64,000 nt of DNA from Mactra quadrangularis (taxonomy: Eukaryota > Mollusca > Bivalvia > Venerida > Mactridae), in assembly GCA_025267735.1 (NCBI GenBank), contig CM046304.1:16554001-16618000 (forward strand), in the 5' to 3' direction. Below are positions 1 through 64,000 of the stretch, one piece after another. The notes under the pieces are model-generated. The model saw only the letters and a program-made list of their open reading frames with translations. It did no database searches and was not told where the DNA came from. Position numbers and translations under genes: made by a program. The stretch's first letter is position 1. Each line of letters opens with the position of its first letter.

Positions 1-675
1 ATTGTTATTTAATCAATATTCATATTATTCAATCAAAATTCATGTTATTATTACTAAATATTCATAAAATAAAGTCAACATACAATATAATCTCATTAAT
101 AATTATGTCATGTAATAATTATATTCAAAAATCTCATCAATATTCATATTCTAATATGATAATAAATTTCATGAATATTCATTTATAATCCTATTTGTAT
201 GACTATTCAATAATAATTTTATAAAATTACTTATTATGATCTTTACAATATTGATGTCATGTTTATAATTTGAAATTCATGTTAATCATCACAAATGAAA
301 TGAAAAATAAAATCAAACATAAACATAAATTATATTTTTGGAAAAAAGTATGGGTTTAAGTTCAAAGATATTGCAGTTTGACTTTTCATTAAAAAAACGA
401 TATTCAAATTAAGTTAAACATTAAAATGCAACATAAACTTTAAAACTAACTTTCCAATAACAATATCGCAAAGTCTATAATTTCTGAAACATTTTCTATT
501 TAACTACATGTTTAATTATGTTTGTATTTTAAAATGATATAATTATGTAAATAATTTAATAATGTATGCAAATGACATACATTTAAGTATATATGCAAAT
601 AATATAATTCATGCAAATGATATAATAAACAATAAGTCATGCAGATTATCAATAATAGTTTTCATTGGTAAATGT

Positions 676-912
676 AATTCAACTGTCAGTGATGCACACA
701 TTAACCCCACTTGTTTGAATATTCAATACTTGTCCAATAATCTCCATACATGAATACGAATATCCATGCTAATTTAAATACTACCGGTAGATATTTGTTC
801 AATAACCCCTGTACATATATACAGATTTCTATTTGTATCAATAGTGAGTACAGAAGTACCATAACAAGTATTAAAATCAGCAGGGTGAATATATATACCA
901 CTGACAGTTCAG
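676..912. mobile_element. MITE with about 45-bp diverged TIRs (TTCAACTGTCAGTG family)
   Basis: The left end reads TTCAACTGTCAGTGATGCAC followed by ATTAACCCC. The right end, reversed, gives CTGTCAGTGGTATATATATTC then ACCCTGCTGATTTTAATACTT. A second copy is at 55346-55528 and a half copy at 1339-1395. Confidence 0.6.
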
Positions 913-1858
913 TAGGGTAAATATACGCTCCACTGTTTTTGAATAGAATATACCAACATATATGTATAATGGCTTATAATGAATAAACATTAGAGAAAAT
1001 ATATAATGCCAACTACGAGATAAATATCAGATAGATTTAAAGACTTCATAGAAAAAATATAGACAAATATTTATACATGAGGGTAGAAAACACACAAAGA
1101 ACTATAAACATACAGTACATGTATAGAGTCTACATACGGATAGAAACAGAAAAACCAGAATAGGATAGGAGATAGATTATGGATCACAAATTTTATGATT
1201 GTCTGAGTTGATGGGGGTCACTGAATGTTTTCCTATGGAGAAGACAGACTAAAGGGTCTATCACATAAATCAGCATCATCATTGTATATATATCGCATGT
1301 GGCCTCTGTTCAGAACATGTAAATATTGATCAATTTTATTCAACTGTCAGTGGTGCATACATTAACCTTGCTGATTTAAATATTCACCAGTGGTTTTATG
1401 TATGAACACTTGACTGTTTACTTAAAGATAGATTTATATTTGCAAAACACACTTATCAAATCAGGTAAATGAATTTAATAAGTGCTGAATTCATATAAAA
1501 AGAATGACTGAAATATTTGTGATTATTATGTGTGTTGTTTAAAGATGAATTTCAAGAAAGAATATAAAGTACTGAAAAAAATTATGTCATAAGTTTGTCT
1601 ATCACTAGCTGAGCAATCATTTCAAAATCTTCATTCCAAATTTAATAATTTGACCACAAATGTCTTCACCAAACAATATCAATCTTAAATTGCTGAAGAA
1701 TCCTAAAAATTTCATAATTATTATTACTTAACCAAGCAACTTGTATGATGTATCATTTTGACTAGTCAGCAAAAAAAACCAGTCTACATTATTCTTTATT
1801 TGCATAAGTTAGGACAAGTTTACCACTGGCCCATCAATTTGTTAGAGTTCAATATAAA

Positions 1859-2025
1859 TACAGTAATTTTTCGATATTAAAACCAATTTTGTTATTTCAA
1901 AATCATGTGATTTTTGACAATTAATAAGACACAAATGCTTAATTTGTGAACAAAAGGGTCTCTCTAAAAAGACCGCTTCACTATTAAGACCTTTTGCTGG
2001 TCTTAATAGTGGAACTTTACTGTAC
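1859..2025. mobile_element. MITE, family CAGTAAAGTTCCGCTATTAAGACC
   Basis: The terminal ACAGTAAAGTTCCACTATTAA appears inverted at the right end; the left end is diverged. The interior TTGTTATTTCAAAATCA and GATTTTTGACAATTA is shared with the copy at 12706-12873. A fragment also lies near 4409-4440. Confidence 0.7.
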
Positions 2026-2449
2026 ATCAGTCTAAGACTAGACGTTGATTTAAACAAATCAGCTTTTTGACAACAAAAAAGTAAAAAGTTTTTCTTGAAA
2101 TAAAATAAAGAAATAACCTTCCACCACAGAAGTCTACAAATCAACTATGACCACAATACATGCATAAAATATTTATAAATTGAAGCAATGATTCAATACC
2201 ATAAGACCAGAACATCATGCACCAAATACCTTTCACCTAAGCATACACCGACCATTACTCTCACCAATTTATGTATGCAATTACAGAAGTGCATACAATG
2301 TTTGAATAATTAAATCAAGGATCGTTCGAAACTTAACTTGGGAAAGAATTTATAGAGCCAGTCCAGTCTGCATATTCTAACCTGCCTCTATTTAATGGCT
2401 GCTAAACTTTTCATTTTGAACTTGGACTTGTCTTTAATGAACTGCTAAA

Positions 2450-2762
2450 ACAAGTTCATTATTAATTATATAATAATAAATGTGGGCATTATCTTCCTTA
2501 ACAGACAATTGACTCCTCCAAGAAAAGGGTAAGACAAGTTCATTATTAAATAAGATCATAATCTTCCTAAACAAACAATGGACTGCTCCAAGTACAGGGT
2601 ATGACAAGTTCATTATTAAATTTCATCATGATCTCCCTAAGCAGACAATTGACTGCTCCAAGCAGAGGTTAAGAAAAGTTCATTATTAAATAAGATCATG
2701 AACTCTCTAAAGATAAAATGGACTGCTCCAAACAGAGGGTAAGAAAAGTCCATAATTAAAAT
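2450..2762. repeat. 70-bp tandem repeat, about 4-5 copies
   Basis: AAGACAAGTTCATTATTAAA recurs at 2531, 2601, 2671 and 2741, with ACTGCTCCAA preceding each one. The first copy carries an insertion. Confidence 0.8.
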
Positions 2763-3334
2763 TTCGGCAAATTAAGGGTAAAATATCATAGTTATGATAT
2801 TGGGACAAAGAGTGATCACAAAACTTCACAGCAGAAAGCATTGATCTACATAGTTGCAGTGAAGTGTTATATTATATGTTTACCCAAAACTACATGTAAA
2901 CTTTCTCTCTGGACAATTGCTGACCATGATGTAAGTACTGAAATGCAAGAAGTAACAAAACTACATCATATAGAAAGGTAGGGCAACAACATAATTACTT
3001 TCCATTGAAAAGCCAATGCATTGCAATTTGATTTTTTTCTTATCCAATTTTTTTTCCATTTGATAAATTAGCATTCTTTACTCAAAAGCTGAAAGGTGCA
3101 CTAAGACTTGTACTGTTGCAACTTAAATAGACACATTAAAAGATTGTTATGAATTGGAAGTCAAAGGTCCCCATAATCACAATCAAATCGGCTTTTCTGG
3201 CAATCAGCTTGTGAAGAAGGGAACAGAATGATGCAGCATAAATTGAAAGAAGAAAAAATTGATATAATTGCTGGCATTAGAAAGTGCAATAGTAGAAATA
3301 ATTTGTAGCTTCTGTGGTGTTTGGCTTACAAACA

Positions 3335-3405
3335 AATTGTGGGCTTAGGGCAAAATGGTCTTAACTTAAGTTAAAAAAATTGTGAGTTACGATCCTTTTG
3401 CACTA
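3335..3405. repeat. Fold-back MITE, GGGCTTAGCGCAAAAC family
   Basis: TGTGGGCTTAGGGCAAAATGG is followed by an inverted GATCCTTTTGCACTAAGTAC. Better copies are at 22428-22517 and 34000-34078; a half copy is near 5310-5360. Confidence 0.5.
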
Positions 3406-3924
3406 AGTACGCGAAATGCATTAAAAATTAAAAGTTCAGAAATATTATTAAAAAAAGTAACATTCTGTGCAGAACAAATTATTCTGCATATTATTGCTGA
3501 AAAGTATGCAATAAATATTAAATCCTGTTGTTCTGCATACGCACATTTTTTTAAAATTTAAACTTTATTCAACACGGGTACATCCGTTTCAAATAAAGTT
3601 TTTCTGGTGGAAAAAACCGTCATTTTGAGAATCAAATCAAACCAGTCTTAGACTGATAGGTTTACGATCTTATGTGTACTAGTGAACAGCTGAGAGCATA
3701 AATATACAGAAAGAAAGTGCAATTAGTAGTGAAATGGTTGGATGTGTCCAAAAAATAGATGTAAAACGTTAAATGAGTTCACAAATCACAGGCTTTAAGT
3801 GCATTTGGTTGCCATTGCCAATGGGTTGTGCATTTATATTAAGTCCTACATACATGTATTTTCTATTGCTCTAAGCTAAGACATCATTTCAAAATCTTTA
3901 GTAGCCAATAAGAAAATTTGGTCA

Positions 3925-4290
3925 ACATTGGCAATTTGGTGCGTGATATTTTGGAAGCCCACAGATTTATATATTTCCCATCAATCAGTACACCGCAACC
4001 ATTCTTTTATGAATAATCTTGGAAGGATTTGTGGGGGTCCACCCATGATACTAGGTTTTTACTACCTATGCGAGGTAACGCAGAATAATGTGACTATATA
4101 TATTGTTCAGTGGATATCATTTAATCGTGCTTTTCACATTTATGGACAAAAAAACAAGAAATTTATCATGTATATGGTTACTTTAACTCCTGTTAAAGTA
4201 TTTTGTTTGAGCATGAGACACAAGGGTTATTAGTTCCAAAATGGTGTCTAAATATGTCCAAGGTTATTCATAGTGAATGGCTGAGGAGTT
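3925..4290. mobile_element. Degenerate partial copy of the palindromic MITE family
   Basis: GGTGTCTAAATATGTCCAAGG then TTATTCATAGTGAATGGCTG and AGGAGTTCCAAATG match one arm of 21006-21342. The left part (CGCAACCATTC, GAATAATCTTGG) is loosely related. Similar fragments are at 31130-31200 and 60700-60835. Confidence 0.5.
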
Positions 4291-5585
4291 CCAAATGGGG
4301 GTGATCATTGTCATCATAGCTTTGTTTAGGGAGTAAACAAGTAAGAAAGTGTGTGAATATAAACGCAGTGTAGATGATTAAATATATAAGAAATTTGAGT
4401 ACAACAGAGTTCCACTATTAGGACCATCAAAATGAAGGGGCATTTTTCTTCTTAAATAAAACATTTCAGACTTAAATTATTAAAAATTGCATGATTTTTA
4501 GCAAGATGGTGTTAGATGGAACTCTATTGTATTCAAGGCTGCTTGTTTCAACTCATACATTTTATCAATATTCATTTTATTGTGAAAGATGAAAGGATGG
4601 TATTTTATCCTTTCTTCAGTCTTCAGCTTTTTTAAAGCATTTCTTTCAAATTTGTCAGTAAAAACATGTATTTTTTCCTTTTTAACATGTTTGGTTAGCT
4701 TAGATGCAGAGCATCCAACTGCCAATGCATGGGTTCTGGGTTTGATTCCTTGGCTAGATCTACGTACATGTCAAAGCATTTACTATGGACATTTTCTTGC
4801 ATACCTTTGTAGGTAGTTTAGCAGATGTCACCCATGGTTGTGTTGCAGGTATGTGCTTAACATTTCATTTTAAAGATTGGACCAAGAGAGCTCAGTCTGT
4901 CCAGGGAACAGTGTGAGATGCCTGACTGCCATGAGCCGGCAAGGCCTATTTGTCACAAAGTTAGACTGGTAATCATTGGATAGCCAGCTTTGTGCATTAA
5001 AATATTAGCTACATAACTTAATTGAATAACTAATGCACTTTAACACTATTATGATACAATTTTTAGAAATATTGATAGGAAAAGGCAGTGCTGTTTTATT
5101 AGTACTTTTGTGGGCTAATATAATTATACAAAAATGTGAAAAGTGCAAAACTATACTAATTTTAATCGAAAAATTGAATACATGGGGAATAGAATAACAT
5201 GGGTAAATTCATTGAAAATATTTCATTCCTAAAAAAATAAGCAGATATACACACAGTGGAACTTGTCTACAATGACCACCTATGGAAAAACTGAAAAGTG
5301 GTATTTCGTGGGTGAAGCCCAAAACGGAGTTACATTGAGTTATGACCATTTTGCGCTAGACCCTAGATTTGTTCACAGGTCATATAAACAATACTTAAAA
5401 CAACCAAACATAGTTTTTTATTGTGACAATATTTAAAGATTATTATTATTATTATTGATTAATTATTTAACAATTTTACTACGCCCTTGATGCATTTTCT
5501 AATTGTATGCTTCATTCTTCTAATTTTATTAACTAATAGGTACTAAGTTTGTAATTTAAACCAAATAAATATAATTATACTAAGA

Positions 5586-5591
5586 TTTATT
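5586..5591 (-). promoter_or_regulatory. Candidate polyadenylation signal (AATAAA)
   Basis: AATAAA on the minus strand about 265 bases after the stop codon; further copies lie at 5524-5529 and 5416-5421. This would give a 3' UTR of about 290 bases. Confidence 0.4.
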
Positions 5592-5854
5592 ATTTTGGCT
5601 AGTTTAACTGACAAGGGATTCGAAAGTAAATTGAGGGCAAGTTTAAAATACTGTTTTCTAATATTGTAATTTAATTCTCTGACGGTAATGTAATGTATGT
5701 TCTTAAAACAAGCAGCCTTTCATGTATACTTTTAATACTATGATAGAATTATGATGAAGAATGGAAGACATGTGTACATGACAGTAAACAGAGAAAGTGA
5801 AAGTAAAAAACAATACACAGTAGAAGAAATAAAAGACGACACACACCTAAAAAG

Positions 5855-5959
5855 CTAAGTTGAAAACCGTACGAAAGGTTTACTGTCCCGAAACTCTGAG
5901 TACTCTTGCTGCTTAGGAGATAGAAACGGTGAGGGTGGCCCATGCCTGATAACCCCAGC
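5855..5959 (-). CDS. Exon 20, terminal coding exon
   Basis: 105 nt: acceptor CATATTTTTCTAG, phase-0 entry matching exon 19, then 34 codons and TAG at 5855-5857. Reads AGVIRHGPPSPFLSPKQQEY and SEFRDSKPFVRFST. It is locally GC-richer than its surroundings, as the other exons are. It lies 6.4 kb from exon 19, so a further phase-0 exon in between cannot be excluded. No CaaX at the end. Confidence 0.75.
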   Translation of the reverse strand, partial: AGVIRHGPPSPFLSPKQQEYSEFRDSKPFVRFST

Positions 5960-8900
5960 CTAGAAAAATATGACAGTGTATGTGTTGGTGAATTTTTGTA
6001 ACAAAAAATGCGTACAAGAATAATTAATTTATCAATATTAAATACTAAGCAAAACACAAAATATATTCAATATTCAAACAATACAGGCTTATGTTTTTTT
6101 ATGTTAAAGACAACAGCCATGCATATCACACTGTCACACCAGTGTAAGATGTTTCAAAGTTACACAAACTGTACTAAACATGTAGCCAGTTCAATTACCC
6201 GAAACGTTCCAAAACGTTCTGTAATGATACATTCGCTCCCCGGCCATTCGCTGTGAATGATCTTGGACATATTTAGACTCTATTTTGAAACTACCGGTGT
6301 TGAAGTAAATAAATATACGATCGTTTAGGCAATGAGTGATGTTTCAATTTTAGTCCGTAAATTTTGAAACATTACTCATTGCCTTAACGATCGTATATTT
6401 GTTTGTTAAATTAGATTATTCGCAGCGAATGGCCGAGGAGTTCCGAATGTATCGTTACTGAAGGTTTTGGAACGTTTAGGGTAATTGAACATGCTAATGG
6501 TCAATCTACAAACAAACACAAACTCTGAGAGTTGAAACAAATCTATACTGACAAGAAAATTACGTAAGTATAATCAATGATCCTATATAAACATAGGGTA
6601 CTTGGTTTAATAAAGCCTTAGAATATCAAGATCAGACATAGGTCATTTTTATGATGCCTTAACATTGAGATAGTCTCAATAAGACAAAACTAAGATAAAT
6701 TTGACTTAAAGATGCAATAGAGGCAAAAACTACCATACATTTAGCTAGAAATTATTCAATTTTGTCAAGAAATAATTCTAAGCATTGCTCAAAATTATAG
6801 TTTTGAGTCACTATCATCCATGTATCAACAGTTTTAAACTAATTGTTGCCAAGGCAACAGAACACAAGATTTGTTTCAAAACTCAACAATAGCCTAATTT
6901 TAAGCAACAACAAAATGCACCATTAACCATCACCAGAAATATTGTTTTTATTAACAAACAGTTTTATGTACATCAAAGGGAGGTAACTCAATAAGGTATA
7001 GAGCAAAGTATTTTACTTTAAAGAGTTGCCTCTCTTAGGTATATGAATCTTATTAGAAACTGTATAAAAATTCAGATTTTTTCAGAAGTTTTCAGATATT
7101 TATTAGATATATCATTATAAACTAAGGAAGAATCATGTGAACCAATTTTGCTTATCAAGCGATTTTAAGGCAGGAAATATTATGTATGACACTTAATACA
7201 TGTAAGTTGTTTAAAGATAACATTATTAAACTCATTATTCTATGCATGCATGATTTTGACTATTTAGTTATTTCAGTTGCTCAATAAGGAGCACACGGGC
7301 TTGCCTAACTCTGTTATCATTAAAAATAATATTGTTATCATCAATATTATCATATTATCATCATTATCAGTTATCATTTACATTATTATCATTATTACCA
7401 TAACAGGGCTCGACATTAAGGGTCGTCTAATTGCCCCTGACAACCTAAAATTTGGGTTAGGTCAACTTGTTACTGCTACTAAACACTTGGTTTGGGCAAG
7501 TCAACATATAGCTGGTTGTCAAACCAGGCAATCATGTTTAAAAATCAATGTCAAGCCCTGCATGACTAACATTGCAATAAGTCTTCAACATTATACATGT
7601 ACATGTATTACAAGACAGAAGAAAGGCCTATCAGCACAAAGGACCATATACATCTACTGTTATATAAGCAACAAACACGATTAGCAGCACATAGAGTCAA
7701 TTATAATATTTATACATTATCATACAGTATTCCTCTATATTTGTGGTGATGGTGAGTTGGAATTCGTAAGAAGATACGACAAGAAGCTATTGTGCTTGGC
7801 CTAAAAATCCAGAGTAAACAAATAATAATATCAAGTACTTTTGTGCTTGGCCTAAAAATCCAGAGTAAACAAATAATAATATCAAGTACTTAAGTACAAT
7901 GTACTTGACTTAAACAATTTATTTAATGAGAGCAGTCTCCTGGCACAGCACTCGGACAGCGAGCTCAACTTTTTAGGGAGCTTGTATAAACAAAATCAAT
8001 CCATGATATGTAATCCCATTGAGCCAAGTGAAAATATTTACTATGTAAAAGTCAAATTGAAAATATGCAATAATCTAATATAATATAGATAAATAGCATT
8101 TAATAGGATTGCCTGCAAGACTGTAGTAAGTTCATTGCATTAAAGAGCGAGGTTACAACAGTCTTGCAGGCAACCCTCGATACAGTCTTACTGCAAAACT
8201 AGCAATCAAAACTAATTATGAATAGTGTTGTACAATGAAATCAGATATACTTGTTCAAACAAATTGCAGAGACCTTTCAACATATCAAAGGGCCATAGCT
8301 CTGCTTTACTATGCCTGGCCAGTGCAATGTACACAACCACATATGACAAAATAGTACATTTTAAAACAACATTTTTGTAATTTTTCAATACCAAGCAACC
8401 ATATTGTCAAGATAAAAAATATAATAATACATGTATGAATACAAGGTAAATAATACAATCTAAAAATTAAAAAACCCAAAAATTACAATGGCTTCTGTCA
8501 GCACATTACTGCAATGGGACCTTTTATACTAGGTTAAATGCCTTGTCAACACAATTTTTTAGGGTATTTTATGGCAACCAGGGCACCTAATCTAGCTTTC
8601 CTGGACCCTTGTCTGTAACCAGTACTCACCTACCCTTCCACAATGCAGGAAACTTTTCCATATACATGTACCTTATCAATGGAGGAAATTTCGACTTTTT
8701 TGTCAAATTTTCAATGTAACGGTATTACCTCCCCAGGGGGGATTCAAACCATACCTTCTTCCTGACACTAGATTCAAAATCCAGGCACGCTACCAACAGT
8801 GCTGCCCACCTGGGTTCAATTGGACTTTAATACATATGAAAAACATGTTTTAGGTTATTTACAGTGGCCTTTCACCTAACTTCCTGGTCATTTCTTTACC

Positions 8901-11900
8901 AGTACTAGCTTATCCTTCTATGAGGAGATGACAACTTCTTCCTCCATAAAGAAAATTTGATATCAAACAAACTTTTTTGTAATAGTATTACCAGTCGGGC
9001 CAGAACTCAACCCAAATGGTATGACAATAAAATTTACTGCTCCATCAAAACATAACACTTTTGATACAAAGCTGGCAAATTGAAAATCCTTGGAATATCA
9101 AAAGATCAATATCAATTTAGCAAAATACTTATCTAGCCATACAAAACTAACATTGTTGTTAAAACAGTGGTGATAACAGTCAAAATTTGGCAGTGAAGAA
9201 AATAGATCATAGATTGAAATAGGGGTTTATATTTAGACAAATTTCAAAATGCAAGAACTAAACAAACTCTTATTCTAGAGTTCTGGGTTATATTAAAGGA
9301 CTAGTATCACCCATGTAAAATAAGGTTCTTAACTCACAACATTAAGTATATAAATCCTTCATAAAATAGTTTACCACTATTTTTTCATCATCTATTACAC
9401 AGCAAAAGTACTCAAAGCAGGCATAGTAAAGCAAATATTGTATAACAAATGTATAACACTTTATAAAAGTTGATATTTTCATATTTTTATATTTTTTACT
9501 AAATGTAGTATAAATTTATTTTTAAAAATATATTTGAAAATTTCAACTTTTACAATTCAAATTAGTTGTCAAATTAGTTATTGCATCTTCTAAATGTATC
9601 AGAACAAGCTGTGACAATGTTAAGCTGTATACATCTCAGTATTTGTGAGTACATTTCAATGGTTCAGGGCAAAATTAGTCTAATCATATATGAATAAAGC
9701 ATGATGTAGACTTGTTTTGCACTGACCTACTGATTTGTATTATAATTTTCATAACATAACAATTAAACAAGAGCTAAAACAAAAGACATTCTGCTTTCTT
9801 CTTCCAGTATGTGTCAACAATAAGGCAATAGCAAATAAAGTCACAGATTCTCGTCCCTGCTTGCACAGCAAAATTTGCTATGTCTGAATGTTTTTTTTTT
9901 GTTTTGAAAAAAGTGCGAAAAAACTCTTATTTAATGTTGATAAATGCCAGGTTAAGGTAATGTACTTGAACCAACAGGGTATTGAACCCAAAAACCCTGA
10001 ATTCTTAGTCAGCAGGGAACCAGCTGAGCTAACGGGGCAGACTAGTATATACATCTTGGTATTGAACCCATAACACTTGAATTTTTAGTCAGCAGGGAAC
10101 CAGCTGAGCTAACGGGGCAGACTAGTATATACATCTGGGTATTGAACCCATAACACCTGAATTCTTGGTCAGCAGGGAACCAGCTGAGCTAACGGGGCAG
10201 ACTAGTATATACATCTGGGTATTGAACCCATAACCCCTGAATTCTTGGTCAGCAGGGAACCAGCTGAGCTAACGGGGCAGACTAGTATATACATCTGGGT
10301 ATTGAACTCATAACCCCTGAATTCTTGGTCAGCAGGGAACCAGCTGAGCTAATGGGGCAGACTAGTATATACATCTGGGTATTGAACCCATAACCCCTGA
10401 ATTCTTGGTCAGCAGGGAACCAGCTGAGCTAACAGGGCAGACTAGTATATACAGAAAAGAATGAACTATTCAATGTCACAATGTGTAAACAGAAACAAAC
10501 ATTGAAAATAACCAATAATTTAACATATAAATATTTACATGCAAAATATCATGCTAATTTAAAAAATATTTCTTTTTATAAAACAATTTCTTTACCAAAA
10601 CAGTGATTACTGGAAAATTATAACCTATAACAACAAAGATGTATAATTATCCCTTTTACATTTTGCACAAAAGATCTAACGTAATTATAAAGTACTATAC
10701 TTGCCTAATATTCATATTTGACATTACAAATGTGAGGAAAATTGACATTATTGTCAAATTTTCATGGAAGGGTATAACCTCCCTGGGTGGGATTCGAACC
10801 CGTACGCCCACGAGATTCCAAATCTTGCCACGCTACCAACTACGCTATCGACCTGGGTAGGGTCAACTTGAAATTGATATTGTTACTTATAAGCTTTTAG
10901 CTCTCTAAAAACATGTATCCTTTGAGGAACATAATAGAATTTAAAGTTGTTCTGGGCTCCCCAAACACAATAGAAATGAAATATTTACACTAATTGACAG
11001 TAGACTTACAATATTACACTAGTTTGTATAAAATCAAGGGAGTTAACTCTGTATATTAGACTGTAGCACACTTTAAATAAGTTTATGATGATTTATCTCC
11101 CTTTAGTAAGTATTGGAGCTAGGGAAACTTAAGTATTTCCATTCATTTTGTCTACTAAGAATTTTACAGTTGAAATCAAGGGAACTTATGCAGTTATGTT
11201 TTTGAATCAAGTATTTCCTCCAAGGAAAGAAAAACATAAATGAATAAAAAACTCAATGAAATTTGAACTTGACATAAAATAATTTATCAAAACCTCAAAC
11301 TACAGAAACTATATACTGGTAATCGATTAAAGTGCCTTTCATAGCAGACAATCAAATTGCTATTTAAAGGTTATTGCCAATTTGTGGATTAAACATCAAA
11401 AAAGAATTGATATAATCAAAGATAAATTTGTTTTGGCTAGTAACCCCAAACAAAAAAAGAAAATTTTCATATTCTGTTAAAAAGAAAAGAAAATTTTCTT
11501 TAAAAATGATACTGACAACAGATGCAAGCAAAACATTTTGTGTAATACAAATGTAATTTACAATTGGAAAATCAAAAAACTAAAATTTTACATAATTTTA
11601 CATAAATAAAAAAACAAAAATGCATATGACAGTGCTGTACATGTAACAAGACTTGACATTTCAACTTGTATATAATATAGTTTGCTTCATATTCATGCAA
11701 CAATAGAGGCTAATCACCTGTATGTACAATATATGTCAATATTTATCATATACGATAATATGACCACCCTATAAACATAATCATCAAAATTTTTATGCAG
11801 TTACATGATAATCTAGTATAGAATATTTTTATGTTATTATGTTATATTTATGTTTTCAATACTATAAGTGTTTAAATAAGTGATTTAATGGCAACAACAT

Positions 11901-14900
11901 TTGATATTTCATTAACATGAAAATAATATACTTAGTTCTTGATTTTATAGTTTCAAATTGCCTAGAAAAAGGAAAAACATAGTTGCAAATGGCGCAAAAA
12001 GGCGAAATTATTTGTCAATGCATGCCTCTGCATACCACTGCTGCAAACATACATTTTCAAGGTTATTGATAGAAAAGCAAGGTTTTTTTAGTGAAATTCA
12101 AGGAATCTTTTCAGCATTTTTCAAGGTAACCCTAAATTCAAGGACTTTTCAAGCCAGAACTTGTTTTCAAGGACTTTCAAGGCTCTGTATGAACAATGAA
12201 AGGACTATATCAGATGGATAAAATTTTCAATATCTAAAATCAGTATTAGTGCTTCAAGTCAATCAATAGTACCGAGACAACTGCAACCGTTAAAATTGAA
12301 AATCGTAAAATCCCAGCATGCATTTGTATCAAACATAACCATTCCTAACCATCAAATATTTTCTTCCTATTTTATATACATTGTATACAAGGTGTAACGT
12401 TAAAGACTTACACTTTTATTGGCTATAGCTCCACTACCTCGTATGTTACCACTGCCGGATGGACCTTTGTATTTTCTAAGTGGAGCACTTCCAATTCTTG
12501 TTGCTGAACCACCAGCATAGGGTTGACCTGTAATTATAAAACCATGTATCAATGTAAAATATGAATAGGAACTGAAGCACTGTCTAAAGAAGAATTTATC
12601 CGTTTGAAAACATTTTTTAAGGAAGTTGAAATACAAAGCAATAAGTTTATACTTTATCTAGCTGTATATCTTTCATGTTTCTATTGATTTAACAGTATTT
12701 AGTATGACAGGAAAGTTCCGCTATTAAGACCACTTTTGTTATTTCAAAATCACGCGATTTTTGACAATTATTAAGACCCAAATGTCTAAATTGTGAAGAA
12801 AAAGGTCCCTACAATAAGACCATTTCACTATGACCATTGATTTTGCTGGTCTTAATAGCAGAACTTTACTGTACATGTAAATGCCATTTTATATTACAAT
12901 TAAATTAAAAACACAATCATTTCTACTTACAGCGATGTAAAACATGTCTTTTCTTTGGTTAACATAGAAGTTACTTTTAAATTCTTGAAAACTGAAACTT
13001 TGGACAAGTTATTTTCTTGTGTCCAAATTTTCAGTTTTCAGACATAGAAGTGCTACAACCAAGTGTAACAGGTCAATTTTGTCTCAATGGCAAGTTTTCC
13101 ACTATGTACTAAACTAAAATATCCCATTACTTTTTTATGCCCATCTTCTCCCTTCCTAAAGTTGTTTTTAGCATGATTTTTTTTGTATATCTAGACCAAA
13201 CTTTCCCTCAAAGGCCAATTTTTACACTTTCAATAAAACAGTTGTTGTACAATGTTATTTGGTACCCAAAATGGACCAAAGAAAAACAGGAAAAGCTACA
13301 TACCAACCAACCAATGGAAAAGCTGACTTCCATAAACCCCCCAAATTATTTTTTTGGGGGAAGGGGAGGGGGGTATAACTAATGAACTTTAAAAATAATT
13401 ACCTGGTACAGGATCTGGTCTAGTTGATTGAACTCTAGATTGTCTATTTACGCTACTATTATCATTACCATAAGCAAATGGTCTTGGTTGACCTGTATGT
13501 GGATGAGTACCTTGAGATGGGCTAGAACCATGGGGATGTTTCTGTGCACTCAATGATGGTGGTGACTGCTTTTCTCTGTAAACAACATGACAATAATAAT
13601 ATAAACATTTTAAAAGTTAACAAGAGCTCCGCTGGGCGGGGCATTATACGCCCGTGTGCAGTCCATGCTGTGTTCTATCTCATATGAAGTCCCTGTGACC
13701 TTGACCAATGACCCTGGGATCTCAGAATAGGTCCCATCCTTAACTGGAGGGCTATCCAAAGCAAAGATTTTGAGAACCTAGGTACAGCCATGGTTGAGTT
13801 ATCACCGACACAAAGTTTTCCCATACAAACTTCCAGTGATCTTGACCCTGGGGCCTCAGAACCAAAAGTTCTCGCCCTTGACCCAAAGAGTATTGATACA
13901 TAAAATTTGGTGATCTTAGGTAAAGTTGGTTGTTGGACAAGGTTTTTCCTCATGATTTTTCTTGTGACTTTGACCTTTAACCCAGGGACCTAAAACCAAA
14001 GGGGCATATGCTAGACATTAAGGCTCCCCTTAAATAAAATTTGGAAAACCTACAATGTAGGTACAATCATTATTGAGTTACTGTCCCGAAAATGTTTCAA
14101 TATGAATTAAGTCCCTGTGACCTTGACTTTTGACCCTGGGGTCTCCAAATCAAAAGAGAACATCCAATACCAAAGAGCTATCAACACATTACATATTAAG
14201 TTATTGTCTGGACAAGGATTGTCCACATGATGCCCCTGTGACCTCAATCTTTGACCCAGTTTTGACCCAAAACCAATTGGGAACATCCTTGACACATGGG
14301 CTACCCTCACATAAAATTTGGTGAACTAAATTCATGTTACTTATTAAATATAGCATTATTTCCATGGTTTGCCATTTTGACTTTGTTAACATATTGATTG
14401 AACATTTGAAGTCACTGCTTGGTAATTTGATATCTTCTGGATGATGGTTTAAACTTGACCTAGGGGCCCCAAAACCAATAGGGAACATTCTTGACACATG
14501 GGCTACTCTCACATGAATTTGGTGAACTTAGGTGCAGTCATTGTTGATTTACTACACGGACAATGTTTTTCAATATGATGCCCCTGTGACCTTGACCTTT
14601 GACCCAGGGGCCCCAAAACCAATAGGACATAACCATGACACATGGGCTACTCTCACATAAAATTTAGTGAACCTAGGTACATTGGTTGTTCAGTTATTGT
14701 CTGGACAAAAGTTTCATTGTTTGCCATTTTGACTTTATTAACATATTGATAGAACATTTGAAGTCACTGCTTGGTAATTTCATATCTTCTGGTTAAAGGT
14801 TTAAACTTGACCCTGTTTCCCAAAAACTGATAAGGCACATCCTTGACACATGGGCTACTCTCACATGAAATTTGGTGAACCTAGGTACAGTCATTGTTGA

Positions 14901-17900
14901 GTAATTACCCGGACAATGTTTTTCAATATGATGCCCCTGTGACCTTGACCTTGGACCCAGGGGCCCCAAAACCAATAGAGCATAACCTTGACACTTCCGC
15001 TACTCTCATGTAAAATTTAGTGAACCTAGGTACATTGGTTGTTCAGTTATTGTCTGGACAAGGTTTTTCCATATGATGCCTCTGTGACCTTGACCTTTGG
15101 GTCTGGGGCCCCAAAACCTATTGGGAACATCCTTGACACAAGGGCTACATTCACATAAAATTTTGTGAACCTAGGTACAGTCGTTGATGAGTAATTGTCC
15201 AAACAATGTTTTTCAATATGATGCCCCTGTGACCTTGACCTTTGACCCAGGAGCCCCAAAACCAATAGGGCATATCCTTGACACAAGGGCTACCCTGACA
15301 TAGAATTTGATGAACCTAGGTACATTGGTGGTTCAGTAATTGTCTGGACAAGTGTTTCATTGTTTGCCATTTTGACTTTATTAACATATTGATAGAACAT
15401 TTGAAGTCACTGCTTGGTAATTTGATATCTTCTGGTTGAAGGTTTAAACTTGACCCTGTTTCCCAAAAACTGATAAGACACATCCTTGACACATGGGCTA
15501 CTCTCACATGAAATTTGGTGAACTCAGGTGCAGTCATTGTTGATTTACTACACGGACAATGTTTTTCAATATGATGCCCCTGTGACCTTGACCTTTGACC
15601 CAGGGGCCCCAAAACCAATAGAGCATAACCTTGACACTTCCGCTACTCTCACGTAAAATTTAGTGAACCTAGGTACATTGGTTGTTCAGTTATTGTCTGG
15701 ACAAGGTTTTTCCATATGATGCCTCTGTGACCTTGACCTTTGGGTCTGGGGCCCCAAAACCTATTGGGAACATCCTTGACACAAGGGCTACATTCACATA
15801 AAATTTTGTGAACCTAGGTACAGTCGTTGGTGAGTAATTGTCCAAACAAGGTTTTTCAATATGATGCCCCTGTGACCTTGACCTTTGACCCAGGAGCCCC
15901 AAAACCAATAGGGCATAACCTTTACCCAAGGGCTACTCTCACATAAAATTTGGAGAACCTAGGTACATTGGTGGTTCAGTTATTGTCTGGACAAAGGTTT
16001 CATTGTTTGCCATTTTGACTTTATAAACATATTGATAGAACATTTGAAGTCACAGCTTGGTAATTTGATATCTTCTGGTTTTAGATTTAAATTTAACCCT
16101 GTTTTCCCAAAACTGGTAAGGTACATCCTTGACACATGGGCTACTCTCACATGAAATTTGGTGAACCTAGGTACAGTCATTAGTGAGTTATTACCCGGAC
16201 AATGTTTTTCAATATGATGCCACTGTGACCTTGACCTTTGACCCAGGGGCCCCAAAATCAATAGTGCATATCCTTGACACATGGGCTACTCTCACATGAA
16301 ATTTGGTGAACCTAGGTACATTGGTGCTTCATTTATTGTCCGGACAAAGTTTTTCCATATAATGCCCCTGTGACCTTGACCTTTGAACCTGGGGCCCCAT
16401 AAACCTATATGGCGCATCTTTGACACATGGGCTACTCTTACATAAAATTTGGTGAACCTAGGTACAGGCGTTGTTGAGTTATGGTCCGGACAAGGTTTTT
16501 CAATTTGATGTCCCTGTGACCTTGACCTTTGATCCAGGGGCCCCAAAACCGATTGGGAACATCCTTGACACATGGGCTTCTCTCACATAAAATTTGGTGA
16601 TCCTAGGTAGATTGGTTGTTAAGTTATTGTCAGGACAAGTTTTTTCCCCCATATGATGCCACTGTGACCTTGACCTTTGACGCAGGGGCCCCAAAACCGA
16701 TAGGGAACATCTTTGACACATGGGCTACTCTTACATTAAATTTGGTGAACTTAGGTACATTGGTGGTTCAGATATTGTCCGGACAAGTTTTACCTATTTT
16801 AAGTCCCAGTGACCTTGACCTTTAACCCTGGGGTCTCAAAATCAATAGGGAACCTCCTCCACCCAAGGGCTATCAACACATAAAATTTGAGGAACCTAGG
16901 TTCATCCTTTCTTGAGTTATCATCCGGACAAGCAATTGTCCACGGACGGACAGACGGACAGACGGACAGACGGACAGACGGACAGACGGACAACAGCATA
17001 ACATAATACGACCGTTTTTTCAAAACGGGCGTATAAAAACAGTTTGGTTTAAAGACAGCTTCCATATGCATGTTTAGTTGACTTTACTATTTTGCACAAT
17101 TATTTTAAACCTCTGATCATTGAAATCACTCTCACAAAGTTACACCTGGGTTGAGTGGAACAACTGTATGTTAATTTCTTAGTCAAGGAAATAAGCAGTT
17201 GCTCTAGTAGGCTCAAACCCATGACCATTGATTTTGATTCCTTGACAATCCTACCACTGGAACACTGGTTTCTTCAGGTGGTTTTATATTGGCTCCACTT
17301 TTTTGGCCTTTTATGGTTGTACTGTCAAGGGGCAACAAACAGCAGCAACCCTAACAATAAATATGTGATAAATGCACAAGTGAAAGTTGGCAATTTAGGA
17401 TTTTAGCAAATTTTCACCAATGGTAATATCAGGGGTTTAATTTCTCAAAATGTTGACTTCAACACAGACTATATGCATGTTATAATGTCATTATCTAACT
17501 TAAAGATATAAAATAAAAGAGCATACAAAATCTAACTCAAAGATAAGAAATGAAAGAAAAGAGCATATAATATGATATATTATCATAATTACCTTCTAAG
17601 ATAAACAGGTTCTGGCTTTGGTTCATTTAGATTTACATTCATCTCAGTTAAAACAGCATCTTGGGTAGTAACAGGGTTTCCAGTTTCTAGTACTATATAA
17701 AATATACAAAAAAGTTGCAATGAAATATATAGCTAAAAATACTCAAATAATTGCATTGAAATATATAGCTGAAAATACTCAAATAATTGCATTGAAATAT
17801 ATAGCTAAAAATACCCAAATAATTGCATTGAAATAAACAGCCAAACACTGTAAAATAGATGCTTTCTGGAACAAATTTGAGAGTTTTACCCACACTAAAG

Positions 17901-20900
17901 AGATAGTTAATTATTCTTACTAAATTGTGCGATAAAGTACATATTCTATAAGTAAATAATGATACTGATATGATTTAAGCCTCATTTTTTTATTTGAGTA
18001 TCAATGCCATTGTAACACATTGTATTGGATATATCATGGTGGTCAGTCAAACTACTCGCCATTCCTGGAAAGGCTAAATTATATTTAGTTGATAACCAGT
18101 TACAAGACAAATACCTCCATTGATGGACACTTGCCATACTTGATTTAGATATACTTGATAAGAGGAAGAATGGCTGTTATTTCACAACCAAGCTCCATGA
18201 AGGTATGCCCCGTCTGGATTTTGAACCTACAACCCCTCTATCAGCGTGCTATATCGACTGAGCTAGCACAAAATCAACTATACCTGGTTGTTCTATAGGT
18301 GAACCACTTGTACTTAATTCTTCATATGGATTCTTTGTAAATCTATGAGCAGCAGTCATCCATGCTATAGCCTGGAAAAAATTTAAACAAATACTGAAAT
18401 GAAATATTTTACATTAAAATTAATGCGCTAATAAATATTCTCTAAACAGGTTTGTGACTTAAAGTCCCATTATCAAAAGTAACACTGTTTTTGACTGCAA
18501 AGTAAAAGGACATTTATCTATTTCAAACACCTCTATTGAACAAGAATTTTTTAATTAAATGCAAATAGAGCTCAAATATGTTTGTTATTTTAGAATGAAA
18601 CAGAAAGTAGAATTTTGTTGTCAATACTTAAAACAATATCTTTTATCACAGCATGTTTTAGATGAAGTCTATTATAGAAAAAACTTTTTCAAAATTACAG
18701 ATGTAAGGTCTAAATCTATTGTGGATTAGGTATACTGAACACTAGCGTATAAATGATAATAGTGTGCTCTTATAAAAGTATCCCACTTTTTTAAGAAATG
18801 GACACTTAGTCAAACTCAAATTTAGAAAGTAGAATGGTTTGATAAGTTTATTGTGTACATGTTACATTTTGATAACTTCATTGTTGTAAAATAGTTTCAA
18901 GTCCACTGCAGATGAATATATCTTCATATAGTGGCTTTAATCCATGTATTGTAACTAACTGATAATAGGCTTTGAAATTAGACAAATTTCAGAAGTTGAC
19001 TGAACAAAATCTGTGAGCCCGAATCAAATTTCTTAGGTCCCAAGTAATTTTTTTTTTAACGGGTTTTAACACCATGTCAACACAATTTAGGTCATTTTAT
19101 GACGTCCAGCGCACCTAACCTAGCTTTCCTTGACCCTTGTCTATAACCAGTCCTCACCTTCCCTTCCACAAGGCCGGAAACTTCTCCATTTTATCTAATC
19201 ATTGGAGGAAAATTGACATTATTGTCAAACTTTCATGGAAGGGTATAACCTCCCCGGGTGGGATTCAAACCCCTAACCCCTTCGGGACACGAGATTCCAA
19301 ATCCCGTCGCGCTACCAACTGTGCTATCGCTATAAAGTACTTGTAAGCAGACTAAATACCAAAATTTTATATTTGTAACAACATAAAAACCTACCTGTCC
19401 ATTAGGTTTACATAATATTGTGGTACATTCAGGACCGGTTCCCCACTTCTGTTGTTCTTTCCAAACAAAATCTTTAGGTGGTTGATGTTCAATGGGGTCC
19501 TGGGAACCAGACCATACAGTAATGGTAGATTCAGCATTAAACTTGGTACGTGGTGGGAACCGGAATACAGCCACTGGATGTCCCCCAACATTCTGTTGTA
19601 TCATGTAGCCACCAAACTCCACCTCCTGTAGTAGAGAGTTCATTTACACATTAATAGAAAGTTTAACAAATCATCAAAAGTTTTGAGACAAAAGAAATTT
19701 ACAACAATTCTTGAATTTTGATGATTATTTTTCAAGAATCATTATTTTGTCATAAATTTAAGTTTAGTATATCAGATTCAGCATCTGACATCCTAAAGCC
19801 TCCCAAACCATGTTTATGTAAATTATTTCCCATAACATGGCTTTTATGCTATTTTTGAAGTCTCAGTTATAATTATAATGATAATCAAAAAAAGCAAAAC
19901 CAAAAAGCATTAATTTTCAAAATAAACAGATATCAAATTTTAAACAAAAGCTACATATATATTAAGTGGGCCTAATAAGTAAAAATGTCTCCAAACTTGA
20001 TGGGTACAAAGTCACCGTACAATATATTTACAATGAAATCATGACACCTCAGACGCTTAATAAAAATTCTAATGTTATAAGTCTGTAAATTTTTCCCAGG
20101 ACTATATTTCATTCAAGTGCCACATTCAATAAAGATCTATAAGATCAAAATGTTCCAAATCTATATGTCTTAGACCTGCCCTTGACGTCTTTGAAATAAG
20201 TAACAATAATGCCTAAGATCAATATTATATATGGCACCTGATGTCTAAAATGACCCCAAGTTTTTGTTTTTGTTGGGTTTAACACCTTAGCAACACATTG
20301 TATAGGTCATATAACGGAGGTCAGTCAACCTACTCACTCCTCCTGGAAAGGCTAAATCTCTGGATTTGACTGTTAACCAACTACTAAGCACATACTTTCG
20401 TCAGTGACTGACAACTGCCCTACATAATTAAAAATCATTGGTTGGAGATAGAATGGCCGTAGAAATAACTTCATGACCAAACTCCACAAAAGTATGCCCT
20501 ACCGGGAATCAAACTCATGAAAAATCATTGGTAGGAGACAGAATGGCAGTAGAAATAATAAAATCTGACATAATTGTATGGACTTCATATCATTGAATAT
20601 TTTTAGAATAAAATGCCTATTACAAGACCAGCCAAGTTTCAAACAAGCCAAAACTTACTGTTTACTTAACTTTAAACTATACTTTCAATTTTTAATGATT
20701 TTTCTGATCCAACAAATGAAATTTATATTGAACAGAATAAATTGATTTTCCAGAAAATTTATTAGAAATAACGGTGTTATGTAAATATAGGAAAGCTGTC
20801 AGGTATTGTTGATTATAATTTAATTAGTTACCCTATTGAACACTAATATAGGTTTCTATTTAGCTTTGACTTTTTGGCATGAACCATGACTAAAGTATTA

Positions 20901-23900
20901 AAACATTGAAAGTTGAAAATATCAAAGTGCTGAAAGCACTGAAAGAAAAATATATAATGACAGGTCTGTTACACATTTTTGAAAAAAATTTTATATTAAG
21001 CAAACATAACAGCCGGTAGCATGTTCAATTACACTAATCGTTACAGAACGTTACGTAACGATACATTCGGAACTCCTCAGCCATTCGCTGCGAATAATCT
21101 CGAACACATTCAGACGCTATTTTGAAACTACCCGTGTTGAAGTAAACAAATATATGATCGTTTAGGCAATGAGTGATGTTTCGTTTTTAGTCCGTTAATT
21201 TTGAAACATCACTCATTGACTTAACTATCGCATATTTGTTTAATAGATTAAATTATTCGCAGCGAATGGCCGAAGAGTTCCGAATGTATTGTTACGTAAC
21301 GTTCTGTAACGTTTAGTGTAATTGAACACGCTACTGTTATATGCTTGAGGACAAATGATCACATTTATTAAATATATACAACACCCCTGTTCTTATGACA
21401 ATTCTTTTTGGTTATGCTTCAATTCTAATCCTTATAAAATGACACACTTTTGGATATATACAGCATTGTTTATAAATTGTTTCATAGAATTCAAATAGTG
21501 ATCTAAACAGAGCAATAAAACAAATTGAATTATACATTTTTTATAACAGTGAATGCAACAGACACACTGTTATATTACTTGGCAAAATATTTCTTTATTT
21601 TCTCCTAATATTTGGGGTGTTTCCGAACTAGAACCATGTGGGTCAGTTTAGCTAAAATATATTAGTGTTAAAATATGCATTTACTGCTGAGAAGATACTA
21701 GAGCTTGTTATTGTGCAACATTAGTATAATTCTATTAAAAAGATATCCTAACTGCCTTAGAATGTTGAAAAGACAAGAAGCGACCAATGAAAATGTTTTA
21801 TTTCAGCAAGTACAACATATAACAAATCTAAAAATAGCTGAGTGATTCCCTCAGTATCCTACTTTTGTTTTCAACAATGTGTATGCCACATGTTTTAATT
21901 CGTTCAGTTGAATGTTATAAGTGACAAATGTTATTAATAAGTGATTTCTTACGTTCTTAATACTGTTTTAAAGACTTAACTGTAATGTGTCTATAAATTT
22001 GGCACAGTCATTTGCCTGTATATCCCTTTAATGTTAAAGCAGAACTCTAAAATCTGCATACAGTCAGATATCGATACAACGACATCGTTTGTTTCCAAGA
22101 AAGGTGTCGTTATAACGCATATGTCAGTGTAATGAATACTTCCGACCATGTACATGTTGGTATTGGTTCCCATAAAATATGTCAGTATAATGAGAATGTC
22201 GTTGTAACGGATGTCGTTGTATCGAGATCTGACTGTATAGTATCTGATAGGACATTAAATGAATCCAATTATCTAGTCTAATATAGTCATCCACATATTT
22301 TTAAGTTTAACAACAGCCATTTCATCCCTTTGAATATGAATTTTTACAAGCAATGATTGTCACAGACCTGCCAAAAAATTTTTTCAATCAGTGCTTTCAG
22401 CACTTTGATTACCCTTGTACAATGAAGTGATATATTGTGGGTTTAGCGCGAAACAGTTGTAACTCACTCTTTTCTTATATTGAGTTACAACTGTTTAGCA
22501 CTAAACCCGCAATATATGTTATACTAACAAGCTAAATAACTAACTCTAAATTAAGTATATAGAATATAATAGTAAACAAATTGAAAAGAAGATGTCATAC
22601 AAAAAAATTTGGGGCGTCTAAAAATGTAAGCCAATTCTTAACTGGTATTCAAAATGTGAAAAAGCAATAAAATTTAATCACATACTGCAAACAGTATCAC
22701 TTGGGCGTAAGCAAAAATATTGATAACAGACCATTCAAAATAATAATAATATAACTAAATTATCTTACCTGTTTTCCTTCGTTGAATAGTCGTATAAACT
22801 TTCCATCTTGATTGACTTCTAGAATTTTGATGTCACCAACAGCACTGCCAGCAAAACCCATTGCATTAATATATTGTATTATACAAACAGTAAATCAACA
22901 ATAAAAAAACAAGATCACTAACTTAAAGTTCCGATAAATCTAATTATACACATGTAAATCAATACATTAACTTTAAAGTTACAATATATTGATTTGGTAT
23001 TTTCCTTTCAAATCCAGTGATACGATACAATACAATATCAACTCTAAGCGGAAATGTTTGTTTTTTCTCTAAATAGTTTTTTTAGTCATTAAAGACACTT
23101 AGTAGAACACTGCAACATAATTTACATATTATAATATATTATATCAAATGTTGAAATTATTCGATAATTCACTAATTAGATTTAGTTCTTTCATATTAAT
23201 TTTAATAATTTGAGGGTTGCCTGCAAGACTGTAGTAAGTGCATTGCGTTAAAGAGCGAGTTACTACAGTCTTGTGGACAACCCTCGTTATGTATTGATGG
23301 GCTAGCACAAAATTTAAAGTCTTACTCTTAATTACTTGTAAATAAACTATAAATGGAAACTCAAATTAATGTGAGAAAAGTGCAATTTTTCAGAGATCCT
23401 AATGGATTATCAGCTGAATATAAGAAGGATTCCAATCCCAAGTTTTTAGGATCCAATGAATCCTGGGACACAGTCGAACCCCTATGTACATGTAGATTTA
23501 ATCAAGTTAAAATTGTGACAATTTCCAAACTGATTATAAGTAAATAATGTTTAACTTCAATTTTGTTTAGATTTAACTAATAAAACTACTCAAGTATTAA
23601 AATGAGTGTGCCATGTATACTTATTTCAGATAACACACGACTGACATTCATATTTCAGATAACAATTTACAATAGTCAATTTAACTTCAAATGCGACCAA
23701 ACGTAATGTAAAGAATAAATTAAAATATTTGATAAAGAAAGAAAACATTTCTGTTTTCAAAGCTTTAAAATGATTGTTCAAATTACGAACCCTAGATTTT
23801 ATTGGATTTGTTTGTGTTTATTTATACTTAATGCAAAGAATGGCTATACAGATTTCTTGTTTAATTTCAAACAAAAAATCCAATCATAAAACCCAAGTGA

Positions 23901-26900
23901 TCTTAATCATACATAGATAAGAACAAGTAAAAAAGTGCTCATAAGTTAAACTACAACATGTCTATCCAAAATATATTTTTTACTCCGATAAGTCAAAAAA
24001 TTTCACTTAAAATAACTTTCAAATATGAATTTTTGCATAAAATAACTTTCAAATATAAATTTTTCACTTAAAATAACTTTCAAATATGAATATTCACTTA
24101 TAATAACTTTCAAATATGAATGTTTCACTTAAACAACTTTCAAATATGAATTTTCACTTCAAATAACTTTCATATTATATCCATGCATCCACGATTGATT
24201 TAATAATATGAATATATTTCAACATTTAAAATATGATATATTATAATACCCACAATTATTACAATGGAAATTTTGAAGAATTTTTTATAAAGATATCATA
24301 TACACATCTGGAGGGATTTACAATCCATGCCACTTGTATAGTATTAAATTTTCATATAATATGATCAATATTAAGAAGTTTAAACTAAAATAAAAACTCT
24401 GCACATAATCTTCGACTAATCTATACAACTAAATACCCTAAACAATAAAGTTAACATAGGTCTATTGAGTTTACATTGATTAATGTCAAATTTATAATTT
24501 GTAAATGTTAGGCCTGTATAATCCATGATCAAAATAATCTTATAATCTACTCTAAGTATTGATCCAATTCCATTATATACAACTGTATGTATGGTATATT
24601 AGTTTTGTGTACAAAGGGAGACAACCCAAATAAGTTTATTTGAGGTTTCGTATTCAAAGGGAGAGAATTCAATAAATTTATAGAATTTTATGTACAAAGG
24701 GAGACAACCTCAAAAAGTTTATCCATATTTATATACAAAGGGAGAAAACCCTTACAAAGTTAATAGACATTTGGGGCACGTTCCGCAAGGATATCGCTAG
24801 CTAGCGATTCGTCCTCTGGTACCTTTCTTGCACCAAAAGTATTTACCATGTGACACCAAATCGAGGGTACCAGGGGACGAATCGCTAGCTAGCGATTTCC
24901 TTGCAGAACGTGCCCTTTATGTTTAAACTTTATAGAATGTTTATGCTCAAAGGGAGTTAATAAAACTTCTATGTTCAAAACGAGAAATTCAAATAAAGTT
25001 CATAAAATCAAAGAACATCTATGTTGTAAGGTTGACAACCTGACATAACTTATGATTTGTTTTAAATTCAAAGGGAGAAAACCTGTCCTTATTTAAAGAA
25101 TTTGTATGTTCAAAGGGAGACAACCTTACAAAGGTTACACTTTTTTGTTAAAAAGGACTGAACTCAATAAAGTTTATAGTAAAATAAATGTTATCTTAGG
25201 ATTAAAAGGTCTAGCTACTTGACCAAGGCTTCGACTCAAACATATAGAGAAAAAAAATAATGGAGCACTTACATTGAAATCATAATAAAGTGTCACAAAA
25301 TATAATACAAGTGTAGTCCAAGACGAACAAGCTCGACCATTTTGGAAGCTCATATAAACAAAAGTAATAACTTAATTTCTTCAAATAGTTAAGCTTTTAA
25401 CCAAAATATAATAGCAACATAATGGAGAGAATAGACTAATGGGACAATATTACATTGTACTAAGTGCAAAGCACATAGGGACAAAATGACAGTAGCTCAC
25501 CAAAAGTGGAAGAAAATTTTCAACTCAAGCACAATACAAAGAGGTGTAAACTCATTAGCAAAAGCAACAAAATGAACCAAATAGTGGAGAGGTATAAAAT
25601 AGGCAGCCAGCACATTCCCAGTCTAATACACTTTATACAAATATATACATGTAGTTCGTTTTTTCTCAACTGTCAAAACATGAATAATTTCACAGTGAGT
25701 GCATTTGTTAAAATTATTGTCTTAATACATCCACAAGTTTCTGAAAGTGTGTATTATGATCGAGTACAGCTGCATATGCCGTATGATATGTTTCAGTCAA
25801 TATATTTTTGATAACAATTAGGCCACCAGTACAAAAACAATGCATTCAGTCACCGTGACATTATTCAAGCTTTGACAGTTGAGAAAAAACGGTATCAGGT
25901 ATATTACTCCAAAAATGGTAGTTCAATGAATGGCCAGTTTCTCCATTATAAAATTAATTATTCTATTTCGTAAATTTGGGATTGACATTTATGGACATTC
26001 TATTTCTTTTGACAGCCTATATTTGGGTTCAGGCAACTTGTTACTGCTAGTTAACATTTGGTTTGGACAAGTAAAATATATAGCTGGTCATCCTACAGGG
26101 CAACATACTTTAAACATTTATGTTGAGTATTGAAATTTATACATGCACTTTTCAAAATGTCACCTTTTGCCATAAAATATGATAGAGAAAACTGGACACT
26201 AATTGTTCCAGGTAAAAAACAGGCCATTCTCAGAGTAATACATCAAATATGTAGGTAAAGTGTTTTTGACTCGGGACAATGCTGGTTGCCTACAGGTATA
26301 AATCTTGTACTCAAGGGTTCACATCAATATGTGTACAATATTAACACAAACCTTGTCCATATCTCTAACTTGCTGTAATTCATTATTGAGACTAGATCAA
26401 TTAAGGACACATAAAAATATCAACTATATTTTAAGGTGAATGCAACAATGCTCCATCTTATATTTTGCTAAATTATCCAGACTGCTTTAAAAATATACAC
26501 AATAATTATGTTCCTTGGTCTCTTGAAACAAGTCGCTCTTTGCATAACTATGAGATAGGTCTGTGTGTTTTAAATGTTTCAGACTACTTTTTTTGAACAT
26601 ATTAATCTGGTCACAACCTTTCATTTTAAGATGTATACACTTGAATTAATTTAAAAATGTACAAAAGTTATTTCTTGAAAAAAAATCAAGTAAGAGCAGT
26701 GTTAAATTTATCAGACAATATTTTACCAAGTTTTTTACCAGGACTATCTACAGTCAAAGTCACAGACCATCCAAACAGCAAAAACCAAAGAGGGAGATGT
26801 TTTAGATTTTTAAACTTTTGTTATAAAAAGAACACCATAAACAAATAAGGTCAATAAGAACCTAAAGACTTTCTGCCTTGGAATGGACAGTGGCAAAATA

Positions 26901-29900
26901 ATAAGGGACATTAGTCAGTTATCCTCCCTTGATAAAGTATAAAGCGATCCAAATGGCAAGTAGGTCCTATCAGTTGGAATCCTTTATCATTGAAATCTTC
27001 TGTATGTAAGGATAATAAAATATAATCACAATAAAATATTTTTCTTGTTATTTAAGATATCATCAAGAGTGAAAAAATTACATAGTTCTTCAACAAAACA
27101 ATACTTCGCTTGATTTTCAAACAAATTAGATTATTTACAAAAAAAGGCATTTTAGATTGATTGTGTCAAATTGACATTAAAAAGTACAATGTGAGGGGAA
27201 AATCCAAGTTATCCAACTGATTGGACCTAGCTATTTGAAAAGTATGCAAAGGGAAAAAATAACAAGTAAATCTGTGAGCTAATGCTCACTAGTGATACCC
27301 CCGCCAAAATCTAAAAATATGCGACAAACAGGAAGTAGATGAGCAAGGAGCATGAAATCGCTTTACACCATATGGGACTATGGGATGAAGCAATATGCAA
27401 AGTATTAGGCTGCTGCATGATATAGTTGCTGAGAAAACTGCGACGGAAATTTTGTAACGGACGGACGCACGGACAAGGGTAAAACAGTATACCCCCCTCT
27501 TCTTCGAAGCGGGGGTATAATAACTGACAAAGTCCCTTAGAGCCACTAGGGTTTAAAACCAGGTTCAAGGGTTCACCAACCTCACACTAGCCCCAACAGG
27601 TTCATATAAGAACAAACAATAACAAAATTATCTCTGTGAAAAAAAACATAACCTTTACAAAAGATATAACTTACCTAGATGTGGAAGTAGTATAATCATG
27701 GAATACTGAGCTAGTAGGACGGTCAGGACGAGAATAGTGTATTGGTTCAGTGGTCATTTCTTGTCTTTCATGTGCTGTATAACTCTCTGACCTATCAGTG
27801 GTCTTAACACCATCATCATTTTGAAATTGTACCAAATTCTCCAAACTGAAATATCATAGACAACACAATTTTTTTTTACTATTGTAACAGTCTTCAATGA
27901 AAATCTAAAACCATTCATTGTAATGAACTATAGTTTGAAAATAAAAGTGTCTGGTTCCTGCCTATTCTTAGTTAAATTCATCAATTTCCAACCTTATTTT
28001 TTGGCTAAATACTGCTTCTCAACCATAGAAAAATAATGTCATACATGAACAGTAGAAACCTTAATAAGATTTTAACAATTTTTTAGAATATATTTTTAAA
28101 AAATCATGAAAAAAATAACAAGTCAACACAATGAAAGCAGCTGGCACACCTAAAATAGCTTCCTTTTCTGTAAATAGTACTCACCAACCCTTCCACAACA
28201 CTGGCAATTTCTCCATATACCTTAATAATGACCATTATTGTCAAATATTGAAAGGGTATGACCACCCAAGGTGAAATTTGAACACTAACCCTTTGTTACA
28301 CTAGATTAGCAATCCCAGTGTACCTACCCATGAGTGGAAGAAAAATCTGAGAAAACTTGTTCATTTTAAAACAATAGACAAATATACTTACAATTCTCCT
28401 CTAGGGTTGTCATTTCTACTGGATGGTCTCTCAACATTACTTGGTTGTTCTTTCAACTTGCCACTAGGTGGACGTTCAGTAGGACTACTCTTTGGTCTTG
28501 TTTGTGTATATAATGTTTCTCTAGTTAAATCACGGAACATTTCATCAAAGTAATCTTTACCTTGACCTAATTGTGTAGGTACGACTTGAACAGATGATCC
28601 TGGTCGCACTGTAATAATATACATGTATTTAGTAAAACCTAAGTCTTGATATATACAACCACAGGCTGCCAGATTGAAAGGGTACCTACTTCACATGTAT
28701 ATATGTCTATAATTATATTCTAAACGATAATTTTATTCTTTTTGGGAGGGGGGGGTCTCTTTCACGCCAGCAGCCTGAGCATAGAAAATTGACAAGTATT
28801 AGCATTTCCAAAAATGCTTGAAATCTCCGTTTAGCAGTGTATTCTCCTTAGAGTAAAAACATTCAAGCAATATGCATCAGCGTTTTAAACCATCCCATGT
28901 CTATTCATAAAATACAAGAATGATCGTGCCCTGTTAACGATATGTAAAACCATTGAATCTATTTATAGAATACCAGGAATTAGCGTGCCCTGGTAACAAT
29001 ATGTAAAACCATTGATTTAGATTTGCCCAAACGTAGGGAAGATAGGTTTTCATTTATTCAACAAATGTAAGTTTTTAAAAGAAAAAAACATGTTACAATT
29101 AGTTATGCATATTTTCTGGTGTTATTTTGCAACTTTCTTGAAACTGGTACTCGTTCATACATTGATAACAGTATTTTCTGGTAATACAAATAGTTAATCC
29201 AACAAAACATGGCATTGACGAGTCTATACACGCATCCCTATTTTGACTGTTCGGCGTACATTTTTTCATTGTGACCTCAAATGCATTGTTTTGCAACCAG
29301 TGTTGACACAAAAATGCTTAAATCTTGATAATTGTTATTATCGCCGCCCGGGGGACGATAATAAAACTGACCAAAATCAAAGTACTGATAGCGCTTACTA
29401 ACATGTAACATGAAAAAGGTTGGTAAATTGTGTAGTGTTCAACATGGTAGAATATTTTACAAGACTTTAAGTTTTGTATGTGAATTATTCATAATGAAAA
29501 AGGTAAATGTTTTACAGTAACATACTGTTACAGTATTAAGTCTTTTTGATTCAGTTCCTGATAAAATCATGACTGCTTCCAGAAAACAATTGGGACCTAC
29601 TTCTTTGTTCCTGTGTATGGTATATTGTAAACTTTACATGCAATATTACCTGGAGCAGATTTAGCTCTTGTAATTGGACCAATAGCTCTAGGTGACATTC
29701 TAGTAGGTGAATCAATCTGTAATCTGTTTAAACTAGGTGATGTTTCATATGTATACTTTGTTGTTGTACCTATATAATCTATAGGCTCTGAAATTATATA
29801 CATCAATTATATTGTAATAGTCAAACATAAATAAAACATTGTATAATTATATGACTATTACATGATTATTTTCAAAAGAGGGTAAATAGACTGTGTCTGC

Positions 29901-32900
29901 AATTCAAATATTTGACAAATATATGAGTACAAAAAACAATAGGAATGAATCTGTATTTTGTGCTTTTCAGCAATAATGTGAAACAAACTTTGTATGCACC
30001 GCCTGCCTTTGGATGGAAAACCTACAAATTTGAGTTCCGAATTAGGTTTATTAACACTCACAGAAAAGTTAGCAAAAAATAAATCAAACACCATAATTAA
30101 TAGCATCAGAATTTCTTTTTTTACATCAGATTTTCCCAAACTATTTAGACAGTGCTTGTTGTTCATGCACTGTGATTAGGAAATTGTTAAAAAATTGCCA
30201 GATGAATATTATGATAAATAAAGATCAGTGCATCTTTTCACAAAAATTCTTATGTAAAAAGTTATCGTAAATCAATTTCATGAATTATTGCAGTTCAAAG
30301 TCAGAAAGATAATAACACAACTATGCTATAATATTCAAATTATCTACAAGATTCAATAACATTTGGAATTACTTAAGATGATTTTATAGTAAGATTTTTC
30401 GTGAAAGCGCCACAGTTGAACATGACCTGAACTGTGAGCTTGTCAGTAATAAAATAAGTGAGAATGCATGGATAAGTTAAGACCAGATTGAAAAAGAACA
30501 TAGTTACCTTGTTCCGAGACACTGGGTAGAGTACATCTAGTAAACGTTGGTTCTGGCTGTAAAGAGGGTTCACCGCTCTCTAAGAATGTAGAACATTGAA
30601 ATGTAGACTCAGTAGTAGTTATAGGTTGTGTTGCCATGGTAACAATATACTCAGGTTGTTGTTGTTGTAGTGTGCTAGATAAGGAGACATCAGGTAAAGT
30701 CAGTGGTACATTGGTACTGTATGTTAATGGTTGCTGATGTGAGGAAGGCGACAATGGTAACTGTAGTCTGAAAATATACAAACAACAAGAAATGTAATGT
30801 GAAAAACCACATTAAAGCCAGTTTTAAAAACTTAATCGCAAAAATTACAAAGGGCAATAATTCATAATAAAGCCAGGTACATGTAGAGTTGTGGTTACTG
30901 TCTTATACTGTTGATAACATGGTATGTTATCATTGTATGAAGTTTCATAAAGATCTGACAATAAATGGCAGAGATATATGCTCAATTGAAAATTTTAATG
31001 CAATTGTTCAAGACACCGGATGCCCGCCCAACTGCCTGCCTACCACCCCACCCTTGTTTGGCCAAAGTATAAGCCGGATTTTTTCGTTAAAAAAATACGG
31101 CCAATAAAAAGATATTACAAGACAGCATTCAGAACTCCTCAGCCATTCACTATGAAGAACCTCAAACATATTCCGGTATTTAGAAGCCATTTTGAAACTA
31201 CCTTCGCATCACATGGCCATGCAAAATCAGTGTTCAAGAAAACATATCTCATGATCCTTCAGTCCATGACTTTGAAATACATGATTCAATTAAATTGTTA
31301 AACAATATTAGGTCACATAAAAAACATAAATTTGTTTTTAAGTTTGTGTCCTCAAACTTTTCATGAGTCATTGGTTCATGAATAGTTTAAGAACATTAAG
31401 AACAAGGCACAGTCATGAACTTAAAGTAATTTTTGCCATTTTATCTTATAAACATTTCATCAAGTGTTCATGAACTAAAGTAAATAGTTCATCAACTATG
31501 CCTGTGTTTGGAAAGGTCACTTAATAGGCATGGCCATAGAGGAATAATTGCTACATGAAGACAAAATATTCAATGTAAAAAAGATAATTTCTTTTGATTG
31601 AATTCTAGATAGAAGCCTCCCTCATCAAAATGGGGGTCCCAAAACTGAAATAAAGGAAGGAAGAGTTGTGGTTACTTTCTTATTCTGGTATGTTATTATT
31701 GCATGAAGATCTGACAATAAATGGCAGAAATATGTGGAAAAGAAAAACATTAACACAATTGTTAACGACACCGGACACCTGCTTGCCCACCTGCCACCCT
31801 GTGTTTTGCCAAACTATTAAAAAATTTCGCCTAAAAAAAATGGGGTCATTTTAGCTAACAGAATACTGCATATATAAAAGAACATAATTTTCATCCTCTG
31901 TTACGTACTAGTACTTGAAAAGTATAATCAATTTTAATTACAATGAGTGTTTACGTTGACTCAAAACATGAAATATAATTTTATTATTATTTAGTATTAT
32001 TTTCTATAAGCTATTCTATTGATTAAATTAGTTATTGTACGATTATATTGAACTGTCCGATTGCATAAATTAAAACGTCACATAACACTGTATATTTAAT
32101 GCTCGGATATCGTCGGTAGTTCACGTAGAGCTCATAACACAGATGTGTCATATTTGACTTTTAATGATTATCTCGGTTTGTGTGGTCGAGTGGTAAAACG
32201 GTCAGTGAGCAAACCTTTTTGTCGTGGGTTCGAATCCCGATAGAATTTTTTTTATTTTTTTCTTCCTTTTATTATTGTCGGATTGCGCAAAACACAATAA
32301 TGTTTCAAAGTTTATTTTAACAAATTATAAATTTTGTCGATTTCCCTTCAAGAGAATATAACAGTAGCGGAACTGACACTGCCAGTGAAACTAAATGACT
32401 TTTTTAATTATTAGTTTTATAGTATTTCAACATTTCTATTTCCAAAAGACACTGAATAAAACAAAACACAATTTTCAGAAAATAAAAAAGATGCTAACAA
32501 TGCGAAGAAAAAAAGTGAAAAATGACATCCTTAGATTCAATCTAGCAACCGGCATTTCAAAAGTATAAGTTGTGTAGCGTTTCACTTAAACCGCACGACT
32601 ATTCAGTCATGTTAGATTTTGACACTAAATTAACTTATCTATTGTATTTTTACTGCAAAATTCTATAAATAGAGCGCGGAAATTAATATATGCAGTGTGT
32701 GATAACCGTGTAATTATGCAATCGGACAGTTCAATATAATCGTACAATAGCCAACTATTGCTTATACTGTCCGAAGTCAATGTGCACAAGCTATAACAAT
32801 AACATTATTAATTTATCATTGCCATTTGCCTACAAGTTGTTCATGTACCCTCACTTTAATTAAGAGTAACAATTACTTCCATCAATTATTAATGAAAACA

Positions 32901-35900
32901 ATATAGAACAATATCACATGCTCAAAGCTAGCAAAGCTAGACTACACTAAATATAAACAAGTAAATCTGTGAGCTAATGCTCACTAGTGATACCCCCGCC
33001 AAAATCTAAAGATATGCGACAAACAGGAAGTAGATGAGTAAGGAGCATGAAATTGCTTTACACCACATGGGACTATAGGATGAAGCAATATGCAAAGTTT
33101 TAGGCTGCTGCATGTTATAGTTGCTGAGAAAACTGCGACGGAAATTTTGTAACGGACGGACGCACGCACGGACGCACGGACAAGGGTAAAACAGTATACC
33201 CCCCTCTTCTTCGAAGCGGGGGTATAATAAATAAAAGATGGATATAGACCAGTTTTACAATGAGAGGTGAAAACAAAACCTGGAAGTTTAAAAACCTAGA
33301 CATGTAATACTAAACAAAAATATTCTACATGTTAAACTTATAATCTATTGTGTTTTAATGGTGTGTGAATACAATTATGGTCAATTCACAAAGACCAATG
33401 CACCTAATTTAGCTTTCCTGGACCATCGGCAAGAACTTGTACAGACACATACCCTTCCCCAAAGCCTTTTACAAGAATAAATATATTGATCAAATGGTTA
33501 GTAGCAAAAAAACATTTTGTGCACATTTTGTAAATGTGGAATAATATATAGTTTGAATTGTAGGCCCTAACATTAAATACTATAAAAATGTCTGTAAAAA
33601 TAAATGTGGCGAAAGATAATAAATGTGACTTTTCAATATTAGAACAAAGTATATAATAGATTTACAGTTGTCTATGATTTATCATATAATAAAATATAGG
33701 TACAACCTATCATGTGCATTGGAATTAAGTCATGAGTGCTGAAGCACAAGTGATTTAATAAGTGCATCAACCAGACTAGTAAATCAAAGTACATAAATGT
33801 GCAGGACTTAGCATAAGATCTGTTAAGTAATATTTTCTTCCCAATTATAAATCATACTTTCAGCAAAGCACACATGTTTGAAGATGCATGTTTGGAAAAG
33901 GATAATTGCAAAAAGATGGAAACAGGCAATCATCAAGAACTAATTCATGTTTTGACAGTTGATAAATCAAAGCGCTCATAGCACTGTTGAACATTATTAG
34001 GTGGGCTTAACACAAAACGGTCATAACTCAATTTTGTTAACTCGAGTAATGACTGCTTTGCGCTAAGCCCAACAATTTGCTACAGTCTGCCATAAAAAAT
34101 GGGGAAACCCTATACGAACGATATCAATTCAATATTCTACAGCTTGTACAGTAATACTCATAATTACCTTAATGGTTTAATCACAATTTCATCACCTGGA
34201 CAAACCTCTCGTCTTAATTTAGCTAAACGTATAACATTCCTTCTTTGAATGAACTTTAAATTGTCACTGTGCATTAACAAAACTGGCTGCTTCATGGTGA
34301 ATGTTTTATTTCTGTACACCAGTATTACACATAAATTAGTTCAGTTTATTTATAAATTCCATGAGCAATCATCAGTATTTCACTCCATACACAAGATTGA
34401 ACTAGATTCCATATACCGGTACAAAAATCAATTACAATATCATGCTAAAATGCACTTAAATTTCAGCAAAAATTGATTTCCAATGAGTTCAGCAAAATTT
34501 AACTATTTTACTTGTTCAGTTAATACATGTTCCCATCTATACATTTAGTTATTTCAGAACATATTCAAGTTTAAATCAGGACTAGCTAAAACCAGTCTGG
34601 CTGTAAGTCAAATATTTTGTACAAATCAATTTAAGTGCGCCATGCAGTACTGATAGTTTATAGTGTCATTCTTTAATGTAAAATCCCTGAACAAAAGAAC
34701 TATGATATGATCCATGAAATTTTAATTTTTTAACAAGAATGAAATCTTCTGTCCATACAAACTATCCATTAAGGGTTGCTCGCAAGGCATAGTAACTAGC
34801 AATTTAAAGCAATACACTTACTACAGTCTTGCGGGCAACCCTCACGCAGCATCTTAAGCATGCAAGATGAACATTATTAGAATTAGAACCAGTTGTATGC
34901 ATGAGGTATAAGTACCTAGCTTTTAAAAAGCACTCTTTTGTGTGAGCCAAATTTTATGCGACAGTTCTGCTCTAAGCTGAGCAAATTACAAAGGTAGCAC
35001 AGGCCCTGAAAAGGTGAAGAGTGCTATAAACAAGTTCAACTAGCAAAGCCATTTGCTGGCTAGTTCTACATTGCAGCAAACTGTTACACAAAAAATGGCT
35101 AAGTAGTACCAAAGGTAGCAATATCCTTACGCAACTGGCTCAAGATTCCACAAATTTCAACTTGCCTCAGCAAATCAAACCTCTTTTCCTAACTATCTTA
35201 AACAACACTTTTTAATAAAAACTTATTATTCCCAAGTTAGTTAGACTATAGTACACTCAATATATGAGCAACAAAACATCACTCACAATTTTATGATATA
35301 TATGAGAGTACCCGCTATTCTACTCCTGATATTCAAGTACATGTATATGTACAATTATAAAAAATTTATTGGTACTAGACTGTACAAATATACTTTACTG
35401 TGCTTTCTATGCGAGTATACTTTAACTCGTCACCAATATAAAGAATGAACAGACATATATTATATATAGAACTGTAATATATCACTTAAATACAAGTATA
35501 TTAAGACTCTATAAATTAAGATTTTTACACCCATTGGGCTCAACCAAATGATCATGTGTTCTATGAATTTTTCTGGATAATAATAGTACGAGCAAGCTAA
35601 GAAATGGGTTTTTTAAATCTTAATTCTGTGGCTTTATATAGTGTTTTGAATTTGATTTTTATGAGCGAGCGAGGAAATAAAAATATTTTTTGTAAAAAAT
35701 GTCAAAATTAAGGTGCGAGCGAATCAAGTTGTTGTGGTCTTTTTATTCAGTTATTTACATCATTGAACTAGCTTTCCAGCTTATTATTTTTTACCAGTAC
35801 CCATTAACCCTTGCACAACTAACTGACAACTTTCAGTGACTTGTGCTTGACTACAACAAAAAAAATTATCAACCATCTTAGTAATTATATAGAATCATAT

Positions 35901-38900
35901 TCATTTTTTAATTAATGCATAAAATATCATATTCAATATTTTCCCAATAATTCCAATTATATTTTCTTCATAGAAATTTAATAAAAATATATAGCACTTT
36001 AAATATCCAAATATGTACAAAATAATGTATATTTTTTATATCCAAACTAAATTTAATGAATATTCAAACCATACACATATTCCAACTTTTTGAAACTATT
36101 CTAACATAAAATTTTAAATGAAATCACTAACAACATACAGTAAATCATTCACACTGTACATGTCATGGCAGCAGAACAAAACTATGAACTAGGAAAATAA
36201 AAAATAATTCAAGTTTTTAAAGCTCCCATTAACTTTGATTGATTTTTACTTCAAACAACATTTATGTTACATGTTTACTTATCTAATTAAATACAATTAT
36301 TTCTAGTTCAATATTTTACTTAAGACAGTAGCAAATTAATTCCTATATTCTCATACCCCAACCTGCCTGACAAAAATCGCTCGGTCTGAACATTTGTTAT
36401 TTTTAAAATGAACCAAAGAACAAAACAACTCATACAGTATAAAAAAGGGTATCAATTTTATATAATTTGTCGTACATAGTTAAGCTGCCCAGGTAGCTCA
36501 TTTGGTGGCACACAGGTCTACTGATCAAGGGGTCGTAGGTCAGATTTCCAACCGGGCAAACTTTCAGTCACTGACGAAAGTATGTGCCTAAGTGACTGGT
36601 TAAAAGCTAAATCTAAAGCTTTAGCCATGATTCCATGAACAGAGGGAGTAAATTGGCTGACCTCCGTGATATGACCTAAATTGTGTTGCTATGGCATTAA
36701 ACATAACCAGAAAAAAAACTTACTGAAAGTCAGCCGACTCAGAGAGAAAAATAAGAGATACAACCCACCTTCCTGCCCCATTCCCCCGCCCCCTGTCCCA
36801 TACCCCCTCCCCCTGGCCAAAAAATGTTTGGATGAAAATCTAACAATTTATTTCCTATTGCCTCAAAACAATCAATATTTCCATTATTATAATGGAACAA
36901 ATAGAATATCAATTGATTCTAATATTGATTACAATTCATGATTATTTATTGTAGTTAATAATTTATATTATTTAATTTATTGATTCAGTCTATTTAAATT
37001 ACTATAAATTAACATTGACTTATAGGGCTTTAATTATTAAAGTATCAATTTAGATATCTGTATAACGTGACTTCATTATCTATTATTTCATTGTAAGAAT
37101 TTTTATATCCAACATTAAGTTCAACTCAAATTGTTTTGGTTTTGTTTAAGTACTGTATATGTCTCTATATTTGGGGGGGTCAAATATTAGCGGGGTTTTT
37201 ATGGTGTTTTTATATTGGTGGGTTAATATTTGGCAGTGTGAAGGCTTAAGGCCAATATTAACCCATGCCCACTTTCAAAACTGCCAAAATTAAAACATGA
37301 ACAATTTTCAATTCTCGTGCCAATTAATATTTTTTTCAGTAATAATTATCAGTAAAATATAGTAATAGGGGAAAATTATGAATTAATTAGTTTGAGTATT
37401 TTAATTGTTTTAGTTTTAGTTTGGTTTAAAGCCGTAGCAACACATTGTATAGGTCATTTAACGGCGGTCAGTCACATTACTCATTCTTCATGGAAAGGCT
37501 AAATCTCTGGATTTAGCTGTTAACCAACAACTAAGTGCATACTTTCGTCTGTGACTGACAACTGCCCTACATAATTCAGAATCATTGGTAGGAGGGAGAA
37601 TGGCAGTAGGAAAAATTTCATGAGCAGGCTCCACGAAAGTATGCCCGTCTGGGAATCAAACCCACAACCCCTCGATCAGTAGACTTGCATGCTACCAACT
37701 GAGCTAGCCAGGCGGCTAAACAATTATATGGAATCAGTTTAATTTCACACCTTCAAGACCATAACCAAACAGTCAATAGCTCTTGCGCTTAGAAATCTAA
37801 AACAAAGACTTAATTACTGATAAATTATTAAAAAACAAATTTTATTTGAACTTAATTATAGATTGAGCTAGTGATACAGAAAAGTTAAGATGATGATTTC
37901 AATAAATGAAATAATTTTTTTATCATTTTCACAATAGAGATAATAAAATTTCATAATGCAAAATTATGCCCATATATTTTAATATTATGAACAAAATATC
38001 AAATTTAAAGCACATCTTAGAATTTATAATAAAACATAATTACAACCACTTCAATTTTAACTTAAATATCAAAATGACAAACTATAATACTGCAATTCAC
38101 AGTTTCAACTTTATTTTCCGTGTGAATATTTCAACTTCCAAAAATTCAATTTTCTTAAACAAAATCCAAATTTCTTAAAAAAATAGATCAATATTTTCAA
38201 ATAGTACACTGACATACACTAAACACTCATTCTATTTTCCTACAACACATGTATAATTTAAATTTATTCCAAGTAACTCTACAAAACATTAAATATTTTA
38301 AGTCTCGATAGTTCAACAATTTTATAAAATCCCTTTATAGCTTTCACACAGTAATTATAATAATATTATAAATATTAATCAAGCACAAAATACTGGCACA
38401 ACTTTAATCTGACCTTATTGTCAGATTAAAATCTCTAAAAAACAGTATTAAGATATAAAGACCTGATAAAATAGATCCATAACCAATATTAATACGCCCC
38501 ATGTTATTCGGCTCTACTTGGTATCAATATTTGTACATTTATATGCATAAAATTTTGTATCATTTAATAACCCACATTATAATATTAATATAACATTATG
38601 AAACATTAATGATTGCCCCCCCCCCCCCATTCATAGCTCTTAACAATACCGTACTTAAACTTAATATACTTAAAATATTGATTACAGTTAAACCACAATT
38701 TTAAAACCACTTAACAGTCCCAAGATTAGCTCAGTAGGTAGCACAGCATACTTTTGTAGTGTTTGATCATGAAATAATTTCTACAGCAATTTTCCCACCT
38801 ACTTCTGATTCTCATTCATGAAGGGTATCATGTCAGTCGTTGATGTAAGTACCCGCATAGTCAATGGTTAACAGCTAAATCCAAAGCAAGTATGTATAAT

Positions 38901-41900
38901 GACCATCATGGTATTAATAGAAAATCAACATTATTATCAATTTATTAAAAAGAGTAGTACCTGCCAAGGTGAAACATCAATTAAAGTTCATGAACTTATC
39001 AGGAATTAGACTGTTCTTGTTTAGTTCATGAACATTTCATGAACAGATTGTAGATCTGATTATAAATTTAAGTTTATAAACTTTGATTAAGAACTTTTTA
39101 AGTACTATTCATAAACTGTTCATAAGTGGCTTGAATAGTTCATGATTTCCTGAACATCATTTCAAAATGGCAAGTCTTATAGTGGTGCAATAAATGCCAG
39201 ATTATACAGTATATTGAAATAAAACAATGTCTGCATTTTTTGCAAAAAAAATATACACATTTTCAATAGGACAAAAAAGTTAGATACATTGCCAAATATG
39301 TCTGCCCTTAAGTATCATATTAACAATAGTTTTTCATTCTATTTATATTTTAGATAGAATCTCAAAGAATATTAAAATTAATAATGTCTGGATAAAGTTA
39401 CATTTAAGTTTACCATTAATTTAAAACATGAATCAAAGCAATGCCAAAACAGCTTGGCTAGCTCAGTCAATAACAAACAAATCTACTGACTGAGGGGTAG
39501 TGGGTTCGATTTCATGGTAGGGCATACTTTTGCAGAGTTTGGTTATGAAATTATTTCTATGGCCACTGATTCTAAATCATGTAGGGCAGTTGTCAGTCAC
39601 TGACAGAAGTATGTGCCTAGTAACTGGTAAACAGCTAAATCCAGAAACTCAGCCTTTCCAGGAACAGAGAGTAGGTTGACTGACAGCTGTGCTATGACCT
39701 TACAATGTATTGATATGGTGTTAAACCCAACCATAAAAGAAAATAAATAAATACAAATAAATGGACATAAGTCTTATTTTTTAAATTATCATAGATTAGT
39801 GTAATCCATTATTACAACTAAAATGTGTCAATTTCTTTGATACCTTTAACATTGAAGGGAAATATAATGAAAAGACTTGAAATATTATACTAATGGAAAC
39901 CAAAAACCTTATAAAGTCAAAGAAGATATAAAATCCCTAATAAGGTTAATATCAACAATTTTAATGTTATTCCAATAGCAGTAATAAAGTTAATGAATAT
40001 TCAAAAATCTTAAACATTTAAAATCAGCCTTAAAACATTCACCTATTATGCTAGCCTGATTATACATTGATCGCACATCATGTTTTAAAGTTTGCAAGTA
40101 ACTAGCAAGAAAACAGATAAATCAAGTATATTTTAGGTTAGCAACTAAATAAATAGAGCATTAATATCTATTCACTACTCATCACAGAAAGTTATGGTGC
40201 AGTTCAAAGTCTGCTTCAATATACATGTTCAGCCCACTAAACAATTTTGTACAATTAAACCCTGATCATTATAATCCCCTACAGGCAGTTGATCCCTCAC
40301 AGTACCCATTTACATCTGGGTGCCATGGAACAACTGTAGGGGTAAATTTAATAGCTTGAGTGAATAAGTGGTGCCCCAAGTGGGGTTTGAACCTGGGACC
40401 CTTAAATCACTAAGCAGGCATCCTACATTTTGTACCACTGGAGGACTGCTCCTACATCTATTGCAAAAATCTTATCATACGGATAATTAATCTTCTAATA
40501 TTGTTCGTTTTTTCTCAACTGTCAAAGCATGAATAATTACACAGTGAATGCGTTTGTTAAAATTATAGTCGTAATACATCCATGAGATTCCAAAAATGTG
40601 TATTATGATCGAGTAAAGCTGCTTATACCGTATGATATGTTTTAGTCAACTTATTTTTAATAAAAATTAGGCCCTCAGTACAAAAACAATGCATTCAGTC
40701 ATTGTGAAATTATTCAAGCTTTGACAGCTGAGAAAAAAGGGACAATACATGCTAATGAAATGGTCAAAACTAAAACAATTACTTCAATTGAGAGATATAA
40801 ATTAAGTATAACAAAAATGAAATATAAAAACTGTGACGTGAACCAACTAGTTTAAACAGCTAAGTGTATCAAAAAATGTATATATGTGTCAAGTTATAAA
40901 ATAAACTTACAAGCTGTCATTTGTTTGATTGGCATAACACAACCTGATTGTTAAAATATACACAAAATATATAATTGAATACGATAATGAACCAAACATA
41001 CGAATAAAATACGAGAAAGTATGCTTCATAATTAGGGCTGTGGATCGTTGAGCAAGTGGCCGAACCACGTTTAATGTATAGCAATTCACGAATCAAACCA
41101 CGAATCACTTGTTAATGGAAAAGCATACAGAATTCATGTAATTAAAAGTTTTTACTCTAAGTAAAACCATGTACTCCAAACATGTTTATTACCAGAGGTT
41201 TTATGGGCAATTTCAGTGATAACATTTTTGTTTAAATGTGTATCACTAGAATTTTGACACAAGATTGTTCGGTCTCTACATAAATTTAATATTACATTAG
41301 AAGTGCGACTCGTTTTCAGTTGTAATTAAGCTGAAAATGTTATTTCATTTGTCCAAAAAATAGATCGCGATCCGACGATTTTGGACATGACAAATATTTG
41401 TACTCGATTTTCTGGTCACATACATGTCACTAAATCAGACTGTGCTATCAATAGATAACACATTCATACGAACAAACAGACAGTAAAATGCTGTTTAAAT
41501 CATTTCCTAATTACCAGCTCATTTCTTTCCACTAATAAGGAATTTATTGAAATTGTAATATACAAGACACTTCAACTTGAGATTGGAGTAGCCATTGAGT
41601 TAGTTCCTAGTCACTTAAGTACATCTTAAACCTTACAACATTTATCGTACATGCATAATCAAACTTTATTGACAAGAAACTAAGGTTAATATGTCGCAAT
41701 GGTTTACATTTCAATCATGATAATAACTATTTTATGGACATAGCTACAAGTATTTCAGACTTTGTTTTACTTTTTCTAAGGAACCAACTTGATTTATCAA
41801 GTGATAGTTATAGTACAAATTTAACATGTTCACAGGCAGTAAAAATCAGTATTAGGCCACATTTTTGTACCCGGGCTATTTCAACACCAATAATATGACA

Positions 41901-44900
41901 GAAAAGCAAAAGCTATAAGTATAAATGAAATGGCTACCAATTGGCAGATTTTAATTAATATCAAGCAAAACGGTTGGCCAATTTCAATTTTAGTAATCAT
42001 AACAGCCCATCAAATATCTACACCAGTTTTCATGACAAACTTTCTCAGCACTGGACATTCGGTCCAGCAAAATGGAAATGTATACTGGACTGAATAAAAG
42101 TTTGCTGCACAAAAAAAAGTGTTTTGTTAAAATATGTAGTGCAATAAATAATTTCAATATTTAATATAACAACAAATTATGATTTATTTCTAATTATGAA
42201 AATGATGACTGCAAAGAGTAGGTGCACCATTGCACAACACGCATTCTAAGCCACTGGATTGATGGTGAGTACGATGGTCTAGGGCGGTCCACTGTCCAAA
42301 GGCTAAATTCAAAGACAAATCAACACTATAGATTGTACAAACATCAAAACACTGTTTATATAAACAATACAATGAACTAATCCACAACAGGGGATGCTCA
42401 GTATGACAATAAAAAATATTATTTTGATATGTTTTATGAATGTTTTGTTGGAATAATAGTAAAGGGTTCTACCATTACAAGCATGATTGACCAAGGGGTG
42501 GTGGTTTATCCGCCACACTAATTTTGTATAAATGAACTATAAAACTTTTATTTTCAATACTGCCTACCTCTGGAACGGATTGGTTCATTTAATGTTTACA
42601 CAAACATGTTTCATTATTTTGTACAAACTATATATCAATGTATAAAGGTACCTACCTCTTTTCTTCTTCTTCAAGTAACATCTTCATAGCTTCAATTTCA
42701 GCTTTTAAAGGTAAATGTAGGTCTCGTTCTGAGTTAGCTTCACGCATCTTAGTGAATACTAGCTCTTGCATATCACGAAGTTTTTTATCCATTTCTTGTA
42801 TCTGTGCGGTTGATTTAACTCTTTCTTGTCTAATCAAATCTTCTACAGTGCTTCTTTGATGTTCTAAAGTCATTATCTGAAATAATGATAAAAACCAGAA
42901 ATGTACAGTGAAAACCACATTAAGGCCAGATTTAAGAACTTTAACGCAAAAAAAGGAAATAATCCATAATAAAGCCAGATAGAGTTGCGGTTACTTTCTA
43001 ATTCTGTTCATCACATAGAATGTTATCATGATAGTATGAAGTTTCGTAAAGATCTGACAATAAATGGCAGAAATATATGCTTAATTGAAAACTTTAGCAC
43101 AATTATTAACAACACTGGACGTCTGCCCAACGACCCACCTGTGTTTTGCCATGTTATCTGTAGTAAAGCTCTATTACTAATATTACCTGTCCTTCCAGAT
43201 TTCTTATTTTAGCATGAAGTTCACCAATTTGACCCTGTAGTTTAGATTTATCACTTGATAATCTTTCTATAGTTGAAGCATCATTATCCATCTGACATTT
43301 TAATGCTGACAGCTGAAATTATAAATAAATACTTCATTTATTTACTCATTATTTCATCTTCCATAAAAACCCAATTTTATCTTACCACAATTGTGCAGGG
43401 CCTCAACCTTTAAGGCCATCCTATTTCCACTGACAACTAATATTTGGTTTCAAGCAACTTGCTATTGCAAAAAAACACTTGGTTCTGTCAAGTGAAATTA
43501 ATAGCAGGTTGTTCAACTTGGCTAATTAACCTACTTTTAAAACGAAAATTGAGCCCTGTTGTGAACAACTTGCATTTACCTTTCTTATCTTTTACTCCTG
43601 ATACCAAGGACGTGTCAGTCACAAGGGTGAAATTTCAAAATGTTTTTTTAAATCTATCCTGAAAATGCTGATTTTCATGTCTTCAGGATCTCATACATAA
43701 GATAAGAATCCTTTAGTTTTCTCAGGTTTCCCCAACATAACAAATTATGAATTTATTTTTCAGAATATGCAAAAGATGTTGGTTTTATTTGAAAGAACTG
43801 CACATATGAATCTGTAAATTAAATAGAATAATTCATTACAAAGCAACTAGCATTCTCGTACCCTGAGGTTATCAAGATTCTCGATCTATCGAGAATCTTG
43901 AAAGCCTCTAAGAACGAGAATGAGCAACTAGTCACTTATTGAACATGGGTGGATATCTTTTTCATTTTTGGAGTAATATACCTGATTACGTATGTATATA
44001 TTGTGTCTAGGTCTAGAAACAATACTGACTATAATTATATGATTAAAAACAGTCAAATATTTCAATATAAAAACTTACATTTCTGTTATAATTTTCCTCT
44101 GATTCCATCTGATACCTCTTTAATTCAAACTGAGCTTGTTCTCTCACTTGTTTTAATATATCAGGTATAGCTACATCATTCTTAGCCATCTGTCCAAGAC
44201 GTGATTCCAAGCTGATCACTGTACATTGGCTCTGTTCCAATCTTTCCTTGAGTTCAGCTAATTGTTGAGCATGTACTTGTTCATTAAATTCTAGTTTCTT
44301 AGTAAGAGAATGACATCTGTCATCAGCCTCAGTGCGTAGTAAAGATTCTTGTTCAGCTCTGTGAATAGATACAAACAATGAATGCATTATAGTATATTAA
44401 ACGCAATATTTCATATGGCAAGCTCTTGGAGGACCCATGGCTGGTAACTAAAGGTCATGGCCTGTGCCTGACAACCTATATTTGGGTTTGGGCAACTTGT
44501 TACTGCTAATAAACATTAAGTTTAAGCAAGTGTAACATAATATGGTTGAAAATTAATTTCAAGCCCAGCATAATCTTCTTTTACCCAAACATGACAAAAT
44601 ATATCCGAAACCAAAATCATAAAATGTGAGTTTCATGAAAATGACACAAAAATGGCAGAAAATGGACAGCTTCACCTACCTTCTCTTATGTTCCTCATTT
44701 TCACGTATAATTTTATCCATCTCTCGTTGTAAATGCATGAAGTCTGATCTACCATCGCCAGCTTGTCTTAGATTCATAAGTTCATTTTCTAGACCGTTTG
44801 ATTTATGTTGTAATTGATTTAAATCATCAATCAATCTATGATTCTTGTCAATTTCTGCTGCCAATCTATAATAGAAGAACAATTCAAATGTACATGTATA

Positions 44901-47900
44901 TTCTAATGTGCCCCAAAAAAGTTGTTGGAAAAATGAAATTTTTTATTTACATTAGTTTTTACTAATTTAACTCGATCAAGAACAAGTTTTTAAAACTTAG
45001 ATTTATAATCACTTTTCACTCTGATTCCTGGTCTCTAAGTACTGAGCTAGCAGGATAAAGTTTATTCCTCAAGGAAACAATGGGGTAGATTTTGGATGGG
45101 ATTTGAACCAACAGAAGTTGCTATCCAATGATTACCAGTCCAACTTTGTAATAATTTGGCCTGCTAAAAAACAATTCTAATAAACAGTGCCCTTCAAAAG
45201 TTGAGCAAATGAAATTTTGAGCAAACCATTATTTTACAATAATTAATGCTTTATTATGGATCAAAGTCAATCTCCGTACACATATATCCAGTAGAGCATT
45301 GTTGTACAGGATCTCTACTGTTTCCGTCGAAGGTCACGTCGAGATGAACTTTGTGTCGACCAATCAATGCATAGCTTTCATCAAGACGAAACACTATTAA
45401 TCACATTTTGATTTCGTAATTTCTATTTTTTAGACCAAGGTTTGCAAGCTTATTTAACAGCGGTATAATTCACAGTCTGCGATTGGACGGCTCATTTCAA
45501 ATTGCGTGACGTAGACGATGTAAACAAGTTACGTATCATAACAATATCATCATGAATATTATGATGAGAAAGGTCACCTGAACGTGACCTTTGTTTGAGA
45601 AAGGCCAGATCTAAATTAGCGAGTAGGCGAGAGGAAAATTTTAGATCTGGTTTTAATCAGATTGGATCAAAGCTTAAATCACAATCATGTTAACTAGATT
45701 TTGGAATTTACTTAGATTTCTCTTAGGTTGACCGTCAAACCTACTCACATTCTAAAGACATTGGACCAATGGCAATTTCGTTGGTTCGAAGTCCACAGGC
45801 TAAATTCAAAGACTGACTGACACACAAAGTATCTTACCTTGTCTCAAAATCAATGGCAGCTGACTTATTTTTCTCACATTGTAATTGATAATTACTTTTT
45901 TCTCTATTTGAAGCATTCAATTCTTGTCTGAAATAATACAGTAAAAGGTTAAAAAAAATCGGGAATCTTCAAATTAAAAATTCTTATCATAAAAGGACCA
46001 TAAAATACTATAACAGGAATTCAAATATTTGGGTTTTCCCTGCAGTATCAACAAACAAGAATCGTTACAATAAATATGTGTGGACAAAGAACAATAGGAT
46101 TTTGTGCTTTAACAATATAAAATAATGTGTATAACATTTTGTTTGAACTGTCTGTGCATGGATAGAAACACCCATAAATTGGAGTTTCAAATAAGGTCTA
46201 TTAAAGCAAACACATGCCGAAAAGTAGCAAGATTGAGAATTGTATGGCTGATAACAAAGAAGACCCAGGTCTGTAGAGTATCAGGATTTTGAATCTAGTA
46301 TCCCCAAGGGAGAAAGGGTTCTAATCCCATCAAGGGCCATTAAACCCTTCCAAGAAAATTTGATAGTAATGTTTTGGTTTTTTTTCCCATTAATATGGTA
46401 TGAGGAGAAGTTGCCTGCCTTGTGGAAAGATAGGGGAGTACTGGTTTTAGATAAGTGCCAAGGAAAGCTAGGTTATGTGCACTGGCAGCTGTAAAATAAC
46501 CTTAACTGAAATGACATTAAATCTAGTATAATAAAAAAAACCAATGATTTGAAATTCTTACCTGATAACATCAAGTTCCCTCTCATATAAAGTTTTTAGA
46601 TTAGCTACTTCTTCCTCAAGTATTCTAGTCTGTTTAACAAATGTACTCGTATCAAGTCTATTATTTTGTTCACTTAAAAGTCGTACTTTCTGAATGTATG
46701 TCGTAAATCTATCATTCAGTAGCTGTAAATCTTGCTTTTCTTGTTTCCTTGCCGATGAAATCGGGGAAATTACATCAGTCGTGTAATAACTCATATTTCC
46801 TGCCTTAGTTTCACCTCTGTTTTCAGAATTGTATGTATTTGGTGTTGCTAGTTGGATATTCTTATCCCTAGCAACTAAAGAAGCATTTCTGTCAGGGGAG
46901 CTAACTGCTGAGCCAGGATGAGATAATTGTTGATCCTGGTAAGAAACACTAGATTTACTTGGCGATATACGAATTGTTTCTTGATTACTACCGTACCCGG
47001 AATCTAATCGTGTCGATGCACTCCTTGTATCTCGATCAGTTTTGACCTCTCCAGACTTCTGACCTATATTTCGGCTCGACTCTTTAATATTAAAACCAGT
47101 CTGAGTTAAAGGGCCATTAGGGGCTGTCTTTACATAAAATACTGTTTTTTCGTACGGATGTTTCGGTGAATTCCCTTTTTCGTCAAGATATTTATGAGAT
47201 GATACAAATTGTTTTCTATAAGTTTCTTTGCGTTCTGATGGTTGACCTGTGGTTGAAGGTGTAAGTGGGAAGTCTGTCTGCTGGGCTATATCAACTGTCT
47301 CCGCAGGATATCTAACTCTTCCAGTAGAGCGATTAGTTTCTGGCTCTTGTTCAGTTGTTATATCTAGAATATTAAAAAAAAGCTAAGATTATTCTAAAAC
47401 TCTTCAAAAGGGAGGTAAAAGCAGAATAAAGAATCAATGGGAATCAATACAGAGCAGTTTAAAAAACAAGTAGACAATAATAATGTACATGAATTTACAA
47501 ACAATAAGATTTTAAGTGTTAGTATTGAAGTAAAGGATGACTATTGGGTCCAAAAATACTATCACAATATAATTGCAATACTTCATTTAGTCACGTTTTG
47601 GCTTTATGCCTTTTTCTAACATGGATACTTATAACAAAATGGAGAAAATTACAGAGTGTAGAATTTTTTGTAATCAACTGGATACTTTACTTGGATAATA
47701 TTGCAATAGTATCAGATGATTACTGGAATCCCTCTAAGTAGAATTGAATTTAACAAGAATGACAGTGAAGCGATTACAGGGATAATTATTTCTACTTTTG
47801 TTTTCAAGAAAACTATAGCAAGCAGTTGATGGTCTGAGAAACTATCATAATATTTATTGACTAGAAAAACTTGTACATGTATCAACCTATTGCTATTGCA

Positions 47901-50900
47901 AGGTAAAGTATAGCAATACAGCTCAGTTGGTAGCACGCGAGTCTACTGGTTGAGGGGTCGTGGGTTCGATTCCTGGGCGGGGGCATACTTTCGTGGAGCT
48001 TTGTCATGAAATTATTTCTACGGCCATTCTCCCTCCTACCAATGATTTTTTAATTATGTAGGGCAGTTATCAGTCACTGACAAAGTATGCTCTTAGTTGG
48101 TTAACAGCTAAATCCAGAGATTTAGCCTTTCCAGGAGGAGTGAGTAGGTTGAATGACCGCCGTGATATAACCTATATAATGTGTGTTTATATGACGTTAA
48201 ACCCAACAAACAAACAAACAAACAATACAGCAATAAGTCAACCTGTTGTTACTCAATTAATTGAGGAATGTGCTCAAATAAATCTACAATGGGATCATCA
48301 ATTATTATAACCCATAAACAGTGTTTAAATATTTTTTGATTGGGTATAATGCCAATAGCAACACACAGTATAGGACATATCATGACCCTCAGTCAACCTA
48401 CTCATTATTCATGGAAAGGCTAGATCTCTGGATTTAGCTGTTAACCAGTTACTAAGGCGTATACTTCCATTAGCAACTGGCAATTGTACTACATAATTTA
48501 GAATTAGTGGTTGGAGAAAGAATGGCCGTAGAAATCATTACATGACCAAGCTCCACATATAATGAATGCACCAACAGGGATTCAAACCAACAACCCCTTG
48601 ATCAGTAGACTTACATGCTACCAACCGTCCTTAGCTAGCCAGGTTGAAGTGTTTAAGTAAAGTTACCTTTTAAATCCAGAAAGTTAAAATCTTCTCTATT
48701 AGAATCTTGTGAATTATTTTCCCAGTTTTCAACAATAACAGGTATATCTTCACTGTAACCAAGGCGACTAGGACTCCTTAAAGCTTGTTCTTCAAGTTCC
48801 TTATTGTTACTAAATCTGAAATACATAGGTAATGTAACATTAATACAAGAATGTACAATCTAGACTACCTGAGTGAACCCAAGTTTTATTTGTTATTATA
48901 CGAGGGTTGATACATAAGTTCGTATAATGGCTTTAAAAATTACTGTTAGTGGTAGTTTAAAAACAAAAACTATGCAGTAAATATATTTAACATGCAATGA
49001 ATGTTGTATGTTTTTAACTTTATTTCTCGTAAATTATAGAATAAACGTAATTCTTGTATGGAAGTTATTGGTTGATTATACGAACTTTTGGATCAACCCT
49101 CGTATAATTTATGAGACAATTACTAAATCTGAGATACAAATACATGTCACTTATATAGAGCAAAAAGTTATTTTAAAATATTCTATTGAGTTTTACAAAG
49201 TTCACAGATTATCCCTGTAATAAACTAAATAAATGTGTCGTAAGTCTTGATCTAAAACTGGCTTTGTTGTCAATGATTCTAAGTGCCCTGTTAAGTTGTT
49301 CCACCACTTTGGAACAACAACTGCCAATGATCTGTCTGCCATCTTTGTTTGCCGCATAGGAATAACAAAGTTATTGTCACTTTGAGATCGAAGTCTATAA
49401 CAACCTCTAGATCAGTCTGGGACAAACAAATCTCTCAAATAGCCTGGTGTATAGTGCCCTTGATCACAAGAAAAACCATTACAATGACTTTAAAATACAT
49501 TGGTAACACAACATTTATACATTAAAGTACATTTCTAGACTACCAGAGTGAACCCAAGTTTTATTTGTCATTCAAGAAAATGTTGCAGACTTTTAAATCA
49601 TTTTTACTCTGTTAATTAGCTAAATTAGTGTACACTTAAAGAATAAAGGTACAAAAAGCACCAAAAAGCTTAACCAAGAAAATTCTTGGAAAAAGGGCCA
49701 TAATTCATTCTTGGTCCCTGACCTCCAATAGTAACTCTATAAATATATAGAAAGTTTCAAAATGAACCCCTTAAGTGCTTACAATCATGATGAAATGTTG
49801 CATCTAAACCCTTTACCAAGAAATTGATAATAAGGATCACATGGTAACCCCATATACATGAAAGAAGTTCCTGCAGATATTTCAGATATAAAAATGTTGC
49901 TCTCTTAATAATTTAACCAAACAATGTTTTGCCAACTTATAGTCGAGTAAGATAGCCCCACTATTCTTCAAAAAATTCATTTAAAAACTGTAAAACAATT
50001 GTGATCAATGTGATCCTAAGCCCATATATCAATTGAACAACAGCAAGTTACAATAAACAGTGCAATGTGTATGTTTCCAGCATGACAAAACTGTGAAATG
50101 GTGCATACAAACATTCTAATACAATATTGCCATTATGATCCAGATATTACTTGGTTACAGACAACAGTCATTACAACTTAACACCTATCAGAGCAATTTC
50201 AAAGAGATCACATCCATAACAAGACCTATCACTGAAACACATGAATATGATAAATACTAGGGCTGTCACGATATATCGGTATACCAGTATACTGCAATAC
50301 GCAGCTGCGGCACAATTTTAACGTACCGGTATTTGGCAGCACCTCACAGTCCTAAATGGCCTTATATACTTAAAGAGGCCAGGTTCTAACAGTTGCTGCA
50401 TATAAGATCTGCAAGTTTCTGTTAAATACAGCGGAGGCACAACCAATCTAAAAGCCCACAATATATTGTGGTACAAATCGCTATATGATGCTAGCATATT
50501 GCAGTATATCGCGATACACTTCGGCCTATCGTGACAGCCCTAATAAATACCCCCCAAAAGGGTGTAAACTTGTCAAGAAATTGGGTGCTGAGAAAATGAG
50601 CAAACAAAATTTTTCATCAAAGGGCCATACATTTGTAACTCTGAGAAAAATCAATGAACCATAACCAAAATTGAATATGCAAATGTCTGTCTGATATCTT
50701 GTATAATACATGTGAAGTTTGAATCAAATCTGTTAGATAGGTGCTGAGAAATTTTGCAGACATGAAAAAAGCTACAGACCAACTGACCAACCAACCGACA
50801 AGCTGACTCCTATACAATCTGATTAAAACCCGATCTAAAATTTTCCGCTTGCCTACTCGCTAATTTAGTTCTGGCCTTTTTCAAACGAAGGTCACGTTCA

Positions 50901-53894
50901 GGTGACCTTTTTCATCATAATATTTATGACAAAATTGTTATGATACGTAACTTGTTTACATCGTCTACGTCACGCAATTTGAAATAAGCCGTCCAATCGC
51001 AGACTGTGAATAATACCGCTGTTAAATTAGCTTGCAAACCTTGGTCTTAAAAATAGAAATTACAAAATCAAAATGTTATTAATAGTGTTTCGTCTAGATG
51101 AAAGCTACGCATTGATTGGTCGACACAAAGTTCATCTCGACGTGACCTTCCACGCAGACAGTAGAAATCCTGTACGACAATGCTCTACAGGATATCTGTT
51201 TAATGAGATTGACTCCTATATACCTCACAAAATTTTTTTGGGGGAATAATAAGCTTTTTTCTACAGTCAGTGTAATTGACTTCATCTCTCATGACTCATA
51301 CATCAAAAACAACAAACTTTATTACTACAAGGTCTCCAGTGCTTGCAACATAATTAGGCATAAATAATTACCTGACTTTTTTTACACTTTTAATATAATC
51401 ATTACTTGTTTCACTCATCTTGAATTAATTCAACTTAAAACTTCAAAGTAAATCTAGAGAAATCAAATCACTTTATTTAAATTTAAAATTACTACACTTC
51501 ACAAGTTTCATTGCTCCATACTGCTATCACCATTGCTTAAACACTAATAAATTATCTGAATTAAACAAATCCATTAAACTGTTAAGTTCAATGCCAATGA
51601 TGGAACATTTGTGCAATGCGCAAGTGACAAACTTAGTATTCAAAAATTAAAAGTAAAATATTATGGTTGCTCATCCATGTTGATAAATATTCAAAATCCA
51701 TTTAACTGTTAAATTCAAGGCCAATGATGGAACATTTGTGCAATGCGCAAGTGAAAAACTGAATACTCAAGAATTTAAGAAAATTTATAGTTGCTCGTCT
51801 AAGTTGAACAATATTCAAAATCCATACGGAATATGGTCCTTATTATGCATCTGAATTAAAGCAGTTCTTGTAAAATTACAAGAGAAATGATCAAATAGTG
51901 GCACTGATGCTAGGACCAGCTCATTCACTGATTTCAACTTAAATATCGAATTTTCTAAAATTCTTAAAATTGTACATCTACAGAAAATTTTTGGAAGCAC
52001 TAAACCAATGCTCCAATAATGTACACTTTAGTGCTTCTCAAAATACAACTGCCAAAGATGATGACTATAAGCATAAAACTACTGCATTAGTAATGGCAGA
52101 GACAAAGAAAACATATCTAATTTCTTGGTAACGGTTCATACATTTTTAGTGCATTTTTTATGACATTTATCTTATATATTTCTCGTTTTCTGTAGGTTAG
52201 TTTGTTGTAAACTATTACAAATTCATTTTCTAAACACAATTCCAGACACTGACAGGTAATTTCAAAACATCAAATAAATTAACAAAATCAGCATAATGAC
52301 TCAAACGAGTAAGCATAAATTCACATAATAACACAAAAATCCAGCACTAAATAGAATGTTACTCCTCATAGCATCAAAGTCAGTACTAAAATAGACTGTG
52401 AAATAAAATATTCATGACAAAAAGAGAGAAATCTCCCATATTATCATTCACTCTCACTCTTATATTCCCCACACACTCTTTCTTGTACTTTAACTAAAGC
52501 TATAGTTCACTTACTCTTCTAGCACTCTAACTCTCTCTTGCCATATACAATCACATAAAATATGCATCAATTTTGATCAAACAAAGTCATTATAGCCAAT
52601 CAACCCATAAAATGATACTTAACAATGTTTCTATTTAACCACGAACATGAATATAGAGATGTGTGTGATTAAACCAAAACCAAACAACATAAAGATGTAT
52701 CCATACACTTGTACTAGTTTGATTTTTAATGGTTTACAAGTTGAAACAAGAGTCCTATGAACACAAGATGTTTGACATTTCTGACTTTTCAATTAATAAA
52801 ATTGATATTAAAAATGATTTTAATGGTTTGTCAATATGCACAATGTATGACTTCTTAATACTAATATTTTATGTAGAAATTGTTGTATAATAAAAAGTCT
52901 TTAAGGCTTTCAGGGAAAAATTAGTTATCTTGACATTGTTAAACGATTGGATACACAAACCTTTACATTAATCCTTGAACATTTTTATCTTGGCCTTAAA
53001 ATATACTTTTTACTGCATAAGATTAAAAGGCAACTATGTGCATACTTCCATCATTAACTGACAACTGCCCCACATGAATTGGAATCAGTGGTTACGGATG
53101 GAGAATGACCATAGAAATTATTCAGTGACCATGCTTTAAGAAAGTATGTCCCACCTGAGAATCAAACCTACAATACCTCTATCAGAAGACTTGTATGCTA
53201 CTGACTGAGCTAGCTAATGGTAGCTACAACACAACTGTTATAAACCTGAATAATGTAATTTGAAGACTTTTCGACCTCCAATGCAGCTACAAATAATAGT
53301 TGAGTTTTCATTGGAGGGTGTGACCTGCTCTAAAACCAAGAATTCATTTGGAATTAAAAATCTCTTAGGCAGTCACAACCACAAACCCAAAGCCCAGGAC
53401 TAGTGAAAATTAATTCGGGATACCAAAATTAGTTATTTTAAATAATCCAGCAAGTTGATTACTTTGCACTTATAATGATTAAAAATTAAACATAATATAT
53501 CGGGCTAGTGATTCAGAAAATTTAAGGTGACAACTGATCCTAAAGTCCATTTGACCAATACAACAGCAGCATAAATTTACATATAAGCAAAGTATGATTC
53601 TTAAAATATTTAGTGACTTTTCTATAGCAGAATAACATGATGCAGTCCCTTTTCTCTCCTCCTTGCTTTTTTTTCTCCTACCCATGCAGAAATAACTACT
53701 TTAAAACATTAAACCATCTAAGGCACCCTGACCCTTTGGTCTGCCTTCTGGCCCTTTTATGAGTTCTCAAATAATCACTTCAATAATCCAAGTAAACTTT
53801 ACCTGTCAGAGTAATCCATTCTTGCTGAAGACAAAGGAAGTCCAACCCGACAACATTTATATGATCGACCATGTTTTATTACATTGACACTCAT
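5855..53894 (-). CDS. Rod-containing lamin-tail-domain protein (LMNTD1/2-like intermediate filament protein), whole split gene
   Basis: Seen: exons at 53803-53894 or 51372-51418, then 48667-48815, 46562-47363, 45838-45927, 44680-44865, 44079-44358, 43187-43312, 42656-42876, 34168-34242, 30508-30767, 29650-29787, 28392-28608, 27675-27845, 22769-22844, 19395-19625, 18284-18371, 17593-17686, 13403-13575, 12412-12527 and 5855-5959. All have GT/AG borders and matching phases, giving 3645 nt (1214 aa) with exon 1b or 1229 aa with exon 1a. The rod opens with QEKQDLQLLNDRF and closes with LKAEIEAMKMLLEEEEKR, the two conserved IF ends. Rod length (about 360) and the long coil 1B match lamins and protostome IFs, not vertebrate cytoplasmic IFs. 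The LTD contains GKFIRLFN, FRFPPRTKF and WKEQQKWGTGP. Known: LTD proteins include lamins, protostome IFs and LMNTD1/2. Inference: the CKPNGQAIAW and YLRREK motifs and the absent CaaX favour LMNTD. It probably forms filaments or a coiled-coil dimer; cellular site unknown. Exact exon edges are unverified by transcripts. Confidence 0.9.
6189..6490. mobile_element. Long palindromic MITE
   Basis: Starts GTTCAATTACCCGAAACGTTCC and ends as its inverse. The arms extend through CATTCGCTGYGAATRATC to ACGATCG and GAAACATYACTCATTGCC, leaving a loop of under 20 bases, so nearly the whole 300 bp can fold on itself. Sits in the intron just upstream of exon 20. A relative is at 21006-21342. Confidence 0.8.
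7317..7402. repeat. Degenerate ATC/ATT microsatellite
   Basis: A run of ATTATC, ATCATT and TTATCA units directly precedes the TIR element at 7407. Confidence 0.7.
7407..7561. mobile_element. Short TIR element (AGGGCTCGACATTAA family)
   Basis: Left end AGGGCTCGACATTAAGGG, right end (reversed) AGGGCTTGACATTGA. The interior shares CTGACAACCTA, TTTGGGTT and CAACTTGTTACTGCTA with copies near 26010-26110, 43396-43559, 44448-44571 and 56608-57079. Short open frames through it recur, but I see no protein family in them. Confidence 0.7.
7791..7892. repeat. Exact 51-bp tandem duplication
   Basis: TGTGCTTGGCCTAAAAATCC and the next 31 bases are repeated immediately at 7842 with no visible difference, so the duplication is recent. 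Confidence 0.9.
8107..8180. repeat. 72-bp fold-back MITE
   Basis: GGATTGCCTGCAAGACTGTA then GTAAG, inverted as CAGTCTTGCAGGCAACC. The same unit occurs at 23213-23285 and 34773-34844. Confidence 0.75.
8530..8818 (-). mobile_element. tRNA-derived SINE, family A
   Basis: Reading the minus strand: tRNA-like head (ACCCAGGTGGGCAGCACTG, box B region GGTTTGAATCC), then the family body (GGTAATACC, AAATTTGAC, GGAAAAGTTTCCTGC, GGTCCAGGAAAGCTAG) and TTGTGTTGACAAGGCA at the 3' end. The next 160 bases (8860-9020) hold a worn partial second copy. Confidence 0.75.
9961..10453 (-). repeat. 80-bp tandem array of a tRNA-like unit, six copies
   Basis: ATTGAACCCA recurs at 9981, 10061, 10141, 10221, 10301 (one change) and 10381, an exact 80-base period with few substitutions. 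On the minus strand each unit reads GCCCCGTTAGCTCAGCTGG ... GGGTTCAATACCC. This gives a perfect pol III box A (TAGCTCAGCTGG) and box B (GGTTCAATACC) 43 bases apart, as in a tRNA. The acceptor arms do not pair, so these are tRNA-derived repeats rather than working tRNA genes. Confidence 0.85.
10735..10860 (-). mobile_element. SINE family A, head part
   Basis: Minus strand: ACCCAGGTCGATAGCGTAGT then TGGTAGCGTGGCAAGATTTG, box B GGGTTCGAATCCCACC, then TTATACCCTTCCATGAAAAT. Ends after GTCAATTTTCC without the usual 3' body. Confidence 0.8.
11958..12221 (+). other. Unassigned 87-codon open frame, probably not a gene
   Basis: The reading frame is open but has repeated TTCAAGG words (at least six between 12056 and 12181), which suggests short internal repetition rather than coding constraint. 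No family recognised. Confidence 0.3.
12412..12527 (-). CDS. Exon 19, Gly/Ser-rich C-terminal tail
   Basis: 116 nt, acceptor TAATTACAG, donor AAAAGT|GTAAGT. Encodes QPYAGGSATRIGSAPLRKYK and GPSGSGNIRGSGAIANKS. The donor is a near-perfect consensus in phase 0 and fits exon 20. If unspliced, the frame adds Val-Ser-Leu and stops at 12400-12402, so a short alternative C-terminus is possible. Confidence 0.85.
12706..12873. mobile_element. MITE, same family as 1859-2025
   Basis: Left end ACAGGAAAGTTCCGCTATTA, right end (reversed) ACAGTAAAGTTCTGCTATTA with the AGACCA continuation. Lies in intron 18, about 180 bases upstream of the exon 19 acceptor. Confidence 0.72.
13403..13575 (-). CDS. Exon 18, C-terminal tail
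   Basis: 173 nt, acceptor TGTTTACAG, donor ACCAG|GTAATT. Encodes EKQSPPSLSAQKHPHGSSPS and HPHTGQPRPFAYGNDNSSVN, a His/Pro/Ser/Asn-rich disordered stretch. The pearl-like element in intron 17 starts only about 45 bases upstream of the acceptor. Confidence 0.88.
13622..17036. mobile_element. Pearl-like non-autonomous element with a 147-bp tandem core
   Basis: Left edge GGGCGGGGCATTATACGCCCG, right edge AAAACGGGCGTATAA, so the borders are inverse to each other. The core holds about 18 units of about 147 bases, most with TGTGACCTTGACCTTTGACC followed by CAGGGGCCCC. Longer hybrid units carrying GTTTCATTGTTTGCCATTTT recur at 14711, 15354 and 15997, a 643-base higher-order period. The core is followed by (ACGGACAG)n at 16937-16992 and a CCGTTTT-TTC-AAAACGG hairpin. 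Known: bivalve pearl elements have this order of head, tandem units and microsatellite. It fills most of intron 17. The many open frames on its minus strand are repeat shadows. Confidence 0.85.
16937..16992. repeat. (ACGGACAG)n microsatellite
   Basis: Six to seven tandem ACGGACAG units at the 3' side of the pearl-like element. Confidence 0.9.
17593..17686 (-). CDS. Exon 17, C-terminal tail
   Basis: 94 nt, acceptor AGTACTAG, donor AGAAG|GTAATT. Encodes ETGNPVTTQDAVLTEMNVNL and NEPKPEPVYLRR. VYLRR continues with EK in exon 18; YLRREK also appears after the LTD of LMNTD1 in my memory of that family, supporting orthology. Confidence 0.9.
17716..17850. repeat. 36-bp tandem repeat, about 3.5 copies
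   Basis: TTGCATTGAAATATATAGCT then AAAAATACTCAAATAA repeats every 36 bases in intron 16, starting about 30 bases from the exon 17 acceptor. Confidence 0.85.
17995..18272 (-). mobile_element. SINE family B abutting the exon 16 donor
   Basis: Minus strand: GTGCTAGCTCAGTCGATATAGC (box A), GTAGGTTCAAAATCC (box B), ATACCTTCATGGAGCTTGG, then the family body and a CAATGTGTTACAATGGCATT 3' end. The head begins about 10 bases inside intron 16. Confidence 0.8.
18284..18371 (-). CDS. Exon 16, end of the lamin-tail domain
   Basis: 88 nt, acceptor TTTTTTCCAG, donor AACCAG|GTATAG. Encodes AIAWMTAAHRFTKNPYEELS-TSGSPIEQP. AIAW directly after CKPNGQ is the last strand of the LTD. Its donor lies about 12 bases from the tRNA-like head of a SINE. 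Leaves in phase 1. Confidence 0.93.
19058..19331 (-). mobile_element. SINE family A, near full length
   Basis: Minus strand: GCGATAGCACAGTTGGTAGC then GCGACGGGATTTGGAATC, box B GGGTTTGAATCCCACC, GGTTATACCCTTCCATGAAA, GGAGAAGTTTCCGGCCTTGT, GGTCAAGGAAAGCTAGGTTA and TTGACATGGTGTTAAAACC. Adjacent to exon 15's donor (19393). Confidence 0.85.
19395..19625 (-). CDS. Exon 15, core of the lamin-tail domain
   Basis: 231 nt (77 codons), acceptor TACTACAG, donor GGACAG|GTAGGT, phase 0 in and out. Contains GGYMIQQNVGGHPVAVFRFP, then PRTKFNAESTITVWSGSQDP, HQPPKDFVWKEQQKWGTGPE and CTTILCKPNGQ. FRFPP, the TVW strand, and WKEQ-x-x-WG-x-G match the LTD. HQPPxDFxWKEQ and CKPNG are closer to vertebrate LMNTD1 than to lamins (from memory). 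Confidence 0.96.
20261..20560 (-). mobile_element. SINE family B with a small terminal rearrangement
   Basis: Minus strand body TTAACAGTCAAATCCAGAGA, CCTTTCCAGGAGGAGTGAG and GGTGTTAAACCCAACAAAAA. The segment AAAATCATTGGTWGGAGAYAGA appears twice (near 20430 and 20519). Confidence 0.75.
21006..21342. mobile_element. Long palindromic MITE, second copy
   Basis: TIR TAACAG-GTAGC-TGTTCAATTACAC at both ends, then inverted arms with CATTCGCTGCGAATAATCTC and AGTGATGTTTCG / GAAACATCACT around a short centre. Better preserved at the tips than 6189-6490. Lies in intron 14. Confidence 0.82.
22059..22238. mobile_element. MITE with about 30-bp TIRs (TACAGTCAGATCTCGATACAA)
   Basis: TACAGTCAGATATCGATACA then ACGACATC at the left and the inverse GATGTCGTTGTATCGAGAT / CTGACTGTA at the right. 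The interior repeats the same theme (GTCGTTATAACGCATATGTC, ATGTCAGTATAATGAGAATG). Confidence 0.8.
22428..22517. repeat. Fold-back MITE, GGGTTTAGCGCGAAAC family
   Basis: ATATATTGTGGGTTTAGCGC then GAAACAGTTGTAACTCA, with the inverse after a 15-base loop. Nearly perfect hairpin in intron 14. Confidence 0.75.
22769..22844 (-). CDS. Exon 14, first strands of the lamin-tail domain
   Basis: 76 nt, acceptor GCTGGCAG, donor AACAG|GTAAGA. Encodes AVGDIKILEVNQDGKFIRLF-NEGKQ. The pattern I-x-E-V-x-x-x-GKF-(I/V)RL-x-N is the opening of the Ig-fold LTD of lamins and LMNTD proteins. Enters in phase 2, leaves in phase 0. Confidence 0.95.
23213..23285. repeat. 72-bp fold-back MITE
   Basis: GGGTTGCCTGCAAGACTGTA / TACAGTCTTGTGGACAACCC with loop GTGCATTGCGTTAAAGAGC. 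Confidence 0.8.
23988..24175. repeat. About 30-bp tandem repeat, six copies
   Basis: AATAACTTTCAAATATGAAT then TTTTCACTTAA recurs with small length changes, in intron 13. Confidence 0.8.
24605..25195. repeat. Degenerate tandem array with a fold-back element inserted
   Basis: ACAAAGGGAGACAACCCAAA-type words occur about every 50-60 bases with intervening AAGTTTATAGAATT. The array is interrupted at 24775-24914 by a palindromic element and continues after it. Confidence 0.7.
24775..24914. mobile_element. Palindromic MITE (GGGCACGTTCCGCAAGGA)
   Basis: GGGGCACGTTCCGCAAGGAT then ATCGCTAGCTAGCGATTCGTCC and GGTACC, inverted at the right end as AATCGCTAGCTAGCGATTTC and CTTGCAGAACGTGCCC. The arms themselves contain the palindrome ATCGCTAGCTAGCGAT. 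Confidence 0.88.
25656..25892. mobile_element. TIR element CGTTTTTTCTCAACTGTCAAA, copy 1
   Basis: Ends CGTTTTTTCTCAACTGTCAA and (reversed) CGTTTTTTCTCAACTGTCAAAGC. The interior (GTGTATTATGATCGAGTA, GCCGTATGATATGTTT) is shared with the copy at 40505-40738. Confidence 0.8.
27261..27520 (+). mobile_element. Hairpin-ended short element, copy 1 (pearl/Helitron-like layout)
   Basis: AACAAGTAAATCTGTGAGCT opens it, with GATACCCCCGCC near the 5' side. An ACGGACGGACGCACGGAC microsatellite comes before the end. The 3' end is a strong hairpin, TACCCCCCTCTTC TTC GAAGCGGGGGTA. Almost identical to 32956-33228 and 55628-55902 in the same orientation. Confidence 0.85.
27675..27845 (-). CDS. Exon 13, last linker exon before the LTD
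   Basis: 171 nt, acceptor GATATTTCAG, donor ATCTAG|GTAAGT. Encodes LENLVQFQNDDGVKTTDRSE and ...PTSSVFHDYTTSTS. Length is divisible by three and phase is 2 in and out, so it could be a cassette exon. Followed by a 4.8-kb intron. Confidence 0.88.
28120..28350 (-). mobile_element. Worn SINE family A copy
   Basis: Minus strand recognisable words: GGTAGGTACACTGGGATTGC, GGGTTAGTGTTCAAATTTC (decayed box B), CATACCCTTTCAATATTTGA, GCCAGTGTTGTGGAAGGGTT. Confidence 0.6.
28392..28608 (-). CDS. Exon 12, linker
   Basis: 217 nt, acceptor TTATTACAG, donor GAATT|GTAAGT. Encodes VRPGSSVQVVPTQLGQGKDY, then FDEMFRDLTRETLYTQTRPK and a Pro/Ser/Arg-rich end. The FDEMFRDL piece is the only part of the linker that looks able to form a short helix. 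Confidence 0.9.
29650..29787 (-). CDS. Exon 11, low-complexity linker
   Basis: 138 nt, acceptor ATAATTTCAG, donor CTCCAG|GTAATA, phase 1 in and out. Encodes EPIDYIGTTTKYTYETSPSL and NRLQIDSPTRMSPRAIGPIT, with several SP sites and Arg-Ser pairs. Skipping would keep frame. Confidence 0.88.
30508..30767 (-). CDS. Exon 10, low-complexity linker
   Basis: 260 nt, acceptor TATTTTCAG, donor CAAG|GTAACT. Encodes LQLPLSPSSHQQPLTYSTN onwards with a Gln run (TLQQQQPEY) and many Ser, Thr and Pro, ending LPSVSEQ. No domain recognised; probably disordered. Leaves in phase 1. Confidence 0.88.
30790..31115 (+). repeat. Dispersed repeat, copy beside exon 10
   Basis: TGTGAAAAACCACATTAAAGCC, CATAATAAAGCCAGGTACAT, GAAGTTTCATAAAGATCTGA and CAATAAATGGCAGAGATATA are shared with 42905-43160 and in part with 31655-31860. 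Confidence 0.7.
31655..31860 (+). repeat. Dispersed repeat, third copy
   Basis: AGAGTTGTGGTTACTTTCTT, GATCTGACAATAAATGGCAG and GACACCGGACACCTGC, as in 30790-31115, with a shortened middle. Confidence 0.65.
32032..32749. mobile_element. 718-bp TIR element carrying tRNA-like sequences
   Basis: About 40-bp TIRs: TATTGTACGATTATATTGAA then CTGTCCGATTGCATAA at the left, exact inverse at the right. Inside, 32182-32252 reads like a tRNA (GTGGTCGAGTGGTAAAACGG, GGGTTCGAATCCCGA, then a T run). The inverse strand around 32535-32615 has a second weaker one. The acceptor stem of the first does not pair. Confidence 0.75.
32956..33228 (+). mobile_element. Hairpin-ended short element, copy 2
   Basis: Same as 27261-27520 except for a longer GGACGCACGCACGGACGCAC microsatellite and a few substitutions. 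Confidence 0.88.
34000..34078. repeat. Fold-back MITE, GGGCTTAACACAAAAC family
   Basis: GTGGGCTTAACACAAAACGG and TCATAACTCA are followed by GAGTAATGACTGCTTTGCGC and TAAGCCCA. Same family as 22428-22517; about 90 bases from the exon 9 donor. Confidence 0.65.
34168..34242 (-). CDS. Exon 9, start of the post-rod linker
   Basis: 75 nt between an AAAG acceptor and a TTAAG|GTAATT donor, phase 2 in and out. Reads RNVIRLAKLRREVCPGDEIV-IKPL. It is basic but not a classical lamin-type NLS. A second acceptor three bases inside (34239) would remove one Arg. It is isolated between introns of 8.4 kb and 3.4 kb. Confidence 0.8.
34773..34844. repeat. 72-bp fold-back MITE
   Basis: GGGTTGCTCGCAAGGCATAG / CTACAGTCTTGCGGGCAACCC. 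Loop sequence is in the opposite orientation to the other two copies. Confidence 0.75.
36484..36705 (+). mobile_element. SINE family B, internally shortened
   Basis: Head CCCAGGTAGCTCATTTGGTG, then GGGGTCGTAGGTCAGATTTC, CAGTCACTGACGAAAGTATG and a ...GACCTCCGTGATATGACC 3' part. The middle section (GTGGAGCTTGGTCATG) is missing. Confidence 0.75.
37412..37715 (-). mobile_element. SINE family B, full length
   Basis: Minus strand: GCCTGGCTAGCTCAGTTGGT (box A), GGGTTTGATTCCCAGACGG (box B), GGCATACTTTCGTGGAGCC, TGTAGGGCAGTTGTCAGTCA and the CAATGTGTTGCTACGGCTTT end. Confidence 0.85.
38616..38628. repeat. Poly-C tract
   Basis: A run of thirteen C within an otherwise AT-rich intron. Confidence 0.85.
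38720..38905 (+). mobile_element. Worn SINE family B copy
   Basis: AGATTAGCTCAGTAGGTAGC joins directly to GCATACTTTTGTAGTGTTTG, so the box B half of the head is deleted. Then CATGAAATAATTTCTACAGC and GGTTAACAGCTAAATCC. Confidence 0.65.
39452..39750 (+). mobile_element. SINE family B, full length
   Basis: GCTTGGCTAGCTCAGTCAAT, GTGGGTTCGATTTC, GGGCATACTTTTGCAGAGTT, GTAGGGCAGTTGTCAGTCAC and TGGTGTTAAACCCAACCATA. Confidence 0.82.
40260..40455 (-). mobile_element. Another tRNA-headed repeat (SINE-like)
   Basis: Minus strand: AGCAGTCCTCCAGTGGTACA, then GGGTCCCAGGTTCAAACCC (box B-like) and GGGGCACCACTTATTC. The body differs from families A and B. A related head may lie at 17140-17280. Confidence 0.5.
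40505..40738. mobile_element. TIR element CGTTTTTTCTCAACTGTCAAA, copy 2
   Basis: Same length, ends and interior as 25656-25892 with scattered substitutions; lies in intron 8. Confidence 0.8.
42656..42876 (-). CDS. Exon 8, end of coil 2 with the rod-end motif
   Basis: 221 nt, acceptor TTATTTCAG, donor AAAAGAG|GTAGGT. Encodes IMTLEHQRSTVEDLIRQERV and ends LHLPLKAEIEAMKMLLEEEE-KR. The last part is the IF rod-end signature (lamins have LDMEIHAYRKLLEGEEERL), with Met replacing the usual Tyr before R/K-LL. Ends in phase 2. Confidence 0.96.
42905..43160 (+). repeat. Dispersed repeat, copy beside exon 8
   Basis: CAGTGAAAACCACATTAAGGCC then AGAGTTGCGGTTACTTTC, GAAGTTTCGTAAAGATCTGA and CAATAAATGGCAGAAATATA. 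It begins about 30 bases from the exon 8 acceptor and ends about 25 bases from the exon 7 donor, filling intron 7. Confidence 0.72.
43187..43312 (-). CDS. Exon 7, coil 2 (exactly 42 codons)
   Basis: 126 nt, acceptor AATTTCAG, donor GGACAG|GTAATA, phase 0 on both sides. Encodes LSALKCQMDNDASTIERLSS and ...IGELHAKIRNLEGQ. The length is six heptads, so skipping would keep both the reading frame and the coiled-coil register. Confidence 0.9.
43396..43559. mobile_element. Short TIR element, AGGGCTCGACATTAA family
   Basis: Diverged ends CAGGGCCTCAACCTTTAAGG and AAAATTGAGCCCTG, with interior ATTTGGTTTCAAGCAACTTG. Lies in intron 6 between the exon 7 acceptor and the exon 6 donor. Confidence 0.55.
43851..43923. 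repeat. Small palindromic element
   Basis: ATTCTCGT ... ACGAGAAT at the tips around a perfect inner palindrome CAAGATTCTCGAT / ATCGAGAATCTTG. Confidence 0.75.
44079..44358 (-). CDS. Exon 6, end of coil 1B, linker and start of coil 2
   Basis: 280 nt, acceptor CTATTCACAG, donor AGAAAT|GTAAGT. Residues about 425-518. Begins AEQESLLRTEADDRCHSLT and KKLEFNEQ. A heptad break around QMAKNDVAIPDI probably marks linker L12, and ILKQVREQAQFELKRYQMES begins coil 2 in the way lamins read LRAQHEDQVEQYKKE. Ends in phase 0. Confidence 0.93.
44680..44865 (-). CDS. Exon 5, coil 1B
   Basis: 186 nt, acceptor TCTATTATAG, donor GAGAAG|GTAGGT. Encodes LAAEIDKNHRLIDDLNQLQ to LQREMDKIIRENEEHKR. With exons 4 and 6 the distance from YEREL to KKLEFNEQ equals that in lamins (within one residue, by memory of lamin A). 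Coil 1B therefore carries the six extra heptads that vertebrate cytoplasmic IFs have lost. Confidence 0.93.
45262..45665. repeat. About 400-bp intronic repeat, forward copy of an inverted pair
   Basis: GTCAATCTCCGTACAC at the left and GGTTTTAATCAGATTG at the right. The interior includes GACGTAGACGATGTAAACAA and AAAGGTCACCTGAACGTGACC. The reverse complement lies at 50817-51220 with about nine in ten bases matching by eye. In intron 4. Confidence 0.82.
45838..45927 (-). CDS. Exon 4, coil 1B
   Basis: 90 nt, acceptor TTATTTCAG, donor ACAAG|GTAAGA, phase 2 in and out. Encodes QELNASNREKSNYQLQ and CEKNKSAAIDFET, a heptad-patterned segment continuing coil 1B. Confidence 0.9.
46262..46530 (+). mobile_element. 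Worn SINE family A copy next to exon 3
   Basis: ACCCAGGTCTGTAGAGTATC, GGGTTCTAATCCCATC (box B), CCTTCCAAGAAAATTTGATA, CCTGCCTTGTGGAAAGATAG and CCAAGGAAAGCTAGGTTATG. Ends about 30 bases from the exon 3 donor. Confidence 0.72.
46562..47363 (-). CDS. Exon 3, head domain, coil 1A and start of coil 1B
   Basis: 802 nt, the largest exon; acceptor TATTCTAG, donor ATCAG|GTAAGA. Residues 66-333. The first 190 are a Ser/Thr/Asn/Gln-rich head with SP and TP sites (FPLTPSTTG, IRISPSKSS, AVSSPDRN). From residue 256 the sequence reads MSYYTTDVISPISSARKQEK, then DLQLLNDRFTTYIQKVRLLS. This is the conserved start of an IF rod, preceded by an SP site at the place where lamins carry a mitotic CDK site. The exon ends in ...LYERELDVI, the start of coil 1B. 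The internal Met at 46794 is not the start, because the frame continues unbroken upstream. Confidence 0.95.
47918..48226 (+). mobile_element. SINE family B, best-preserved copy
   Basis: tRNA head ACAGCTCAGTTGGTAGCACG with box B GTGGGTTCGATTCC. The body is GGCATACTTTCGTGGAGCTT ... GTAGGGCAGTTATCAGTCAC ... GAGTGAGTAGGTTGAATGAC and the end is CGTTAAACCCAACAAACAAA with an (AAAC)n tail. Confidence 0.9.
48335..48640 (-). mobile_element. SINE family B
   Basis: Minus strand copy about 110 bases from the plus-strand copy 47918-48226, forming an inverted SINE pair just downstream of exon 2. CAACCTGGCTAGCTAAGGAC head, AACAGCTAAATCCAGAGATC body. Confidence 0.8.
48667..48815 (-). CDS. Exon 2, head domain
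   Basis: 149 nt, acceptor ATTTCAG, donor AAAAG|GTAACT. Residues about 16-66 include ELEEQALRSPSRLGYSEDIP and IVENWENNSQDSNRED. Enters in phase 2 and leaves in phase 1, so all three upstream candidates can splice to it. The RSPSRLGYS stretch contains a Ser-Pro phospho-acceptor candidate. Confidence 0.85.
48898..49108. mobile_element. Mariner-like MITE
   Basis: TACGAGGGTTGATACATAAG then TTCGTATAAT at the left; the right end reversed reads TACGAGGGTTGATCCAAAAG then TTCGTATAATC. TA flanks both ends. No transposase remains. Confidence 0.82.
50258..50542. mobile_element. hAT-type MITE with exact 8-bp target duplication
   Basis: Ends TAGGGCTGTCACGATA / TATCGTGACAGCCCTA. ATAAATAC at 50250-50257 is repeated exactly at 50543-50550. 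The interior has further inverted stretches (GTACCGGTATTTGGC, ATATATTGTGGTAC). Confidence 0.92.
50817..51220. repeat. About 400-bp intronic repeat, inverted copy
   Basis: CAATCTGATTAAAACCCGAT begins it and GAGATTGACTCC ends it; the opposite orientation of 45262-45665. In the intron between exons 1b and 2. Confidence 0.82.
51372..51418 (-). CDS. Alternative first coding exon 1b
   Basis: An ATG at 51416-51418 in the context TTCAAGATGAG encodes MSETSNDYIKSVKKV and ends GTCAG|GTAATT in phase 2. Joined to exon 2 it gives ...KKVRFSNNKELEEQ. No good acceptor is visible just upstream, so it is read as a first exon. A T/A-rich TTTAAATAAAG lies about 60-70 bases upstream on the minus strand and could serve as a TATA-like element (weak). 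Confidence 0.7.
51571..51828. repeat. 127-bp tandem duplication upstream of exon 1b
   Basis: CCATTAAACTGTTAAGTTCA ... ATGATGGAACATTTGTGCAA, then TGCGCAAGTGA, recurs 127 bases later with modest divergence, 150-410 bases upstream of the exon 1b ATG. Confidence 0.85.
53030..53220 (-). mobile_element. SINE family B, 3' truncated
   Basis: Minus strand TAGCTCAGTCAGTAGCATAC, TGTAGGTTTGATTCTCAGG, GACATACTTTCTTAAAGCAT and GGGGCAGTTGTCAGTTAATG; the 3' body is missing. Confidence 0.75.
53803..53894 (-). CDS. Alternative first coding exon 1a
   Basis: An ATG at 53892-53894 opens 30 codons plus two bases, reading MSVNVIKHGRSYKCCRVG through to MDYSD, and ends at CAG|GTAAAG. The phase-2 end (AG) plus the first A of exon 2 gives Arg, then FSNNKELEE. 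A second in-frame ATG lies near the end (MDYSD), so either could start translation. It competes with exon 1b, which has the same phase, implying two promoters for one protein body. Confidence 0.65.
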
Positions 53895-54294
53895 TAGAAA
53901 TGTATATTAACCACTCAAACAAATAATTAACCAAATTAAAGTAAATTAAACTTCACGACTAAACCCACACTTTATTTAAGCTGATCATTGACTCATTTGA
54001 CTTCAAGTTAAATTTTAGATAAAAATCAGCAAAATCCATTATTTACCATAACGATTGAAGATAACGAAGACAACAAGCTGTAAATAATTAGATGTATATA
54101 AAATACATGGATCGGGTAGTTAAGTCTATGTAACAAAGAACAATACTAAGTTATAGATACATTGTTCTCCTATATTATCATAGTTAAGGACAAAGCGTAT
54201 ATAGATTTAAACTCAATATACCCTGTCAGTTTATTAGTTCACATGTTATTGTATACGGGTAACAAATATTTTAACTTATTGTCATCTAACCACT

Positions 54295-54600
54295 TCATGA
54301 GCATCTAGCATAGGCATTGCTCAGGTGTGGATCCAACCAGAAGGAGCTGTGATCCAGTGGTAAGATGTGTACAGGGATCATGAGGTGCCGTGTTCAAACC
54401 TTGGCTTGGCTTGGCTAATTTCTCTGTGCTACTTTACAGCATTAAACAAAGGAATGCTAAGGTGTGGATCCAATAAGAAGGAGCAGCAGTTCATAGGCAT
54501 TAGGCCCACTTGAGGAGCACTGCTAATTTCCCTACACTATGTTATGGCATCAAAACATAGATATTGCTCAGGGGTGGATCAAACATTTTGTCTCGGATTT
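54295..54600 (+). repeat. Low-copy repeat with an internal tandem theme
   Basis: ATTGCTCAGGTGTGGATCCAA recurs near 54317, 54448 (as ATGCTAAGGTGTGGATCC) and 54566, with AGAAGGAGC following the first two. GATCCAGTGGTAAGATGTG ... GTGTTCAAACCTTGG resembles a decayed tRNA head. Confidence 0.55.
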
Positions 54601-55345
54601 CCCTCCCTACCTAGGGTGGGGTCAATATTGAACCCCATGGGCACAATTAGAACAATTTATGTTCAAAGGACCATCAGGTGATGCTACATACCAAATTTGA
54701 TAACTGTAGGCTATAAGATTTTTTAAGACATTATTGATATAGGACACACGCATACACTAGCACATGCAGGGATGCCAGATAGAACCCCCAACAATAGTTC
54801 ACTTGAGCAAAATGCTCTCGTTTGTTAAACAAATGTATAATTAAGATGCAGAACTTGGCAAACAACAATAGAACAAACAAAGTGCACCATTCACCCAACA
54901 ACAACCAAATCCTGTACACCACCATAACATCAATATATTCATAACAAATTAAACATGACATGATGGAACAGTCCAACTAGTCATGAACCACTAGCCCAAA
55001 GCCAAGTACAAATACAAATTGAATCAGGCTAGTAAAAATTACTAATTTTATAAAGTGGGGCTAGTTGATAGTTTTGCCCTTTGTAATTGCATTTCAACAT
55101 TTATGTGTGTTTCTAAACCAATGTTTGGAATTGGCTGTCCCTTCTGTTCAACCGAACTGTGAGTTGCAAGTGCTGGTTACCCTGCTAACTCTCCAGCTCC
55201 AGCTCTGAGATGGTGCTTCCATCAGCACTCGATTTATCTGATGATATATGCCACACGAGTTTACATAACACAGTGCATAAATAATGACCATCAATTAAAA
55301 CATAACTAACAATACATGCCAAATACAATATCGTGTAATGTAGAA

Positions 55346-55528
55346 TTTCATTCAACTGTCTTGGTGCATACATTAATCCAACAAATTTAAATACTCATTA
55401 CAGTACTTCTGTACACACAATTGATAAAAATATACATCCTTATTTATGCAATGGTATTATTAAACAAGTATTGAGTATTTAAATCAGCAGGGTAAATGTA
55501 TGCATCACTGACAATTGCATAAAATTTA
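55346..55528. mobile_element. MITE, TTCAACTGTCAGTG family
   Basis: TTCAACTGTCTTGGTGCATA, ATTTAAATACTCA at left and the inverse TGAGTATTTAAATCAGCAGGG ... TGCATCACTGACA at right; matches 676-912. Confidence 0.65.
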
Positions 55529-55627
55529 ACAATCATTGCAATGAACAACAAGTGTTTTACTTCCATTATCACATCATGTGTGCTAACAATTACCTGTACT
55601 TTTCCATTGATTCTATCAAACATAAAA

Positions 55628-55902
55628 AACAAGTAAATCTGTGAGCTAATGCTCACTAGTGATACCCCCGCAAAAATCTAAAAATATGCGAAAAACAGGT
55701 AGTAGATGAGCAAGGAGCATGAAATCGCTTTACACCACATGGAACTATAGGATGAAGCAATACGCAAAGTATTAGGCTGCTGCATGTATAGTTGCTGAGA
55801 AAACTGCGAAGGAAATTTTGTAACGGACGGACGCACGCACGGACACACGCACGGACAAGGGTAAAACAGTATACCCCCCTCTTCTTCGAAGCGGGGGTAT
55901 AA
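55628..55902 (+). mobile_element. Hairpin-ended short element, copy 3
   Basis: Same ends and 3' hairpin; the microsatellite again differs in length (GGACGCACGCACGGACACAC). Lies upstream of exon 1a. Confidence 0.87.
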
Positions 55903-55952
55903 TTATCTTTTAGTTTAATCAAATAACCCTTACTATGCTATTAAAGTTTGCT

Positions 55953-56262
55953 TGTTTGTTTATTGGGTTTAATGCGTAGCAACACATTGTATTAGGTCAT
56001 ATAACGACAGACAGTCAACCTACTCACTCCTCCTGAAAAGGCTAAATCTCTGGATTTAGCTGTTTACCAACTACTAAGCAAATACTTTAGTCAGTGACTG
56101 ACAACTGCCCTACATAATTAAAAATCATTGGTAGGAGGGAGAATGGCCGTAGAAATAATTTCATGACCAAGCTTCACCAAAGTATGCCTCGCCCAGGAAT
56201 CGAACCTACGACCCCTCAATCAGTAGACTTGCGTGCTTCCAACGGAGCTAGCCAGGCAGTGC
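55953..56262 (-). mobile_element. SINE family B, full length
   Basis: Minus strand: GCCTGGCTAGCTCCGTTGGA head, GTAGGTTCGATTCCTGGGC box B, the family body and TACGCATTAAACCCAATAAA end. Upstream of exon 1a. Confidence 0.85.
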
Positions 56263-56607
56263 ATGCTATTAAAGACCTATTATCAAAATTAGCACTGTTT
56301 ATGGACTGCAAAATAAAATAGACTGACATTTTCAATTTCAAACACCTCTAATAAACACAAACTTTCGAATAAACCAAGCATCCCTGAAGTATGTTTATAT
56401 TGCTTATTGTACTTTAAAGTGAAACTGAAAGTAGATAAAACCAAAGCAGAATTTGGTTGTCAATAAAAAAATCTCCAAGCAATTCCCTCTGTCAGAAGTT
56501 TTTCTTAATTCAAAATCATGAAAACACCGTGTTCTACATTCTTTAGCAAATCTATTGACATGTGTACAGCTTTTTAACTAAAATAATGAAAATTAAACTA
56601 GATGCAG

Positions 56608-57079
56608 GGCTCAACATTAATGTTTGAAGTAGGTTAAGAACAGTGTTTATTTTCACACTTAGGGGAAAGGTGGCGGCCCTTTTTGAGGGGAGAATAGCAA
56701 CAAAAATGAAATTAGGGGAAAAATTTTCAATACTTGAGATTAACAGAGTAACATTTCTGTCTACCTATATGAAATTTCAACTATTGAACCCATATATTCA
56801 TCTGTGATTTCTCTGTACTGCTTGAGGAATGGGCAAAAATGCTATAAAAAGTGCAAAAGTTTTAGGGGAATTTTTTACCTGGGAAGGGGGAAAATATATA
56901 CTTTTTGAGAGGGGAATGGGACCCAATTTTGGCCCCAAAATGGCCTGAAAAAAAACACACTAGAAAATCAGCTATATACTTCGCTTGCCTAAACCAAATG
57001 TTAACTAGCAGTAATAAGTTGCCCAAACCCAAATAGAGATCCTTTGGGGCAATAGGAGGACCCTTGATGTCAAGCCCTG
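56608..57079. mobile_element. Larger TIR element, AGGGCTCGACATTAA family
   Basis: Starts CAGGGCTCAACATTAATGTT and ends GATGTCAAGCCCTG. The right part (reversed) carries the interior of 7407-7561. The middle has an unrelated G-rich stretch (GGGGAAAGGTGGC and similar). Its right edge is 33 bases from the donor of the candidate exon 57113-57361. Confidence 0.6.
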
Positions 57080-57112
57080 AAATGTAAATAAAAGTCTACA
57101 AAAAGTACATAC

Positions 57113-57361
57113 TTGTGTTGATCCGTCAAAACAGACCACTTTTTTAATTTCTTTTTTGTCTTCTCAGGGATTTTCACCACTGTATTTAAATTGCCAGAGT
57201 TACTGGGAGTGTGAAAATCTTTATCACTTTTATTTAAGTCTTTAGTTTTACTAGATCTAAAAGCTTCCTGAGTATATTTATCAGTTGTGTTAGTAACTTC
57301 TTCTGGTATGTTGTCTGAATCAACCTTGGTCTCTGTGGTTACTGAGGGACCACTAGTTTCA
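57113..57361 (-). CDS. Candidate upstream or alternative head exon (exon 0)
   Basis: A 249-nt open block follows a TTATTATTTTAG acceptor and ends at a AA|GTATGT donor. Entry and exit phase are both 2, so it joins exon 2 in frame exactly as exons 1a and 1b do. It encodes about 83 residues rich in S, T, K, D and E, beginning ETSGPSVTTETK and ending in the basic stretch KIPEKTKKKLKKW then SVLTDQHK. The composition resembles the rest of the head. No starting exon with a matching phase-2 donor was found upstream in the window. The frame also stays open upstream to an ATG at 57423 through a hydrophobic stretch, which looks like intron polypyrimidine sequence rather than a signal anchor. It could belong to another gene. 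Confidence 0.5.
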
Positions 57362-59052
57362 CTAAAATAATAATTACATATTGTAAGTATTATGAACAAT
57401 ACTATAACAAAGGGAATATACAAGTTTCTTTCATGCTTTACACTGAAATGTTGTGTTATTCAATGAAAATATGTGATGAAAATATGTGCCACTCGCAAAA
57501 ATATGTTTACTAAACTTATTTGGTCAAATAAAAATCGACTTAACTTCAATGTTGACAAACATCCTCTATTCTCTATCCTCTACAATGTATATATAAAATA
57601 AGCAACTGTAATTTCATTATTTTGGTTAAAGCCATTATCAAAAAACTTTGTATGAACTTTCTAACATTTTATTGCATTAATGAAGAAGAATACAGCTAGG
57701 TAAAGTATGTAAAATACATTATGCAATGCATACTTTTGTAAAGTTTGTAAGATTGACCTTAGAAATTTTTACTAATTTCACAGTGTCAATGATTTGACAA
57801 ATGAATATGAGTGTTCTTTTGAGAAACATTTTAAAAACAAAACAAACAATCCAATCAAACAACAACTCACAACTCACTGAATAATAAAAAACAAACAAAA
57901 GTTTGAGCAATGTTTAATATTTCATTCAGTCGAGGACAACCCCTTCTGTGTTCAGACAACCTAAACTTTACTTGGGCAACCAAAATATTACCAAGTAAAA
58001 GTAAAAAGCATTTTTTTTAAAACTTAAATGGACAACCACATTTTCAAACCTAAATTCATAGATTGTGTTCAGATTGCAAAATATTATGCAAGGCAAGTAA
58101 AATACTTCAAAATTTTCAATTTCATGAGGTTGATACAGAACATATTGGAAAACTTAACAGTGATTTTTTGCCTAAACGATAGGGATGAAATTAGGCTTTT
58201 ACACAATGGAAACAATTTACCAAAATTCAGAAAAACGTGAAACAGTAAAAGTATATAATTTCAAGCGAAATAAGTCTTAATGTGGTAGCAACCATTCAGT
58301 CTGTTTTCTGCATTATGCAGGGTAAGAAACATAAAGAGAGTTTCTGCAGGAACTTTTTATGAGAATAAAGTTTTTAAAAGACATTGATTTAAGAACTTTT
58401 TTAAAAGCTTTTTTCATTAATTGTAACCAATTTTTTCACAATTTTTGGGATAAAGAGTGAACACTTGCACAGGAAAAATGCAGGGGTTGCTTTGAAAAAA
58501 AAACCCTAAAAAAATCACTGCTTAAATTCATTGCAAACCACTTTAAGATTTAACCCTGTTACTAATGATACACACATGATTGGTATATACTGCCTTAGAT
58601 CTTTAATTCAAAATGATGCAGTTCTATAACCAAAACAAATATTTATTTAAAATGAGCTGGCTACACTCCACATTCTATCGCAAATTCTTTTCATCGAATA
58701 CAATTTTTTCTATTGAAATATTTCATAAAAACTTCAAAACGACAATGAAGTTACCGATGTGATAAATAGCAATCAAATAAACCATTCAAAACTGTAAATA
58801 AAATGTTAAGAGAACAGTTCAACACATTTTGAACTGACTTTTTTCAGAAAAAATGATTTTCAATCTACCATAAAATATATTAAATATACAGATGTTAATA
58901 TGTTTTTTGATTAAAAAGAGAGCATGTAAAGGAATATATAACATTTGGTTGATCCAACAATGAAAACTGAATAAAAGTGATATGTTTGATGTCTAGACCA
59001 CCTGTAGAAAAGAGAATAGAATGTTTTGAAACCATGGAAATAAACTACTAGA

Positions 59053-59300
59053 TACAGTGCCCTCCAAAAGTTCTTGGACAAAATCTTGGGTTTTAAGATA
59101 AACCGATTAACTTTTATTCATCAGTAAAAGAAAGAAAGAGTCATTTGAGCAATTCTAAAGTCAGCATTGATTAGTTTATTAACATATGACTTAAACAATC
59201 TTACATGAATAAGGTCTAACGCTAGTTAATTTACTTGTGTTAAGCATAATCACCTTTTCTCAAAATTTCATCTGCTTAAAAACTTTTGGTGGGCACTGTA
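59053..59300. mobile_element. Tc1-like MITE
   Basis: TACAGTGCCCTCCAAAAGTT at the left and AACTTTTGGTGGGCACTGTA at the right, both ending at TA. A related end, ACAGTGCCCTTCAAAAGTTG, lies at 45186. Confidence 0.85.
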
Positions 59301-59861
59301 TACCCACCATACTCTTGAGAAAAACAAAATTTAGTTGAACTAAAAATACAGCCATTTTTTCAGGTCATTTTTGGCCAAAAATCAGCTCCATTTCATCCTC
59401 AAATACATGTAGTATTTTTTCCCCTCTGAGGGAGCAAAATGCCCCTGATTTAATATTTTGTACTGATGAATACAATTTTGTTATCTTCATAGCACCTTGG
59501 ATAAGATTTTGATGCTGTATTCCCCCTTAAAATTGACCCTGCTACCTGTCCCCTAAATTTGAAAACTAACCCTAACAACAAAATTGAACATTAAAAACAA
59601 AGAACAAGTTCATATCTGTTTTTCAAGCATTTCAAAAAATCAATTGGTCAACATGAAAAGAACAATTCATGGAAAAAAGGTAACAAATTTTAGAAAGAAA
59701 CAAACAATAAACATGGAACAAGACTTCAACCTTTCCTGCTTAGAACTTTTCAGTGCTTTCTTTTTCAGACGCATCAAATGTTTCAGCTTGGCTTTAACCT
59801 TACCTGTGACCAAACCAATAAAATAGTCAAACATTATTATGTTAGTTGTTGCACAGTAAAG

Positions 59862-60445
59862 TATAGTGCGGACACATTGACCCCGACCTGACCTTTATGC
59901 AAGAATATTCCTTACATTGAATACGAAGGTAGTATTAATGTTCGAAAACAATCGGATTATACCGTCAAGGCTCGAATGTAATTATAACACAGGGATTAAT
60001 TTTAAAATACATTTAAAGCGTACAATGAGTCTCTATTACACTAGGCCGGACCAGAATATTATACGATGAGGCTAGCTACCAATTCAAAAGTTGTAGGTTT
60101 TAGCCCTACAACCGCCATCCCCGCCCATTTTATTATAACTTGTAATTACAAATGTAAGAAAACAAGTTTCACGTTTGAATGCACATATATACTCTATACA
60201 TGTCTTGTTAAACTTATAATGTAAGCCATAGCCGACATTACACCCTCAAACCTACAAGCCCCATGCAACCCTACTTAGTACCCGCCAATGCTATTTACAA
60301 TCAATGTAAATCGACTGCTTATTTTAGATATGTAACAAGCCGAAGTGTAGATTAGGCGTGGTATTGATTTTCGCCAGGATATGTGTATCTGATAATAAGA
60401 TGCAAATGAGAAAGGTAAGGTCGGGGTCAATATGTCCGCACTATA
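59862..60445. mobile_element. 584-bp TIR element
   Basis: TATAGTGCGGACACATTGAC then CCCGACCTGACCTT, mirrored at the right as AAGGTAAGGTCGGGGTCAAT then ATGTCCGCACTATA; about 34 bases with two or three mismatches. The centre has a GTAGG-TTTTAGC-CCTAC hairpin after GAGGCTAGCTACC, possibly a decayed tRNA-like part. No protein seen. Confidence 0.82.
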
Positions 60446-60519
60446 ATATATGGTGCAACTCAACATTTTATTCTGTCACACCTCGACCTTTCATGAATGA
60501 ATACATGTAACATGAGAAG

Positions 60520-60835
60520 GGTTTGTGGGGGGGTCCTGACGGCTTGGATTTTTACTACCTACACAAGGCAAAGCACGTAACTGTTATGCAAAATAGTTCT
60601 TGTAGTATACACACATATCTCTGTCAAAACATATTTCTATGTTATATATTGAACCAAATATTGTTCAGCGATATCATTGAACTGTGTTATTTCAAATTTA
60701 CAGACTAAAATCGAAACATCACTCGTCGCCTTTAGAAACGATCGTATATTTGTTTACTTCAACACCAATTATTTCTAAATGGTGTCTATATATGTCTGAG
60801 GTTATTCATAGCGAATGGCCAACGATTTCTGAATA
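60520..60835. mobile_element. Degenerate copy of the palindromic MITE family
   Basis: GAAACATCACTCGTCGCC, ACGATCGTATATTTGTTTAC and GGTTATTCATAGCGAATGGC match an arm of the family. The left part shares GGGTTTGTGGGGG and TTTTTACTACCTA with 4025-4070, so the two degenerate copies are closer to each other than to the intact ones. Confidence 0.5.
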
Positions 60836-61569
60836 AATTATGGTGGCCAGTCATCCTACTAACGGTCCCTGGACAAGACCAGATCTCTGGATCAAAGCCT
60901 TTAACCTAAGCTCCCTTCGCAGCTCAGTGAATACATTAATACATTCACATGGTGCCTTTAAACGTGTTGATTTATGATATTGACCTTTACTATGAACCTT
61001 TGAACAACCAATGAAAGTTTACCAAATTTCTTTTAGCCGAAAAACTTTACACACATTTTCATTGGTAGTAACGATCACTTGACAAAGTAAACGGGTAAAC
61101 AAAGCCTATTATGGCATGATCATACTAGTGATGAATGCAAACGCATATGACGTCATATATAAGCCTGTGGCTACACTTTGTATTGAATTTAAATAAGTTG
61201 CTCTATGTTTAATGTCAAAAGATCAGAGAAACATGTTTAAAATTATCAATATTTACTTTCAATTTTGTTAATTTTCCATTATCTAACTAATGCAATTTTA
61301 TTTTGAAATTACAGGCATGGGAATTTTTCACATCTGTTATTAAAAACCATGTGACAGTCATGCAATTTAAACCTTTATGTGTCTCGATCTAAAAATAAAA
61401 ATATCAGATTGCTCATAGTATTTTAGCAGAGGTAGAAAGTAAACGAGTGAATCTTTCGAAGCAATGCTTTGGAGAGTACCTTAACCAAGTACTTAAACAC
61501 ATACAATGTCATGTACCCTCACCAATTGCCGACATCTGCCCTTCTTGATACAAAAGTATGGGTGAGAAT

Positions 61570-61961
61570 TAGGGCAGTCACGATATACCGGTTTACCGGT
61601 ATATTGCAATACGTAGCTTAGGCAATACGTACCGTGGTACGATTTTAATGTACCGGTATTTAGCGCTATTTTTTATTTCATTGGAAAATACTTCCCTTCG
61701 CGAAAAAAAAAGTAGTGAATCGTCAGTTTTAACATTGTTCACTCCATCTAACCTGAAGTTGCAAGAATTTAACCGATTGGGCGCGTCTCAGTCCTAAATG
61801 ACCATAGATTCTATCTGAGAAGCTGCATATAAGATTTGCATTTTTTCTGATAAATACAGTGGAGGAACAACGAATCTAAAAGCCCACAATATATCGTGGT
61901 ATGTATCGCAATACGATGACAGCATATTGCAATATATCGCAGTACGCTTCTGGCAGCCCTA
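61570..61961. mobile_element. hAT-type MITE, longer relative with exact 8-bp target duplication
   Basis: Ends TAGGGCAGTCACGATATACC and ...CTTCTGGCAGCCCTA. GTGAGAAT at 61562-61569 is repeated at 61962-61969. Shares ATCTAAAAGCCCACAATATAT with 50258-50542 but has about 110 more internal bases. Confidence 0.92.
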
Positions 61962-62775
61962 GTGAGAATAGTCTTTGAAAACATTTCATGACCAAACTCT
62001 AGTCAGTTTGAAGGTCCCAATAGGGAATCAAACCTAGTACCCTTAGATTCCTAGCCAGGCTTTGTCAGCACAATCAAGCTAACTGGACAGCTGTTGTTAT
62101 GTTTAAATGTTCAAATGTCTATGACAGCTTATACTGTATCTACATTTTGACCTGCACACTTTACAATCGTTGTGACTGATTTATAACACAGAAAATGGCA
62201 GGCAAAGATAAAGCATGGACAGGGCCCATTAGTGTGATGCCGTTTTTGACATAACTATTTCAGCACACAAGTGAACTTTTATTAAGATTGTAGTATAACT
62301 TATATACTATAAGCAGAAAAAAAGGAAGAATGGACCTTTTAAGTAAAATCACTTTAATAGTAAATAATAAAAATATAAAAAGTAAAACCAGATTGTAAGT
62401 AAATTTTGGACATCCAGTTTATACATGTGCACTTCAAAAGCAGCTTCTAAAACCATTTTAGAATATAAAATGTTGGAGGCTCAGACAAAGAAGAAAATAG
62501 ATTATCATTTGCCTTAAATTTTTATAAGCACTTGTCTGATGTATTATATTATATAGTAATGGACAATTTTAAACTGGCCAGACTCTATGAAATCTGTAAA
62601 TTTTCTTACTATCCTTATTGACTTTTAAAAGCCCTGGGCTTTTCGCTAGTAGGTTAAGGAAATGACTATTTTTTAGTGCAACTAACATGCAGAAATTATC
62701 TATCAACTATCTTTTGATTCAATATAAAAACAAACTAAGCGACAAGGACTACAATTATTATTAGTAACTTGATGG

Positions 62776-63075
62776 GACCCAGGTCTGTAGCGCAGTTGGT
62801 AGCGCGCCAGGATTTTTAATCTACTAAGTGTTCCGAAGGGGGTAAAGGTTTGAATCCCACCAGGAGAGGTTATACCTTCCATGAAAATTTGACAATAATG
62901 TCAATTTTCCTCCATTTATAATGTATATGGAGAAGTTTCCGGCCTTGTGGAAGGATAGGTGAGTACTGGTTATAGACAAGGGTCCAGGAAAGCTAGGTTA
63001 GGTGCTCTGGACACCATCAAATAACCTAAAAAATTGTAATGACATGCCGTTAAACCCAGTAAAAATAAATAAAAG
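62776..63075 (+). mobile_element. SINE family A, full length
   Basis: CCCAGGTCTGTAGCGCAGTTGG (box A TAGCGCAGTTGG), GGTTTGAATCCCACC (box B), GGTTATACCTTCCATGAAAA, TTTCCGGCCTTGTGGAAGG, GGTCCAGGAAAGCTAGGTTA and CCGTTAAACCCAGTAAAAAT. The reference copy of this family in the window. Confidence 0.9.
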
Positions 63076-63244
63076 TAGCTTAATGGTCACTTACAAATCT
63101 CATTATTTCAATCTGTGCCAAAAAAGTCACAATTTATCATTCAGCCAGGTCAGTAAAGACAGAAAGCCTTTCCGCCCGAAATCATAACTTGCCAATCTGA
63201 ACGTAAATATCGAAACATGTGACATATAACAAACAAAGCTGCAG

Positions 63245-63465
63245 CCTATTCAATTAACCCAAACGTTTCGAAACGTTCCGTAATGTTAGGGTCAGGACAA
63301 CTCAACCCAAAGACAACTCAACCCTAGAAAACTCAATACCTCACTAACGGTTTGAGTTGTTCCAACTTTGGGTTGAGTTATCCATGGGTTGAGTTGTCTA
63401 CAGGTTGAATTGTTCCGTATCAGTAATGTTCGCTAACAGTCGTTACTGAACACACTGCTGTTAAA
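63245..63465. mobile_element. Palindromic MITE arms with an inserted inverted repeat
   Basis: Left arm TTCAATTAACCCAAACGTTTCG and GTTCCGTAATGTT; right arm GTAATGTTCGCTAACAG then TTACTGAACACACTGCTGTTA. Between them, GGACAACTCAACCC, GACAACTCAACCC and the inverse GGGTTGAGTTRTCC and GGTTGAATTGTTCC form their own fold-back. Confidence 0.6.
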
Positions 63466-64000
63466 ACAACCTAAGAAATCACAACACTTCTCAAAAGATT
63501 AATAACAATAACTTGTTAAAATCAGACAGGATGTTCCCATTCCTGGACAATGTTTTTGGAAATTTTGATTTCCTTTCCCTAAATGGGGAAATCTGATAAG
63601 TTTATTAATTGGGCATTCCGGCATGGGGTACCGTTAGAGGTAATAGTGAAGCTTGATTGAACGTAGCAAATTATATCGACAAGAAGCTGCAGACCTACAT
63701 TTTTGGCATAGGCATTCATAAATTTTGAAAGTGTAAACAACTGATGAGGCTTTGATACACATACATTTAGAAATATTAAAACAAACAACTTAAAAACCCT
63801 GAGAAACAAAACAGATTCAAGCGAACATGATGACACTTTCAACAATAGCTATCAATCACTTTCCATCAAAACAAAACACTGATTTTAATGTCTGTTGATG
63901 GGCTTAAGGATGACCCACATTCTTCAATTAACTCAGATAAACAAATTTGAAGCGTGCTTGAACAATTAATTCACAACGACTAATGATGATTGTTAATTTT

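What the first reader, a model, noticed from the sequence alone, without database searches (positions are those of the whole stretch)
5855..53894. LMNTD-type lamin-tail protein that still carries a complete lamin-length rod
The LTD and flanking motifs (CKPNGQAIAW, YLRREK) look like LMNTD1, yet the same frame includes a full IF rod with both consensus ends and the long coil 1B. Vertebrate LMNTD1, as I recall, lacks such a rod and LMNTD2 has only a reduced coiled coil. The head keeps a lamin-like SP site before coil 1A, but CaaX and an evident NLS are absent, and an unusual linker of about 290 residues separates rod and LTD. This could be the ancestral architecture linking lamins to LMNTD proteins.
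Basis: partly seen in the sequence, partly recalled or inferred. Interest (0 to 1): 0.75.

Follow-up and report, generated by a model that had tools for sequence, protein, structure and literature searches.

The report
Clam LMNTD1 that keeps its rod
This is a clam's copy of LMNTD1, a little-studied relative of nuclear lamins that has lost its filament-forming rod in mammals but keeps it in many other animals, a layout largely described in 2015 under the name nematocilin.

Summary
One minus-strand gene of a mactrid-like clam encodes a 363-residue lamin-length rod, a 260-residue linker and a lamin tail domain (LTD). The gene is wider than reported: 5' exons lie at 59803-57113 and the last coding exon lies just outside the window; the spliced product is 90% identical to a Mactra protein over 1,325 residues. 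The architecture is not new: Kollmar 2015 (PMC4448529) described nematocilins with rod, Ig domain and conserved C-terminus, rod lost in fish and mammals. Added here: the sequence-level equation of that family with LMNTD1; a decay series (whole rod in a shark, partial in paddlefish, remnant in a turtle model, none in mouse); and the opposite state in Hydra (rod, no LTD). Nematocilin stiffens a Hydra sensory cilium, and LMNTD1 data lean weakly to cilia and testis, so a cytoplasmic or ciliary filament is the best guess. LMNTD2 was not tested.

The parts
59731..59803 (-). 5' coding exon N1 (KVKAKLKHLMRLKKKALKSSKQE), lysine-rich; an upstream start exon was not located
   Evidence: 88% to Mactra P0001 over 25 aa; boundaries
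57113..57361 (-). 5' coding exon N2 (...KIPEKTKKKLKKWSVLTDQHK)
   Evidence: 66% to Mactra P0001 over 90 columns, E 3.5e-25; phase fits N1 and 48815
   Evidence: compare P0001
48667..48815 (-). head exon (FSNNKELEEQ...)
   Evidence: matches Mactra and Dreissena heads
46562..47363 (-). head, coil 1A and start of coil 1B (LNDR motif)
45838..45927 (-). short coil 1B exon
   Evidence: phase-aware scan; present in Mactra P0001
44680..44865 (-). coil 1B exon
44079..44358 (-). end of coil 1B, L12 and start of coil 2
43187..43312 (-). coil 2 exon
42656..42876 (-). end of coil 2, rod terminus EIEAMKMLLEEEEKR
30508..30767 (-). linker exon
29650..29787 (-). linker exon
28392..28608 (-). linker exon with conserved motif LGQGKDYFDEMFRDL
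   Evidence: loose motif in 61 of 75 proteins; conserved block over 56 aligned proteins
27675..27845 (-). linker exon ending HDYTTSTS
22769..22844 (-). LTD first exon (VGDIKILEVNQDGKFIRLFNEGKQ)
   Evidence: phase-aware scan; Pfam LTD
19395..19625 (-). LTD core exon
18284..18371 (-). LTD end (AIAWMTAAHRF) and start of the C-tail
17593..17692 (-). C-tail exon
13403..13575 (-). C-tail exon (KHPHG, GNDNSS blocks)
   Evidence: conserved blocks
12412..12527 (-). C-tail exon (GSAPLRKY)
5855..5959 (-). last exon inside the window: read-through end FVRFST*, or spliced out at 5873 to a tail exon beyond the window (genome C12:16553928-16553785) that encodes ...PPMPRPPLFSSW*
   Evidence: like endings in other species

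Best explanation
The gene is the clam ortholog of LMNTD1, a member of the ancient 'nematocilin' branch of intermediate-filament proteins, separate from lamins and from ordinary cytoplasmic IFs. It keeps the ancestral layout: head, lamin-length rod, long linker with a short conserved motif (GQGKDYFDxMF), LTD, conserved C-tail. Shown by sequence: gene unity, domain content, separate grouping of rod and LTD. Inferred: the rod pairs as a coiled coil and assembles into a filament, while LTD, linker motif and tail act as docking modules. Without CaaX and without the lamin-type NLS between rod and LTD it probably works outside the lamina, most likely as a stiffening or anchoring filament in cilia, flagella or their bases (about 0.4 for that location; the rest for other cytoplasmic or nuclear sites).
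For: Gene unity: phase-compatible GT-AG joins; 90% identity to one Mactra protein over 1,325 aa; 71 of 75 hits (isoforms of one species counted apart) bear both precomputed Pfam domains; 11 both-domain proteins sit on contigs under 5 kb, too short for such a gene with introns, so presumably transcripts (P0008-P0011, P0022, P0035, P0057; P0197, P0198, P0200, P0206). Family: in the LTD-plus-tail profile search the 120 listed of 239 hits are LMNTD1 (or IF tail domain-containing 1) or carry no specific name; trees; an amphioxus protein with Filament and LTD is already named LMNTD1 (P0222). Role: nematocilin is the rigid core filament of the cnidocil (passages of PMC12464826, and PMC2687796); Hydra P0220 (rod only) falls inside the cnidarian clade, 100/99; LMNTD1 is listed among human testis-specific genes (PMC7436996) and, with SNTN and DZIP1L, among the most reduced genes in dog nasal swabs in which ciliary genes fall (PMC11345268).
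Against: No expression or localisation data for a mollusc ortholog were seen. P0220 was not matched letter by letter to published nematocilin. Mouse Lmntd1 is named for lung endothelial subclusters in PMC10131515, against a purely ciliary role. A lysine-rich N-terminus leaves a nuclear site open. Filament assembly is not shown, and the rod end departs from the usual motif. A bryozoan record has no rod (P0101) and the Pfam scan listed no LTD for Rhopilema P0196, though the precomputed domains and my own LTD model (157 bits) do.
Confidence: 0.85

Rival explanations
1. An ordinary molluscan cytoplasmic IF (rod plus LTD, no NLS, no CaaX) with a stretched linker.
For: Same gross layout: Kollmar 2015 states that protostomian cIFs have rod and Ig domains, and the clam's own C19 cIF has LTD exons.
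Against: The genome holds a clear cIF on C19 (8.90-8.94 Mb) and apparently two divergent relatives (7.03-7.08 Mb) with YRKLLEGEE or YRKLLESEE; the window gene lacks it. Grouping rejected: rod AU p 5e-6, LTD AU p 0.0038; the cIF rows are partial.
Confidence: 0.03
2. A divergent lamin paralog that lost NLS and CaaX.
For: Lamin-length rod, LTD 34% identical to lamin A, SP site before coil 1A.
Against: The clam has a separate lamin on C4 with KRKR before the LTD and a rod 49% identical to lamin A over 273 columns. The nematocilin/LMNTD1 set is one side of a 100/100 branch for rod and LTD. Its tail blocks are shared with LMNTD1.
Confidence: 0.05
3. Two neighbouring genes, an IF and an LMNTD1, joined by the model.
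For: An 11.9 kb intron separates rod and linker and a 4.8 kb one precedes the LTD; no transcript of this species was available; most homologs are gene predictions.
Against: Phases fit; 71 of 75 hits bear both domains; 11 both-domain proteins come from contigs under 5 kb.
Confidence: 0.02
4. Same gene, different job: a nuclear-envelope or chromatin adaptor working through the LTD, with the rod as a dimeriser rather than a filament former.
For: The LTD of the modelled ortholog (Saccoglossus) is closest in fold to lamin LTDs (Foldseek E 4e-15 to 2e-11, 16 chains); lysine-rich N-terminal exons; mammals keep the LTD and lack the rod.
Against: No CaaX or rod-LTD NLS; the Hydra record has the rod and no LTD, hard to reconcile with the LTD being the core function; literature hints lean to cilia and testis.
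Confidence: 0.25

Closest known systems
Nematocilins sensu Kollmar 2015 (PMC4448529; parts 1-3 of 5 of the main text and passages seen; supplement could not be looked up)
   Same: Rod, then Ig/LTD, then a conserved C-terminal region; in eumetazoans except Ecdysozoa and Platyhelminthes; rod said to be lost in fish and mammals
   Different: That paper does not use the names LMNTD or IFLTD; Macrostomum P0063, a flatworm, fits the family here; a shark keeps the whole rod
Vertebrate LMNTD1 / IFLTD1
   Same: Shared linker motif, LTD and C-tail; mouse aligns with Saccoglossus over 286 columns
   Different: The mouse and wallaby records have no rod; turtle model and gar keep coil-2 remnants; paddlefish a sub-threshold rod; shark a whole rod
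Rod-only proteins of Hydra (P0220) and unnamed relatives, presumably nematocilin
   Same: Rod groups with the cnidarian rod+LTD orthologs, 100/99
   Different: No LTD in the records; share no domain with mouse LMNTD1
Nuclear lamins
   Same: Rod length, LTD fold
   Different: NLS between rod and LTD, CaaX and YRKLLEGEE are missing in the window protein; separate branch
Protostome cytoplasmic IFs
   Same: Rod and Ig/LTD (Kollmar's text); long coil 1B and no CaaX (recalled)
   Different: Separate branch; rod end and tail blocks differ

Membership tests
Nematocilin/LMNTD1 | lamin-length rod (ancestral state) | tested here: met
   363 residues, Pfam Filament 3.4e-32
Nematocilin/LMNTD1 | LTD grouping with LMNTD1 | tested here: met
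   100/100 apart from lamins
Nematocilin/LMNTD1 | rod grouping with cnidarian, deuterostome and spiralian orthologs | tested here: met
   100/100 apart from lamins and cIFs
Nematocilin/LMNTD1 | conserved C-terminal region (Kollmar's NTD) | tested here: inconclusive
   Conserved tail blocks exist, but Kollmar's figure S6 was not seen, so that they are his NTD is inferred
Nematocilin/LMNTD1 | filament in a cilium core | not testable with these tools
   needs localisation
Lamin | NLS between rod and LTD | tested here: not met
   no basic cluster between residues 650 and 910 by the patterns
Lamin | C-terminal CaaX | tested here: not met
   the two ends end SSW and FST
Lamin | rod and LTD grouping with lamins | tested here: not met
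Protostome cytoplasmic IF | rod and LTD grouping with the clam's own cIFs | tested here: not met
   AU p 5e-6 (rod, with vimentin in the group) and 0.0038 (LTD)
LMNTD2 | grouping with LMNTD2 | not tested
   no LMNTD2 sequence was obtained

The most novel reading that the evidence does not exclude
Human LMNTD1 and Hydra's cnidocil protein nematocilin are orthologs that share no domain: vertebrates wore away the rod and kept the LTD, hydrozoans kept the rod and dropped the LTD (in scyphozoans perhaps as a splice choice), and the clam gene is an intact rod+LTD form that bridges them. The family is then an ancient third IF lineage devoted to stiffening or anchoring cilia, and nematocilin is not a cnidarian or hydrozoan invention, as passages of PMC12464826 and PMC2687796 have it.
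Probability: 0.4. Interest if true: 0.7.

Novelty: new member of a known kind. Interest (0 to 1): 0.42.

Why it matters
It ties a human gene of unclear function to a filament family whose one studied member sits in a sensory cilium, and shows why the tie is easy to miss: mammals kept one half of the protein and Hydra the other, and databases call many intact forms lamin-B2-like, prelamin-A/C-like or even centrobin. It points to animals (bivalves, with ciliated gills) in which the intact protein can be tested.

Tried and rejected
Rejected: two-gene fusion, ordinary cIF, divergent lamin (see rivals). The AlphaFold model (Saccoglossus P0055, mean pLDDT 66.6, pTM 0.28) gives confident rod helices and LTD but nothing usable on how linker motif and tail pack. 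Ten papers were opened: PMC4448529 in long sections (parts 1-3 of 5) and passages, nine others in passages only; no passage seen reports localisation of LMNTD1. Searches crossing nematocilin, LMNTD, IFLTD1, 'lamin tail domain-containing' and cytovec list no held paper that holds nematocilin together with an LMNTD1 name; that is the ground for saying the equation is not in print in that library.

Limits: the length filter (about 660-2110 aa) keeps most lamins and cIFs out, and the hits listed were 206-554 aa long, so their absence there is no evidence; own-genome genes were used instead. One search listed 120 of 239 hits. For the trees 47 of 225 protein ids held were chosen by hand, plus window, lamin A and vimentin; rods under 250 residues (gar, turtle) and rodless rows went into the LTD tree alone. 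Trichinella's second lamin was dropped. Own-genome lamin and cIF rows are exon pieces; two fill under half of the columns. Deuterostome rows do not form one clade; Macrostomum is a long branch. Two weaker Filament matches under E 0.001 in the genome (C14:41597018, C19:46526940) were not followed up. The Polyodon, Caretta, emu and Rhincodon rows are gene predictions, so part of the decay series may be short isoforms.

Full report
What is there. The window lies in an unnamed 979-Mb genome. Its best relative is a Mactra antiquata protein, so the organism is probably a mactrid clam or close kin. Pfam gives Filament 3.4e-32 and LTD 5.3e-17.

The gene is longer than reported. Searching the window with the Mactra head and tail showed two lysine-rich 5' exons upstream (59803-57113), and the neighbouring 10 kb showed the last coding exon just outside the window. 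The long form, 1,325 residues without its first few, is 90% identical to Mactra over its whole length. A second end, FVRFST*, arises by reading through the splice site at 5873; endings of the same type (LVRFST, LVRFTS, LVRFTA, LIRFSS) occur in an oyster-like unnamed source, scallops, abalone and Elysia, and a similar one (LVRFSAA) in the nemertean Tubulanus, so both ends look old.

Rod. Between the same landmarks the rod has 363 residues, against 358 in lamin A, 310 in vimentin, 362 in Saccoglossus, 364 in the sea urchin and 367 in the shark Stegostoma. The start motif is canonical; the end motif is not (AMKMLLEEEEKR), and the hemichordate, sea urchin and shark orthologs depart from YRKLLEGEE as well.

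Relatives. Of 75 hits (isoforms counted apart), 71 carry both precomputed domains: bivalves, gastropods, Lingula, Owenia, nemerteans, hemichordates, echinoderms, Macrostomum, tunicates and a shark. A search from a cnidarian member (71 hits) adds corals, an anemone, an octocoral, the jellyfish Rhopilema and amphioxus with both domains, and seven rod-only proteins, one of them named, from Hydra vulgaris; two of the seven look like fragments. One search found no LTD in Rhopilema P0196 with Pfam, against the precomputed domain and my own model. A profile of LTD plus tail retrieves vertebrate LMNTD1. Mouse LMNTD1 aligns with Saccoglossus from the linker motif into the tail (286 columns, 35.7%), but with lamin A only over the LTD. 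A bryozoan record named LMNTD1 (Bugula P0101) shows no rod: a short model or a further loss.

Trees. Rod (42 rows) and LTD (45 rows) put the clam with this family apart from lamins at 100/99 and 100/100. The decisive control used the clam's own genome: a lamin on C4, a cytoplasmic IF on C19, and apparently two divergent cIF-like genes on C19. With these added, the family stays one side of a 100/100 branch for rod and LTD. Holding the window gene together with the three clam cIFs and vimentin is rejected for the rod (AU p 5e-6), and with the one cIF LTD for the LTD (AU p 0.0038). Weak points: the own-genome rows are partial, only one molluscan cIF has an LTD row, the trees are rooted by choice, and branching inside the family is unstable.

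Two opposite losses. In vertebrates the rod decays: complete in Stegostoma (Pfam above cut-off), below cut-off in Polyodon, about 98 residues of coil 2 recognised in gar and in a Caretta gene model, none in the mouse, wallaby, emu, frog (Pelobates) and Rhincodon records. Several are gene predictions, and Rhincodon's lack may be a short isoform, since Stegostoma, its neighbour in the LTD tree, has the rod. In Hydra the record has a rod and no LTD. A rod-only protein from an unnamed source (P0205) is 83% identical to Rhopilema P0196 up to the LTD and then ends with a short tail like the Hydra-type ones, which suggests a splice choice that hydrozoans fixed. That last step is inference, and no cnidarian genome was searched for an LTD exon.

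What it does. Nematocilin was placed in the stiff core of Hydra's cnidocil (passages of PMC12464826, and PMC2687796; the original paper was not seen). LMNTD1 is listed among human testis-specific genes (PMC7436996), and dog LMNTD1 falls along with ciliary genes in chronic rhinitis (PMC11345268). Against this, a mouse lung study names Lmntd1 for endothelial subclusters (PMC10131515). My best reading is a cytoplasmic or ciliary filament protein whose linker motif, LTD and tail dock it to partners. Only the anatomy is shown; assembly and site are inferred.

What is known. Kollmar 2015 (PMC4448529; [quoted passage not shown] The names LMNTD and IFLTD do not occur there. Passages of PMC12464826 and PMC2687796 call nematocilin medusozoan- or Hydra-specific.

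Noticed in passing
   Followed up: partly
P0063 Macrostomum lignano: A flatworm protein with rod, GEGRDYF, LTD and PPMPRPP near its end, although Kollmar 2015 reports nematocilins absent from Platyhelminthes (he mentions divergent flatworm lamins that group with them).
   Followed up: partly
Many public names of this family are wrong or empty: lamin-B2-like, prelamin-A/C-like, lamin-L(I)-like, centrobin (Lingula).
   Followed up: no
   Followed up: no
genome C19:7033871-7084653: Apparently two divergent cytoplasmic-IF-like genes near each other, on the contig that also holds an ordinary cIF at 8.90-8.94 Mb.
   Followed up: partly
PMC6609395 (passage): That paper reports no chicken ortholog of Lmntd1, but several birds have annotated LMNTD1 proteins.
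   Followed up: no
window 55937-55659, 33309-32987, 27586-27292 and L003:426 downwards: A dispersed repeat whose minus-strand frames read YPRFEEEGGILFYPCPC.. / IPPLRRRGGYTVLPLS.. occurs at least three times in the window and again beside the lamin gene.
   Followed up: no
window 14363-16932 and 9977-10453: Tandem arrays of about 145 bp and 80 bp units inside introns.
   Followed up: no
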